DNA of 64,000 nt from Nannochloropsis oceanica (taxonomy: Eukaryota; Sar; Eustigmatophyceae; Eustigmatales; Monodopsidaceae): positions 124,001-188,000 of the forward strand of contig CP038129.1 in NCBI GenBank assembly GCA_004519485.1. The letters run 5' to 3'. Of the stretch, positions 1 through 64,000 are shown in pieces (positions within the stretch are counted from its first letter, which is position 1; every line of letters starts with the position of its first letter). The position numbers and the translations under genes are program-made. Under the pieces are notes generated by a model that was not told the origin of the DNA, did no database searches, and worked only from the letters and a program-made list of their open reading frames with translations.

Positions 1-1129
1 CTTGCCCAACGGCTTGTGTCCCTTGAAGCAGCTGACGGGTGCTCACTGTGAATAGTTCGAGGAGGACATTTTGACGAGAGGTCGCGTAAGCCTTAATAAA
101 TGTATTTAATCGGTTTGGACGATCGAACCCTTGTCTTGTAGGGAAGGTGTACGACACGCTGCAAAGGCAAGCCTGTATTTTTCCGGAACCCTCTCTGATC
201 TCTAACCTCCTCCCTTGTTCGTTCGCTTTTACAAGCACGGCAGGTGAAGGAGCTTCGAAATCCCCGCGCCGCCTGCGCTCCTGACTGCCCACCTTCAAGG
301 CTTAATTGTGAATGGTGATTTCAGCCTCAACGCGAGGCTCAATAATTTTTTGCCCTCCCATTTTGGTCTCATATACCCTGTCCACCTATTATCACCATAG
401 GCAACACACCGCAAGCCTTCAGGCACACTGAGCTTCGGGACGCGCCACCGACAAAGCCAAGAGCCACGACGAGGCATCTTTTCAAGTTCAATCAAAGTTC
501 TGTGCCTGTTGCAAGCACTTAAAACCCTCTGAGTAGGTGTCCCATTCCCGCGTCCAAATTTGGGGCCGTGCTTCACAGAGGTCACCCGACGGTCATTTTT
601 TAAACGTTTATCTATAGATATAGGGTTCGGGTTGGCGGTGATATTTATCTGCCACCAGATCCGCTATGCTCCAGGAAAAGGTTTATACAGTTAAAGGAGA
701 AAGAGCAGAGAAATGTGATTTAAGAATGAAAGCAGGAGGGTTGAAGAGAATCAAGCTCCCACTCAACAAGAACCTGGTATTGGAATGAGGCGGAGGCGGA
801 GGCAGGAGAAGTAGGAGAGGCGGGAATGAGGTATCAAATTCCTCACTACATGGGCATGGCATCTGCGATGCAGTGATGTGCGTTGACTTTCTCTAAGAAA
901 AAAAAGACAGGGGTTTGGCAGTGGTGCTCAACCTCGGATTCCTGGCATGCTGGCCCTTATATAGAAGTAAAAAGTCTCAAAGAAAATTATAAAAAGCATG
1001 ATTTTTCGGTCCTTTACGTGCCCGCTTGCCGTCGATCGGTCTTTCAAGAGCGTAAATTTCCTAATTTGATGAGCTTGAAGACTTTTGGTACTTAGTGCCT
1101 CTCCGCCTTTACATTTCTTGGTTTACTTT
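1..1129. other. No supported gene
   Basis: I see no convincing gene here. An open frame of 96 codons on the minus strand (295-585) lacks an ATG at its start and resembles nothing I know. The 3' end of the fibrillin gene begins at 1130. Confidence 0.4.
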
Positions 1130-2487
1130 TTATTTATTTATAGCATTTCTTTGGTCCAGGGATAGTTCACTTGCCCGCATCAGGGTGAGTCCACCAGAAC
1201 TGCTCCTTGCACAGGCAATCTGTAGAAACGAGGGAGGGAGGGGAGGAGAGAAGGTGGGCGGGGACAGAGGTATCGATGAGAGGGGCTAGTGGAGGGGGGA
1301 AAAAAAGAAAGGGAAGGAAGGAGGAAGAGAAAAAAAGAGGGTGGGATTACCTTGTCGTCCACCCAAAAGAAGGAGTAGGTCTTGAGCTTCTTCTTCATGG
1401 GCAGGGAAAGTGGACCTAGCTGAAGGAGGGAGGGACGAAGGGAGGGAAAGAGGGAGAGATGAAGGGAGGGAAGGAGAGATGGGACACAGAGACAGCAAGT
1501 GGTGAAAAAATATTGTAGCACAAAATACAAACCTAGCCCTCCCTCTCATTCCCCCCTCTCTCACTCCCTCCCTACCTACCTACCTCGAATGTATCAAATC
1601 CGAATACCATTTTCTCCAGCCCCTCTTCTTGCTGCCACGCGTAGTCTCCCACAACGCTTCCCAACGGTACTTTTCCTCCAACCGCGGACGTATCTATCCG
1701 CATCCGGGAGGAAGGGAGGGACGGCATGTCATTGCGACTGCTGCTGCTGCTGCTGCTGCTGCTGCTACTCCTCCTCCTACTGCTGCTGCTCGAGGAGGAG
1801 GAGGAGGAGGAGGAGGGAGAGGAGGAGGAGGGGAGGGAGGAGAGGGAGACTACTTCACAGACAAAGGAGGGCATGTAACCATTCCTGAGGATGGACGAAA
1901 ACACAATCTCCCACTTCCCACTCTTGCGAAGGAGAGAGGGAAGCACTGAGTGCGGAAGGGTACTCAAGGAGGGGAAGGGAGGAAAGAAGGTGGAGAAAAA
2001 GTCGGGCGCAGTGGTAGGGGTGGTGGTAAAGTAGGAAGATCGGCGATGCTGTTCAAGAAGATCGAGGGCGGCGACAACTTGGTCTTTCGTGACTGTCAAA
2101 AGCGAGAACAGAAGAGAAGGGAAGGGGTGGAGGGGTCGAATGGTTGCGTGTGTCTGTGAGTACTTTCAACAGTAAACGAGAAACAAATGCCAATGTGTAA
2201 GGATGTCAATTTCCTCCTCCCTCTCTCCCTCCCTCAATCCCTCCATTTCTCCCGTCCTCCCTTTCCTTTGTACCTTTTCGGTTGAATGCGGCGTCGATTA
2301 GCAACTCCACTGCTCCCGCCGGCGACAGGGACGAAGAAGAAGAGGAAGAGGAAGCAATGGCTCCTCCCCGGACAGCTCGAGAAAGGAAAAGCGAAGGAGT
2401 GGAGAAGGCTTGGGTGATGGGGAGGGCTGGAAGGAGGAAGAGAAGAAGGGCGAGGAGGGGAAGGGTTGGTAGTCTTGTTGGCGGCAT
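1130..2487 (-). CDS. Plastid lipid-associated protein (PAP/fibrillin family)
   Basis: Four exons join in phase: 2487-2274, 2092-1584, 1419-1351 and 1219-1130, giving 293 residues. The ATG at 2487 was chosen because it opens a signal peptide (Leu-rich core, then ITQA|FSTP), the ASAFAP-type plastid entry signal of algae with complex plastids. The mature part has fibrillin hallmarks: SGKWEIVFSS near the start of the domain, NGYMP, then FELGPLSLP, YSFFWVDDK and a C-terminal ARSSSGGLTLMRA that matches the closing strand of the lipocalin-like barrel. A poly-Ser/Arg stretch encoded by GCT/GGA repeats lies in exon 2. Fibrillins bind lipids in plastoglobules and thylakoids; that role is inferred from the family. 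The gene is divergent from the ACP gene. Exon 2 may hide a further small intron. Confidence 0.75.
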
Positions 2488-3693
2488 GCTTTTTGGTGTG
2501 TGGGAAGATCGAGAGCTTGGAGGCCAGGGCGTTTCTTGCTTTGTCTTGGGGGAGGGGAGGCTGTTCGTGTGGAAAGGGGAGGGTGAGAAGTGAGAGGGCG
2601 AAGCTAGCAACCACACCACATACCGAGTGAAGCAACGCCAGAGCTATGGACAAGGAATCCAAGGAGATAACTGTATTTCACGCACCTTCTTTGACCTCCT
2701 TCTCTCAACCCCCAACATTTCGCATGCCCATTCGGTCATAATCCTGTGGGCTCGCTGCTCTCGCCTTTGCTGCCTCCGCGTCGACGCATCCAGTCCTTCC
2801 GTCCCTGCTCTATTCACACGTCTACAATTTTCCATATGCATGAGTTGCAATCTTTGCCCTCTCTGTTCTCACCATGTCTCCTGCCATGGCCCCACGTCTT
2901 GCGTCGGGGCTGTGGCGTTTTGAGAATGGGTGACAGGGAAGCGAACACAGGCTAAGGGAGACGCATGCGTCGGCGGGTCTCGACACTCCACGCCTTGTCG
3001 GCAGAAAGGCGACGCACGAGCCAAAAAGCACTAGAAGGCCTTTTCTTGGGCATCTTTTCTCTGTACGGCCCCTTATCAGCCTGTCTTATTGTGCTGGTGT
3101 TGCTTGCGTGCGCCCTTGACATCGATTACTCCGGGAGGCTGCGCGGCCGTTGCTTTGGTCAACGTCGACACGACACCTCTCCCCAACATGCACGGCAGAG
3201 TGATCTTCGGGTGTGATGTTGCGTGAACGGCCTTTGTGCCACTTCTTTCACCGGCCCAACCATACCCGCATCCACTCGCAAGCTTATAGACCTTATATCA
3301 GGCTTCGATACTCTGCGACCATGCTTCGCACCGGGCTCGGCAGAGACGTGGTGAAAGCCGAGCCTTAGCTTGCTTCGCGTCCTATGATGATTCCACCACC
3401 ATTGCCTACACGACACGATACACCCGTACACGCCCATGCTACACCCTGCCTACACACGCGCACACGCGCACAAACACACACATACATCAACACACACAAT
3501 ACAGCAATCCGTGCCTCTCTCTTACTCTATTCAAGCGTGCTGCGTGGCCTTTGACTTCATTCCTCTTGTCCACCCGCCGGCCACCAGTAGAACCAGCACC
3601 ACGTCCACCCTCATCTCACTCCTCTTTCCCCCACATCCCCTACTACTCCATCCTTCTCATCTACAGTCACACCTTCCTCCTCTTCACTTAACC
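2488..3693. other. Intergenic region between divergent fibrillin and ACP genes
   Basis: About 1.2 kb without a supported gene lies between two divergently transcribed plastid-protein genes, so it must hold both promoters. The 130 bp before the ACP start is pyrimidine-rich, after a CA-rich stretch near 3470-3500. No TATA box or other defined element could be assigned with confidence. Confidence 0.4.
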
Positions 3694-4602
3694 ATGCGTG
3701 TCCTTGCTTTCTTCGCCCTCCTGGCCGCACCCGCCCTGGCCTTCGTGCCCCGTATGCCCGCCCCCGTGCGTGCCCGCGCCAGTCTCACCCTCCGATTCTC
3801 TGGAGAGTACAGCGAGAAGGTAAGCCACCTCTCTTTCCTTCATGTCCTATCTTGCGCCCTCCTTCCCCATGCTTCTTCCCCGATATTTTGTGGTCAGTTC
3901 TTGGTGTGTCACCTTGGGGTGGGCGGGTGAACCGCAGCGATTTCTCTTTCAGGGATGTGGGGGCTGGATGCCCGTCTTGGCTACCTTTCCCTTCCCTCCC
4001 TGGTCCCGTCCCTTCTCCTCCCTTTTCACTTCTCTCTCTTTTTTTTCTTCCTCTCCCCCTCCTCGAACTTCCCCTGGCCGAAAGTGATCCATGTCCCACT
4101 TTCACTTACCCGCCCTCCCTCCCTCCCTCCCCCTCTCCCTCCAGGTGCGCGCCATCGTGTTGGAGAACATGGGCGATGATGCCAAGGTGCAGGACTACCT
4201 GAAGGCCAACGGTGATGATAAGGCCGAGTTCGCCGCCATGGGCTTTGATTCTTTGGACTTGGTGGAGTTCTCCATGGCCATCCAGAAGGTACGGGAACCT
4301 GCCTTCCTTCTCTCCCTCCCTCCCAACCTACTTCCCTTCCATCACGGCGCCGAGCTCTCTGTCTCCGATCTCATGGGTATATCGTTGTGTCTGCCTCGTC
4401 GAGCCCGTAGTTTAGACATCGATATCATTCTCATGCACTCCATCAAATGAAAATTAATATTAATTTTCCACTCACATACTCTCCCCTCCCTTCCTTCCTC
4501 TCTTCTCAGGAGTTCGACCTCCCGGACCTGAACGAGGAGGACTTCGCCAACCTCAAGACGATCAAGGACGTGGTCACTATGGTGGAGGCCAACAAGAAGT
4601 AA
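3694..4602 (+). CDS. Plastid acyl carrier protein
   Basis: Three exons (3694-3819, 4145-4288, 4510-4602) give a 120-residue protein. Residues 1-16 form a signal peptide ending ALA|FVPR, followed by a short Arg/Ala-rich transit segment, so import into a secondary plastid is expected. The mature ACP carries GFDSLDLVE, in which the Ser takes the 4'-phosphopantetheine arm that holds growing acyl chains in type II fatty-acid synthesis. The C-terminal helices (EFDLPDLNEEDFANLKTIKD, then VVTMVEANKK) are complete, and the length is normal for an ACP precursor. All introns are phase 0 with GT/AG ends. The identity is secure. The start is fixed by the targeting peptide. Confidence 0.95.
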
Positions 4603-6611
4603 ACACACAACGGCAGCGACAGCAGCAGCACCAGCAGCATGCACGAGGGGAGGAGGAAGATGACTCGGTTGTTGGTTGGTGTGTTGACGTATTGTGATAT
4701 GTGTGCATTCTCACCCTAATTGGTCTTCACATCTCCTCTCGTCTCCCTTTCCTGGGAAGGGATGGCGGGAAGGAAAGAGGGAGGGAGTGCTTGTGTGTGC
4801 TATGTTGTGTTTCGTGTGGCATGACTGGAGGTGGGCGATTAACAGCAAGAGGAGAAATTGGGCTGAATGAACGCTTAAGTCGTGTCTGTGTTTGTGACGA
4901 TGAGTGGGGAGGACGTAGCCTCATCCCCCTTTTCTTCCCGGTCGGTCTTTTTCGGCCTTTTCCTCCTTCCCCTCCAAGGGTGGAAGGAGGAGGATGGACA
5001 GGGCGAGAGACAAGAGAAGGATGGGGCTAGAGAATCCACACACAACTAGAGATAGAAGTACTTTATCCTTGTTCTCCTTCTTGTTATTGACGTGTTGATT
5101 TTTGGTCCTCTTCTTGCGCGCGATCTTTCTCTCGTTCGTCGATCTTTCGTCTTTTTTTCTTTTGTCAACTCTCTCTCTCTTCACCGACGCCTCTTCGAAG
5201 AATCTATTTCCTCTCTACTTCTGCCCTCTCGTGTCTTAAATTTAATCCTCGCGGTTTTCGTCTTCTCTCCCTCCACCACCAATCCCTTCTCCTTTCTCGT
5301 CCCCTTCCACATCCCCCCCACCCCCTCCTCCTAAACCTGTTTCACTGTGGCCCTCCGCGATGAAGATGCCCGATTGGTGCGTGCCCTGTCATATGTACGC
5401 ATATATCTATAATTGTTTATACATATTTAAATTCTTTCCTTCCCTTCTCAAGCCCCTGTGGCTTTGTCTCTATTCGTCTCCTTCTGCCCGCCTCCGCGTT
5501 CCTTCCCCCCCCCTCCCTCACGGCCTCCCTCCTCACCTCGGGTGCCTGCGTCTCCTGCCCTCGATCGAACCGCGCAGTGAATTCAGTTGTCACACGAGGA
5601 TGTTCGCCTGGGGCCGTGGGGTTGTTGCTGCTATGCTGCTCTTGTCGTCGAGGAGGAGAGGTGACATGTCCTACGCACGCGCGGTGGAGATAGACAGGAA
5701 GGAAGGAAGGGTATTGATTCAAATAGGCAGGGCACAGAAGCATGAATACATATACCTTTGGCCTTGGGCGCTAGCCGGGAGGTCTCTTCATCGGAAGGGG
5801 TCGTGTGGTTCGTCATCTCACTGGGTCGTGTGGATAGGCGATGGCCTGTATGTGAGGGAGTAAAGATAAGGCATGTGACAACTGAGGAGATAAATTCGAT
5901 GGTGTCAAAGCTATGCCATTCTGGTCGACCGAATTTCCTCGGCTGCAGAAGATGAGGAAAAGTGCTTCGGGTCGTGTGCATGTATGTGCCTCTGGCTTTT
6001 CGACGGAGACATCTTGTTCCGGCCAAAGAGCAAAGTAGTTTTTTTTAGTTTTTTCTTTGGGTAAAAAAAAACAGGCTTTCCGATAAATTACTAGCGAGGG
6101 CTGCTCTTTAAAGTGTATAGACACAATGCTTAGCGTCACAAACTGGTTTTTTAAAAAAACGAGCAAGCTACAAAAGCGGAGGTTACAAAATTCCTGCTGA
6201 CAAGCGACTCGACTCTTTTTCTCAGCCTCAGTAGAAACCAGGTAGTACTCATAGGCAAGACGAAAGGATTTTACAAGCCAAGCGCAAAACAAGTTGTCTG
6301 TGTTGTATATCTCTTATTCATTTCCCGCAAAATCCCGCGTAAGCTCAAGTTCCCCAACAAAAAAAAACGTATCCCAATCGTTCTGCTTCCGAGGGTCAGA
6401 CGGTCTCATCGTCTTTCTCGGCTTTGCTTTCACACCCAAAGTCATACCCACCGACACAAGAATCGGGTATGTCCCTACCAATAGTACTCGCTGAGCTGTC
6501 GTACTTTCCTTTCGTCTGTCGCCTTCCTTACCCCTCAACTTGAACACACATCACAATACTCAGAACATCCAACGCACCACATTCCACGCGGCCGGGACTA
6601 GGCCGCTCGTC
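4603..6611. other. Intergenic region, ACP to PTOX
   Basis: Two kilobases hold the ACP 3' region and the PTOX promoter. A C/T-rich tract spans about 5100-5340 and a second one lies near 5480-5540. Several open frames exist on both strands but none has recognisable protein features or splice support, so I see no gene. Confidence 0.4.
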
Positions 6612-9600
6612 ATGACACGCAGCGGCAGCTGCAGGAGCAGGAGCATGGACAGCAGTGTCAGAATCAGAGGCCCACGACCACTCCATCGAAAAAGATATTT
6701 GCCCTCAAGTCCCCGCAGTGTGCATGGCAGGTCTCTCATCCGTCTTTTTTTCCATTGCCTTGTGCTGGCCCACATCGTCGTTGATGCCTTCATTCCTCCG
6801 TACCCCGTCGCCTGCCCTTCCCTTCCTGTCTCGTCAACCTTTCTCAGCATTACCCAGCGGCAGCGGCAGCAGTTCAATACATACAGCAGCAGTATCAGCA
6901 AAAGCCTAGGCCAGGGAGGATCAACAAGGTAATCAGCCGCGGGCCCATGCAACTGCGTCCCCTTTCCTCAGTTCCTTCCTTCCCCCCTTCCTCCTTCACT
7001 CTATCCTTTTCTACGCCTCTTTCACAAATTTAATACACATATAAACATACATATGTACACATCTATCCGAGCCAGATTTCCTATTTTTTCCCCTTCACAC
7101 GCTCTAAATTCCTACTCTTCTTTTCACTTTTTTTTTTTTTTTTTTTTTTAATATTTTGAATATCACACAAAAACAATTTACCGGTGCGAAGCAGCGACCG
7201 CAGCAACAGTATAATGAGAAGTGGGAGTAGAAGGAGCGTACTCAGACATGCTTCAACACTCCTCGCCTTAGACACCGCTATCCCCCGCAGGCCCACGCGG
7301 CAGATTAACAATTTTCCCCCCGTTAATACGTGTGTCCTGCTCTCCATTTCGAATTTAACTTCCTTCCCTTCCACTACCCTCTCTATCGTACGCACATACC
7401 AAAAACACAAACAGCGACAGGCGATGCTTGCTCCGACACACCGCCGCGAGCCGTTTTGCAACGGTTAGCATCCCTCCCAACAAGAAAAAACCAGCAACCC
7501 CTCCCCTTCGGACTATGTCCCGTGAAGGTCCGTCTGCTCCCTCTTTCCCATCCTCCCTCCCTCTCCTCTTCATTCCTTTCTCCTCTTTTTCCATTTTTTT
7601 CCCGATTCTAATATCCTTTAGAGTACACAAAAGTTAATTTTTCCTTCCTCCTCCCTCCCTCCCTCCTTCCCTCCCTCCCTCCCTCTCTGGCAGCCGCCCT
7701 TGAGAAGTGGAGGACGTTTGTGAATGACAATCTTAATGACGCCGGCCAGAACGTGAGGGTCTCGGTGAGGCTGGCTGATGCGATGTTCGACTGCGGGTAG
7801 GTTGCGGAAAAAATAAGATTTTTTGTATCTTTTGAAAAAAATCTTTTGTTTTATTCATTAATTATATTTATTCATTCATGCATTTATGCATTCACATATT
7901 CACAGTTCTGTGCAGTCAGGAAAAGCCGGCACATTTCTCATCGAGGAAGGGTCAGACGAAGAAGACCAGGCGGAAAAAGTGAGGGAGGGAGGGAGGCAGG
8001 GAGGGAGGGTTGGGAGATAAGAATTAAACCGCGTGCCCATCTATCGACGGGACGAACATCAATGATGTAATAAAATTTATTCACTAGATTACATCATCAA
8101 TTTTCGATGAATTAATTAAGAACCCGTTACCACCATTTCTGCATAGATCAATTTAACAAATTGATTAAAATCTTCTCCCAATTATTATTAATGAATAATT
8201 AATTAAGTGGACATCAATTACCTAACATCCACTCTTCACCCGCATAGACGGAGAAACGCAGAGCGGCACGACAGGAACGAGAAATCTTCTTCCTCCTTGA
8301 CGGGCAGGTTCGCATTCAAGTGAGAGGGCAAAAAGTGGCCAGGCTGAAGTAAGGGAGAGAGGGAAGGAGGGAGGGAAGAGGGGGTGCGCAGCAAATTTCA
8401 CATCATTTAATGCAGAATTCCAATTCTTATGCCCACGTACCTCTCCCTCCCTCCCTCCTTCCCTCTTTTCCTCCCTCCCCCCCCTCCCCAGTCAAGGTGA
8501 TTTTCTGGGTGAGGCTTCTTTCGTGACCAACCGCACGGGCCCTCGCTCCGTCACCGCCATCTGCTCGTATGTGTCCTCCCTCCCTCCCTCCCTCCCTCCC
8601 TCCCTCCCTCCTTCCCTCGATGATCCTCACGATCATGTTGTACTTGTCGAGCTCGTCTGTCCTTCTGATACTTACGCCATCCGACTTACTGACCTACCCT
8701 CCCTTACTCCCTCTCTCCCTTCCTTCCTCCCTCCCTCCATCCTTCCCTCGCTCCTTTCCTCCTTCCCTCCCTCCTTCCCTCCCTCCCTCCCTTTAGGGGA
8801 GAGACCGGTGCTCATTACATAGTCTGGAATCAAGCCAAGCTCCATGCCTTCCTCGAGGGAGGGAAGCAGGGAGGGAAGGAGGGAGGGGGGAAGGTAGATG
8901 CCCATGCCTCCCTGTCAGGACAAGGTGAGGAGGGCGGAAGGCGAGGAGGGAAGGAAGGAGCGAAGGAGGGAGGACAGGTGAAAGAGGGAGCTCTACATGC
9001 CCTCTGCTTCCAGGTGCCACTTCGTTTAACTCCATCCCTTTTCCTCCCTCCCTTCCTCCGTCCCTCCGTCCCTCCCTCCCTCCCTCAGACCACACCCTGA
9101 ACGAGCTCCGGAACGCCCTCACTGAGTTGTGGGTTAGACAGCTCAGTAAAAAGCTAGCCCTTACCATGGCCACCTACGAGCGGTACGCAAGTCTTCTCTC
9201 CTTCCCTCCCTGCCTCCCTCCTCCCTCCTTCCCTCGTATCCAATCCACCCTCCCTTTCGGCCCGGCCTCCCTTCCCTCCTTTCCTCCCTTTCTCCCTCCC
9301 TCCTTCCCTTCCCTCTTCACCTGCCCTCCCACCTTTCTCTCCTCTTCTCCCTCCCTCCCTCTCTCCCATCCCATCATATCCGCTCCTTGTAGCCCGTCAT
9401 TCTGACACTCATTTCTCCTACGCACTTCCCAACGAGTCCCAAAAGTACCTCTCCAGTTAACCCTCCCTCCCTTCCTCCCTCCCTCCCTCCCTCCCTCCCT
9501 CCCTCCCTCCCTCCCTCCAGGGGCTGGCAACCCACGGACGAGCTAGAGGCGGACGAGCGAAAATACGAGGGAGACTTTGGCTTCCGAAACTCCTCGGCCT

Positions 9601-12600
9601 TTGGCATCTCCGGTCCGGCCGATGAATTGTCGAAGTAAGGAGGGAGGGAGGGAGGGAGGGAGGGAGAGAGTTCATGGGAAGTGAGGGAATGGGGTGTATG
9701 TCAGGATGACGGGCTTGAGCAAATGGACACGATGGGGATGGCATGGAAGGTGGAGGGAAAGAAGGAGAGAGGGAGGGAGGGAGGGAGGGAGGGAGGGGGA
9801 AATGTGTTTGGGCGAGCAACTCCCCTCTCTCACCCTCCCCCCCTTACCTCCCTCCCTCCCTCCCTTCCAGGGCGATTCCGAGCTCAGCTTTTAAACTTGC
9901 CCAATGGAATTTTCTGCGGGAGTACCAGGTACGGGAGGGAGGGAGGGAGGAGGGAGGGAGGGAGGGAGGGAGGGAGGGAGGGAGGGAGGGAGGGAGGGAG
10001 GGAGGGAGGGAGGGAGGGAGGGAGGGAGGGAGGGAGGGAGGGAGGGAGGGAGGGAGGGAGGGAGGGAGGGAGGGAGGGAGGGAGGGAGGACTTATGCTTG
10101 ACAATTATTTCTTTGGTGGTGCTCGGTGATTCGCCATTCGATCCGCTCTTGTGAGTGCGCCTGGTGTCCCCAATCAATTATTTAATTTGATTTTTATTCA
10201 TTGAATTTAATGATTTGTCATTTGATTTCGTCATATCCCCCTCACAGGCGATTCGTCGCTCGTTTCGTTTTTATGAGTACAGCAACGTCTTCCAGGGTCT
10301 TCGTAGGTCCGTGGGAACCAGCAGGTCAGGCGGGAGGGAGGGAGGGAAGGAGGGAAGGAGGGAAGGAGGGAGGGAAGGAGGGAGGGAGCAAGAGGGAACA
10401 CGAATGGTTCGATAAAAATCATACATGTTCATATGTATCTTAATTGCATTCTTCCTTCGCGTGTTTCCTTCCTTTTTGGTAATTGTGCTCATTCATACTT
10501 TTCTCCTCTCGCAACACCCTCAAAAACACTCAGCCCGTATATGGATGCGGTGGCCGTGATTCGCAAGCTCATCATCGGTGCCTTTGGAGCGATCGATCTG
10601 GTAACCCGTCCCTCCCTCCCTCCCTCCCTTCCTCCCTATCCTTCCTCTTTCTTCCTTCTCTTTCTCGCTCCTTTTCTTTTTGCATTCCTTCATCCCTCCC
10701 TCCCTCCCTCTCTCCCTCCCTCCCTCCCTCCCTCCCCCAGACCTTGGAATGGTTCGGCATTTTTCCCACCCTCCGACCGTCTCGAGCGTACATGAGCGAG
10801 AACCAGCAGGTGAGAGGGAAGGGAGGGAGGGAGGGAAGGAGAATGCAACGCTGTCATAGAGCCATACCTCTTATCTCTTCCAGGTAAAGATTTCACGGAG
10901 CGAGGGAGGGAGGGAGGGAAAGAGGGAAGGAGGGAGGAAAGGAGGGAGGAGTGATGGGATTGATGTACTCATGTGGCGTCTCCTACAGGTCGTGGATTTA
11001 CAAGCACGGCTCCGTCTCCTCACCCTCTCCAATGAGGTACGCCCTTCCCTCCCTCCCTCTCTCCCTCCCTCCTTCCCATTTCCCCTTCCCCCTCCTCTTT
11101 TCCCACATTCCTTCCTTCTTCTCAGCCTTCCTCCTCCCCTCCCTCCTCTCCCCACACTTTCCCTTCTCACCAGGCCATTAGCAAGCGCGAGGAAACACGG
11201 CGAGAGATTCAAATAGAACTCATCGACCAGGGTACATCCTCCCCCACATCCTCCCTCCCTTCCTCCCTCCCTCCCTCCCTCCTTTTCTCCCTCCTTCTCA
11301 CCGTTCCTTAACCTCCCATGTTTTCTTCATAGTGTTCTCCTCCTCACGCCCGTGTTTCTGACTAACATTTACATCCCTCATCTGCTTCTTAATGCCCTCC
11401 TTCCCTCCCCATCACAAGCCCGGCTCATCAAGCCCATCATTCTGACTGACACCCACACCCCTCATCTCCCATCCACATCCCGTCATCCCTCCCTCCCTCC
11501 CTCCCTCCCTCCCTCCCTCCTTCCCTCCAGCCCAAGCCCAAGGCGTAGGGATGGCGGCTAAGATGAAACAATCAGGCACCCCGTGGTTCGTCATCCTCCC
11601 CTACTACGCCCTATGCGCCTTCCTCGACATAGTCTATGAAGGCCGCCCACTGGCCCGCTTCTGGTTTCTGGAGACGGTCGCGCGGTACGCCCCTCTCTTC
11701 CTCCCTCCCTCCCTCCCTCTTTGTCTCCCTCCCTCCCTCGTTGTCTGCCCGCCACGTCTTTCGCCCCAGTGGGAGGAATGTGACTTTTCACGAAGTCACC
11801 CCTCCCTCCCTCCCTCCCTCCCTCCCTCCCTCCCTCCCTCCCTCCCTCCCTGCCTCAGCATGCCCTACTTCTCGTACATCAGCATGTTGCACTTATACGA
11901 GACGTTGGGATGGTGGACCATTGGCACGGACGTCAGGCGCGTGCATTTCGCGGAGGGTAGGGAGGGAGGGAGGGAGGGAGGGAGGGAGGGAGGGAGGGAG
12001 GGAGGGAGGGAGAGGAGATGGGCCAGGGGTATAAAAGGTATTGGAAAGTAGGGCTCGTGGATGTTCAAATGACGGGCTTGGTGATGTGGTCACATTCAGA
12101 CGGATGAAAAGAAGGGAGGGAGGGAAGGGAGAGAGGGAGGGGTTTGGTGCGTGGGTAGCTTACACTACCCCTCCTCCCTTTCTCCCTCCTTGCTTCCCTC
12201 CTTTCCTTAGAATGGAATGAGCTGCACCACCTGCAAATTATGGAGTCGTTGGGAGGGGACGCTCGTTGGCTCGACCGTTTCTTGGCCCGACATTCAGCAA
12301 TATGTAAGGAGCGGAGAGAGGGAGGGAGGAGGGGGAGGAAAGGGAAGGGGGAGGGAGTGGCAGGCATGTTCATTTATCACATGCATGTCCAAACACAATC
12401 TGACTTTTGCCACTGCTACTGTTTACCCTAATGTCCCCTTTCTCCCTCCCTTCCTCCCTCCCTCCCTCCTTCCCTTCCTCCCTCCCTCCAGTGTACTACT
12501 GGGTTTTAAACGTCTTCTTTCTGGTCTCGCCACGCCTTGCCTACAATTTCTCCGAGTTGATTGAGAGCCACGCCGTGGACACCTACAGTCAATTTTTGGA

Positions 12601-13552
12601 AGAAAATGAAGAGCTCTTGAAGAAGCTTCCCGCCCCTCGCGTTGGTGAGGGAAGAGGGCGGGATGGAGGGCGAGGCACACATGTAGACGTGCGTGTGTAT
12701 GGACGTGTGTGGTGGGTGTCGGTGGGTACTAATCCCATCTCCCTCCCTCTCCGCCCCCGCCCCCTAAACCCACATGCACAGCACTAGATTACTACGTGAT
12801 GGGCGACCTTTATATGTTTGATGAGTTCCAAACCTCCCGCCCTGTTCGTTCCCGGTAAGTCCCTGGCCCCGCCCTCCTCTCTCTTAACACCCTGTCCCCC
12901 TTCACGCACCTTTGGAGGCCGACATGACAAGACAGAAAAGGGCAAATGCAATGCAGCACAACCCTCACAGATCGTTGCTTTTTTCCAATTCCTTGTTGCA
13001 GGCCACTGTCATTCCTTCTTTTAGTGATTAAATTCCCTGAATAACATGTTCGGGGGCATCTGGAGACGAACGATGAAAGCGAGCAGGCAGAAAGAGCATC
13101 CCAAAATGTCTGCCCATTTTGTCAATGCCGTAATATTAATTAACACACTCAAATTTGATCGCTTGTTTATGTGTGTCTCTCTCCCTCACTCTCTCTCTTG
13201 CACACATATACACAAATGCAGGCGACCGCTGATTCGCTCCCTTTACGACGTCTTCTCCGCGATCCGGGACGACGAAAGCGAGCATGTCAAAACCATCAAT
13301 GCGTGTCAAGTCTCGGAGGAAAAGATTATCTCCCCCAACGCCGCCGCTGCAAATGCCGGTTGGGCGGAACAGGTAGAGGAGGAGGACGAAGAGAAAATGG
13401 AAAGACGGCTCAGAGAGGATTGGGTCAGGGAGTACGACGCTCTAGGAGTGGGAAGGCCCTGGGATGGAGGGGAGGAGGTAGGAGCGGAAGAAGGTGAAGA
13501 GGGGGAAGACCATGACGGGTTGGGGTGGAGCGAGGAAGTGGAGTTTCCTTAA
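6612..13552 (+). CDS. Plastid terminal oxidase with N-terminal CNB/Popeye-like domain
   Basis: Twenty-one exons keep phase from ATG 6612 to TAA 13552 (850 aa): 6612-6928, 7195-7463, 7694-7796, 7906-7978, 8248-8348, 8492-8566, 8797-8924, 9089-9182, 9521-9634, 9871-9928, 10248-10324, 10534-10600, 10741-10809, 10989-11036, 11174-11231, 11531-11684, 11859-11956, 12211-12303, 12492-12644, 12782-12854, 13222-13552. A signal peptide ends VVDA|FIPP. Residues about 200-385 resemble a cyclic-nucleotide-binding or Popeye fold ([10 protein letters not shown], then GDFLGEASF and GPRSVTAI, then YIVWNQAKL). Residues about 565-765 are a diiron AOX/PTOX domain with all ligands: E598 (LET), E638/H641 (NELHH), E690 (ESHAVDTY) and E759/H762 (RDDESEH). 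PTOX oxidises plastoquinol with O2. [12 protein letters not shown] and FDEFQTSRP favour PTOX over mitochondrial AOX. Ordinary PTOX proteins are less than half this length. The last ~75 residues are acidic. Two separate genes remain possible, but no transit peptide precedes the oxidase half. Confidence 0.85.
9372..9425 (-). repeat. Introner-like core, copy 1
   Basis: This copy lies in PTOX intron 9183-9520 and is antisense to the gene. The reverse complement carries the AATGACGGGCTAC-type core. TCCC arrays flank it on both sides. Confidence 0.6.
9692..9750 (+). repeat. Introner-like core, copy 2
   Basis: This copy lies in PTOX intron 9635-9870, in sense orientation. GGATGACGGGCTTGAGCAAA is followed by GATGGGGATGG, with GGGA arrays on both sides. 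Confidence 0.65.
9929..10101 (+). repeat. Longest (GGGA)n array in the window
   Basis: An almost pure GGGA tetranucleotide array of roughly 150 bp starts right at a PTOX splice donor (CAG|GTACGGGAGGGAGGG) and fills most of the 5' half of that intron. Runs of G3 at this spacing can in principle form G-quadruplexes on the coding strand. Confidence 0.9.
11413..11475 (-). repeat. Introner-like core, copy 3
   Basis: This copy lies in PTOX intron 11232-11530, antisense to the gene. CTCATCAAGCCCATCATTCT is the reverse complement of the core. TCCC arrays follow it up to the acceptor. Confidence 0.65.
12050..12112 (+). repeat. Introner-like core, copy 4
   Basis: This copy lies in PTOX intron 11957-12210, sense. 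GTTCAAATGACGGGCTTGG is flanked by GGGA arrays, the first of which begins at the splice donor. Confidence 0.6.
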
Positions 13553-15519
13553 GTATCGCACATTGGCCGATAACAAAAAGAAATGCATTTTTTTTTTGGT
13601 CGCGCGCATGGATTTGACTCCACGTTGCCAAAAGCAATTACTGAATAGCTGTGATTGCCTGTAACTGTCTGGTTTGGAATGCGGGATTGGCCACCTGTCG
13701 GGTCCTCATCATCGCTTGGTGGCTTGGTCACTGTAGTCCAACGTTGCCCTTCCCTCGTTTCATGGAATACACTTCCTGGCATGCTGTACACTTGTTCGTC
13801 AAATTACAAGAGTTATTCGTCGTCAAATCCGTGTCATCCTCCTTCGTCCTCCTGTCCTCTCCCGTCTCAACATTTTGTTTACATCTGCACTCAACGCACA
13901 CATCACTCTGCACCTGTAGCCAAAAGACGCAGCAATCCTATCTACAGCAGCTTGTAGGTGGCTTGGTAAGGGTTCAATCATTACCGTGCACCAAGCTTTG
14001 AAATTTATCAAAGCCGTTACGCCGTTACAAAAATTGTTCATGTCGGTCGTGAAATACACACGGACATCTAGGATTCATGACTCTTAATGGTATTGAGGCG
14101 CTAAAACATACGCACTCACACAAGCATAGGATACGGTGCATTGTATGCGCAGACAGCAAATTAAGGAGGGGATGAATAAGAGCATCACATTGGCAATATA
14201 CAGCAGCGTCGTGTTGCTGCAGCCACCGAAAAAGATGATAATGAAGAGGAGATATGAGATTTAACCTCAGAAGTCCAGACCTACAGCATGAGAACCAATG
14301 ATTTGCTGAGGTTAATCCCCTGTGCAAACCTCTTACCCATTTGGCAGCGAACTTACAGATGGTGCCCACGACAGCCACATGCAACAATGTCGGAGACGTG
14401 GACGTGATCTAGGAGGGGGGCATGCCCAAGTGAGTGAAGTCCAAGGGCGTGGTGGGCCTGCCATGGGGCCAAGTGGGCGTGAGGCTACTAGAATACGACG
14501 AAATTCTTGACGCCTTGAGCATTAACATGGCTTTAGGGTTGGGGAGACGAGCCTGGCTTCAGACGGCCACCATCGCAAGAACATCAGTGCGGGGACCACC
14601 TCTGGACAGACCGAGCGCATGTAAGACCGATCCTCTGCCAGATACCTGCAGTGGGCCATTGGATATCCTGGAAGGAGCATCAGACATCTCCTATGAGCAT
14701 GTTGAGGAGCATTCCGAGGGTGGATCTCCATCTCTCCTCTTCTCTCACTCCTCCCCCTTTCCCTTCTTCCCCTCTCTCTCCTTCGTCTTCGCTCCGTATT
14801 TCTTCCTCCCTCCCTTTCACTTTTCCGCTCTGTCTCTCCTACTCTCTCTTTCCTTTCTCTCTTATCATTTTCTGCCTTCCGTCAACTCCCTCTATTCCAT
14901 CCTGCCTCTCCTCTTCCTATCTCTTTTCTCATTCTCTTCTTTATTTTATTCCAAAATTCAACAGAAAAATCGTCCCGTCTCTCTCTCACTGCTCTGCCCC
15001 CCCTTTGCCTTCTTTTTATCCTCTCAGTTTCCTTTTTTGTCCTCTATTTCCCTTTTTTTACCCTCCCCTCGTCCTCTCCATCCATCCTCCCCCTCTTCCT
15101 CTTTCCCATCTGTCTTGTTGATGGAGGTTTTTAAAAACCCTCATTCTGAGCCATGAAGTATCACTTCTAAAGCGCCTGCGTCTACCACTTGAGCAAGAGG
15201 AGTGCGAGCTTAGCTGTACGATTCCAGTAAATAAAATCCAACGGGACTCACGGTGCCTTAAAGTCAGTGCTCTTTTTCCCTGCTACTTCAAAGTCCCCGT
15301 CACGTCAATGGCCTGCTCTGGGTGCGGGCTCGACTCGTTAATCATAGGAACAAGGATCGTTAATAAGATGTGCATTTTCTTTTTCTCGCTTGATAACACG
15401 AGAGCCTTGTGTGGACGTACTCAATACTTTCCGACTCAATCTCTTGTGTTCTATTTCCGTAATAGTAACTATATTAACAGGGGCCTTCGAAGAGAACTTG
15501 CGGACTTCATAATATCAAC
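13553..15519. other. Intergenic, PTOX to glycosyltransferase
   Basis: No gene is supported. An open frame at 14434-14730 (+) has ordinary amino-acid composition (SKGVVGLPWGQVGVRLLEYD) but no clear start, splice sites or family. It could be a gene fragment. From about 14730 to 15115 the plus strand is almost pure C/T. Near 15170-15215 the minus strand has a TTGCTCAAGTGG motif like a tRNA A-box, without the rest of a tRNA. Confidence 0.35.
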
Positions 15520-15568
15520 AAGGCCTTATGTCGACCAGGATAACCGTGGTCGACATAATCAAGGCCTT
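15520..15568. repeat. Hairpin spanning the GT34 start codon
   Basis: The left arm 15520-15537 and the right arm 15547-15568 pair over 18 bp, with a 4-nt bulge in the right arm and a 9-nt loop. The ATG at 15528 sits inside the left arm. Confidence 0.8.
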
Positions 15569-16733
15569 TCGAAGATTTTGGTTTATTACCCTGGTTATAG
15601 GACAAATAATATTCTTTACATGCTTCTTCTATTTCTTCGCCGGCGATGGGCAGCTGGGGAATCCGACGAATCTCAACACCTACCCCGAACCCTCTTCTTC
15701 CCAACGTGATATCAGTAAATTTGAGTATTTGCGTCCAACCTGGAAAACTGTTTATGACTTTCTTTGCTACTGTGAAGATTTCGACTCTTCCGCACAAGAG
15801 TTTACGGACTCCATCCTTGGACCGTTGGTCTCCCTCTTCAACGACAGAAAGTTCGACATCTCTGAAGCGACTGATGCTCTCAATGAATATGAAGCCTTGA
15901 AATCGAAGTCACAGCGAAGGCTGCCGGTAGAACCCTCCACTTGTATACCATGGGTTGATCTTGATCAGCCGGACCGTCCACCTCGCATCGCGATGATGAC
16001 AATTGCCATCTTTCCGAAAACCCAAACAGAAAGTGAGAAGGATGGGGAAGGTGAACAAGAGGAAGGAGTAATAGGAGACGGAAAAAAAGAAGAAGATGAA
16101 GGAGAAGGGAGAGAAGAAAAAGCAGAAGTGGAGGAAGCGCGAATTCTTCTTGAAGAAGGGGTGCCAGTGTCTCTGGCCGACAAACAAGAGTACTGTCATC
16201 GACACGGCTATGACTTTTATGCCATATCTGAAACTCCCCGGGGCCGGCCTGCGCCCTGGATGAAGATTCCCGCAGCTTTGAGCTTGCTTTCCCAACAGTA
16301 CGACTGGGTGATTTTGGTTGACATAGATGCCGTCATCATTGATCATAGCGTCAAACTTGAAGAATTTACGGACCCGCGGTACGATACAATCATTGGAGTT
16401 GATCGTCACGGCGTTAACACTGGAGTCCTCTTTCTTCGCAACACCGTGTGGAGTCGGCTTTTTCTGGCAGAGGCCTGGACCTTGACAGACGAGCCATTGA
16501 GCGCGATCTGGTGGGAGCAGGCCAGTATAGTATGGTTGATAAAGGCAGAGGGGGTTCGAAATCATGTAAAATTATGTCCACAAACTCACTTTAACTCATA
16601 TATACGTGGACGTAGCTTGAAGGACAGCTTTATTATCCATTTTGCTGGCAGCAGCAAAAAGGAAAAATGGCTAAATGTGCTGAAATATTACGGCCTACGA
16701 AAAAAAATGCTTTCACAAGATGGCATGACATGA
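15528..16733 (+). CDS. Type II membrane glycosyltransferase, GT34-like (GMA12/MNN10)
   Basis: A single uninterrupted exon encodes 401 residues. One membrane span at about residues 18-38 follows a short basic N-terminus, as expected for a type II Golgi enzyme. An acidic low-complexity stretch (about 166-205) separates the stem from the catalytic part. That part has the GT34 signatures in order: KQEYCHRHGYDFY, PWMKIPA, VDIDAV (the DXD metal site, residues 265-267), GVNTGVLFLRN, W308, HFN (354-356) and HFAG (371-374). GT34 enzymes transfer galactose, mannose or xylose to glycans. The acceptor here cannot be told from sequence. It has no introns, unlike most of its neighbours, and no GGGA arrays. 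The start lies inside a long hairpin. Confidence 0.8.
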   Translation: MSTRITVVDIIKAFRRFWFITLVIGQIIFFTCFFYFFAGDGQLGNPTNLNTYPEPSSSQRDISKFEYLRPTWKTVYDFLCYCEDFDSSAQEFTDSILGPLVSLFNDRKFDISEATDALNEYEALKSKSQRRLPVEPSTCIPWVDLDQPDRPPRIAMMTIAIFPKTQTESEKDGEGEQEEGVIGDGKKEEDEGEGREEKAEVEEARILLEEGVPVSLADKQEYCHRHGYDFYAISETPRGRPAPWMKIPAALSLLSQQYDWVILVDIDAVIIDHSVKLEEFTDPRYDTIIGVDRHGVNTGVLFLRNTVWSRLFLAEAWTLTDEPLSAIWWEQASIVWLIKAEGVRNHVKLCPQTHFNSYIRGRSLKDSFIIHFAGSSKKEKWLNVLKYYGLRKKMLSQDGMT

Positions 16734-17454
16734 CATGACTATTTTGAACTAGCGAATGGTGTTTGGTTTTAAATTCCAACGCATTCCCGGCATTAAGGCG
16801 CGACAAAAATAAAAATAAATATTATTGAATAAGGGTTATAGCGTGGAGGCTTTGACGTTTATTTCCACAGAAAAGGGCAATTTGGACTGTGAGATTTACC
16901 TCCAGTGAGAAGCACATGATATCCTGTCCATTTTATGGACATGAGAAACGAAAGGGAAAATATAATAAATCAGTTTCATTTATTACCAAACCAACCCGGA
17001 GGAGAGCATCCGCGCCCTTTCATTGATGATGAGCACACACAAAGAAAGAAGCCTGGTCACCTTTTCGCATTACAAAGTACAGGCGTGCGCAACATCACTC
17101 CAACTTCTGCTACTGACGGTAGAGATACAACCGAGTGGCGCGCATGCAAAGGAAAACAACATCCTCAACTCCAGTTGTTGCCGCCATCGCCCACTTCTGT
17201 GGGCGAGCAACACGCATCCCGACAGACGAGACAGCAACGCACATGGCAAATTAGACCCATGATGTGTTGGTGTTCACGGCAGTTGTTATTCTTTGTCGGT
17301 GACTGTAGTGGCTGCCTTGGCTAGGACTGAAGTGGTCGCTACACCATTGGCTTTGCTTCACCTCTCTTGCGTCGCCTCGCCCATCTCCCTACATCACCGT
17401 TCCCTTCCTCTCTCCCTCTCCCTTTCCCTCGCTTCTTGCACACAGCGCAGCGTC
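16734..17454. other. Intergenic
   Basis: About 720 bp between two plus-strand genes. The first 120 bp after the glycosyltransferase stop is AT-rich with AATAAATA motifs suited to 3'-end formation. I see no gene. Confidence 0.4.
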
Positions 17455-18405
17455 ATGGCGTCCACGGGAAGTAATGCATCCTTTTTCACCCGGCGTCTTA
17501 CGCCCAGTGTCCTACCCAAGTCACTCGGAGGAGCGGGAGAGGGTCCAGCGAGACAACCTGGTTTCTCCCGGTCACCGGCAGGCCACAGTCAGGCGCAGGC
17601 GAGCTGTGCAACGGTGCTGTATCGCGAACAGGTAAAATCAAAAGGGCAAGAAGGCAGGAGAGGGATGAGGGAGTTTTTATTCCAGTCCCTCAGACAAAAT
17701 AAATCGTGGTCAATTCCCATGCATCCTATTCATTGCCCCCTCCCTCCCTCCCTGCCTCCCTCCCTCCTCCCATCCTCTCAACAGCGCGCCGCCATGCTCC
17801 AAGAAAAAGCCTCCTCCTCTCCCCCCTCCTCCTCTTCCTCCTTCCGTCCTTCCGTTTCTTTCTCTTCTTCCTCCTCATCCTCCCTCCCCAACAACCACAT
17901 TCACACTCCTTCTACCCTTCCGCCCTCTTCACCGCCCATGGCACCCTTGGCTGTCGCTGCTGCTGCCATCGCCCACACCCACTCCCGCTCCGCTGCCGAT
18001 CTCCACCGGGAACGTCGACAAGCCCTGAAGGACAGTGGAGTGCCCCTCCACGCCGTCACCCCTGCTTTGCTCCTCTCCTCGGCCGCCGCGGGCAACAACC
18101 GCGTGCCGACCAGGCAAGGGAGGGAGGGAGGGAGGGCGGGCCTGAAGGTATTGATGGGAGGAGCAGTGCTGGTGGGGGCGGCTGGAGTGGTGTACATGGG
18201 AGGGGTCGAAGAAGCAGCGGCTGCAGCAACAGCAACGGGGGTAGTGTTCCCCTTCTGGTCTTCGTCCTCCTCCTCCTCTTCAGCCGGGGCCTCGACCTCC
18301 CTCCCTCCCTCCTCCTCCTCCTCCTCCCCTTTGGGCGTACCTGCGTTTGACTCTTCCTTGTCGTCGTCCCAGCCCGTGTGGCTGCAACGGCCGCGGGGGT
18401 CTTGA
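17455..18405 (+). CDS. Ser/Ala-rich protein with one predicted membrane span
   Basis: Two exons (17455-17631, 17785-18405; phase 0 intron) give 265 residues. I do not recognise the family. Visible parts are an N-terminal Ser/Arg region with no obvious signal peptide (MASTGSNASFF), a poly-Ser/Pro stretch around residues 68-105, a likely helix rich in Ala and Arg (AVAAAAIAHTHSRSAADLHR), a GREGGRAG run encoded by a GGGA array, and one hydrophobic span VLMGGAVLVGAAGVVYM near residue 185. The C-terminus is again Ser-rich. The 3' ends of this gene and the ankyrin gene converge. The start is chosen as the first ATG after a pyrimidine-rich leader. A different start further upstream cannot be excluded. 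Confidence 0.5.
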   Translation: MASTGSNASFFTRRLTPSVLPKSLGGAGEGPARQPGFSRSPAGHSQAQASCATVLYREQVKSKGQEGRRGMREFLFQSLRQNKSWSIPMHPIHCPLPPSLPPSLLPSSQQRAAMLQEKASSSPPSSSSSFRPSVSFSSSSSSSLPNNHIHTPSTLPPSSPPMAPLAVAAAAIAHTHSRSAADLHRERRQALKDSGVPLHAVTPALLLSSAAAGNNRVPTRQGREGGRAGLKVLMGGAVLVGAAGVVYMGGVEEAAAAATATGVVFPFWSSSSSSSSAGASTSLPPSSSSSSPLGVPAFDSSLSSSQPVWLQRPRGS

Positions 18406-19305
18406 GCTGGAGGGAGGGAGGGAGGGAGGGATGGAAGGGAGGGAGGGAGGCGAGACGTATGTAAAGGCGAGCAAACGGACGGCAGGGGAGGTGAAAGGGA
18501 AGAGGGAGGAAGAGAGAGAGGAAAGAGAGGAGGAAACCTAGCATGCTTCTCTTCAGAATAGAGAAATTTGGGGGGAGAAGTAAGAATGAAAAGGGACTTG
18601 GGCGTTGAAAAACAGGGACGATGAAGGGATGAGGAAGGAGAGGGGGAGGTGAGGGGGATGGAGGGAAAGGGGGAGGAAAGGAAGTTGATTGAATGTACGT
18701 GTGTAAGAGAGAGAGTGTGTGTGTGTGTCTATAATTCGCGATGACACCGACTGCAAGAAGGGCTTGGACAGTAGCTGCACCAGCAGCCGCACCATCAACA
18801 GCAGCAGCAGGTGCTGGTGGCTTGTGGCGGTGAAGGATGAGGAAGAGGGGGAGGAGGTGGTGGAGGAAAGGAGAGACACGCCTAGACTTGAGGGGAAAAA
18901 GTTAAGAAAGGGATCCCAAAAAAAGTGTGTGTTAGAGAGACATAACAAGGAAGAGAGAGAGAGAGAGGAACCGAGACAGAGAGAAAATGTAGACGAGCAG
19001 GAGACAAAAGGAATGATGATGTTGAAAACAAAGTCTCAAGAGAAGTTTCACCTAACACAACCCCCCTTTTGAAACATGAAGGAGCGAAACGCAAAGCAAA
19101 GACGAAAAGAAAGTGGGAGGAGGAAAGAGAAGAGGAAGAAACAGAAAAAGGAATCAAACGGAGAAATTTGAAACGGGCGAAACCGACGGTGGCGCGCCAA
19201 TAAACCTCCTGCCCCTGTGTTTTTCCCGAATGGACGCTGGAGGGCAGGGTGATGAACCCGGCCCCCTTCCTCTCCTTCTCTCCCTCCTTCCTTCCTTCCC
19301 TCTTC
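18406..19305. other. Intergenic, convergent 3' ends
   Basis: Purine-rich sequence on the plus strand, with a short GTGTGT run near 18715. It lies between the convergent membrane-protein and ankyrin genes. No gene supported. Confidence 0.4.
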
Positions 19306-22005
19306 TCACACTGTCATCAACGCACTTCCCGCCCGACTCCTCCTCCCTTTCTCACCCTTGACCTCCTCCTCCGCTTCCTCCCTCCCTCCCTCCCTCCCTC
19401 CTCCTGATAATGTCTCCTTTTTTATTTCGAGAGCAGGAGGCAAAGGATGGCTGTTGCTCATCCTACTACTCCCTCCCTCCCTCCCTCTCTCCACCGAGGA
19501 GGCCGAGCTTTTCTTTTCGTGATGATACGGGAGAGGGTGGGAAGAGGAAGAGGGAGGGAGGGAGAGGGGGAGGGAGGACGAGGAGGAGTCGGAAAGAGGG
19601 AAGGACATGATGGGAGAGGACGAGGACGGGAGGGAGGAAGGGGAGCGTGGGATTCCGCCAATGGACAAAAGCTCGTCCTGCACTTCCAGGGAACGGAGAA
19701 GGTACCTGAGGGAGGGAGGGAAGGAGGGAGGGAGGGAGGGAGGGAGGGAGGGGAAGAGGGAGGATAGGAGGAGTCAAAGGAGATGGAAACGTGATGGTAA
19801 TGGGTTGCTCCCTTCCTCCCTCCCTCCCTCTTCTTACCGGATTACCCTCCGGGTGACGACGGCCGTCTCGTCCATTATTCCTTCGCCTCCTCCTTCTCCT
19901 CCTCTTCCTCCCCCTCCTCCTCCTCCTCCTGCTCCTTTTTCACTTCCGTTGTCCCTCCCTCCTCCCTCTGCGACTGGAGGACGAGAAGGAGGGAGAGGGA
20001 GATGGACGAGGAGCGGGGGGAGGGGGCGTGCCCAGCTGTCTTCCCACTGCTCGAAAGGAGGGATGGAGGGAGCGAGCGAGCGAGGAAAGAATCGAAAAAG
20101 GGAAGCAGGGCAGGACAGAGGTAGGTAGGTAGGGAGGGAGGGCGGGAGGGAAGTCGTGCATATTAGTCCTAAAATGAAGTCTATACAGAACGATGGAGGG
20201 AGGGAGGGAGGGAGGGAGGAATCGAGGCAACACGCACCTCTTCCACTTCTCCCCACAGCCGGGGGTCATCCCTCGTTTTATTAAAGCCCAAGCCATATGT
20301 CCCTGTGAGTAATAGGATAGGTGTAGGGTCGTCAACAACAGCTTCTTGTCCTCCCTCCCTCCTTCCCTCCCTCCCTCCCCATCATGTCCGGCCAACCCCA
20401 TCCGTCATTCTGACACTCCCACCTGCCATCCCCTGCTCCTATCCACCCCTCCCTCCCTCCCTCCCTCCCTCCCTCCCTCACCTTCATATAGATCCAAAAG
20501 GGCATTAGCCAAATCGCACCTCGCCGAAGTTGACATAAGCAGCGCCGGCACCGCCCGCATCTCCCTCTCTCCCTCCCTCCCTCCCTCCCTCCCTCCCTCC
20601 TTCTCGTCCTCCCTCCCTTCCAGGGATTTGTCATCCATGACGAAGGCCCCCCCTCCTTCTCTCTCTCCCTCCCTCCCTGTCTCATCTTCGGTCTCACCCT
20701 CCTTTTCAGAGGTGGGGGGAAGGGGAGCGAGGAAGGAGAAGAGCGAAGAGGAAAGGGAGGAGGAGAAGGAAGAGGTGGAGTGGGAACGGGAAGGAGCAGT
20801 CATACTTATGCTGCTCTTGCGTCGGGATGGCAGTGGAGGGAGGAAGGAGGAGGAGGAGGAGGAGGAGGAGGAGGAGGAGGAGGAGGGAGGGGAGAGGGAG
20901 AAAGTTACGATGCTGCCCTCTGAGGAGGAGGGAAAAGGTGAGGAGGAGAGAGGGAGGGAGGGAGGGAGGGGGTGGAGGAGGTCGTGACGCGCGAGGCATT
21001 GAATGGCGCATCGAGAGACCTGAATGGGTAAGGGAAGATGGGAGTGTCGGAAGGAGGGAGGGAGGGAGGGAGAGGTGAGAGTGAGATAAACAACCTTTTC
21101 ACACTTGTCGACTTCCGCCCTCCCTCCTTCCAGCCCTCCCTCCCTCCCTCCCTCCCTCTCTCCCTCACTTGTCGGACCACCGCCGCCAGCATGACCAGCT
21201 CGTGGGTCATAAACCACAACGCATAGGGTGCCTTGTCCTCCCCCCCTCCCTTCTTCCCGCCCTCCTTCCCTCCTAGGGCATTGATGATGGGGGAGGAGGA
21301 GGAGGAGGAGGAGGAGGAGGAGGAGGAGGAGGGGGAGGAGGAGGAGGAGGAAGAGGTATGGACGATGGTGTGTGCGAGTCTGTGGAGGGAGATCAGGGCA
21401 TCCCGCCTAGTAAGGGAGGGAGGGAGGGGGGGAGGAAGAGAGGGAGGGAGGGTTCAGGGAAGAAGGTGGGTGGTGAGAGGGAGGGAGGGAGGGAGGGAGG
21501 GAGGGAGGGAGGCGAAAACAGATCGATGGAATGTCAAATACTCACCGGCTGCTGCTGATACTCTCTTCTCCCTCGCTCCCTCCCTCCCTCCCTCCCTCCC
21601 GAGCCATCACTACGGCATCGACCTCTCCCAAAAGAAGACTCCACAAAGCGCTCTCAATCTCTGCTAGTGATGATGATGATGATGATGATGAGGAGGAGGA
21701 GGAGGAGGAGGAGGAGGTGGAAGGGGGGGAGGGAAGGAGGAGGAGGTTAAGAAGCTGTGTGAGGAGAGAAGCGGCAGCAGAGGAGGAGGAGGGGGAGGAA
21801 AGGAGGGAGGGAGGACGGGAGAGGGAGGAGGAGGAGGCGGCGTGCTGGATGAAGGTGGCAATGGAGGGACTGAGGGAGGGAGAGATGGAGGGAGGAGAAG
21901 GGGGAGAAAGGGAGGGAGGGAGGGAGGGGATTAGTTTATCTGTTGGATGTGTGAGATTGTTTTGAACGGCCGCACTACGAATAAAAGCAAATAAGTGACA
22001 CACAC

Positions 22006-22049
<44 letters not shown>

Positions 22050-25000
22050 AAACAGGGAGACAGACTCCTTTCCTCCTTCCCTCCTTACCCGCAGCTCCCT
22101 CCCTCCCTTCCTCCCCTCCATGCCAAGCCCAGGCCCCAGAAGGAGAGGAAAGTGGAGGTAAGGAGGGGGGAGAGGAAGGGATTGCTGTAGACCCAAATCA
22201 CATGCCCTGGCACCTGCTGCTGCTGCTGGTGCAGGTGCTCCTCTGGGAAGGAAGCGGACATCTGCTGAACGGTGCTGCATTGAGGAGGGAGGGGGAGGGA
22301 GGGGAGGAACGAGAGACGGAGGGAGGGTGGGGAAAATCTTGTGTATTCAAACATGTATGCTGTTGATAGAGGTGTTTGTCGTACTGCCCTTGCTGCTGCT
22401 GCAACAGCTACTGCTCCTCCTCCTCCTCCTTCTTCTTCTTCTTCTTCTTCTTCTCCCCCTGCTACGGCGGTGGAGGCTGAGGTGGTAGAGGGGAATGGAC
22501 ACCTTACAAACATTCAAAACGGCTTCCACTAACCTCTCAGGCCAGCCAGCCCTCCCTCCCTCCCTCCTTCCCTTCCTCTGTCTCTACCTTGCCAACCCTA
22601 GCGCTTGCCCGAGGGTGTGATGAGGATGAACGAGGCCGATGCTCTTCATCCGGTGAAGAGAGAAGGAGGGGGGGGAGGAAGGAGGAGGGGAGGAGAGGGG
22701 AGCAGCAGCCGCTGCAGCAGCCCCAGAAGAAGGAGGGAAAGGAGGAGGGATGGAATGGATGACGAGCTTCAGGAAGGGAGGGAAGGAGGAAGAAGCAGCT
22801 GACAAGTGGCTGCTTCGACGCGCGATCCATTGACGCGATACTTCCTGTAAGGAGGGAGGGAGGGAGGGAGGGATGGAGAGAGGTTGAGGGTAAGCATGAC
22901 AACAGACATTGAACATAAATGAAACAATTCGTCGACGTGGATTCTCTCGTCCCTTCCTCCCTCCCCCCCTCCCTCCTTCCCCCCCTCCCTGTCTACCGTA
23001 GCATAGGTTCTGTCCAGGCCCCACAGGTGAAGAATGAAGGCCCCCTTCCTCCTCTCCCTCCCTCCCTCCCTCCTCCTCCTCCTCCACGTCTCCTCCTCCT
23101 CCTCCTCTAATTCTTCTACCTCATCCTCGTCCTCCTCCTCCTCTTCAACCGCCACCACCTCGCTCTCTACCTCCCTCCCTCCCTCCCTCCCTGGCCGTAG
23201 CAGACAGCTTTCCAGCGTCCATACCACTAAGAAGAGAATCATAAAAAAGGGAAAGAGGCCAAGTCAGTCATCACCCCCTCTCTCCCCTTCTTCCTTTCTC
23301 CCTCCCTCCCTCCCTCCCTCCCTCCTTCGGTCCCTCCCTCCCTCGTTCCTCACCTTCCATGATCCTCTCCACCATTGCCACCACCCTCCCTCCCTCCCTC
23401 CCTTCCTCCCTTCCTCCCTCCTCAGCCTCGCAGAGTCCTTGTCCAAAGACGATGGAGACCTGCCCACATGATGAGGAGGGAAGTAAAAAGTAAATAAATA
23501 TTCTTCTTTCCTCCCTCCATATCTCCTTCCGTCCTCTCCCTATCTCCTCTCCCTCCTCTCTTCCTCCTCCCTTCCCTCTTCGTTTCCCCACTCCTTCACT
23601 CCTTCCCTCCCTCACCTCCCGAGCCCGGAATGCCCGCAAGAACGATGAGGAGGGAGGGGAGAAGACACAGGCAGCGAGGGAGGGAGGGGCGGGGAGGTAG
23701 AGGGAGGGGATGAGGCGACAGAAACGAGAAGCACTCCAACGGTCCAGGTCTGGAGGGAGAGAGGGAGAGAGGGAGGGAGGGAGGGAAGAGTCGGCGAGAT
23801 GGTGGGTGGATGGATGTGGAGGAACTAACGGAGGGAGGGAGGGAGGGAGGGAGGGAGGGAGGGAGGGAGGGAGGGAGGGGACATACCCAGGAGAGTGGCA
23901 GCAGTCAGAGCAAAGGTAGAAGGAGCGTCCGTTTCAGCGGTGGAGGTGAGGAGGGGGAGGGGGAGGGCGAGGTGGATATCGGTGGCCTGCCAGGTAGCAA
24001 GTTGCCTAGGGAGGGAGGGAGGGAGGGAGGGAGGGAGGGAGGGAGGGAGGGAGGGAGGGAGGGAGGGAGGGAGGGAGGGAGGGGGGGGGGGGGGGGGAGG
24101 TCGACAGCGTGCATGGTGGCTGGCTTCGGAGGGAGGGAGGGAAGGAGGGAGGGAGGGAGGGCATGTATACCTGATTGCATAGGTGAGGAGTCGGGGAGGG
24201 TGATGGGCCGAGAGGGCGACTGCTCGAGTCCGTGAAGAGGGATAGTCAAAGAGGCGGAGGGCGGGAAGGAGGAGGAGGGGGAGGAGGGCTTGGGAGGTGG
24301 GGCTGCGAGGGATGGAAGGAGGGGGGGAGGGAGGGGGAGTTGTGGAGAGAGTGAGGAAGGTGCATGTGGCTTTTGGAAGGGGGAGGGGGAGGGAGGAAAA
24401 GACGGAGGGAGGAAGGAAGAAAGGGAGGGAGGGAGGGAAGGAGGGGAAGAGACGTACCTTATGTAGGGGTGAGCTTTCATCTCTCCCTCCTTCGCATCCT
24501 CCTTCCCTCCCTTCCCCCCTCCCTCCTTCTCTTCTCTTCCCCTCCCTCCTCGGAGCACTCGAAGGGGCAACGACAAAGGCGCAGATGCGGTCGACTGCCC
24601 TCCTTCCTTCCCTCCCTCCTTCCCTCCCTCCTTCCCTCCCTCCTTCCTTCCCTCCCACTTGATGACTTCGCACAGCCGGCGCACGCCATAGAGGCATCCC
24701 CTCAGGTCCTTCCCCACGATGAGGAGGAGGGAAGAAGGGGAGGAGGAAGGGAAGGAGGAGGGGAGGGAGGACAAGGAGAGGTGGAAGGCCTGGAAAGAGG
24801 CAGGGAGGGAGGGAGGGAGGGAGGGAGGGAGGGAGGGAGGGAGGGAGGGTCGGGATGATATCCATTTGGGTATTTCGGCTTGAGGGGATCGATTCAATAT
24901 CACCTTGCTTCCCTCTCTCCCTCTCTCCTTTCCTCACCTGCTCCACGTCGTCGGCAAAGGCCCCGGGGTCCACTCGGACCACTACCTTGGTCAACCCTCC

Positions 25001-27927
25001 CTCCCTCCCTCCCTCCCTCCCTCCCTCCCTCCCTCCCCCCCCCTCCTCTTCTCCGCTGGCAGGGGTCGGGAGAGACCTCCACAACGGAGACAGAAGGGAG
25101 GGAGGGAGGGAGGGGGGGAGGAAGGGGATGCGTTTCACCCGCACCCCTTGGACAGCGAGGGCTTTTTGCATCATATCATCGATGGCTCGTCCTACTGCTG
25201 CACCTGACCCCTCCCTCCCTCCCTCCCTCCTTCGCGCCCTCCTTCCGTCTTTGCTTCTGGAGGAGGGGGGAGAGAAAGAGGAAGAAGAGGAGGAGGAGAA
25301 GAGGGAGAGGTGGAGGAGGACGGTCTGTGTGATGGGGAGAAGAGGGATGCCTCCTGTGGCAGGATCGACCTGAGGGAGGGAGGTAGGAAGGGAGGGAGGG
25401 AGGGAGGGAGGGAGGGAGGGAGGGAGGAATTAAAGGGGATATTGTAAATTGAAAAAATGTGCGGGTGTAGGGGAAATGTGGTCTTCCCTCCTATCTACCC
25501 CTCCCTCCCTCCCTCCCTCCCTTCCTCCTTAGGAAGCAGCAGTCCAGCAGACGCTCATCATCAATCAATCTACACCTGTCCCTCCCTCCCTCCCTCCCTC
25601 CCTCCCTCCCTCCCTCCTTCACCTCCGCCAAAGCTTCTTTCACTGGAGGCCAGAGCCATGGCAACTCCCTCCTTCCTTCCAGCACCCGTAGCACCGCTCC
25701 TTCCCTCCCTCCCTCCCTCCCTCCCTCCTCCTGGTGATGACTGGCAGAAGGAAGGGGGGGAGGAGGGAGGGGAGGGAGGGGGGGAGGAGGAGGGGGGCTG
25801 CGGAGGAGGGAGAGGAGCTCCGGAGTGGTTGCTAGGTCTAGTGGCGTCTTGCCCTGAGGGAGGGATGGAGAGAAGGAGGGAAGGAGGTAGGGAGGGAGGG
25901 AGGGAGGGAGGGAGGGAGGGGTAGATAGGTGAGAGCATGAATAAATGATTGCAAGCTTGTGAGTTTGAGGGAGGAGGGGAAAGAGGAAAGAAGGGAGGGA
26001 GGGAGGGAGGGAGGGAGGAAGAAAGGAAGAGAGGAAAGGAGGGAGGGAGGGAGGGAGGGAGGTTAGGAATATTGGGAGAGAGGGATGTTAGAGTGTCAGG
26101 GACGGAGGTCGAGGTCGGTGAAAGAATATGAGTGGTAAGTGTATGGGGGATATGGGTGTTCAAATGACGGGTTGGAGGAGACGAAGATATGATGGGAATG
26201 GAGGGAGGGAGGAGAGGGAGAGGAAACAGGGAGGGAGAGATGGAGGGAGGGAGGGAGGGAGGGAGGGAGGGAGGGAGGGAGGGAGGGAGGGAGGAAAGAC
26301 CTACCTTGTGTGGGCCTGTTTCTGCCGTGATGGTGGGATCGGCATGGTGCCGCAGCAGGAACGCCGCCTGTCAAGGGAGAGATTACATTTCAAAACATTG
26401 ATATTAGGAAACATAAGCATCGTAATTTAAAATATATTAGGGACAAATATTTAGAAACGAAGGACAACAACAAGAAAAGAGAAACGCCCACACAAAGGAA
26501 GAGTGAGCTTCCCTCCCTCCTTCCCTCCTTCCCTTTAACCCTCCTTCCCTCCCTCCCTCCCTCCCTACCACGGCCAGATGTCCATTTTTTGCCCCCTCAT
26601 GCAGAGGTGTCAGTCCCTCCTCATTCCGGGTATCAAGAACACTCCCTTCCCTCCCTCCTTCCCTCCCTCCTCCTCCTCCTCCTCCTCCTCCTCCAGCGAC
26701 TGCTGCCACTGCTGCTGCTGCTGCTGCTGCTGCTTTCGCCTCACGGGAGAGGGTGAAGAGCTCTTGGAGGACCTGAGAGGGAGGGAGGGAGGGAGGGAGG
26801 GAGGGAGGGAGGGAAGAACGGTGAGATCTATGCATCTAGTCATCGATCTCTTCTTTTCCTTCCCTCCCTCCATCCCTACCTCCCTCCCTACCTCGACGTG
26901 CCCGAAACACGCAGCCCAATGCAACATGGTGTCATGAGGGCTGGTGCCATTGGAGGCTAAGAGAGGGACGCCGCCTTCCACCAGCTCGCGCACACCACTG
27001 CCAGGAGGGAGGGAGGGAGGAAGGGAGGAAAGGAGGGAGGGAGGGAGAGAAGGAGGTGTGGATGTTTTGTTTTTTTCCTCACGTGGTGAATCAAAGGGAG
27101 GGAGGGAGGGAGGGAGGGAGGGAGGGAGGGAGGGAGGGAGGGAGGAGGAAGGTGGTGTTAATATAGTCTGTGAGGGAGCTGTTACTACTGCAGCTTGCAT
27201 GGCCCCCTTTTTTATTCCTCTCCTTCCTCCCTCCCTCCCTACCTCGCCTCTCCCAACGCTGTCCGTCTAAATCCTTCCATCACAAACGCTTGTTGCACTT
27301 CCTTACTGCTGCTGCTGCTGCTGCTGCTGGTCATGTCCCATGCCCTCTTGCCAGCCACAGCGCCTGCGGTACCTCTGGCCTGGAGGAAGCGAAGGAGGAG
27401 GTAGAAATTGTAAAGCTTTGTGAGAAAAGGCATTTATCGGACTTCCCACCTCATCACCATCCCTTTTGCTCTTCCTGGACCGTGAGCTCCCTCCCTTCCT
27501 TCCTTTCGCACCTTGGTATCCACACCAGCCAACAACAGAGCACGGCAAGCATCGACCTGGCCATGCATTGCTGCTATATGTAATGCAGTCGCCCCATCAT
27601 CGTCTCGAGGGGTGGAGAGGAGGGAAGGAAGGAGGGTATAGGGAAGGCCGGTCTTGCCTAGCTCGGTGATAACAGCCTGAAAGGACAAAATGGAGGGAGG
27701 GAAGGGAAAAGGGAGCGATGAATACAATTGCAATATGTATAGATGTGTGCTTTTCTACTTCTCAGTCTCTCACACTCTCTTTCATCATTCCTCCCTGCTT
27801 TTGTGTTTCCACCGACCTTGATTACATCTGTCCGTCCATGCATGCTTGCTGCATGCAGCACTCGAATCTCTTCCTGTTGGTGCTTATCTTCCTCTGTCTG
27901 TCCTCCCCCCGTTGTTGGTGGGGCCAT
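19306..27927 (-). CDS. Ankyrin-repeat protein, 23 exons, about 1,702 residues
   Basis: Phase is kept through 23 exons: 27927-27817, 27676-27512, 27379-27243, 26997-26892, 26772-26569, 26367-26305, 25853-25623, 25369-24938, 24789-24458, 24302-24171, 24005-23887, 23824-23616, 23459-23354, 23226-22997, 22844-22588, 22533-22508, 22458-22089, 21974-21546, 21406-21169, 21019-20482, 20302-20238, 20046-19838, 19705-19306. Residues about 20-270 hold degenerate ankyrin repeats (EIRVLHAASMHGRTDVI, GATALHIAAMHGQVDACRAL, DTMLHWAACFGHVE, GLTPLHEGAKNGHLAV, GKTPLDLA). The remaining 1,400 residues have no domain I recognise. They mix helical segments (RRDALISLHRLAHTIVHT, SARCDLANALLDLYE) with poly-Ser, Gly/Arg/Glu and Pro/Ser/Leu tracts encoded by GGGA arrays. 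Ankyrin repeats bind proteins; nothing shows the partner. Exons 8, 9 and 20 read through arrays that could instead be in-frame introns. The 22533-22458 junction (a 49-nt intron) is the least certain. Confidence 0.65.
20380..20432 (-). repeat. Introner-like core, copy 5
   Basis: This copy lies in the ankyrin-gene intron 20303-20481. CCCATCATGTCC then CCATCCGTCATTCTGACACT is the reverse complement of the core. TCCC arrays flank it. Confidence 0.6.
22003..22048. repeat. CA/TG microsatellite
   Basis: A run of about 20 CA dinucleotides lies in the ankyrin-gene intron 21975-22088. Confidence 0.9.
26094..26205 (+). repeat. Introner-like core, copy 6 (long form)
   Basis: This copy lies in the ankyrin-gene intron 25854-26304. 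It is about 110 bp and nearly identical to copy 9 at 44167-44285. It includes TTCAAATGACGGGTTGGAGG and is flanked by GGGA arrays. Confidence 0.8.
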
Positions 27928-28670
27928 GCTAATGTGGCACTGAAGGTGGCACGGTTGGCTACTGCTACACCTCCGTGCATTGTTTGTGGTCGGTATACGA
28001 GGGTGGGTAGAATGGAATGTGGTGGTGATGATAATGGGTGCCGTCAAGAAGGAGCAGTGACATAAGGACCTCCATGACTTGACACACAGGACCAGGTGAG
28101 GCACACAAAGCTTTGGATTCATGCGCGTGACGGTGTGTCATTTTTGGGTGTCAGATGGGAGAAGGAAGGTGTTGCATCACGCCATGCCCATGCAGGAATT
28201 GAAGAAGCCATTTCAAACCGTTAGTACTGAGTAACGATCTGTCGTGCGTTGCCACTTGAAGAAAGGTACTTGCTTGTATTTGTATTTGTCAATGAATGGG
28301 GCTGCTTTGCACTCCAAAAAGCTGGTCTGTTCTAAGTAGATGGCTTCAGAGAGTCCTGGAGTGATCCAGTGTTTGCGCTGATTGCTTTAAAAACCCAAAT
28401 TGCCAGTGCTCTCATGTTGGGGGGCTAGGAGGAGCTGATGGTGCTGACCCTTCGGAATCGTTCGATAAAGTGGGAAGAGCATGGATTATAACCATAATGA
28501 CAAACATTGCTAAAATAACTTTCTTTTGTCACTTCCTCTTTTCTTGCTTCTGGATGATCGATTGGTTTCTCTTGCTTTCCTTTGGGGATGCGATTGATGC
28601 AGAACACTCCAAATGTTTCCCGCTCTATTTCTACAGTAGACGAGAAGATCTTCTAAGGAATCACAGAAAA
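27928..28670. other. Intergenic, ankyrin gene 5' side to F-box gene 3' end
   Basis: About 740 bp with no supported gene. The ankyrin-gene promoter must lie here, and the F-box gene ends at 28671. No GGGA arrays are present. Confidence 0.4.
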
Positions 28671-30427
28671 CTAAGCTGATTTTGCATAATTGACCTGTGA
28701 TGCCATCAAAGAAAGCTCCAAAAATTTCCATAGCTCCAGCACAGATGTAAACTCTAGCACCTCGCCATCTTCGTCTTCGTCTCCATCCTCATCCTCGTCT
28801 TCATCCTCGTCCTCGTCGCGGCAGTGCGTTACAACATCCAGCTTGACCGTCACTACATAACTAATGTCTTCTCCCTTTTCGGAGGGAACAGCTTTTTCTT
28901 CGAAGCTGGGAAAGATTTGAATCTCTCGATCGAAGCAGAAGAAGCGACGTGTAGCCGTAAAATCGTATAGTCCCATCGGTTCACCACCACCAGACATGCT
29001 CACAGGAAAATAGGATTCACTTAGGTTATACACACGCTCGTTCCCCAAATCCAGAATTAAAATTCTGGCGAACTGATTTTCGAGTGGCAACAACCGTTCG
29101 GCCCTTCCCCCTTCTTCCACGAACTGGAGGCACGTGCTTTGGGCGTTGAGAAGATTCATCAGCCCAGGTTCGTCCAGTAGAGGCACCAGCACAAAAGCCA
29201 AGGTGTCCATCTCCTGTCGAAGCTTCTCATGCTCATTTTCATTTTGTTCCTTTCCACACTTTCCCGCTACTTTCATTTCCCACCCCACACCCATTTCTAC
29301 CACCAGAAAAGTCTCCTTAAACCGCGACCGCAGGCGGGTGAACTCCGTGGTGTCGTCTTGAAGTTGCAGCGCAACGGCTGTCCAGCTCTCCCACGTCTTC
29401 AGGCATTCCAGTGGCGTCGGATGATAGGGGAAAAAGGAAATGTCCTCAAGGGTACAAAACCCTTTCACAGATTCCGGCATGACTGTGTGAAGGCCTCTAT
29501 TTAAGATGTCCTTGTGTTTCCGCTTATTATTGAGAACATAGGCAGCATATTCACATGTAACTAAGAACTGGGGATAAGAGAAGTAATCAAAATAGTCCTT
29601 GATGAAGCCAAAGTTCATACATCCATGCATTTTTTGAAAGCTCGCCCACATCACCCAGCGTTGCGCTTTGTCTGTCGCCAGATCCGGTTCCGCGACCAAG
29701 TCACCAAAATGAAGCAACGTCAGCCCTCCAGGCATCTTCCATTCCATCTCGCATTCCTCGTATTCGGACAGCGGCAAAATACAGTGCATCGTCATTTCTT
29801 GGAAGATATCGGACAAGTTGTTTTCATCATCTTTAGCAGGCAAAATGGGGATCCTGGACTCAGCGACGATTCCATGCGCTGGGTGACGGACAAGAAAAGT
29901 CATATGTGCGTTGCAGAACTCTTTCTCAAGGCGTTGGATTTCCATCTCATCTTCGTTGCTGTTGCGGTTGGCATTTGTGAGCCGGAGGCGCAATAGATCC
30001 TTTGCGGTGCGGCGCAGAAGGTGATGTGGCTGACCATAGGGGAGAATGGATTCCGCTCTCACCATGCTGGGGTAATCGCGACGAAGGAGGTGCGTCCATG
30101 GGTCAGCACTATGGTAGTGTATAGATATCACCACAAAAGGGTTGGGGTTTGGTGGCGTCTTGGTCACATTAAAACTGAGGGCTGATAACTTCGTAGTTTG
30201 CATCCCTTGCGCAAGGTTCCTTACCTTGCGAGGACCTTCCCCCAGAAGTGGTTGACCGTCAAGACGGCATGGCATTCGACGATGTCAGTGCCAAGGAAGA
30301 GGAGCACTTCCCGCAACAAGTCCGCGTCGACCTCGAGGATTTGTTGTTTTGCGAGGGGAAAAGATTGGAAGGACGAAACCAGGGAGGTGCTAGTTTTCCT
30401 TAGCAAGCGGCGGGCCCAGGCGAACAT
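28671..30427 (-). CDS. F-box-like protein, unknown target
   Basis: Two exons (30427-30225 and 30174-28671) are joined by a 50-nt intron with GTAAGG and CCCTCAG ends, giving 568 residues. Removing the intron moves the reading from one frame to the other without loss (HFWGKVLARSFNV). Residues about 32-67 (VDADLLREVLLFLGTDIVEC and following) look like an F-box, the Skp1-binding motif of SCF ubiquitin ligases. The rest has no repeats I recognise as a substrate-binding domain. It is conserved-looking, with normal composition and no GGGA inserts. An Asp/Glu run encoded by GAGGAC repeats lies near the C-terminus, about 35 residues from the end. The F-box call is by pattern only and could be coincidental; a role in protein turnover is inference. 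Confidence 0.65.
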
Positions 30428-31235
30428 GGTGCGGAAGTCCTGTATACGGTGTATGTGCAGGGTGTCTTCAATGTTGCGTCAGATTTCAGGGGATTGCACC
30501 GTGCTCAATGCAATGCACAAGGAATATCGACCAGTGACAAAACCATATCATGTTTTTTTGCTTCCCATCGTCGTTTCACATTTCCTCATTTTTCGCACGC
30601 GCCATATATATCTTGAGTGATATATATATTGAGTGATCAGGCATTGTAGCATTTATCCACCGTTTCATATTCGATGGACTTGCTACTCCTACTGCAGCTC
30701 ATTTCCTTTCCTTCCAGCTGATGAATTACCCTCCACCGGAGGCAATCACCCGTCATGGCTCTTTTATCCGAATCTTTAGGGGTACACTCTTGGAAATGGA
30801 AATATCGAAGAAGGAGGTCTCATTCACTCCACCAGAAGGACCAGTGCATGCACGGCGATATTGATTCTCCTCGCAGTCACTCCGTTATTCTCACTTCCAC
30901 TTGCAACCTCATGCGTATCCTCAGCTTGACTTTCAAACTTCCTCTCGCTGAGTGCTACCACCAACCTTCCCAGATGCTATCCAACACGGCTTTAGACAGC
31001 GATGCCTGCTCCATCGTCTTTATTTCAGGGGGCCCAAGTCGTCTGTAGGTGCATTTATTGGGTAGTGGGTGGGCGGAATTTTAGTGTGGGTATTTCAGCC
31101 CCCATCCTCCTGCTTTGAAACAATTGGTAGAGGCATACACGTCGGGGTCAGAATGACTTTATGTCATGTGTAAAAGATGCAGTGGAACACACGTTGGAAG
31201 ACAATTCTGCAGAAATGGCCTGCACGACTGATTAT

Positions 31236-31410
31236 TACGATAGTTTGCCTAACCCTATCGAAGTCTATGTCGTGCATGATTCTCATCGAGAGCGATCAAT
31301 AGTCATCGTTGTCGTGCGTGATTTTCATCGAGCGACGACTAGTAGTCGTCGCATTCGTGCATAAATATTACCAAGCGACGACTATTAAGTCATCGCATTA
31401 TGGCACGTAG
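31236..31410. repeat. Degenerate CGACGACT repeats
   Basis: Three diverged units of about 40-45 bp each contain a TCATCGAG- or CCAAGCGACGACT-like block. The unit at 31333-31351 has a perfect 9-bp inverted repeat (CGACGACTA, G, TAGTCGTCG). Related sequence occurs at 34081-34262 and 41690-41775. Confidence 0.6.
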
Positions 31411-31788
31411 GGAAGGCCGCCACAGAAGAGCTTGGCAGGAAAGTTGCGGCCGTATTTCTTGACGTTCAGCCGCCAGACGGAGGAATGCCTACTACTATAT
31501 GTCCTGTATAGATCTATATTAAGTGAGTAGGTAGCCAGATGTGCGGTGCGGAAGTGTTTGAGGCAATGGGAGCGCCATGCAAAGAAAAAGAAGGTAGCAC
31601 GCAAGTAGTAACTGCTTTCAGCACGCGACTGTACCCTCGAAGAACATGGAGACCCACGTACAAATAAAGGATAGGGAAACACTATCGGCACGGAAGGTAA
31701 AATGTAGGAAGAAGAGTACAATCTGCACGGAAGAGGATCAGGACAGTGAATTGAGTTCAGCATTCGCTCTAGCCTTGTGAGCCATCCC

Positions 31789-31975
31789 ACGGCCCTACCC
31801 CCCTGTCTGATCAAAAAACCTGTCAAAGTCGCTTGTAAAACTCGGACCAAAATAAGGGGTGAATATGCAACAATTTATTGTAAGAAGGCTTCCCCTCGTA
31901 TGCAAGTCCTAGAAGACGTCAGGTTGCATGCGATGGTTCTAGAGGGATGTAGGAACGGCAAAAAAAAACTAGAGT
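31789..31975 (+). repeat. Dispersed repeat, copy A
   Basis: About 180 bp that match 50326-50510 in inverted orientation with few differences. Shared blocks include GTCAAAGTCGCT, AAAACTCGGACCAAA, GAATATGCAACA and AGAGGGATGTAGGAACGGCA. It has no coding content. Confidence 0.85.
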
Positions 31976-32515
31976 CACAAATAGTTCTTTTTGTGGTTTG
32001 CCTAGATTTTGCATGGGTCATCCTCGACATTTTATGAGTGTCTATTTGACTGTCTTGCCTAAACATGCCTCTTCATCTTATCCGATACGGCATACAGCAC
32101 GCCTGTGCCCGCAAGCACGGCCGCCAGCAAAATGTTGCTTCATTTGCGTGGAGCAAGTCAAGCAAGGACGCTGCAACTTGCCCATTTGCTCTTACGTGTC
32201 ATAGCAAGTGTGTTAGCCCATTTGTCCCTGAGGAGTGCTCTGCTTTCCCTCCCTTCTGTTCTTGATAAAGGGGGGCTCCGCTAAAGCCTCTTCCCCCGTG
32301 GTTGGCCCCCCTTTTCACAAGGTCACGATCAAGCATTCGGCCCTTACGTTGCAGTAACGTTGAAGGCCGTGAACCAGAAAATAGAAACGATCTGCTCATT
32401 TGCCAGCCTTTTGTGGTTCTAACACCCCATAAAGTGTAGACTGGCCCAAACATTAGAACGGGCATTAACAGAAGCTGATGTTCTCAGAGAGCTGCATGGA
32501 GGCTCGCCTGCGTAT

Positions 32516-33753
32516 ATGCCCGTCCCCTCCCATCCTCCATCTAGCCTGTTCCTGTCAGGGACAAACATTCGCTACATAAAGGAGGTGAATGGCACGTCAG
32601 GCTCAGACCAGGGCCGACAAAATTCACTCAAGGACTTCAGTCGTCAGCACTTTAGTTTCATTATATTCTGTTCTCCCCACGCCATTCCTTCCTTCAGACA
32701 GAAGTCTTTTTGCCCCGACGCCGTAATGTACAGAGCGAGAGAAGCGGCAACAGCAGCAGCAGTAGACATCACGGTCATGACCCTGCCACACGATACACCA
32801 GGTACCAAAGCAGGAAGAAAAGGGAGGGCAAGGCGGGAAGTCAGAGGCTCAGGCGGCATTACTCACCTCACACCTCTTCCTCCCTTCCTTCCTTCCTCCC
32901 TCCCTCCCTCCCTCCCTCCTTTTTCGCAGAGCGGCAGCAGAAGTGCTCCTCTCCTCTGTCCCCTTAATTCATCTCCTCCTCCTTCTCCTCCTCCCTCTTC
33001 TCCTCCTCCTCCCCCTCTCCCCCCTTCTCTCCCGCCCGTGCTGATTGTCATCCAGCATCCCTTTCCCCCTCCTCCTCCTCCCGCTTCTCTATCGCCCCTC
33101 CTTCCCTCCCTCCCTCCTCCGTCTTCATCCCTCGTATGAAAGCTATCCGGGAAAAATGTGTGGGGAGATGCCCTGCTCTGTTGCTTTGCCTAGGTAAGGA
33201 AGGGGGTAGGAAGGAGGTAGGAAGGGAGGGTAGGAAGCAAGGAGGATAGGAGGGAGGTAGGGAAGAAGGAAAGGACTGCATGTAACCTTTTCTCCCTTCC
33301 TTCCTCCCTCCTTACCTCCGGATAGATCGCCCATTACTGCTGCTGCTGCTGCTGCTGCTGGCGCTACCAGCACCAGCACTATTCTCCCTCCTTCCATTCC
33401 ATCCTTTCCTTCCTCCTTCTCCCCCTCCTCCTCCGATTCGTCCTTCCCTCCTCACGTTGCATCAAGGAAGAACGTCGGCTCAAGCCCGGCAGGGACCATA
33501 CACTCATCTAGCCTACTCATACTCAACAGGGCATCCCAAGCTTGTCGACCCGCTCGTGGCCATCAGCATTGACGAGGACGAGGAGGAGGCTTCAACCACG
33601 GCTTCCTTCAATGGGGCCCTGTCTGTTCCTCCCTCCCCCCCCCCTCTCCCTCTATCTTTACCGCCCTTCCACTCGACCATATATTTATTTTCTTCATCAT
33701 CACCTCTCTCGTCCGCTTCTTCTCCGAGCAAGAAGCAGCGGATCACCTAGTTT
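32516..33753 (+). CDS. Possible Pro/Ser-rich gene, model unresolved
   Basis: An ATG-led frame (32516) and later frames look partly coding. One starts MYRAREAATAAAVDITVM; another ends EDEEEASTTASFNGALS and then SPSKKQRIT, a nuclear-localisation-like tail with a stop near 33750. Plausible acceptors are at about 32929 and 33326. I could not find a chain of exons that keeps phase through all parts, so boundaries and product are unknown and it may not be a gene. Confidence 0.25.
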
Positions 33754-34080
33754 CCCTCCTCCTCCTCGTACTCCTCCTCCTTCATAGGGTTAGAAGGGAG
33801 GGAGGTATGAAGATGGCACGGATGATATATATGTGAGGGAGCTCGAGGGGAGCGAGAATTGAAAGAGGGAGTGGGTGTCGGCGTGGGTGTGGAGATACAT
33901 ATGTGTGAACAGCAACAACGACTTCCCACCGTGACGTAGGGAGGGAGAGAGGATCAGCAACAGCAAGAGAGAGCAAGGAAGTGTACAGATGTACTCTTCG
34001 GATTATTATGTTTGAGACACTCCATGCTCCTGTTGATCCATTGTTTGTTGTTTTTTCCATGCTTAGTATCATGTATTTTC

Positions 34081-34262
34081 CATCAAACGACGACTAGAAT
34101 TCGTCCAGTCGTTCATGATTTTCACCTAGAGACGACTGAAAGCCGCTGCAGCCGTGCAAGTATCTTCAAGCGACCACTATGATAGGCTTATGCTCTTTGC
34201 AACAGTCATCCTGTGTCGCATCTTTCGCGAACAACGACTAGGTCGTCGAGTCGTCCAAATTT
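34081..34262. repeat. Degenerate CGACGACT repeats, second block
   Basis: Diverged units with CGACGACT and TCATGATTTTCACC blocks, related to those at 31236-31410. Confidence 0.45.
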
Positions 34263-34868
34263 TTCCTCGACCCACGAATACACTTGAGTCGCAACAACTG
34301 TGACGACTCATGAATAAAATGAACCGCTGTAGCTGTCAAACAAAACCCATGCTGGACGATATTCCTGCGAAATAGTCTGTACGAGTCAGTTCCTATTATG
34401 ATAGACGTCATTGGTCGTCTAGAAATAGTCCCCTTCCATGACGACAAAATGCCGGTAACTTACTGAGATGGTTGAACCATCTTTGGCTACCGGGATTTTC
34501 GGTGTTGTGTCTGTGTGGGTGGGCGCTGGGTCTTATATTTTTACCCCAGTTGACCTAGGGGTGAGTGTAAGGCGACCTGCATCGACGGGACGAAGTTATG
34601 TGGGGGATTAGGTGCCAGGACTCCTTCACAACGGAGGGGTTCGAAGGGGGTGCTACGGCATCGCGATGCATCGCCTCGAGGGGTTTCCTAGCCGAATATT
34701 TTCTGGGGGAAATTAGTTTTTATTGCGCCATGTAGGTCGAAATACTTGATGCAATAATCAAAACAAGAAGTGTAGATTGAGTCAATGGTTACCGGTAATA
34801 TGAAATCAGAAACCTTCAAAAATTGAAATTCTGAAGGGGAACCTCTCTGATCATCACTTGGTGACTTC

Positions 34869-34871
34869 ATT
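34869..34871. other. Target-site duplication, left (ATT)
   Basis: The ATT directly before the left TIR is repeated at 38236-38238 after the right TIR. A 3-bp duplication is typical of PIF/Harbinger transposons. Confidence 0.75.
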
Positions 34872-34889
34872 AGGGGGTGTGTTCAACTC
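34872..34889 (+). repeat. Harbinger left TIR
   Basis: The 18-bp terminal repeat AGGGGGTGTGTTCAACTC is an exact inverted match to 38218-38235. Confidence 0.9.
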
Positions 34890-35364
34890 CGCACCCGTAA
34901 ATAGCAGCCACTCTTAAATAATTATTTAAGAGCTCTATTTAACTGTTGGCCCAGGTGTGTGTTCAACCGGCCGGATATGCTCTAAATAGCGAAGCACCCT
35001 TAAATAGCGAAAGCAAGTCTTAAATAGTGATAGCAAGTCTATACATAGCCACAACAACTTTTGACAAGCACTAGCGCGACCCTAAAGTCAATTGTTAATG
35101 GGTCCATGTGCTTCTTGTCATTTATATTTACCGGCAGATTTTTTTGGTAGCTGGGATGTGGCCTCCACAGGCCCATAGGCCCATAGAGGCTAATAATTTT
35201 GAACTCTGGTACACCATTTGAATGCTCACATACGACGCTTTTATTCGCCGTACGATGCCATTCACGACTTCTTCTTCCCTCTCTCCTCACACAATCACAA
35301 ACGCATACACAGCGTTGTCTTGAAGAAGTGTCTGCGAAGGCAGAGTGGGGCTGGTTTGCGCAAC

Positions 35365-36791
35365 ATGGACCAACACATGATGTATGTGGAATATGACAAC
35401 AACCTCGTACTCTGCTTACTCTTCATGCACATGTACGTCATTGGCGGCAACCAGTTTCCCCGTACGTCTTGGAATCTCGATCCAAACCGCCCTCGTACAT
35501 TGCCGCAGCTCTTCGAAGACTTTACCGATGATTTATTCCTGAAAATGCACCGGTTTACCAAGGAACAAGTGTGGTACATGCTCCCCAGACTCCGCATCGA
35601 AACAGTTATCGAGTTGGAAGGGTAAGCACTCATGGCCAATATTGACTATCTTACACGTACTACTCTTCCCAATGGCTCACGCTGTGGTTCTTGACCCACA
35701 ACTTTCTCTCCCGCTCTCCTACCATTTACCTCATCACCCGCCTAACAACATGGACAGAATGCCAAAAATGTGTGGAGGAATGGTCTTTGTGATGCTTCTT
35801 GGCCGCAATGCTCATCCTCACTCTGTAAGAGGGACGATGGAAAAATTGTACGGCTATGACAGAACACAAATTACGAAATGGACCAACTACATGCTAGAGT
35901 ACGTGTTCGATCAATGGGCCTTCCTTCTGGACTTAAACGAGGAACGTTTGTCAAACAAGATGAACGAGTACTGTGCATTGTTCGGCACAAAAGCAAACCC
36001 AGAGGATCCGTCTGCCTGCAAATCTTATCTTTGCATTGATGGCGTCAATGTGTAAGTCCCCGTCGCCCTTGTTATTCCTTGTCTTGCTTCTCCACGAGCC
36101 ACTTTGGACTACCCCCCTCACCCTCAACCACACATTAACTGTCTTCACCTGTAGAAGGGTTTGCTACCCTACCAGGTACCAGGAACGGTACTACAAAGGG
36201 GCCTACAAATACCATGGGATAAAATTCCAAGGGATGGTATCACCAGTGGGAATCGTTGAATCGTGTTATGGTCCTCTTCCTAGTGTGCGCAATGACGCTG
36301 CGATGTGGGACATCGCCCGTGACTTCAGTGCGATGACCCGCATCAATGAACGTGTTGGGAGAGTATGCACAGTTTTGGGCGACCCGGCTTACCGTGGTCG
36401 ACGCATGAGAGCTTTTATTGTCACATCACACGACCGCAATAGACCTCTCACACCTGAGGAGCTCACCCACAATGGCAACCTTGCACGGGCGCGCGTTTGC
36501 ATTGAATGGACGTTCGGTCGCATATTCTCGCTTTGGCGCCGTTTGAGTTTCGTGCCACGTATGCAGGTCGGTGTTTCACCGTTAGGCAAGCTGTACTTGG
36601 TGTGTGTCATTTTATCAAATGTTCATACTTGCCTAAATGGGGGCAATCAGACGGCGTACTACTTCGGGGGAGAACCGCCAACCCTGGAGGAGTATCTTTC
36701 TGCCCCGCGCCCAGCACGGCGTAGGTCACGTGCCCATGAGTTCTATAACACGGCACGACAGGTACTCGACGACAATTACTCGATGTACTAA
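35365..36791 (+). CDS. Harbinger transposase (DDE endonuclease)
   Basis: Three phase-consistent exons (35365-35621, 35758-36051, 36155-36791) give 395 residues. The catalytic triad is visible: D180 in CIDGVNV, D260 in LGDPAYRGRR and E301 in RVCIEWTFGR, with YYKGAYKYHGIKFQ between the first two as in DDE_4-type transposases. The start is the first ATG in the frame, within GLRNMDQHMMYVEYDNN. The open frame extends about 49 codons further upstream without an ATG. The enzyme should cut the element at its TIRs, usually with help from the accessory protein. All three catalytic residues are present and no break is seen. Confidence 0.85.
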
Positions 36792-36891
36792 CACGTGAAC
36801 GTCTAAATAAAGCACATGGGTATAAAACGACAACTACCGCATTTCCTTCTTTTCATTTGTTCGTTTGTTCAATACGTGGGCTCCATACATA

Positions 36892-37669
36892 TCACCCACT
36901 TTCGTGGAGGAACTCAGATACCCTCACCTCGTAGGGCGTGCGGACGAGGACAGGGCTGCCATTCACCGTCACACGACTCCCATCGTGCACCGTGGGCTCA
37001 GGGATCTCCATCTCCAAGCGAGGGACTCTTTTCAGGTTCTTCCCCCCCCCACCAAGCCCACCTTTTACCTCTTCTCCGCTTCTCTTCACCCACATTTGGT
37101 CAGTGTAGGTCTTACATTTGTCCGCCGTGAACCCAGCGAAGGCAGGCACAAAAGCAGGGTAGTGTTTTTTGATTAGGGCCTGTAGTCTTTGGACACAGGA
37201 CTTGAGGAGGGCGATGTTGCGCCGGCCGTTTAGATCAAAGGGTGAAAACCAATCCACTCGGCCATGCTCGAAGGTTTCATCTGTGAGGTCAATGGGACCA
37301 TCCACCACTGAGGATGTGGTGGGGTAGTTGTGTGAGTTAAGAACGGAAACACAAATGCACAGACATGTCACTCACACAGCCACATCATCACTTACTCAGA
37401 TATAAAAACAGGGCGAAGATGTAAGGGTTGGAGTGGAATTTTTGGAATGGGGAAGCTTTGGTAGTCTGCTTCCTGGTGGCGCGTTTCTTCCCCACCCCCG
37501 CCCCGTGGTCCCTATGGACCAGGGGTGCTGCCTGGTCACTCGAGCCATTCGTGTCCGCGTCCGGGGAATTGGTGCCAGGGTCAGAGTCTGAGTCTGAGTC
37601 AAACTCTTGCCCCTCGTTGACAAGGTTGCTCCCAGGTTGACAGGAATTGTCGCTTGCTTGTGTTGACAT
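36892..37669 (-). CDS. Harbinger accessory protein (Myb/SANT-like candidate)
   Basis: Two exons (37669-37396 and 37307-36892) give 229 residues. It is convergent with the transposase inside the same TIRs. The N-terminal half is acidic and then basic (DSDSDSDPGTN, later GKKRATRKQTTKASPFQKF). The C-terminal half (VDWFSPFDLNGRRNIALLKS, KHYPAFVPAFAGFTADKCK) has the aromatic-rich helical look of the second protein that Harbinger elements encode, which binds the transposase and DNA. A Myb/SANT fold is assumed from position and family habit, not seen clearly. Confidence 0.65.
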
Positions 37670-38217
37670 GTCTGTGCATGAGAGGGAAGGACGGGGAAGA
37701 AAGAAGAAAATGATGAGTGTTTATTTCGCTCCCCCACCAGTCACTCAAGCGCCCATAGCCTACGCTGTGAAACACCAGTCAAGGCAATATACCATGAAGT
37801 CCCTTTGATGCGCTGCGCACTTAATGGTACGATGCATGAAAGGCTGCTAGACCTCGAGGAAACGACGGGGGCAGTGTGAAGAAAGGGGATGATGATTTTT
37901 GTGTTTTTTTGGTCATTTTATTTTTATGGGTATGTCCACACCCACCCACATCACCACAAATCGGTTCATATGTGTTGCTCTCTTGTGATCTGTGGCGTAC
38001 CAAGCATATGAAGGAAGGTGAAGCGACTAAAATGGTCGTTTTCTCTATTTAAGGGCAATGTTGCTATTTGACAGCTGGGAAGGAAGAGACCTTAAATACT
38101 AACGGTAGTATTTATGGCGCTGCCCTGCTCTTAAGTAGGCAGCCCTTAAATGGAAGCGCCGAATTCGCTATTTAAGGGCTAAAAATCCTTAAATAGCCTA
38201 TTTAAGGGTTTTGGGGA

Positions 38218-38235
38218 GAGTTGAACACACCCCCT
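38218..38235 (-). repeat. Harbinger right TIR
   Basis: Exact inverted copy of the left 18-bp TIR, followed by ATT at 38236-38238. Confidence 0.9.
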
Positions 38236-38243
38236 ATTGAAGT

Positions 38244-38270
38244 CCGGTTGAGAGCATTGCTCTCAACCGG
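38244..38270. repeat. Perfect 13-bp hairpin beside the transposon
   Basis: CCGGTTGAGAGCA is followed by one T and its exact complement. It starts 5 bp after the target duplication. It could be a terminator-like or insertion-site structure. The function is unknown. Confidence 0.8.
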
Positions 38271-38814
38271 AACGCTCATTAATATTATTGATGGCATCAT
38301 TCCTTTACCTTTTTCTTTTTCTCTCCCCTTCTGCCTCGTCTAAAGCATTTTGTGTACTTGGTCGACCAGGCTGCCACACTAGACACGGGTCGTCCTTTTA
38401 TCCGAGTCCAGTCCCTGGGTCTGCCGAAGACGGGCCCAGTGCCCACCCTGACGGTTGTTAACCGAAGTGAGCTCAGCTAAAACTGCTTCTACTTGACCTG
38501 TGCCATCAGGCATCTCTAGCAACGTTTCTTGTAAAAAAACTTACGCGTAGTTCATTTGCGCTTTCATTGCCAACCCCAATCCACTGAATACTTCATAAAG
38601 CGTCGAGTGAATTCAAGGCCACACTCCAATCAAAGGCCTTGACAATTTGTCATCGCAAAGATGGAGAATGCGGACATGGGCGCGAAGACGAGCAACATGA
38701 AGCAGGCGGTAACGATGCCGGAGCCACTGGCTCTCAGAGCTGAACACTTTTACCTGGCCACTCGGTTGGGCCCCTCATCGAGTGCCAGAGTCTAGTCATC
38801 CTCTAACTGTACAC

Positions 38815-40996
38815 ATGCATAATCTATCCCATTTCTCCCTGCATTGCCTTAGACCCACAGAAATCGTCCCCCGATACTCCTCGGAGATATTAAAACCCTC
38901 CAAACAACGTGGGCGCTGCGAATGTATGGAGCCTCATGGCCACATCTCCGTCTCCTTGCTGCACCCTCCTGCTCCACATCCTCAAGAGCTCCCACTTAAG
39001 GATAGCCTGCCCCCTAGCCCAACATTTGCTCCATTAACTCTATCGTCGATCCCTGTTGAATCTATCTGTCTTTCTCCTCCAACGAGCAGCGTGCCCACCA
39101 CCCGCAGCAGCCAGAATCTTGGCACGCCAGTCCCTACAAATATCAGATACAGAAGCCATCCTCAACGAGCCTTGGCATGCTTGTATTGCCGGAGATCCAA
39201 AGTAAAGTGCGACAAGAAACAGCCGAGTTGTACACGGTAAGTACCCACCACTTGAGGCTCACGGCTGGTCCTCGAGTCATCTGTCAGTGTGCGAGACCGC
39301 GGTTTCGTATGCCACAGACCTCAATTAAATATCTCGTCTTATACCCTCAACATACGACAGATGCGTCCGCCTGGGCGTAATCTGTGAGCCGCAAAAACGA
39401 GGGCAAACGACGGCACCTTTTAAATCCTTGGCATCAGCAATCGCCAACTTCCCGCAATCCTCATTTCCCTATCACAAGCCCTCTTTGCTCGGCTCGCTGC
39501 ACTCTGATCCGCCCTCCCAAGCCCGCTTAACCTTCAATCAGGCCCTGCGTGGGCATCAGCACCCGCAGAGCCACTCGCAGAGCCCAGAGCCCAGAGTATT
39601 TACCGGTGAGTACCCCACCTCACCCCCCTGTCCCTTGCTAAGCCCGCTCGCCGCATATGATTAGCGTCGTGCCCACTTCGCTGATAAGTGAAGAGCTGAG
39701 TGTATCTGTTAAAGTAGGGCTTTTGACAACCCCCTTGAGGCGCGGGCTCTGATTCATTTCCTGTCCTCACGTCATTAAGGCCAGTTTGATGTCCCTGTGT
39801 GGATTACATGGATCCATACACAGACCTGCAGGACATGCCTCGGCCCTTGCGTGTGTCTTTATGACCTTGCCAGACGACATTCTCGGCGCGGGCCTCGGAT
39901 ACGGCGATTTCTCAAATGGTGCTTTCCTTTCTCCGCCCCCACACCCCACACAGCACACGCCAAGCCAGCCCGGTATCCGTGGCACGAGGCAGCAACTGAT
40001 CCATGTCGTCAGCAGCTACTGCGGTAAGCCACAGAAACGCTGCCTTAACGCGGCCTTAAAGGGAGAGGGAGAGCTAGCGGCCTGGTCCATATAGCATGGG
40101 TGTGGATTTGAGGCTTTTCGTGCATGTCACCCATCATCAACCTTTCTACTCACTCTTCACACACATGCACACACACATATACACACGCTATGCAGATACA
40201 ACCAACTATCTTTGCCATTAGATGTACCGCAAACTCTCTCTTCCTCTTCCTCTTCCTCCTTGCCCTCGTTCTCGTCGTCGTCCTCCTCCTCGTCCTCCTT
40301 GTCCTCCTCCTCCTCCTTCCCCTCGTCCTCGTTTCCTTCTTCCTCCTCCTCCTCCTTGTCCTCCTCTTCTTCCTCGTCGTCCTCCTTTTCCTCTTTCTCC
40401 ACCCCGAGTGCTCCTGTCCACAACCGTCTGGTTACGGACAGCTTCTTAGTCCCCCCCCGCCACCCTCAAGCGCATATCAGCAACATCAGCTGCAGCAGCT
40501 GCTACTCGCCTTCCATCATCTCAAGCAGCACCAGCAGCAGCAGCATCAAAAGGTTCTGGAAGCGCTGGCCGCCATGCATAATGGTACACCCCTTTCCCCC
40601 CTCCTTCTTCGTCCTCATGGACAAGAGCAACGACCGCAACCAAGACCGCAACCGCAACCGCAACTCCGGTCTCAGGCACTGAATGCGCTTGGCTCTACTA
40701 CAATCGTTCCTCACCCTTCGTTCTCCTCCACCTCTTCCTCCTCCACGGCAACATCCACTGCGTTGCTGCCTTTCCAGAACGCCTCCACATGCACAGACCC
40801 AAACACAAAGACGACCATCAGCAGCAGCAGCAGCAGCAGCAAGAGCAGCAGCAACAGGAGGACCAGCCCGTGCTTGCATGCTCTCTCCTTCAACCTTCCT
40901 CCATCCCTCCCTTTTCCTCCTCTACCTCCTTTACTCCACCTCTCTCACCACCCGGCAGGGTACGTCTCAGACCAGGCGACCCTCACGACGACGTAA
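38815..40996 (+). CDS. Zn(2)Cys(6) binuclear-cluster transcription factor
   Basis: Five exons keep phase: 38815-39236, 39361-39605, 39832-40023, 40222-40430, 40481-40996 (527 aa). The cluster spans the first intron: C122 and C125 (ACLYC), C132 (KVKCD), C139, C142 and C149 (LGVICE), spacing CX2CX6CX6CX2CX6C, the fungal Gal4-type pattern, with basic residues between C125 and C132. This family binds CGG half-sites. Downstream are poly-Ser and a Gln/His-rich helix (QLQQLLLAFHHLKQHQQQQH), typical of activation or coiled regions. The last intron is 50 nt. The frame is open above 38815, so an upstream exon is possible; a small ATG frame at 38661 could be part of it. In Nannochloropsis gaditana a ZnCys factor controls lipid accumulation. 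Whether this is its counterpart cannot be judged here. Confidence 0.75.
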
Positions 40997-42979
40997 ATAC
41001 ATCCTTTGCATCTTACGGGCGTTGTGTGATAGGTAAAATAAGGGGTAGGTTACATCGTGGAGGACTGTTATTTCGAAGGTTTTGAGAAGGAGGGGGGCTG
41101 ACGTGTCTACTGCTTCGACCCCACCCCATGGAGGATACCTTATAGTTGCTTCGACTGAATGGTCTACCCCAACTTTGATATACACGGGGATGAATCCTAC
41201 ATTTTTATTAACTGGTCACATAATTTTTAATGACTCAAAAAAGTAAAAGTATTGTGGGGGACTCTGCTTAAAGAGGGGGGGAGGAAGGAAGGAAGGACTT
41301 CTGGTTCGCTTTCTGTCTGTGAGCTTATACATTTCCCATTGTTTCTTCCCTGCTGTGCACACATATTTGTTTTTTTCATTCTGTTTCTCATCCGTTCCCC
41401 TCTCACTTTCTCTGTGTGGTGCTCATCCATTCCCGTGTCACGTTCTCCCACGGACTATACATAAAGTTATTTAAGTTTTTTTATTGTTTTTATTTTTTGG
41501 GGGTTTATTCGCCCACTAGGCGCTTTGCCACCGGCGAAGACTCGACGTACTTGGTTCCGGGGTTTATCTGTTCCACGCGTTGGAGCATGCCATTGACTTC
41601 CGTGTTCTAAATCTTGCCACGGTCGTGGTAAGGCTTATTTACTCACCATGGGGTAGGCGTCAGTTGTTGTTGTCGATCATATGTTTGATTAGTTGTCGTC
41701 GTGCACCATCCTTATCTACGGCGACTGTGACGACTGATAGTCATGCATTATCTCGATCTACGACGACATGGTCATAGATATCTATATTCGATATAACCTT
41801 GTCTTGTGTGCACAATCGCAGAATATGAAAACCTACAGCTGACTGCGAAATGTTGATAATCGTCCAACGTGGAGTCTCAGACACTGTGTCGGTCGCGTGT
41901 GTTTCCTGCTGACCATCATCGATATTTTGTATCATTTGTATCGCTACATTTTTACTCAGTCCATTTATCGACAGTTGTGAGGCCGAACGAAGCTCTTTTA
42001 AGAGGGCAAGCCGCATTTGATGGGCATAATTTTCGTGTGGAGGGAAGCAATTAAGACAGCCTCAGCATTAAGACTCAGCGCACGGCACGCGCCCATCAAA
42101 TGCATCACTACGCACCCTTTCCTTCCTCCTAAGCGTTTCCTCGTCAACCTCTGTAATTCATTCTTTCTTATTTTGATCGCACCCTGCCATTCGTTTTTTG
42201 TCTTTTTTTCCCCCCCACAACCTTCTCAGTTCCCTTCTCCTTTTTCCTACCGCACATGCTGTGCACTGTTTGTTTGTCTGTGAAGAGCCCTTCCGCTCTT
42301 GCTTATCTTCTCACGGTTTAAGGATACTGCTTGATGGCTTCTTCCACCTATCTTTTCCTCTTTCCAACCCTCCAGTTGAAGGCTGAAAGGTTGCCGTTCC
42401 GCTTCATCAAAATTCGCTGGAATGTGATCGGTCTAGTCTATAGTTCGATGTATATATAAGTACTTATGAAAACATGCGACCAACCCGACACATCCGACTT
42501 CCTCGCGGACCTTTCATGCATGCCTCAACGATTTAAAAGGCAGTAAATCTGACACCCATTCCCGATAGTAGTCCGTTCCCGGCCCTACCGCTACTTCAAG
42601 AGTAAAATACCTCCTCATATTAACCGTCGTAGCTGTCGCAATGGTGGCATAAGTTAATTTTGGTTGATTTTGGTCTCTGCTTATCAAGTTATCCTCTTTG
42701 TAAGGAGAAAGGATGGAGGAGGTTTCAATTGTGAGTTGGGTATCCCCCCCCCTCCCTCCCTCCCTCCCTCCCTCCTCAGGCAGCAACTGCCCCTGCAAAC
42801 AAACGCGAAAGGCCTCCATTCACACAAATACACAACCCCTGCTCTTCCCTCCTTCCTTCCTTCCCTCCTTCCTTCCCTCCCTCCTTCCCTCCCTCTTTCC
42901 CTCCCCTCCCTCTCCATCTCTACTGTCCATGCCCACTTTCCTCTTTCCTTCTCCCTCCTCCCCTCTCTCCTCCCCTCCC
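40997..42979. other. Intergenic, transcription factor to kinase 3' end
   Basis: About 2 kb with no supported gene. Open frames are short and unremarkable. CGACGACT-type repeats lie at 41690-41775. From 42745 on, the sequence is CCCT-rich. Confidence 0.4.
41690..41775. repeat. Degenerate CGACGACT repeats, third block
   Basis: Short diverged units (TCGTCGTGCACC, TACGGCGACTGTGACGACTG, CTACGACGAC) are related to the blocks at 31236 and 34081. Confidence 0.4.
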
Positions 42980-47896
<4,917 letters not shown>

Positions 47897-48855
47897 TGCT
47901 TTTAATTGCTGTTCTCGTCGACGGGTTTGTTGCTGTTGTGGTGGTGGTGCGACGCGACCGATAGAAAGACGCTGCTGCTGCTGTTGCTCGACTTGCGCTC
48001 TTGCTGGCTTTGGCTGCCCCTTAGAAAACCTGTCGCGTGGCGAAACAGTCGAAGCTATAGTGAGCAGGTTTATGACTGACTCATCCTCTCACACGTAAAT
48101 CGCATGGGGGAAAAAAAAAGAGGGGGGCTCGGGCCAAGCCGGCGGCAAATGCACGAAAGCGACGTCGTCCAACCTCACAAGCCAAGTGAAGAAAGAGAGG
48201 AAGAGCCTTCACGGCACAATTTTTTGGCTTGACCATCATTGCAACATGCCCCCGTCAGTGGGTGGGGGCTGGTTCGTGTGTGAACATAGAGTGAAACAGT
48301 AGTAATATTGATGTTGTGAATCAATCAATGGGGGTCGGCCCAGTCTGATTCAAGGAAAGCACAGCGGCACGTCCTCGATTTAGACACGATAAGGCCTCGA
48401 GAAAAATGGGAGGCAGCAGCCGATGGCAGCAGTGGCCAGTGGCGTAGGTTGCGACTGCTTGCTGCTGCTACGATTGGTTGTAGTGGTGCACATGTTGATT
48501 TAATTGTGGTGGTTGTTATAGCAGCTGAATGTGTCATGTTACTGTTAATGCTTTATTTCTTGACTTTGTGAGAAAGAGACGGGAGCTGGACTTGGGAAGG
48601 GAGATATCACCGAAGATAATCCGAAGAGGGACAAAAACGATGCCCCGGCTTGTGGAGAAAAGAGGAACAACACTACCACCAACCAAAACAACAACAATAA
48701 CAACAACAAGATGGACATTAGGATTACAAAAAAGATGCCGCTGCGTATTGCTTTTTAGAATGTTTATTCCCCATTCTTTTCTTTATTACTGCTCGTTGCC
48801 CTCCTCTATATGGTCCCTTCCCCCTCTCTCCAGCGTTCCCTCCCTCCCTTTCTCC
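47897..48855. other. Intergenic, kinase 5' side to rhodanese 3' end
   Basis: About 960 bp including the kinase promoter. Short CAA/GCTGCT repeats occur near 47970 and 48460. No supported gene. Confidence 0.4.
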
Positions 48856-50178
48856 CTACTCATCCTCGCATGGCACCACCATGCCTATCTCTTTTCTATA
48901 CCTCGCATACCATCCCTGAAAGCCCCCTCTCAAAACGAACACCCGAGGCCTCCCTCCCTCTTTCCCTCCTTCCCTCCTTCCCTCTTCCTCCTCCTCTTCC
49001 TCTTCGTCTACTTTTAAGACTGAGAGACGAGCTCGAAAGCGGTTGCTGCACTTGGGACCACGGACTTGAGAGAGCATGCAATGGAAGATCACCAGGTCAT
49101 AGTCCTGAGGGAGGGAGGGAGGGAGGGAGGGAGTAACAAAGGGAGCGAGGGTAGAGGGAGAAAGAGCTGCAGTGAGGGTCAAGGCCGTGAGAGGACATGC
49201 AATGGAACTTTATTAGGTCGGGTCATGGTCCTGAGAAACGAAGGCAGGGAAAGAGAGAAAGAGGAAGAGGAGAGAGGGAGGGAGGGAAGATGGGGAGGGA
49301 GAGAAGGAGGGCTTACCTTGAGTTCCTGTACCAAGGTATCCACCCGCTCGTCTTCATGCCACTCTGTCGTCACCATGATAGGGTTCCCGCCCCCAAAACG
49401 TGTATTTTCATGTACATATGATAACACATATTGATACTATTCCCTCCCTCCCTCCCTCCCTCCCTCCCTTCTATTACACATAATTCTCCCTCCCTTCGCC
49501 CCCCCCCCTTCCTCCCTCCCACCCACCCTCCCTCCCTCTCGCTACCTCACCTTCACTTGGCACGTTTATCGCCCCCGGCAGTTTGGCCACTGTATCGATT
49601 TATGGCATGTGTATAAGAATAGGCTATATTTGAGTGCAAGTCCTCCCTCCCTCCCTCCCCAGCTCTCTCCTGTTTACCCTTCCCTTTCGTTGTGTTGTTC
49701 TCGTGATTCTACGAATCGAAATAAATTATGCCAAGACAAGTAGCCCACCCACCCACCCTCCCTCCCTCCCTCTTGCGATCCCTCCCCCTCTCCCTCTTCC
49801 ATGTTTCGACTAACCTTCAAAGTCGTCGTCACGCACGTCTACGATCTTTATTGTGGGAGATTTAACTCCCTGTCGTTGTGCCTGGAGGAGAGCTAGTAAT
49901 TCCTCGGGCTCGATGAACGATGGTCGGCAGGGAAGGAAGGAAGAGGACATGCCTGTACTGCTGCTGCTGATGCTCTTCTCGCTGCTGGTTCTGCTAACGC
50001 TGCTACGCCTGCTGGTGCCACTGACGCTTCTGCTGCTACTCCCAATAGAAATGGGGTTGATAAAGGAGAAGGAGGAAACGCAGGGTACGGGGACGAGGGG
50101 GATGAGGAGGAGGAAGAGGGGGAGGAAGGAGAGGAAGATGATGGCGTGTCGGGTCGGGAGGAAGGCGGCTCGAGGCAT
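48856..50178 (-). CDS. Plastid-targeted rhodanese/Cdc25-like protein
   Basis: Four exons (50178-49815, 49589-49551, 49363-49317, 49104-48856) give 232 residues. The N-terminus has a hydrophobic signal core and a VSS|FSF site, which suggests plastid import. The rhodanese domain shows IVDVRDDDF, AKLPGAINVPSE, the loop H-C159-MLSQV-R165 (a CX5R active site as in Cdc25 and arsenate-reductase rhodaneses) and VFVLRGGFQGWY. RGPKCSNRF after the loop is also typical of that subgroup. The substrate (sulfur, phosphate or arsenate) cannot be told. Inside exon 4 a GGA/GAG array encodes an acidic then Gly/Arg-rich insert between the active site and the last strand. The gene is followed upstream by a paralogue. 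Confidence 0.82.
49179..49235 (-). pseudogene. Decayed copy of the start of rhodanese exon 4
   Basis: The sequence matches 49060-49109, from the acceptor CTCAG|GAC through the CATTGCATG codons of the active-site loop, with substitutions and small indels that put stops in frame. It lies in the intron just upstream of the real exon. Confidence 0.7.
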
Positions 50179-51073
50179 GCAGCCTCCAAGCTCTCTGTGT
50201 CGGGTATAGCACGTAAAAGGCCCGGCAAAAGAGAGGATAAGGAATATGGTGTGTGTTGAGTAAGGATTGTATGGGGGTTGAATTTGCGTATTTTTTGCTG
50301 AGAGACTGTATTAGTTCTTTTTGCCGTTCCTACATCCCTCTAGAACTATCGCATGCAACCTGCGTCCTCTAGGACTTGCATACGAGGGGGAGCCTTCTTA
50401 CAATAAAATGTTGCATATTCATCCCTTACTTTGGTCCGAGTTTTACTAGCGACTTTGACAGTTTTTTCGATCAGGCAAAGTCCCCGGACGGCCCACGGCC
50501 CACGGCCCCATTAGGAACGCGCCGCTGAGGCCATTCTCACACTAATGAAATCAATGCCGCTTTATCAACGCGTTGTCATGTCTATACAGAAATCCTTACG
50601 TCCCATCGACGGACAAAGTGAACGCATGCCATTCATTCGTACAGAGGGGTGGTTCATCATCGCCTCTCGGTGGCCGTTTCCCCTCCGTGCTTCAACTCGA
50701 CGTGTCCTAGGGTTCTATATACAAAAAAGGGTGACAAATTGTCTCGTCTCTATTGTCGATATTGTCGACTGGTTACTGGCAAAAATCCAGTGACCGAGAT
50801 TCAGGTGTGAGTTTGGTCACTGGAATCGTGACATGCACCCACCATGCCCTTGAATGCCAGTCCCTGTAGCACGTCCTGCTTCAGGTAAAACCTTCAAAGA
50901 GGCCTATCGATCCATCCGCCATGGGTTGGTCGGTATGGGCATCGTTTACATTTGTTGCTCGAGCTCGACGAAACAGTAGCAACCTACCCTTCAAGCTCGG
51001 AAAACATTCTTGCGGTTCGTCTTTTTCTTCTCTCCCTCCTCCCCTTCTCTTCCTCCACTCCCCTCCCTCCGCC
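50179..51073. other. Spacer between the two rhodanese genes
   Basis: About 0.9 kb holding the promoter of the plastid-targeted rhodanese gene and the inverted dispersed repeat. Open frames at 50545-50793 and 50921 (+) have no recognised features. Confidence 0.4.
50326..50510 (-). repeat. Dispersed repeat, copy B
   Basis: Inverted copy of 31789-31975, the same blocks in reverse order and complement. Confidence 0.85.
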
Positions 51074-52509
51074 TCACATGGGGATATCTTCCAAGGCCTC
51101 CACCATCCCTTCCTCCTCCCCGTATTGCTTCTGCCACCCTTCCCACCCTCCCTTCAAAACATAGACTTTGGGTCCCACGTCCTTACCTGGCAGGGAGGGA
51201 GGGAGGGAGGGAAGGGTCGTACAGTGGAACGATGAGTCATCAGGGACAAAGTAAGAGGACATAAAAGGAAGGAAGGAAGCAGAGAGAAGAGAGGAAAAGG
51301 AGATATTGCGGCAAGCCCCCCCCCCCTTCTCTCCCGGGGGAAAAAAGAAAGAGAGAAGGCGGAGAGGGGAAAAACACACGTACCAGCAGCTACAGCAGCA
51401 GCAGTGGCAGCCTGAAGGCGGGAGAGGAAACGTGCGGCAGATTGTGGACCGCGTTGATGGCTCTGTGAAGAGAGGGAGGGAAGGAGGGTGGGGCGAATGA
51501 ATGGAAGGAAGGATGGGGAGAGGGAGGGAGGGAGGGAGGGAGGGAGGGAGGGAGGAAAGGGCTTTTAATTCGTACCTTGCCACAGTGGAAGATGACCATC
51601 TCCTTGTCCTTGTAAATTGAAGGGAGGAGGGAAGGAGAGAAGGAGGGAAGAAGAGAGGGAGGGAGAGGTAACAAAAGATGTGAGACACCGAGGAAAGCGA
51701 CACCGAAATTTCTGTCTGTCATCATCCGTTGCCGCCCTTCCTTCCCTCCGTCCCTACCATTAGCTCCTCCACAAGCTTATCGACGCGGTCCATGTCCTTC
51801 AACCCTTCACTGGCCACGTTGAGGGCCCCAGGTAATTTGCCCTCTGAACAAGGAGGGAGGGAGGGAGGGAGGGAGGGAGGGTGGGGTTTTGTGGAGGGAA
51901 AGTCAGAGATTCTGGACTTGACCTTTCGAAAGGAGGGAAGAAAGGGAGAGAGGAAGGAAGGGAAGGAGGGAGGGAGGAGAAGTGAGCTACATAATGTAGG
52001 TATCGTAGGCCATCTTCCATTCAATCCCTCCCTCCCTTCCCTCTTCCCTCTCGCCCTCCCTCCCTCCCTTCCTCTTTACCGGAAAAATCCGAGCCTCGGA
52101 CATCCACAATTTGAACCTTCCGTTGGCTTGCGGCCTGGTCCCTTTGGGCTGTCGTGAGAGGGAGGGAGGGAGGGAGGGCGAGAGGGAAGAGGGGAGGGAG
52201 GGAGGGCGGGAAGGAAAGGATTGCGATTCAATTCACTGCAGCAGGAAAGGAAGAAAGGAAAGTGAAACCGAAGGGATGCATGGAGTGAAGTCTGGTTGGA
52301 CGAGCTTTGCTTGAACCAAAGCAATTAAGAAAGGACATACCCAGGATCAGATCCCGCACAGCGGCGGCCTCGAGAAACTCGGGCGTAGGGAAGGGAGATA
52401 TGGTGGTGCTGCTGGTACGGGCAGTTGGCGCAATGTTGCTCCCACTGCTGCTATTGCTGCTGCTCTCATTGTTGTCGGTAGTAGTGGTGACGGCCGCGGG
52501 GGTCGTCAT
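51074..52509 (-). CDS. Rhodanese-domain protein, paralogue of the neighbour
   Basis: Six exons keep phase (52509-52341, 52148-52080, 51843-51758, 51608-51576, 51462-51384, 51186-51074), giving 182 residues. Motifs run in the same order as in the gene at 48856: VQIVDVRGSDF, GKLPGALNVASE, DRVDKLVEEL, then H-C117-GKSHQ-R123 (CX5R, split by an intron) and VYVLKGGWEGWQ. The N-terminus (MTTPAAVTTTTDNNESSS) lacks a signal peptide, so a cytosolic or nuclear place is likelier than the plastid. No array insert interrupts the domain, and it has more introns than its neighbour. The start is the first ATG in the frame; an earlier exon is possible. Confidence 0.8.
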
Positions 52510-52856
52510 CTAATTTTCTTGTGAGCTACGCTGGAGGGGCAGAGAGCGAGATTGAACCTGCGGTTGGTTGATCGGTTGGGTAAGAGAAACATTAGGAGAG
52601 CCTGAATGAAGAGGGTTGGATGAACGAAATGGATGGATTCTACCACTGTAAAATTGTTACCATAGACAATACTTGTCGTTAAACCTTTCACGGATCGAGG
52701 CCTTCTGTCTATTTTCTTTCCCCCTTTGTGTCCCTATGCACTGGACAGCAACACACTTCCCTGTGCCTCCATGTGAGTTTTTGTGATAGGACGAAGCTTC
52801 GAGTCCTGACTTGATTTGATGTTGCCTTTGCGTGCATTCTCCAGGAGTTTATTTTA

Positions 52857-54460
52857 ATGCCGCAGTTCTCTGTCAACCTCCTCCCTCCCTTCCTTCAACC
52901 CCCTTCCCAACAACCACACAGCGGGAAGCAAGCAGCAACGCTTGTGTATGGTATGAAAAAAGTCGTCCGATCCATCACTTTTCCGATCGGCGCACCGATA
53001 TGTGGCAGTAACCCCAGCAGTAGCAACCGCAGTAGCAGCAACCGCAGCAGCAGCAACAGCTGCGAAAAGGAGGAGGAGCAGGAAGAGGAGGAGGACGATG
53101 ACCAGTGGCAGCGCCACCACCAAAAGAGATGCAAGACGAACGAAGCTTCTGCTGCAGCTGCTGATACTGCTGATAGAGGCGTTTGTCGTACTCCTCTTGC
53201 TGCTGGGTCAAAAGGAATAGAAGAAGCAGCAGAAGCAGCAGCAGCAGAAGCAGTAACAGCAGCAGCTACAACACCAACACCAAAAACCACCGCGTTGGGC
53301 GTAGCTCCCCTTTCCTCCTCCCCCCGCCCCATCACCATCCACCTACAAGAATGCCTCGATGGCGCTTTTGGCTTGTTCCTGTGGTCCGCCGCCAAGAAGT
53401 TGGCCTCTTTCCTCTTCAGGTTGTGGCAGCAGGAGCCTTTAATGTTCAAAGGCAAGCGTGTCATTGAGCTCGGGGCTGGGTACGTGCACTAGCACCATAA
53501 GAGGGGGGAGAGAAGGACAGAGGGGAGGGAGGGAGGGAGGGAGAGAGGGACGGAATGGGAGGGAAGGAAGGAAGGAGGGAGGGAGGGGTTCGTCTTTGGG
53601 GCTCGTCAAGGATAACGGCCATGGGACCAGAGATGGAAGCAGGGCCTATTTAATGCCCCTTTTTTCTACGCACTTGTATAGATTCTTACCCCTCCCTCCC
53701 TCCCTCCCTACCTCCCCCCCTCCCTCTTCTCTTCTGTTTCAGCACCGCGCTTCCAGGCTTGTTGTGCGCCCATCCCTTCTTCGGCACCTCTTATGTCCTC
53801 CTCACGGACAGGGAGGACTCCCCGTTAGTGCTGGAGAACGCCCGACAGTCGGTACTTTTGAATGGGCACTGCCTAACCGGGGAAGCAGGAGGGGGAGGAG
53901 GGGGAATAGGAGGGGGGAGAGGAGGAGTAGGAGGAGGAGGAGGAGGAGGGGGAATAGGAGGGGGAATAGGAGAGGGGAGAGGAGGAGGAGGAGGAGGAGG
54001 AGGAGGAGGAGGAGGAGAGGGAACGGTAGTGGCAGTAGAGGGATGGACATGGGGAGACCCAAGGAAATTCCTGGAGGGAGAAAGAAAAGGAGGATGGGAT
54101 ATCATCCTAGCTGCGGACTGCTGTTACCACGAGGCCGAAACGGAAGGGTTTCTCGCAACGGCTGCGTTTCTGTTGAGGGGCTATTCCAATTTCTCCTCTT
54201 CTTCTTCTTCCTCCTCCTCCTCACCTGTCCTTTACATGAGCTACCCGGACAGGGGGATGGAAGGCCTCCGTCCTCGTTTTCGTCGATGGGGCCTGACAGC
54301 CAAGGAGGTGGAGGGAGGGGGGGAGGACGAGGAGGAGAGCGAGGAGGAGGAGGGGGTGAGGGTTTATGTTCTGGAAGTGCGCTTGGCGAGGAATGCAAAA
54401 GAAGGGAAGGGCGAGAGGGAGGGTGGGAAGGAGGGCGGGAAGGAGGGAGGGACGGGATGA
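52857..54460 (+). CDS. METTL21/FAM86-like protein methyltransferase
   Basis: Two exons (52857-53479 and 53743-54460) give 446 residues. The Rossmann methyltransferase motifs are clear: FGLFLWSAAKKLASFL and then KRVIELGAGTALPGL (motif I, split by the intron), VLLTDRED (post I), VLENARQSVLLNG, and a WDIILAADCCYHE segment like the DxxY region of this group. These enzymes methylate lysines on chaperones, elongation factors or eEF2. The target is not visible. Two regions are odd: a Ser/Ala/Glu-rich N-terminus of about 150 residues encoded by triplet repeats, and a run of nearly 50 residues, almost all Gly, encoded by GGGGGA/GGA arrays between motif II and the WTWGD segment. The Lys/Glu/Gly-rich tail also comes from an array. 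Fewer than half of the residues look like core enzyme. Confidence 0.78.
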
Positions 54461-54968
54461 GCAGAGGGCGGGAGGGAGGCAGAAAAGGAAGAGGAAAGGA
54501 GGAAGAAGAAGAGGAGGAGGAGAAGAGATGCAAGAGAAGAAGGAGGAGACACAGGAGGAGGAGGCAAAGGCCGGTAGAATAAGAATTAAAAGTATTTAAA
54601 GTGTGCACAAGCTAATGAAAATCGGAAGAGATGTAAAAGATGTCTTGTGAACGATATTATTTTGCCATAAGAACATTAAAGAAATACCTTGAGAATAATG
54701 TAATTACAAAAAAACTTGTATGTTCCCCTCACTTACAATCCATCCATCGTTCGTCCTTGCTCTTCATTATTCGTGCCTTTATTCTTGATCCTTTGTCTGC
54801 TTCATGCTTTAAGCTCCCACACCTTAAGTCCCTCCCTCCCTCCCTCCCTCCCCGTTATCTCAAAGGTTCTCCCTCCCTCCTTCTATCCCTCCCTCCCTCA
54901 TTTCCCATTCCCTCATGAGTCTCGGCAAAAAGCATATATATATATATATATATATATAACCTCGCCCA
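54461..54968. other. Intergenic, convergent 3' ends
   Basis: About 500 bp between the methyltransferase and CysRS 3' ends. It includes TCCC arrays near 54830-54900 and an AT dinucleotide run at 54934-54958. Confidence 0.6.
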
Positions 54969-56080
54969 CTACCCCTTCCCCACAGCTTTCGCATATGCTT
55001 TCTTGTGCCCCTCCCATTCCTTCCCTAATTTCTTCAACACGCCCTTGGAGAGAGGATTGCCCTCCTTGTCGTGGGTCGGGAAGCCTTCGGGATCATACCC
55101 GGAAAATTTGTCTCCCTGCGTCCGTTGAAAGTAGACGGAAGGTGGGATTTGAGCCCTGTGGTGAGGAGGGAGGAAGGAGAGAGGGAGGGAGGGAGGGAGG
55201 GAGGGAGTGAAGGCCAGTGGTGAACGATTCTTACTAATGAGTGAGCTTTCTTTTATTTCGTTTCGACTGTCTAGCGCCATCCCGGCCCTCCCTCCCTCCC
55301 TCCCTCCCTTCCTACTGCAATCCCTGCTTCGTTACCTCGCCTCCTTCTCCGCTGCCTTTTTGGCAGCTTCAGCCTTGAGCTCTTGTTTCCTCTTCTCCTC
55401 CGTCTCCTTTTGGGCCTTCTCCTTCATCAGCACCGACGGGTCCACGAGCTTCCAAATCGAGCCCTGGCGGAGGGAGATAGGGAGGGATTAAAGAGAAGGG
55501 AGGGAGGGGAGGAAGAGAGTGAGTGAGGGTAAGTGCATGGAGGTGTCGAGGAGAGGAAGTGCATGGAGGTGTCGAGGAGAGGAAGTGCATAGAGGTGTCG
55601 TTGAATGCCTTTTTGTTGGGTACCCTCCCTCCCTCCCTCCCTCCCTCCCTCCCTACCCCATCCTTGTCCTCTAGCCGGACGCCCAAGGGAGGGAGCAGAG
55701 AGTCACGGAGGCTATCACACAGCTCGAGCACCTTACTGCGAGTGGAGGGAGGGAGGGAGGGAGGGAGAAATGGATGGATGGAAAGTATGAGCAAATGCGT
55801 CTGTCCAAATGTGACGCTTCCCTCCCCCCTCCCCTTCCTTCCTCCCTCCCTCCCCCTCACCCGGCATCCTTCTCGATCGCCGCTGCCCTCAGGGCATCCC
55901 TAAAGGAAGCCACCACATCCAACACCGGCGCCATCACTTCCTCCCTCCCTCCCTCCCCTCCTCCTCCTTCCCCTATCCCTCCTCTCAGGGGGGACGAGAA
56001 ACCGAGTTCTCCCTCACTACCAGAAGCCAATCCCAAGCACTTAAAGACCCAGGTGGTGTACTCCGCGACAGCGCTGAGGA
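54969..56080 (-). CDS. Cysteinyl-tRNA synthetase, C-terminal part (cut by gap)
   Basis: Four exons (56080-55861 partial, 55735-55657, 55463-55336, 55155-54969) read to a stop. The 5' part lies in or beyond the N gap. The sequence follows the eukaryotic CysRS C-terminus: VLDVVASFRDALRAAA, then KVLELCDSLRDSLLPPLGVR and LEDKDG, a Lys/Glu-rich helix, and SVYFQRTQGDKFSGYDPEGF then PTHDKEGNPLSKGVLKKLGK. The catalytic domain (HIGH, KMSKS, zinc site) is not in this window's sequence. A GGGA array encodes [11 protein letters not shown] in the first exon. The Rh transporter on the other side of the gap is a different gene and must not be joined to it. Confidence 0.8.
55531..55602 (+). repeat. 26-bp minisatellite, about 2.8 units
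   Basis: AAGTGCATGGAGGTGTCGAG then GAGAGG is repeated head to tail in the CysRS intron 55464-55656. Confidence 0.85.
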
Positions 56081-56180
56081 NNNNNNNNNNNNNNNNNNNN
56101 NNNNNNNNNNNNNNNNNNNNNNNNNNNNNNNNNNNNNNNNNNNNNNNNNNNNNNNNNNNNNNNNNNNNNNNNNNNNNNNN
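56081..56180. other. Assembly gap (100 N)
   Basis: Exactly 100 N, a conventional filler for a gap of unknown length. It separates the 5' part of the Rh gene from the 3' part of the CysRS gene. Confidence 0.98.
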
Positions 56181-56213
56181 GGGAGGGAGGGAGGGAGGAG
56201 GGCCAACGCACAC

Positions 56214-57402
56214 ACCAAACGTGTGGATGACGATGGAACCTCCTGCATCCTCCGCTTGAAGGACCTCGCTGATAACGGCTTCAGAGGCCCGCATAGAAAA
56301 TTATTTCGAGGAAACATAGGACCAGGAGCTGGGTGGGTGAGACCTGGAGGGAGGGAGGGAGGAAGGGAGGGAGGTGGGGAGGGAGGGAGGGAAGGAGGGA
56401 GGGAGGGAGGGAGGTGGGGAGGGAGGGAGGGAGGGAGGGAGGGAGGGAGGGAGGGAGGGAGGGAGGGCATACCTTTCCAATCAAGGCGCCGAAAGATATG
56501 AGGACGGCGGCAACGCCAAAATCACCCTGAAAGAGCATGGTCACATCTAGAGTGGGCCCTCGCAACCCCCCCCCACCGATGAGGCCGTGCATGAATGAAT
56601 AGAGGATGATGCACCATTGGAGACCTGGGTAGGGAGGGAGGAGAGGGAGAGAGGGAGGGAAATGATGTGTTGGGAAGGATATGGGAGGGAATATACTGTG
56701 GGTGTCCAAATGGTAGGCTTGAGGAGGTGGATACGATGGGGAGGGAGGGAGGGAAGGGGAAAGAGGAGGGAAGGAGGAAGGGAGGGAGGGACAGACAGCT
56801 TGAGAGGAATCGGACACGATGGAAAAGAATCCGAGGCATTCAATGCAAAGAAATGTCGAGATTGTAAAGTGAGAGGGCGGGAAGGCGGGAAGGAGGGCGT
56901 ACCGAGGCAGGTCATGAGAAAAGTATAGCCGCTGGCCGAGTAGCCGTGTCGATGCAGGAAGGTCATGAGGTTCCCAAAGCCAAAAAGCATCATCGCGTGG
57001 ACCCCCAGCCAGGACTGGTATAGCGTCGTGGGGGTGTAATTGGAAGGATGTTTATCCGAGGCCGTGCCGTCGGCATCTGCAGAAGGGAGGAGGAGGGAGG
57101 GAGGGAGGGAGGGAGGGAGGGAGGGAGGGAGGGAGGGAGGGAGGCACGGGGAAGGTTATTAGAGATGTGGCGACCAAAAAGGACTCGTTATAAAGTGGAA
57201 TGTAAAAAATAAGTCAACTGTAATTGTTGCTGTCTACGCTGGCGACTAGGAATGAAGGGAAAGAGGGAGGGAGGGAGGGAGGGAGGGAGGGCTTACCCGG
57301 GGCGTAGGAGCCGTAAAGCACCCAAATGATAAGGATGAAGGCTTGCATGAGGAATAGGGTCAAGGGGAAGGCCAGGCCGGTCTTTCCATGGTTATCATCC
57401 AT
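56214..57402 (-). CDS. Rh-type ammonium transporter, N-terminal part (cut by gap)
   Basis: Four exons are visible: 57402-57297, 57076-56903, 56624-56473 and 56343-56214. The protein starts MDDNHGKTGLAF with a membrane span (LTLFLMQAFILIIWVLYGSY) and continues with Rh signatures: VHAMMLFGFGNLMTFLHRHG, then a span ending TCLGLQWCII, GDFGVAAVLISFGALIGK, SPTQLLVLCFLEIIFY and GGSIVIHTFG, whose His is the first of the twin pore histidines. Rh proteins conduct NH3/NH4+. About half the protein is present; the rest lies beyond the gap. In the last exon the frame slips by one base after IIFYA (near 56296), next to a G run; this close to the gap, a sequencing error is the simplest cause. The last exon may end at a weak GTGTGC donor. 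Confidence 0.82.
56690..56748 (+). repeat. Introner-like core, copy 13
   Basis: This copy lies in the Rh intron 56625-56902. GTCCAAATGGTAGGCTTGAG is followed by GAGGTGGATACGATGGGGAG. GGGA arrays flank it. Confidence 0.65.
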
Positions 57403-58474
57403 CGTTTTCGCTTGAAGTGACAGTGCTTGTGATTTTTCCTATCGTGGGTTCGACTTACTCCCAGCTGGCAGCCTTTACGGGGTAAGTCTGCTTGGGGGGG
57501 GGGGAAGTCGAAATGCGTGAGCAACCAGAGTGGGAGTATGGGTGGTCTAAAATCGAGATTAATCGATGAAAGATGTGGCAGGGACGCGTTAAGGCAAGGC
57601 AAGTGAAAACTGGGATAGGCGCTAGCTATATAGGAGGTTTGTTGCAAGCATGCAAAGCGGAACAAGCGGGAGCGCATGGCCCTTATTATTTTCCGGTGCA
57701 CTTGCCCCACAAAATTTGCTTTTGCCTTGCTCAATGAAAGCAGTTGTTCAAAATTCCTCCCGTTAGGTCTGTCAAGTGTGTAGGGACATTACAGTAGAGT
57801 GCTTAGGGTGAAAACAATGGAGGCAGCAAAGCAGTAGGAGGTTCTTTTTATTGCCGCCGCTGTGGCCGTCGTGTTTTCAACAAAACATTCCCCTCCGAAA
57901 CCATTCACAGCTTTCCCCACCTGACATGTCAGTGGTCATACATATACCCCTCACAAATCGATCTAACCATACGTATTTCGATACCTTGGATGGTCCATGT
58001 TGACCCTAATGATTAGACTCAACTGCAGCCTTCGTCGGTGTGTGTGTGTTTCGCGCACTCAAGACGCGGCTGTCGGCGAGTGGATGCTGGCATGGACGCA
58101 GGCGCATGAGGCTCTGTGTGGGTGTGTGGGTGGGTGGGTGGGTGGATGAATGGGTGTCCGTAATGCTAGACCAATCTAGCCAGTCTTGACTTTTTATTTG
58201 GGGCCACTGAGGTGTGTAGGTGTGGATGATTGGTCCGGGTGGCGGGCGAGCAAGCAATGCCGTTCCTCTCCTCTCCTCCTGATCATCATCCCCTTTCCCC
58301 CCTCCTCTTCCTCCACACCAACGCACAGCCGCAGCAGCCAGCCACTGCAGAGAAGCGGCAGCACAAACACAGACTTTAAGGGCAATAGGAAAGGACGACG
58401 CAGCCCCACCATCACCTTTACGCGTTATTGGCCCACACCAGTCCACCCCCACATCTACATCCACACTACGCAAG
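57403..58474. other. Intergenic between divergent Rh and mL59-like genes
   Basis: About 1.1 kb that should hold two promoters. A GTGGGTGG run lies near 58115-58150. No gene supported; open frames here lack protein-like features. Confidence 0.4.
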
Positions 58475-59344
58475 ATGAGTCGTCGCCTGCTCAAACACGG
58501 CGCCGAGGCATTCAAACCACATTTTGTCGATGGACGCTGGCAGCGGCCCCTCATTTCTAAGCGCGTGGTACGTCTCCTCTCCATTCTCGCCCACTTTCCC
58601 TCACTCCCTCCTTCGGAAGGGATCTATCCATGTCTGTGCAGCCCTTTTGAGCCCCCCTCTCCATCTTATTCTTTCATCCTTCCTCTCTCCCATCTTCTCT
58701 GCCTCTTTCCATGTCAAGCATCCTAGTTCCAAGTCCAAATGGCGTCCTCTCTCTTTTTTCTGTGACAAGCATTCCTTGATCTCTCCCTCCCTCTCTCCCT
58801 CTCCTCTCCCAACTCACCCATCCCCAATTATCACTTTCCCTCACAGGCAGCACGCCTGAGGAAAGAAGCTCTGGCCAATGGGACCTATGGAAGTCTTCAA
58901 GATACCGCCTCAACTGCCGGCAGTGTCAGCAGCAGCAGCAGCAGGGATGGAGGGCGGGAGGGAGGGAGGGTAGGAGGCTGGGATCCGGCTTGGGACCGAG
59001 TGGAGGCGCCACGGGTGTTAAGGCCAGCAAAACTGCACAAACGAGAGAGAACTAGAGAAGAGAGGTACGGGAGAGAGAGTTAAGGGGAGGGTGTTGTTGA
59101 ATACTGAAGGATACAACTAGTCAGGCGCCTCAAGTCATGTTAGTGAACCTCTCATCCACCCTCCCTTCCCTTTCTTTTTCTCTTCCTCCTTCTCTTCCTC
59201 AGGTTTCAAAAGATTGAGACGGCCATGGCAGGAATGGATGCGAAGGTGGCCCAGCACAAAGAGAGCTTGAAGTCCCTCAAGCCGAAAGTGGGAATCGAGT
59301 CATTGTATAAGAAGATTGTGACAGAAGCACAGAAACGACGATAG
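58475..59344 (+). CDS. Mitochondrial large-subunit ribosomal protein mL59-like
   Basis: Three exons (58475-58567, 58847-59064, 59203-59344) give 150 residues. The order of motifs fits mL59 (the yeast MRPL25 family): WQRPLISKRVAARLRKEAL, NGTYGS, WDPAWD, then AKLHKRERTREERFQKIETA and a C-terminal helix ending in basic residues (KKIVTEAQKRR). The N-terminus is basic (MSRRLLKHGAEAFK), consistent with a mitochondrial presequence. Between the Gly-Thr-Tyr and Trp-Asp-Pro segments there is a poly-Ser run and [12 protein letters not shown] encoded by a GGGA array, so even a small ribosomal protein carries an array insert. The family call is by motif memory and could be a relative. Confidence 0.6.
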
Positions 59345-59704
59345 GAGACGAAGAGCAAAGGAGGGGGAAATGGAATTTGTGAGACAAAAAGGAAATATGC
59401 TCGAATCGTTAGTTGGTTGGTTCTTCCCCCCTTTTGCTTTGAAAATAGTTCGAAGGTGCTAAGGCCGGAGGAGGAAAGAGAGCTCATACCAGCAGCCTCC
59501 TATTGCTGTCGCCCCACGTGCACATGTCTTTCTTTTGCATCGATCTTTTGTAATTGTATCAACACTCCTCTTTCTGATCCAACGACATCCAAACCACGGC
59601 ACCACCTGCGTATTCTTTCCCTATCCTCTTCCCTCACCCTCCCTCCCTACTTCCATTACTGTAAGTCTGTGAGACACCCACTTTCGAACAAGGGCATTAC
59701 TCTT
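59345..59704. other. Spacer, convergent 3' ends
   Basis: A 360-bp spacer between the mL59-like and GPCR-like stop codons. I see nothing in it. Confidence 0.6.
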
Positions 59705-62274
59705 TTATGAGGAAGGTGCCACCCTTGCACTTCCCTTACCCTCCTTTCCCGTTCCCGCTGCTCCTCCTCCATTCTCCACCGCACACCGCCCCAAAATGTC
59801 CGTCAATCCTTTGACTTCGTCCACGCATTCGGACCACTCCGACGACACAAGCGCATACCCCTGCTCTTGCCTGTCTTTCACTTTTTTCATCGCAACAAAC
59901 GTGTCTTGCATTTTACTAAAGACGGAAGTAGGAATATGGCTCTTGACCAGGATGATGGTGGGAGTACTTCCACTGTCTTTTCCACCCGAGACGTTGCCGC
60001 TCGTCTTAGCGCTGCCGGCCATAGTCTTGCCTCCCGCGGTAGTTTTGTTTTCCTATGGTGGGTGGGCGAGAGGGTAGGGGAGGAAGTAGGGAAGTAGCGT
60101 TATGAAGTATGGAAAGTGCAAGAAGGTGAGTGTATGTGATTTCCTGCCTTAGCCGTGGTATTATAACATTGTGCTAAACGTATGGGGGGAGAAGGAAGAT
60201 GGAGTAGCGGGTTAGAAACACGCACCTGTAACGACATTTCGACACCCGAGCGAATCAGCAACAGCTTAGGCAAATTTATCGCGCCGATTGTCCCTGCTGC
60301 CGCGAGACACACACCCAACACCCTCAAAATATAAGCTGTCTGAGGGCTCGATGCAACAGCGAAAGTCGCAGGTACGATAATGACAGCAAGAATGGAGCAG
60401 GTGTAAATAGCAAAAAGGATGTAGGTGCCCTGAGTGTGTAAGTTATGGAGGAAGGTTTGGAAGGAAAAAGGGAACGCGTGTCACGAATATTCTCTGGGGC
60501 GTTTATCTTAAGAATAGGTGTCGTACGCGTTTAAGAACACGGTCGTCTTTTCACGGCGGGTGCCAATGGGATAGGGTAAGACATCGAGAGACAATGGCAC
60601 CGCTTACCTCATTGAAAAGAGTTGTGAGTGCAGCCGATTTCTGGGCTACGTAACAGCCAAGAATAAGTATTAAAGCGCCGTAAACTAGGTGGAGGGCGTC
60701 AAAAATGCGTTTGTAGAAGGGGTTTGAGGCACAGGTATTGACGAAGGTAAACTCGTTGAGCACCGTCTTCTCCGACAAAGTGGGAGGGGCCAAGAGGAAG
60801 TAAAGGCCGTGGATGGCGATTTCAGGAAGAGTGAGAAGAAAGGCGACGAAGAAGACGGCAGATTGCCTAATTTTAATTGCCTTGAGCTGCTTGTTGTTGA
60901 GTAAGCGGTGGATCCGCCAGGTCTTGCCGAAGAGGAGCCCGAAGAGAAAGTTGAGCGGAATTATTTGTAGCCAAGGACGGAGAAGGCACGATGGCGTAGA
61001 GGGAACGGCGGCAAGAGGAAGGCTCCCTACAGCAACGATGCTAGAGAGTGTCATGGCTATCGGGAGAAGAAGATGAGCAACTCATTCGTTGCGATGCCGT
61101 ACATGCGCCCCTAAAGCAGCTCCACCCTGAATATCCCTTTATTCTTGTCTACCTCCTTCCATTCTTTCTTACCTTGCAAAATATCTCCTTGAGAGAAACG
61201 AATGATCTTGTGCTTTCGATAATAAAGCAACGCTGCCACATTGAAAAGGAGAAAAGCCAGTGTCAAGGCTACTATAGCGCCCATGGCGTAGGTAATGGCG
61301 GGGGCAATAGTCAGGAAGTGTTTCGGGGGAAGGACCTCCCTAGTGGTGGGAGAAACGAGGAAGGGACGGAATTATAAAATTAAATGAGGACGTGTTGCTG
61401 ACAGCAACCGACGCTGTGGTAGACTCATGTGATTTCAAGCCTCTTTTTTTCAATATCTCCCTTCACCTCTCCATCTTCATCTGTATTTCTCACCTCGTCA
61501 CAGCCTGAGCCACCGACCACTTGATGACGTCGTTATTTTTCCGAGTTTCAAGCCAAATATGGGCAATAATTGTATAGGTACCGGGATCGAGCCGTACGAC
61601 ATTGGGAATCAGGGCTGTTGACCAGCCTGGCTTAGAAGGGATCGGCGTCAAGTTCAGGCGCTGACGGAATAAGTTTGGAATAGAAGAAGAGACTGGAGTA
61701 AAATAAAAGTTCTACACACAGATGCACAATGGTGGAAAAAGGAAAGACAGGAGAAAAAGAAATACATAATAAATACCTTTTCCGGACTATGTGTAGAGAG
61801 ACCAGGAGTGTTGCTAATGAAGGGGCTGCAGAAACCGACGGTGGCCACGCAGGAGTGCACGTTGGCATGGTAAATTTCATGAGCCAGTCCGGTCGTCGCG
61901 CTCGTCAAACTAACAAGACCCAGTGCTTGTCCATTAATAGTTGCCCGAAAGTGGCTCATGTAGTCTCGCATGGAGAACAGCGGATTGGGAGGAGGGTCGC
62001 TAAAAGTCAGGATGAGCTCGGCGGGGCAGGCCGGGGCGCGAGACATGACGCCGTTTACAACTTTCCAGCAAATGGGTGCGGGCCCACCGATGTCATAGCT
62101 GTGAGATCGGTTGTAATCCACGGTAATGGCCACATCCTCATCGGTGTCGGTGGCTTGCATTTGACGGTGACTGATTGCGGACGTTGAAAATGCGGTCAGC
62201 AGAAGGAGAAGAGTCGCCAGCAAGTGCGGGCATGCCATGCGCAGGTATAAGTTATGAGATGATAAGAAACACAT
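59705..62274 (-). CDS. Class C GPCR-like seven-span receptor
   Basis: Six exons keep phase (62274-61777, 61660-61494, 61339-61173, 61056-60608, 60429-60226, 60052-59705), giving 610 residues; an ATG at 62238 would give 598. A signal peptide (LLATLLLLLTAFSTSA) leads into a lumenal domain of about 200 residues with several Cys. Then come seven predicted spans at about 231-257, 279-299, 301-320, 343-366, 396-415, 429-452 and 455-480. Class C features are a Cys before span 3 (C301), LFGKTWRIHRL after it, and LTTLFNEGTYILFAIYT at span 6, like the FNE(A/S)K...Y of metabotropic glutamate and GABA-B receptors. The lumenal part is too short for a full Venus-flytrap domain, so the ligand mode is unknown. 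The tail of about 115 residues is Gly/Ser/Lys-rich and ends in an array-like Gly run. Confidence 0.72.
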
Positions 62275-63480
62275 AATGGCGAGACAGTCAATGGTGGGAC
62301 CTTGTGTTGTCTGTGCGTAAAGGTGGGGGAATGGAATGGGGAATAAGAGTGTGGTAGTAGCTGTAATGAATGAGCTTGTGGAAAGGGGTAAAGCACCGGC
62401 GGAAACTGCAAAAGCATTGCCTGGACGGCAGCTCTAGAACACAGGTGTGGGAATGGAGCCTATTGATTGTGTGCTTTCATATGTTTTAGACAGGGATGTG
62501 AGTGTGCCAATTTCCATTTCATTTTCACTTTTTGGGGTGGAAGAAAGGGAAGCCAAAAAAATGTGTTCATTCAAAAAGTTGGGCTTCTGTCAGGGCACAG
62601 GCATTGTAAATGAAGCACGCGAATAGTTCTTTCAGCTCTTTATTTGCTTTGGTGGACCTCACGTTCTTGAGATTCGAGGGCAATGGCTTGCAACTTTTTT
62701 CACTTTTTTAGACGGAGGTTTGAACGAAACGGTCTTTAGACGTTGAGTCCGGCACGTTTACAACGGCAGTAGTAGCGCTTTTCTCAGCGAATTAATCTCT
62801 GCCTTCTGATTTTTGGGCAGAAACATATGCAACGGCTACCATTGTAGAACTAAAAGGCTCCTTGTACGGGAGCAACTGTGAAGTGGGAGTGTGCGACACA
62901 GGGGAAGAAGCTGAAAGAGAAATCGGAGGAGGGAGGAAAGTACTGCATGTCCCTATGTGTGATGACTTTCTTTCTGTGTCTATGACTTCGAGGCCTACGC
63001 CCTACGAAGACGTAAACTCTCATCCACTTTTCTTATGGCAGAATATGAGTAGCTTTGTCCTTCTGTCCGGTGCGTGGTGAGAACCATGGGTGTCGGCAGT
63101 GCAAAAGAAAAAAGCATGGAAGATATATCGATGAGCCTTGTCTTGTCTAAGCCCAATGTAGAAAAGAAAACGTTTCTCATTGACTATTTCCTTTCTCTAT
63201 TTATTTATTTTTGCCCGTTATATGGCCTTCCCACAGCTAATCCCTCCCTTCCTTCCTCTTTCAGTCCCTTCCTTTCGTCCTTCCACCCTTCTATCTTTCC
63301 TCTTTTTCATACCTCTATTATACGATGTAATCCCGTCTCTTCCTTTTTGTTTTTGAATTGCTTTCCGTACCCTCGCTCATTATCCCTCTTTCCCACACTC
63401 CCTCCCTCACTCCTTCCTTCGTCTCTCCTTGGCACCGCCAACCTCGCTTTTCAACCGCTCCCTCCCTCCCTTCCTTCCCC
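62275..63480. other. Intergenic
   Basis: About 1.2 kb upstream of the GPCR-like gene with no supported gene. Sequence is of mixed composition until about 63240, then C/T-rich. Confidence 0.4.
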
Positions 63481-63485
63481 AATGA

Positions 63486-64000
63486 TTGCTAGCTCTTGGT
63501 CGCCCTGAGGAAGATAGATAGGTAGAGAGGGGAAAATGAGGGAGGGAGAGGAGGAAAAAGGAATGTCGCTCGGAGGTATGAAGGGAGGGGGGAGGGAGGG
63601 AGGGAGGGAGGGAGGGAGGAATAAAGGAACGGAGGGAGGGAGGGAGGGAGGGAGGGGGGGGGGAAAGAGGACCAAAAATGCCTGGAATGTCGCTTGGAGG
63701 TATGAAGGGAGGGGGGGAGGGAGGGAGGGAGGGAGGGAGGAAGAAATAAAGGAACGAAGGGAGGAAGGGAGGGAGGGAGGGGGGGGGGGGAAGAGAACCA
63801 AAAAATGCCTGCACCACGAAACCCACAATCCAGCATCCCTTTGCACGCGGACAGTGACTGAGGGAAGAAAGGAGGCAGGTAGAAAGGGAGGGTGGGACGC
63901 ACCGGATGGTGAGTTCCACTGTACTAACTACTGAACTATTAATGAATGGCTGCGATGTGGACCACGGGATGCTCCGGCAGATGATGCACGTGAGGGAGGA
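63486..64000 (-). CDS. Possible exons of a gene entering from the right edge
   Basis: On the minus strand, three short stretches look like exons: about 63902-64000 (SIPWSTSQPFINSS then VVSTVELTIR before a GTGCGT donor), about 63800-63860 after a CCTCAG acceptor (HCPRAKGCWIVGFVVQ), and about 63486-63510 after another CCTCAG acceptor (GDQELAIIGE). The first two join in phase. The family is unknown and the ends are uncertain. TCCC arrays lie between them. Confidence 0.3.
63553..63810 (+). repeat. Tandem duplication of about 122 bp
   Basis: Two head-to-tail units each run from GGAATGTCGCT(C/T)GGAGG, then TATGAAGGGAGGGG, through a GGGA array, AATAAAGGAACG and a G-rich block to ACCAAAAA(A)TGCCTG. 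The units differ at a few positions. Confidence 0.8.

Follow-up and report, generated by a model that had tools for sequence, protein, structure and literature searches.

The window, i.e., the whole stretch of 64,000 nucleotides analyzed here, corresponds to C30:124,001–188,000, where C30 is one of the 32 contigs that make up the 29,264,788 bp genome of Nannochloropsis oceanica. The profile search and the gene models covered C30:1–258,000, and C30 past 258,000 was covered by genome-wide searches only. Genes were modelled ab initio; the gene finder was home-made, and C30 together with other fetched loci served as its training set. The models were built from sequence only, and GGGA arrays may bias them toward introns. 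Modelled introns made up 36% of the sequence, and the intergenic share of C30:105–258k was 46%. The accessible text of PMC6610115 gives 2.87 exons per gene and introns of 370.9 bp for N. oceanica, and that of an earlier paper (PMC3499364) gives 1.7 introns per gene and introns of 230 bp.

Copies of a short related sequence, the core, were present in four genes of the window. The PTOX gene (plus strand; AOX, PF01786, E = 2e-19) carried five cores in four modelled introns. The intron at 9183–9520 had an antisense core at 9371–9412, and that at 9635–9870 had a sense core at 9693–9737. Two tandem antisense cores (11329–11363 and 11406–11457) lay in the intron at 11232–11530, and a sense core (12057–12084) in the intron at 11957–12210, which falls within the AOX domain and is absent in the paralogue on C14. 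The kinase gene (minus strand; PF00069, E = 2e-66) had six core-bearing modelled introns, at 43123–43369 (antisense core 43196–43241), 43449–43722 (antisense, 43545–43594) and, within the kinase domain, 44150–44395 (antisense, 44226–44272), 44494–44711 (antisense, 44583–44629; by reading, the preceding exon is longer than modelled), 46372–46570 (antisense, 46463–46511) and 46712–47025 (sense, 46914–46956). The minus-strand Rh ammonium-transporter gene had a single modelled core intron at 56625–56902 (antisense core 56697–56743); a fragment of this model, which is fused to a 7tm_3 receptor, matched Rh transporters in the PDB (E = 2e-17) and no Pfam family at 0.01. In the ankyrin gene (minus strand), an intron at 25854–26304 was recognized by reading and not by the gene model, with an antisense core at 26149–26196 that shared 95% identity with the copy at 44226 in the kinase gene; the joined exons matched ankyrin repeats. 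One further copy, at 20376–20418 on the minus strand, had no modelled gene around it, and reading gave no single continuous frame there.

Other repeats and assembly features were found in the same region. A distinct repeat, at most ∼165 bp long and without GGGA arrays, occurred at window 31804–31967 and 50315–50477 and at C30:206783 and C30:239975; its copies were about 89–93% identical in the masked self-comparison, and it is likely to be another mobile element. A DDE_Tnp_4 transposase-like frame (E = 2.5e-12), which we take to be Harbinger-type, lay at window 35973–36788. At C30:254711–255644 (L040), a tandem unit of ∼175 bp was modelled as a repeated 51-bp exon and ∼124-bp intron. At about 105 kb, C30 changed sharply: GGGA 24-mers rose from 429 per Mb in C30:1–105k to 2,784 per Mb in C30:105–258k, and the number of modelled introns per kb of coding sequence went from 2.45 to 5.39. 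C30:105000–258000 may have had a history of its own. A 100-N assembly gap at window 56081–56180 falls at a GGGA array, and the assembled array lengths may be unreliable.

Detection and distribution of the core

The core was picked out by masked self-comparison of C30:1–258,000, without use of the consensus given in the initial annotation of the window. At E ≤ 0.01, an iterated nucleotide profile then matched 33 copies; the reversed-sequence control yielded nothing but matches at E = 2.1 and E = 5.6. The consensus of 26 copies was GATATGGGTGTCnGAATGACGGGCTTGAGGAGGCGGACATGTGATGGGGA. The initial annotation had described a related core shared by introns of four unrelated genes, and the profile search bears this out. 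It had counted 13 such introns (PTOX 4, ankyrin 2, kinase 6, Rh 1), of which 12 stand: the window holds 14 copies at 13 places, and the thirteenth place, the copy at 20,376, presumably its second ankyrin intron, lies outside any gene model. Copies in different introns had a mean identity of 54% over a 72-base stretch, which makes them look old. The two closest pairs, each across different genes, were 97% (C30:108966/112770) and 95% (ankyrin/kinase) identical.

Genome-wide, a 23-base pattern allowing up to three mismatches gave 34 matches, a lower bound, and none for the reversed control. C30, which represents 1.3% of the genome, held 22 of these strict matches, and 12 were elsewhere. Eight of the 12, all but those on C8, C11, C17 and C22, were fetched, and each matched the core profile at E < 1e-4. 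A search of the genome DNA with one core copy as query returned five places, all on C30. The 14-base word of the initial annotation, with up to one mismatch, matched 51 times genome-wide against 23 for the reversed word and is thus not specific alone. The reversed controls for the profile and the 23-base pattern rule out chance or common GGGA composition as the source of the core. No Rfam family reached its gathering score in the window, and an exact 22-mer had no match in IMG/VR. These results confirm that the core family is real.

Core-bearing modelled introns numbered 26, in nine C30 gene models, to which are added the ankyrin intron and introns on other chromosomes. Similar core sequence was thus found in many introns at unrelated gene positions, and most host genes could be identified, the exceptions being one C30 model and the L041 and L044 genes: eight model proteins had Pfam matches, to a kinase, AOX/PTOX, fructosamine kinase, fatty-acid desaturase, two MFS transporters, a DAGAT-like acyltransferase and a 7tm_3 receptor. 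A B56-domain gene outside C30 (PF01603, E = 2e-130) carried two core copies in modelled introns.

A tabulation of profile matches by location, as envisaged in the initial annotation, placed 30 of the 33 copies of C30:1–258,000 in modelled introns and none in exons. The three outside gene models were the ankyrin copy (an intron by reading), that at window 20,376 and one at C30:120,519. The enrichment was significant against the 36% intron share of the sequence (P = 7e-11 by copies, 3e-9 by distinct places). It also held against an array background: of the GGGA/TCCC tracts in C30:105–258k, 61% are intronic in the models, which gives P = 1e-4 when copies are counted and 6e-4 when distinct places are (26 of 29). 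Among the eight copies fetched from outside C30, five were in modelled introns, all antisense, two had no assignment, and one (L010), between two convergent genes, was apparently intergenic. As to the earlier statement that no core was seen in exons or intergenic DNA, no exonic copy was found among these, and the L010 copy is an apparent exception for intergenic DNA.

Confinement of this kind could also arise if a non-autonomous transposon or minisatellite had inserted into pre-existing introns and its exonic and intergenic copies had been lost. A short repeat found in both orientations, with one copy apparently intergenic, would suit such an origin, as would the introns of the ankyrin and acyltransferase genes, which are far longer than the block they have in common with other introns. 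However, the 46% of C30:105–258k that is intergenic holds only three of 31 copies, one of which is in the ankyrin intron by reading. Core introns were only modestly longer (median 276 bp) than coreless introns with arrays (220 bp) or introns without arrays (208 bp), and little else remains in many of them: with core and arrays removed, at most 60 bases were left in 12 of 26, and only two coreless introns, ranked from the shortest, were under 61 bp. The distance of the core to the intron end is not random either (see below), and this origin is accordingly held to be unlikely. The phases of core introns (9/9/8) did not differ significantly from those of coreless array introns (p = 0.12). The exon preceding the intron ended in CG in 9 of 26 core introns and 14 of 120 coreless ones (p = 0.007), an excess that is weak because it was one of several junction features looked at.

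Core position and orientation of the GGGA arrays

The position of the core was analyzed in 31 introns, five of them added by hand (ankyrin, L041, the first L043 copy, L044 and L046); six copies (C30:120519, C30:144376, L010, L042, L045 and the second L043 copy) were set aside. In element coordinates, 22 of the 31 introns had the 5′ edge of the core at 50–110 bp from one intron end, where 28% was expected; these comprise 17 of the 24 antisense copies and 5 of the 7 sense copies. The 50–110 bp bin was picked after the data were seen, a choice allowed for by a scan statistic: the best 50-bp bin on the 5′ side contained 21 introns, a number that no random placement out of 20,000 attained, and the best on the 3′ side contained 10 (p = 0.72). 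A random side-swap test gave p = 0.004. One and the same edge of the element thus adjoins the 5′ splice site in sense copies (GTRAGGGAGGG and the like) and the 3′ splice site in antisense copies (pyrimidine tract, YAG). The 3′ ends of copies kept no fixed distance to intron ends and ran into arrays of any length. The narrow 5′-edge distance in both orientations is the strongest sign that the edge of the element may be an intron boundary and not a point of random insertion within an intron.

Relative to the gene, the core was antisense in 24 introns and sense in seven (p = 0.003), and an antisense core lay a median of 88.5 bp before the 3′ splice site. This bias would be compatible with a conserved intronic function, such as a splicing or regulatory signal in the genes of one chromosome, and the antisense core often reads CATTCTGAC, which resembles a branch site, before a pyrimidine-rich stretch. 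A function of this kind is nevertheless very improbable, as sense copies exist and most introns have no core. Moreover, exclusion of AG was not clear downstream of the antisense core (AG 76, GA 92), and the antisense core as a fixed branch site was dropped on this ground. As a raw count, just 34 occurrences of the motif CTRAY came within 60 nt of a 3′ splice site among 231 introns.

Array orientation mostly followed that of the core, whichever way the core pointed relative to the gene, much as the initial annotation had described: the nearest array shared the core orientation at 50 of the 56 flanks with an array, and four flanks had none. Five of the six exceptions were on the 3′ side of sense cores, where the array was opposed in 5 of 10. 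Coupling is partly expected, because the 5′ flank of an antisense core, toward the 3′ splice site, has to be rich in pyrimidines in any case. A comparison of the first array of each intron largely escapes this bias: a purine array came first in all 7 introns with a sense core, and a pyrimidine array in 15 of the 19 with an antisense core (Fisher p = 5e-4). The coupling is in keeping with the earlier claim that core and arrays travel as one unit, but the arrays are not peculiar to such a unit: GGGA 24-mers had about 680 overlapping matches per Mb genome-wide, and arrays occurred in 83 of 120 coreless introns of C30:105–258k. Since 24-mers are spread genome-wide while 22 of 34 strict core matches are on C30, the arrays are general and the core concentrated. 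Among the coreless introns of C30:105–258k, 24 of 45 had a purine array starting no more than 10 nt from the donor, and none of 45 had its last purine array that close to the acceptor; 54 of 89 had a pyrimidine array ending no more than 10 nt from the acceptor.

Paralogues, junctions and copying between genes

All six core introns that could be tested were missing from paralogues, and so were those coreless introns of the same genes that were tested. In the PTOX paralogue on C14 (56% identical), the reading frame ran unbroken through the positions of three C30 introns, of which one carries a core. The kinase paralogue on C11 was without all five testable core introns (43449–43722, 44150–44395, 44494–44711, 46372–46570 and 46712–47025; that at 43123–43369 was not counted as testable) and without the tested coreless ones. 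One coreless kinase intron had been considered as common to the C11 paralogue, and by reading the positions were ∼4 nt apart, with no exact sharing. The acyltransferase paralogue on C1 lacked three coreless introns. The pattern fits intron gain, or intron loss in the paralogues, as read from these gene comparisons. With respect to the earlier claim that the element creates introns, the absence of core introns from paralogues agrees with it, but because coreless neighbours are absent too, this absence does not prove that the core caused the introns.

Target-site duplications were not seen, with a summed junction match of 1.69 for 26 core introns and 2.33 for 120 coreless introns. In the course of these comparisons no terminal inverted repeats came to notice. 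Blocks of sequence were shared between genes. A unit of 260 bp with two tandem cores was common to the PTOX intron at 11232–11530 and an MFS-gene intron (C30:114916–115276), in opposite direction relative to the genes, and a unit of 230 bp common to ankyrin and kinase introns comprised nearly all of the kinase intron and about half of the ankyrin intron. Closely similar pairs shared about 150–260 bp, never whole introns in both partners. Similarity between copies fell weakly with distance (Mantel rho -0.18, p = 0.017).

The main rival to introner-like insertion takes these blocks as traces of exchange among existing introns: breaks in an array would be repaired ectopically from the array of a nearby intron, carrying the core along and creating no intron. 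Arrays are present genome-wide and adjoin splice sites in coreless introns as well, the common blocks end inside or near arrays, and the missing duplications and the weak fall of similarity with distance also favour such repair. Cores cluster on C30 even though C30:1–258k holds only 2.4% of the 24-mer array matches of the genome. On the other hand, array recombination alone does not obviously fix the core near an intron end in both orientations, and core copies are found on other chromosomes. Ectopic repair thus does better than the introner reading on clustering and missing duplications and not on the fixed element edge, and it is regarded as a possible, though less probable, explanation.

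Origin of the core-bearing introns and known introner systems

On balance, the copies probably belong to an old, decayed and non-coding introner-like family with microsatellite ends, a reading held with modest confidence. The unit would be (GGGA)n, a weakly kept spacer of ∼45 bp, the 50-bp core and (GGGA)n. Copies may have inserted into genes in either direction and been retained where the transcript could splice them out, the array end itself presumably supplying the splice signal. Read as GGGA, the array would yield donors of the form GTRAGGGAGGGA, and read in reverse, a polypyrimidine tract of TCCC that ends in YAG. Intron creation is more likely than spread into existing introns but unproven. 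Counted against the introner-like reading are the lack of target-site duplications, 3′ ends without fixed distance, coreless introns that are also absent from paralogues, the location of 22 of 34 strict matches on one chromosome, and the apparently intergenic L010 copy. More tentatively, there may be a class of introners with tetranucleotide-array ends, in which the array gives a donor one way and a polypyrimidine tract with acceptor the other way, so that an insertion could be spliced in either direction without inverted repeats. Many coreless array introns would then be decayed relatives, and surveys that filter low-complexity sequence would miss the class.

The origin of new spliceosomal introns is a long-open question. 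The accessible texts indicate that N. oceanica is transformable (PMC3499364) and that genome-level comparisons cover six species of the genus (PMC6610115), which makes the presence or absence of core introns directly testable. Among the papers listed, none describes such a family by its title or abstract opening, subscription papers being mostly outside this scope, and the accessible part of PMC9481584 names N. oceanica only for comparison. In the available text of the survey of introners in diverse eukaryotes (Gozashti et al., 2022; PMC9860276), similarity was sought that starts near intron ends, in either relative orientation; introner families lacking TSD or TIR exist, and low-complexity families were filtered out by hand because microsatellite expansion can mimic introner families. 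Nannochloropsis is not named in the main text as available. If the present family is confirmed, microsatellite-ended elements would be an intron source excluded by design from at least one large introner survey (PMC9860276). As in the introners of that survey, similar sequence occurs here in many introns of unrelated genes; unlike them, as far as the accessible text goes, the N. oceanica copies have microsatellite-array termini, a fixed distance at one end only and clustering on one chromosome.

Several known systems bear a partial resemblance to this family. The introners of Aureococcus and Micromonas, attributed to Huff et al. 2016, are reportedly repeated elements acting as introns in small marine algae, one of them a stramenopile. 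According to the accessible part of PMC7789003, Aureococcus introners carry direct repeats as well as terminal inverted repeats, constant in length, whereas target-site duplication was not found in N. oceanica. The introner elements of Amoebophrya are likewise repeated introns, for which, in the same text, general mobilization by a transposase was ruled out; they have inverted repeats of 8–20 nt, direct repeats of 3–5 nt and non-canonical splice sites, in contrast to the GT–AG models and arrays seen here. In Daphnia neointrons, double-strand-break repair is considered as an intron source (PMC4202315), which is close to the ectopic-repair alternative. Their internal repeats are 4–17 bases long, microsatellites were excluded, and the available text mentions no shared core.
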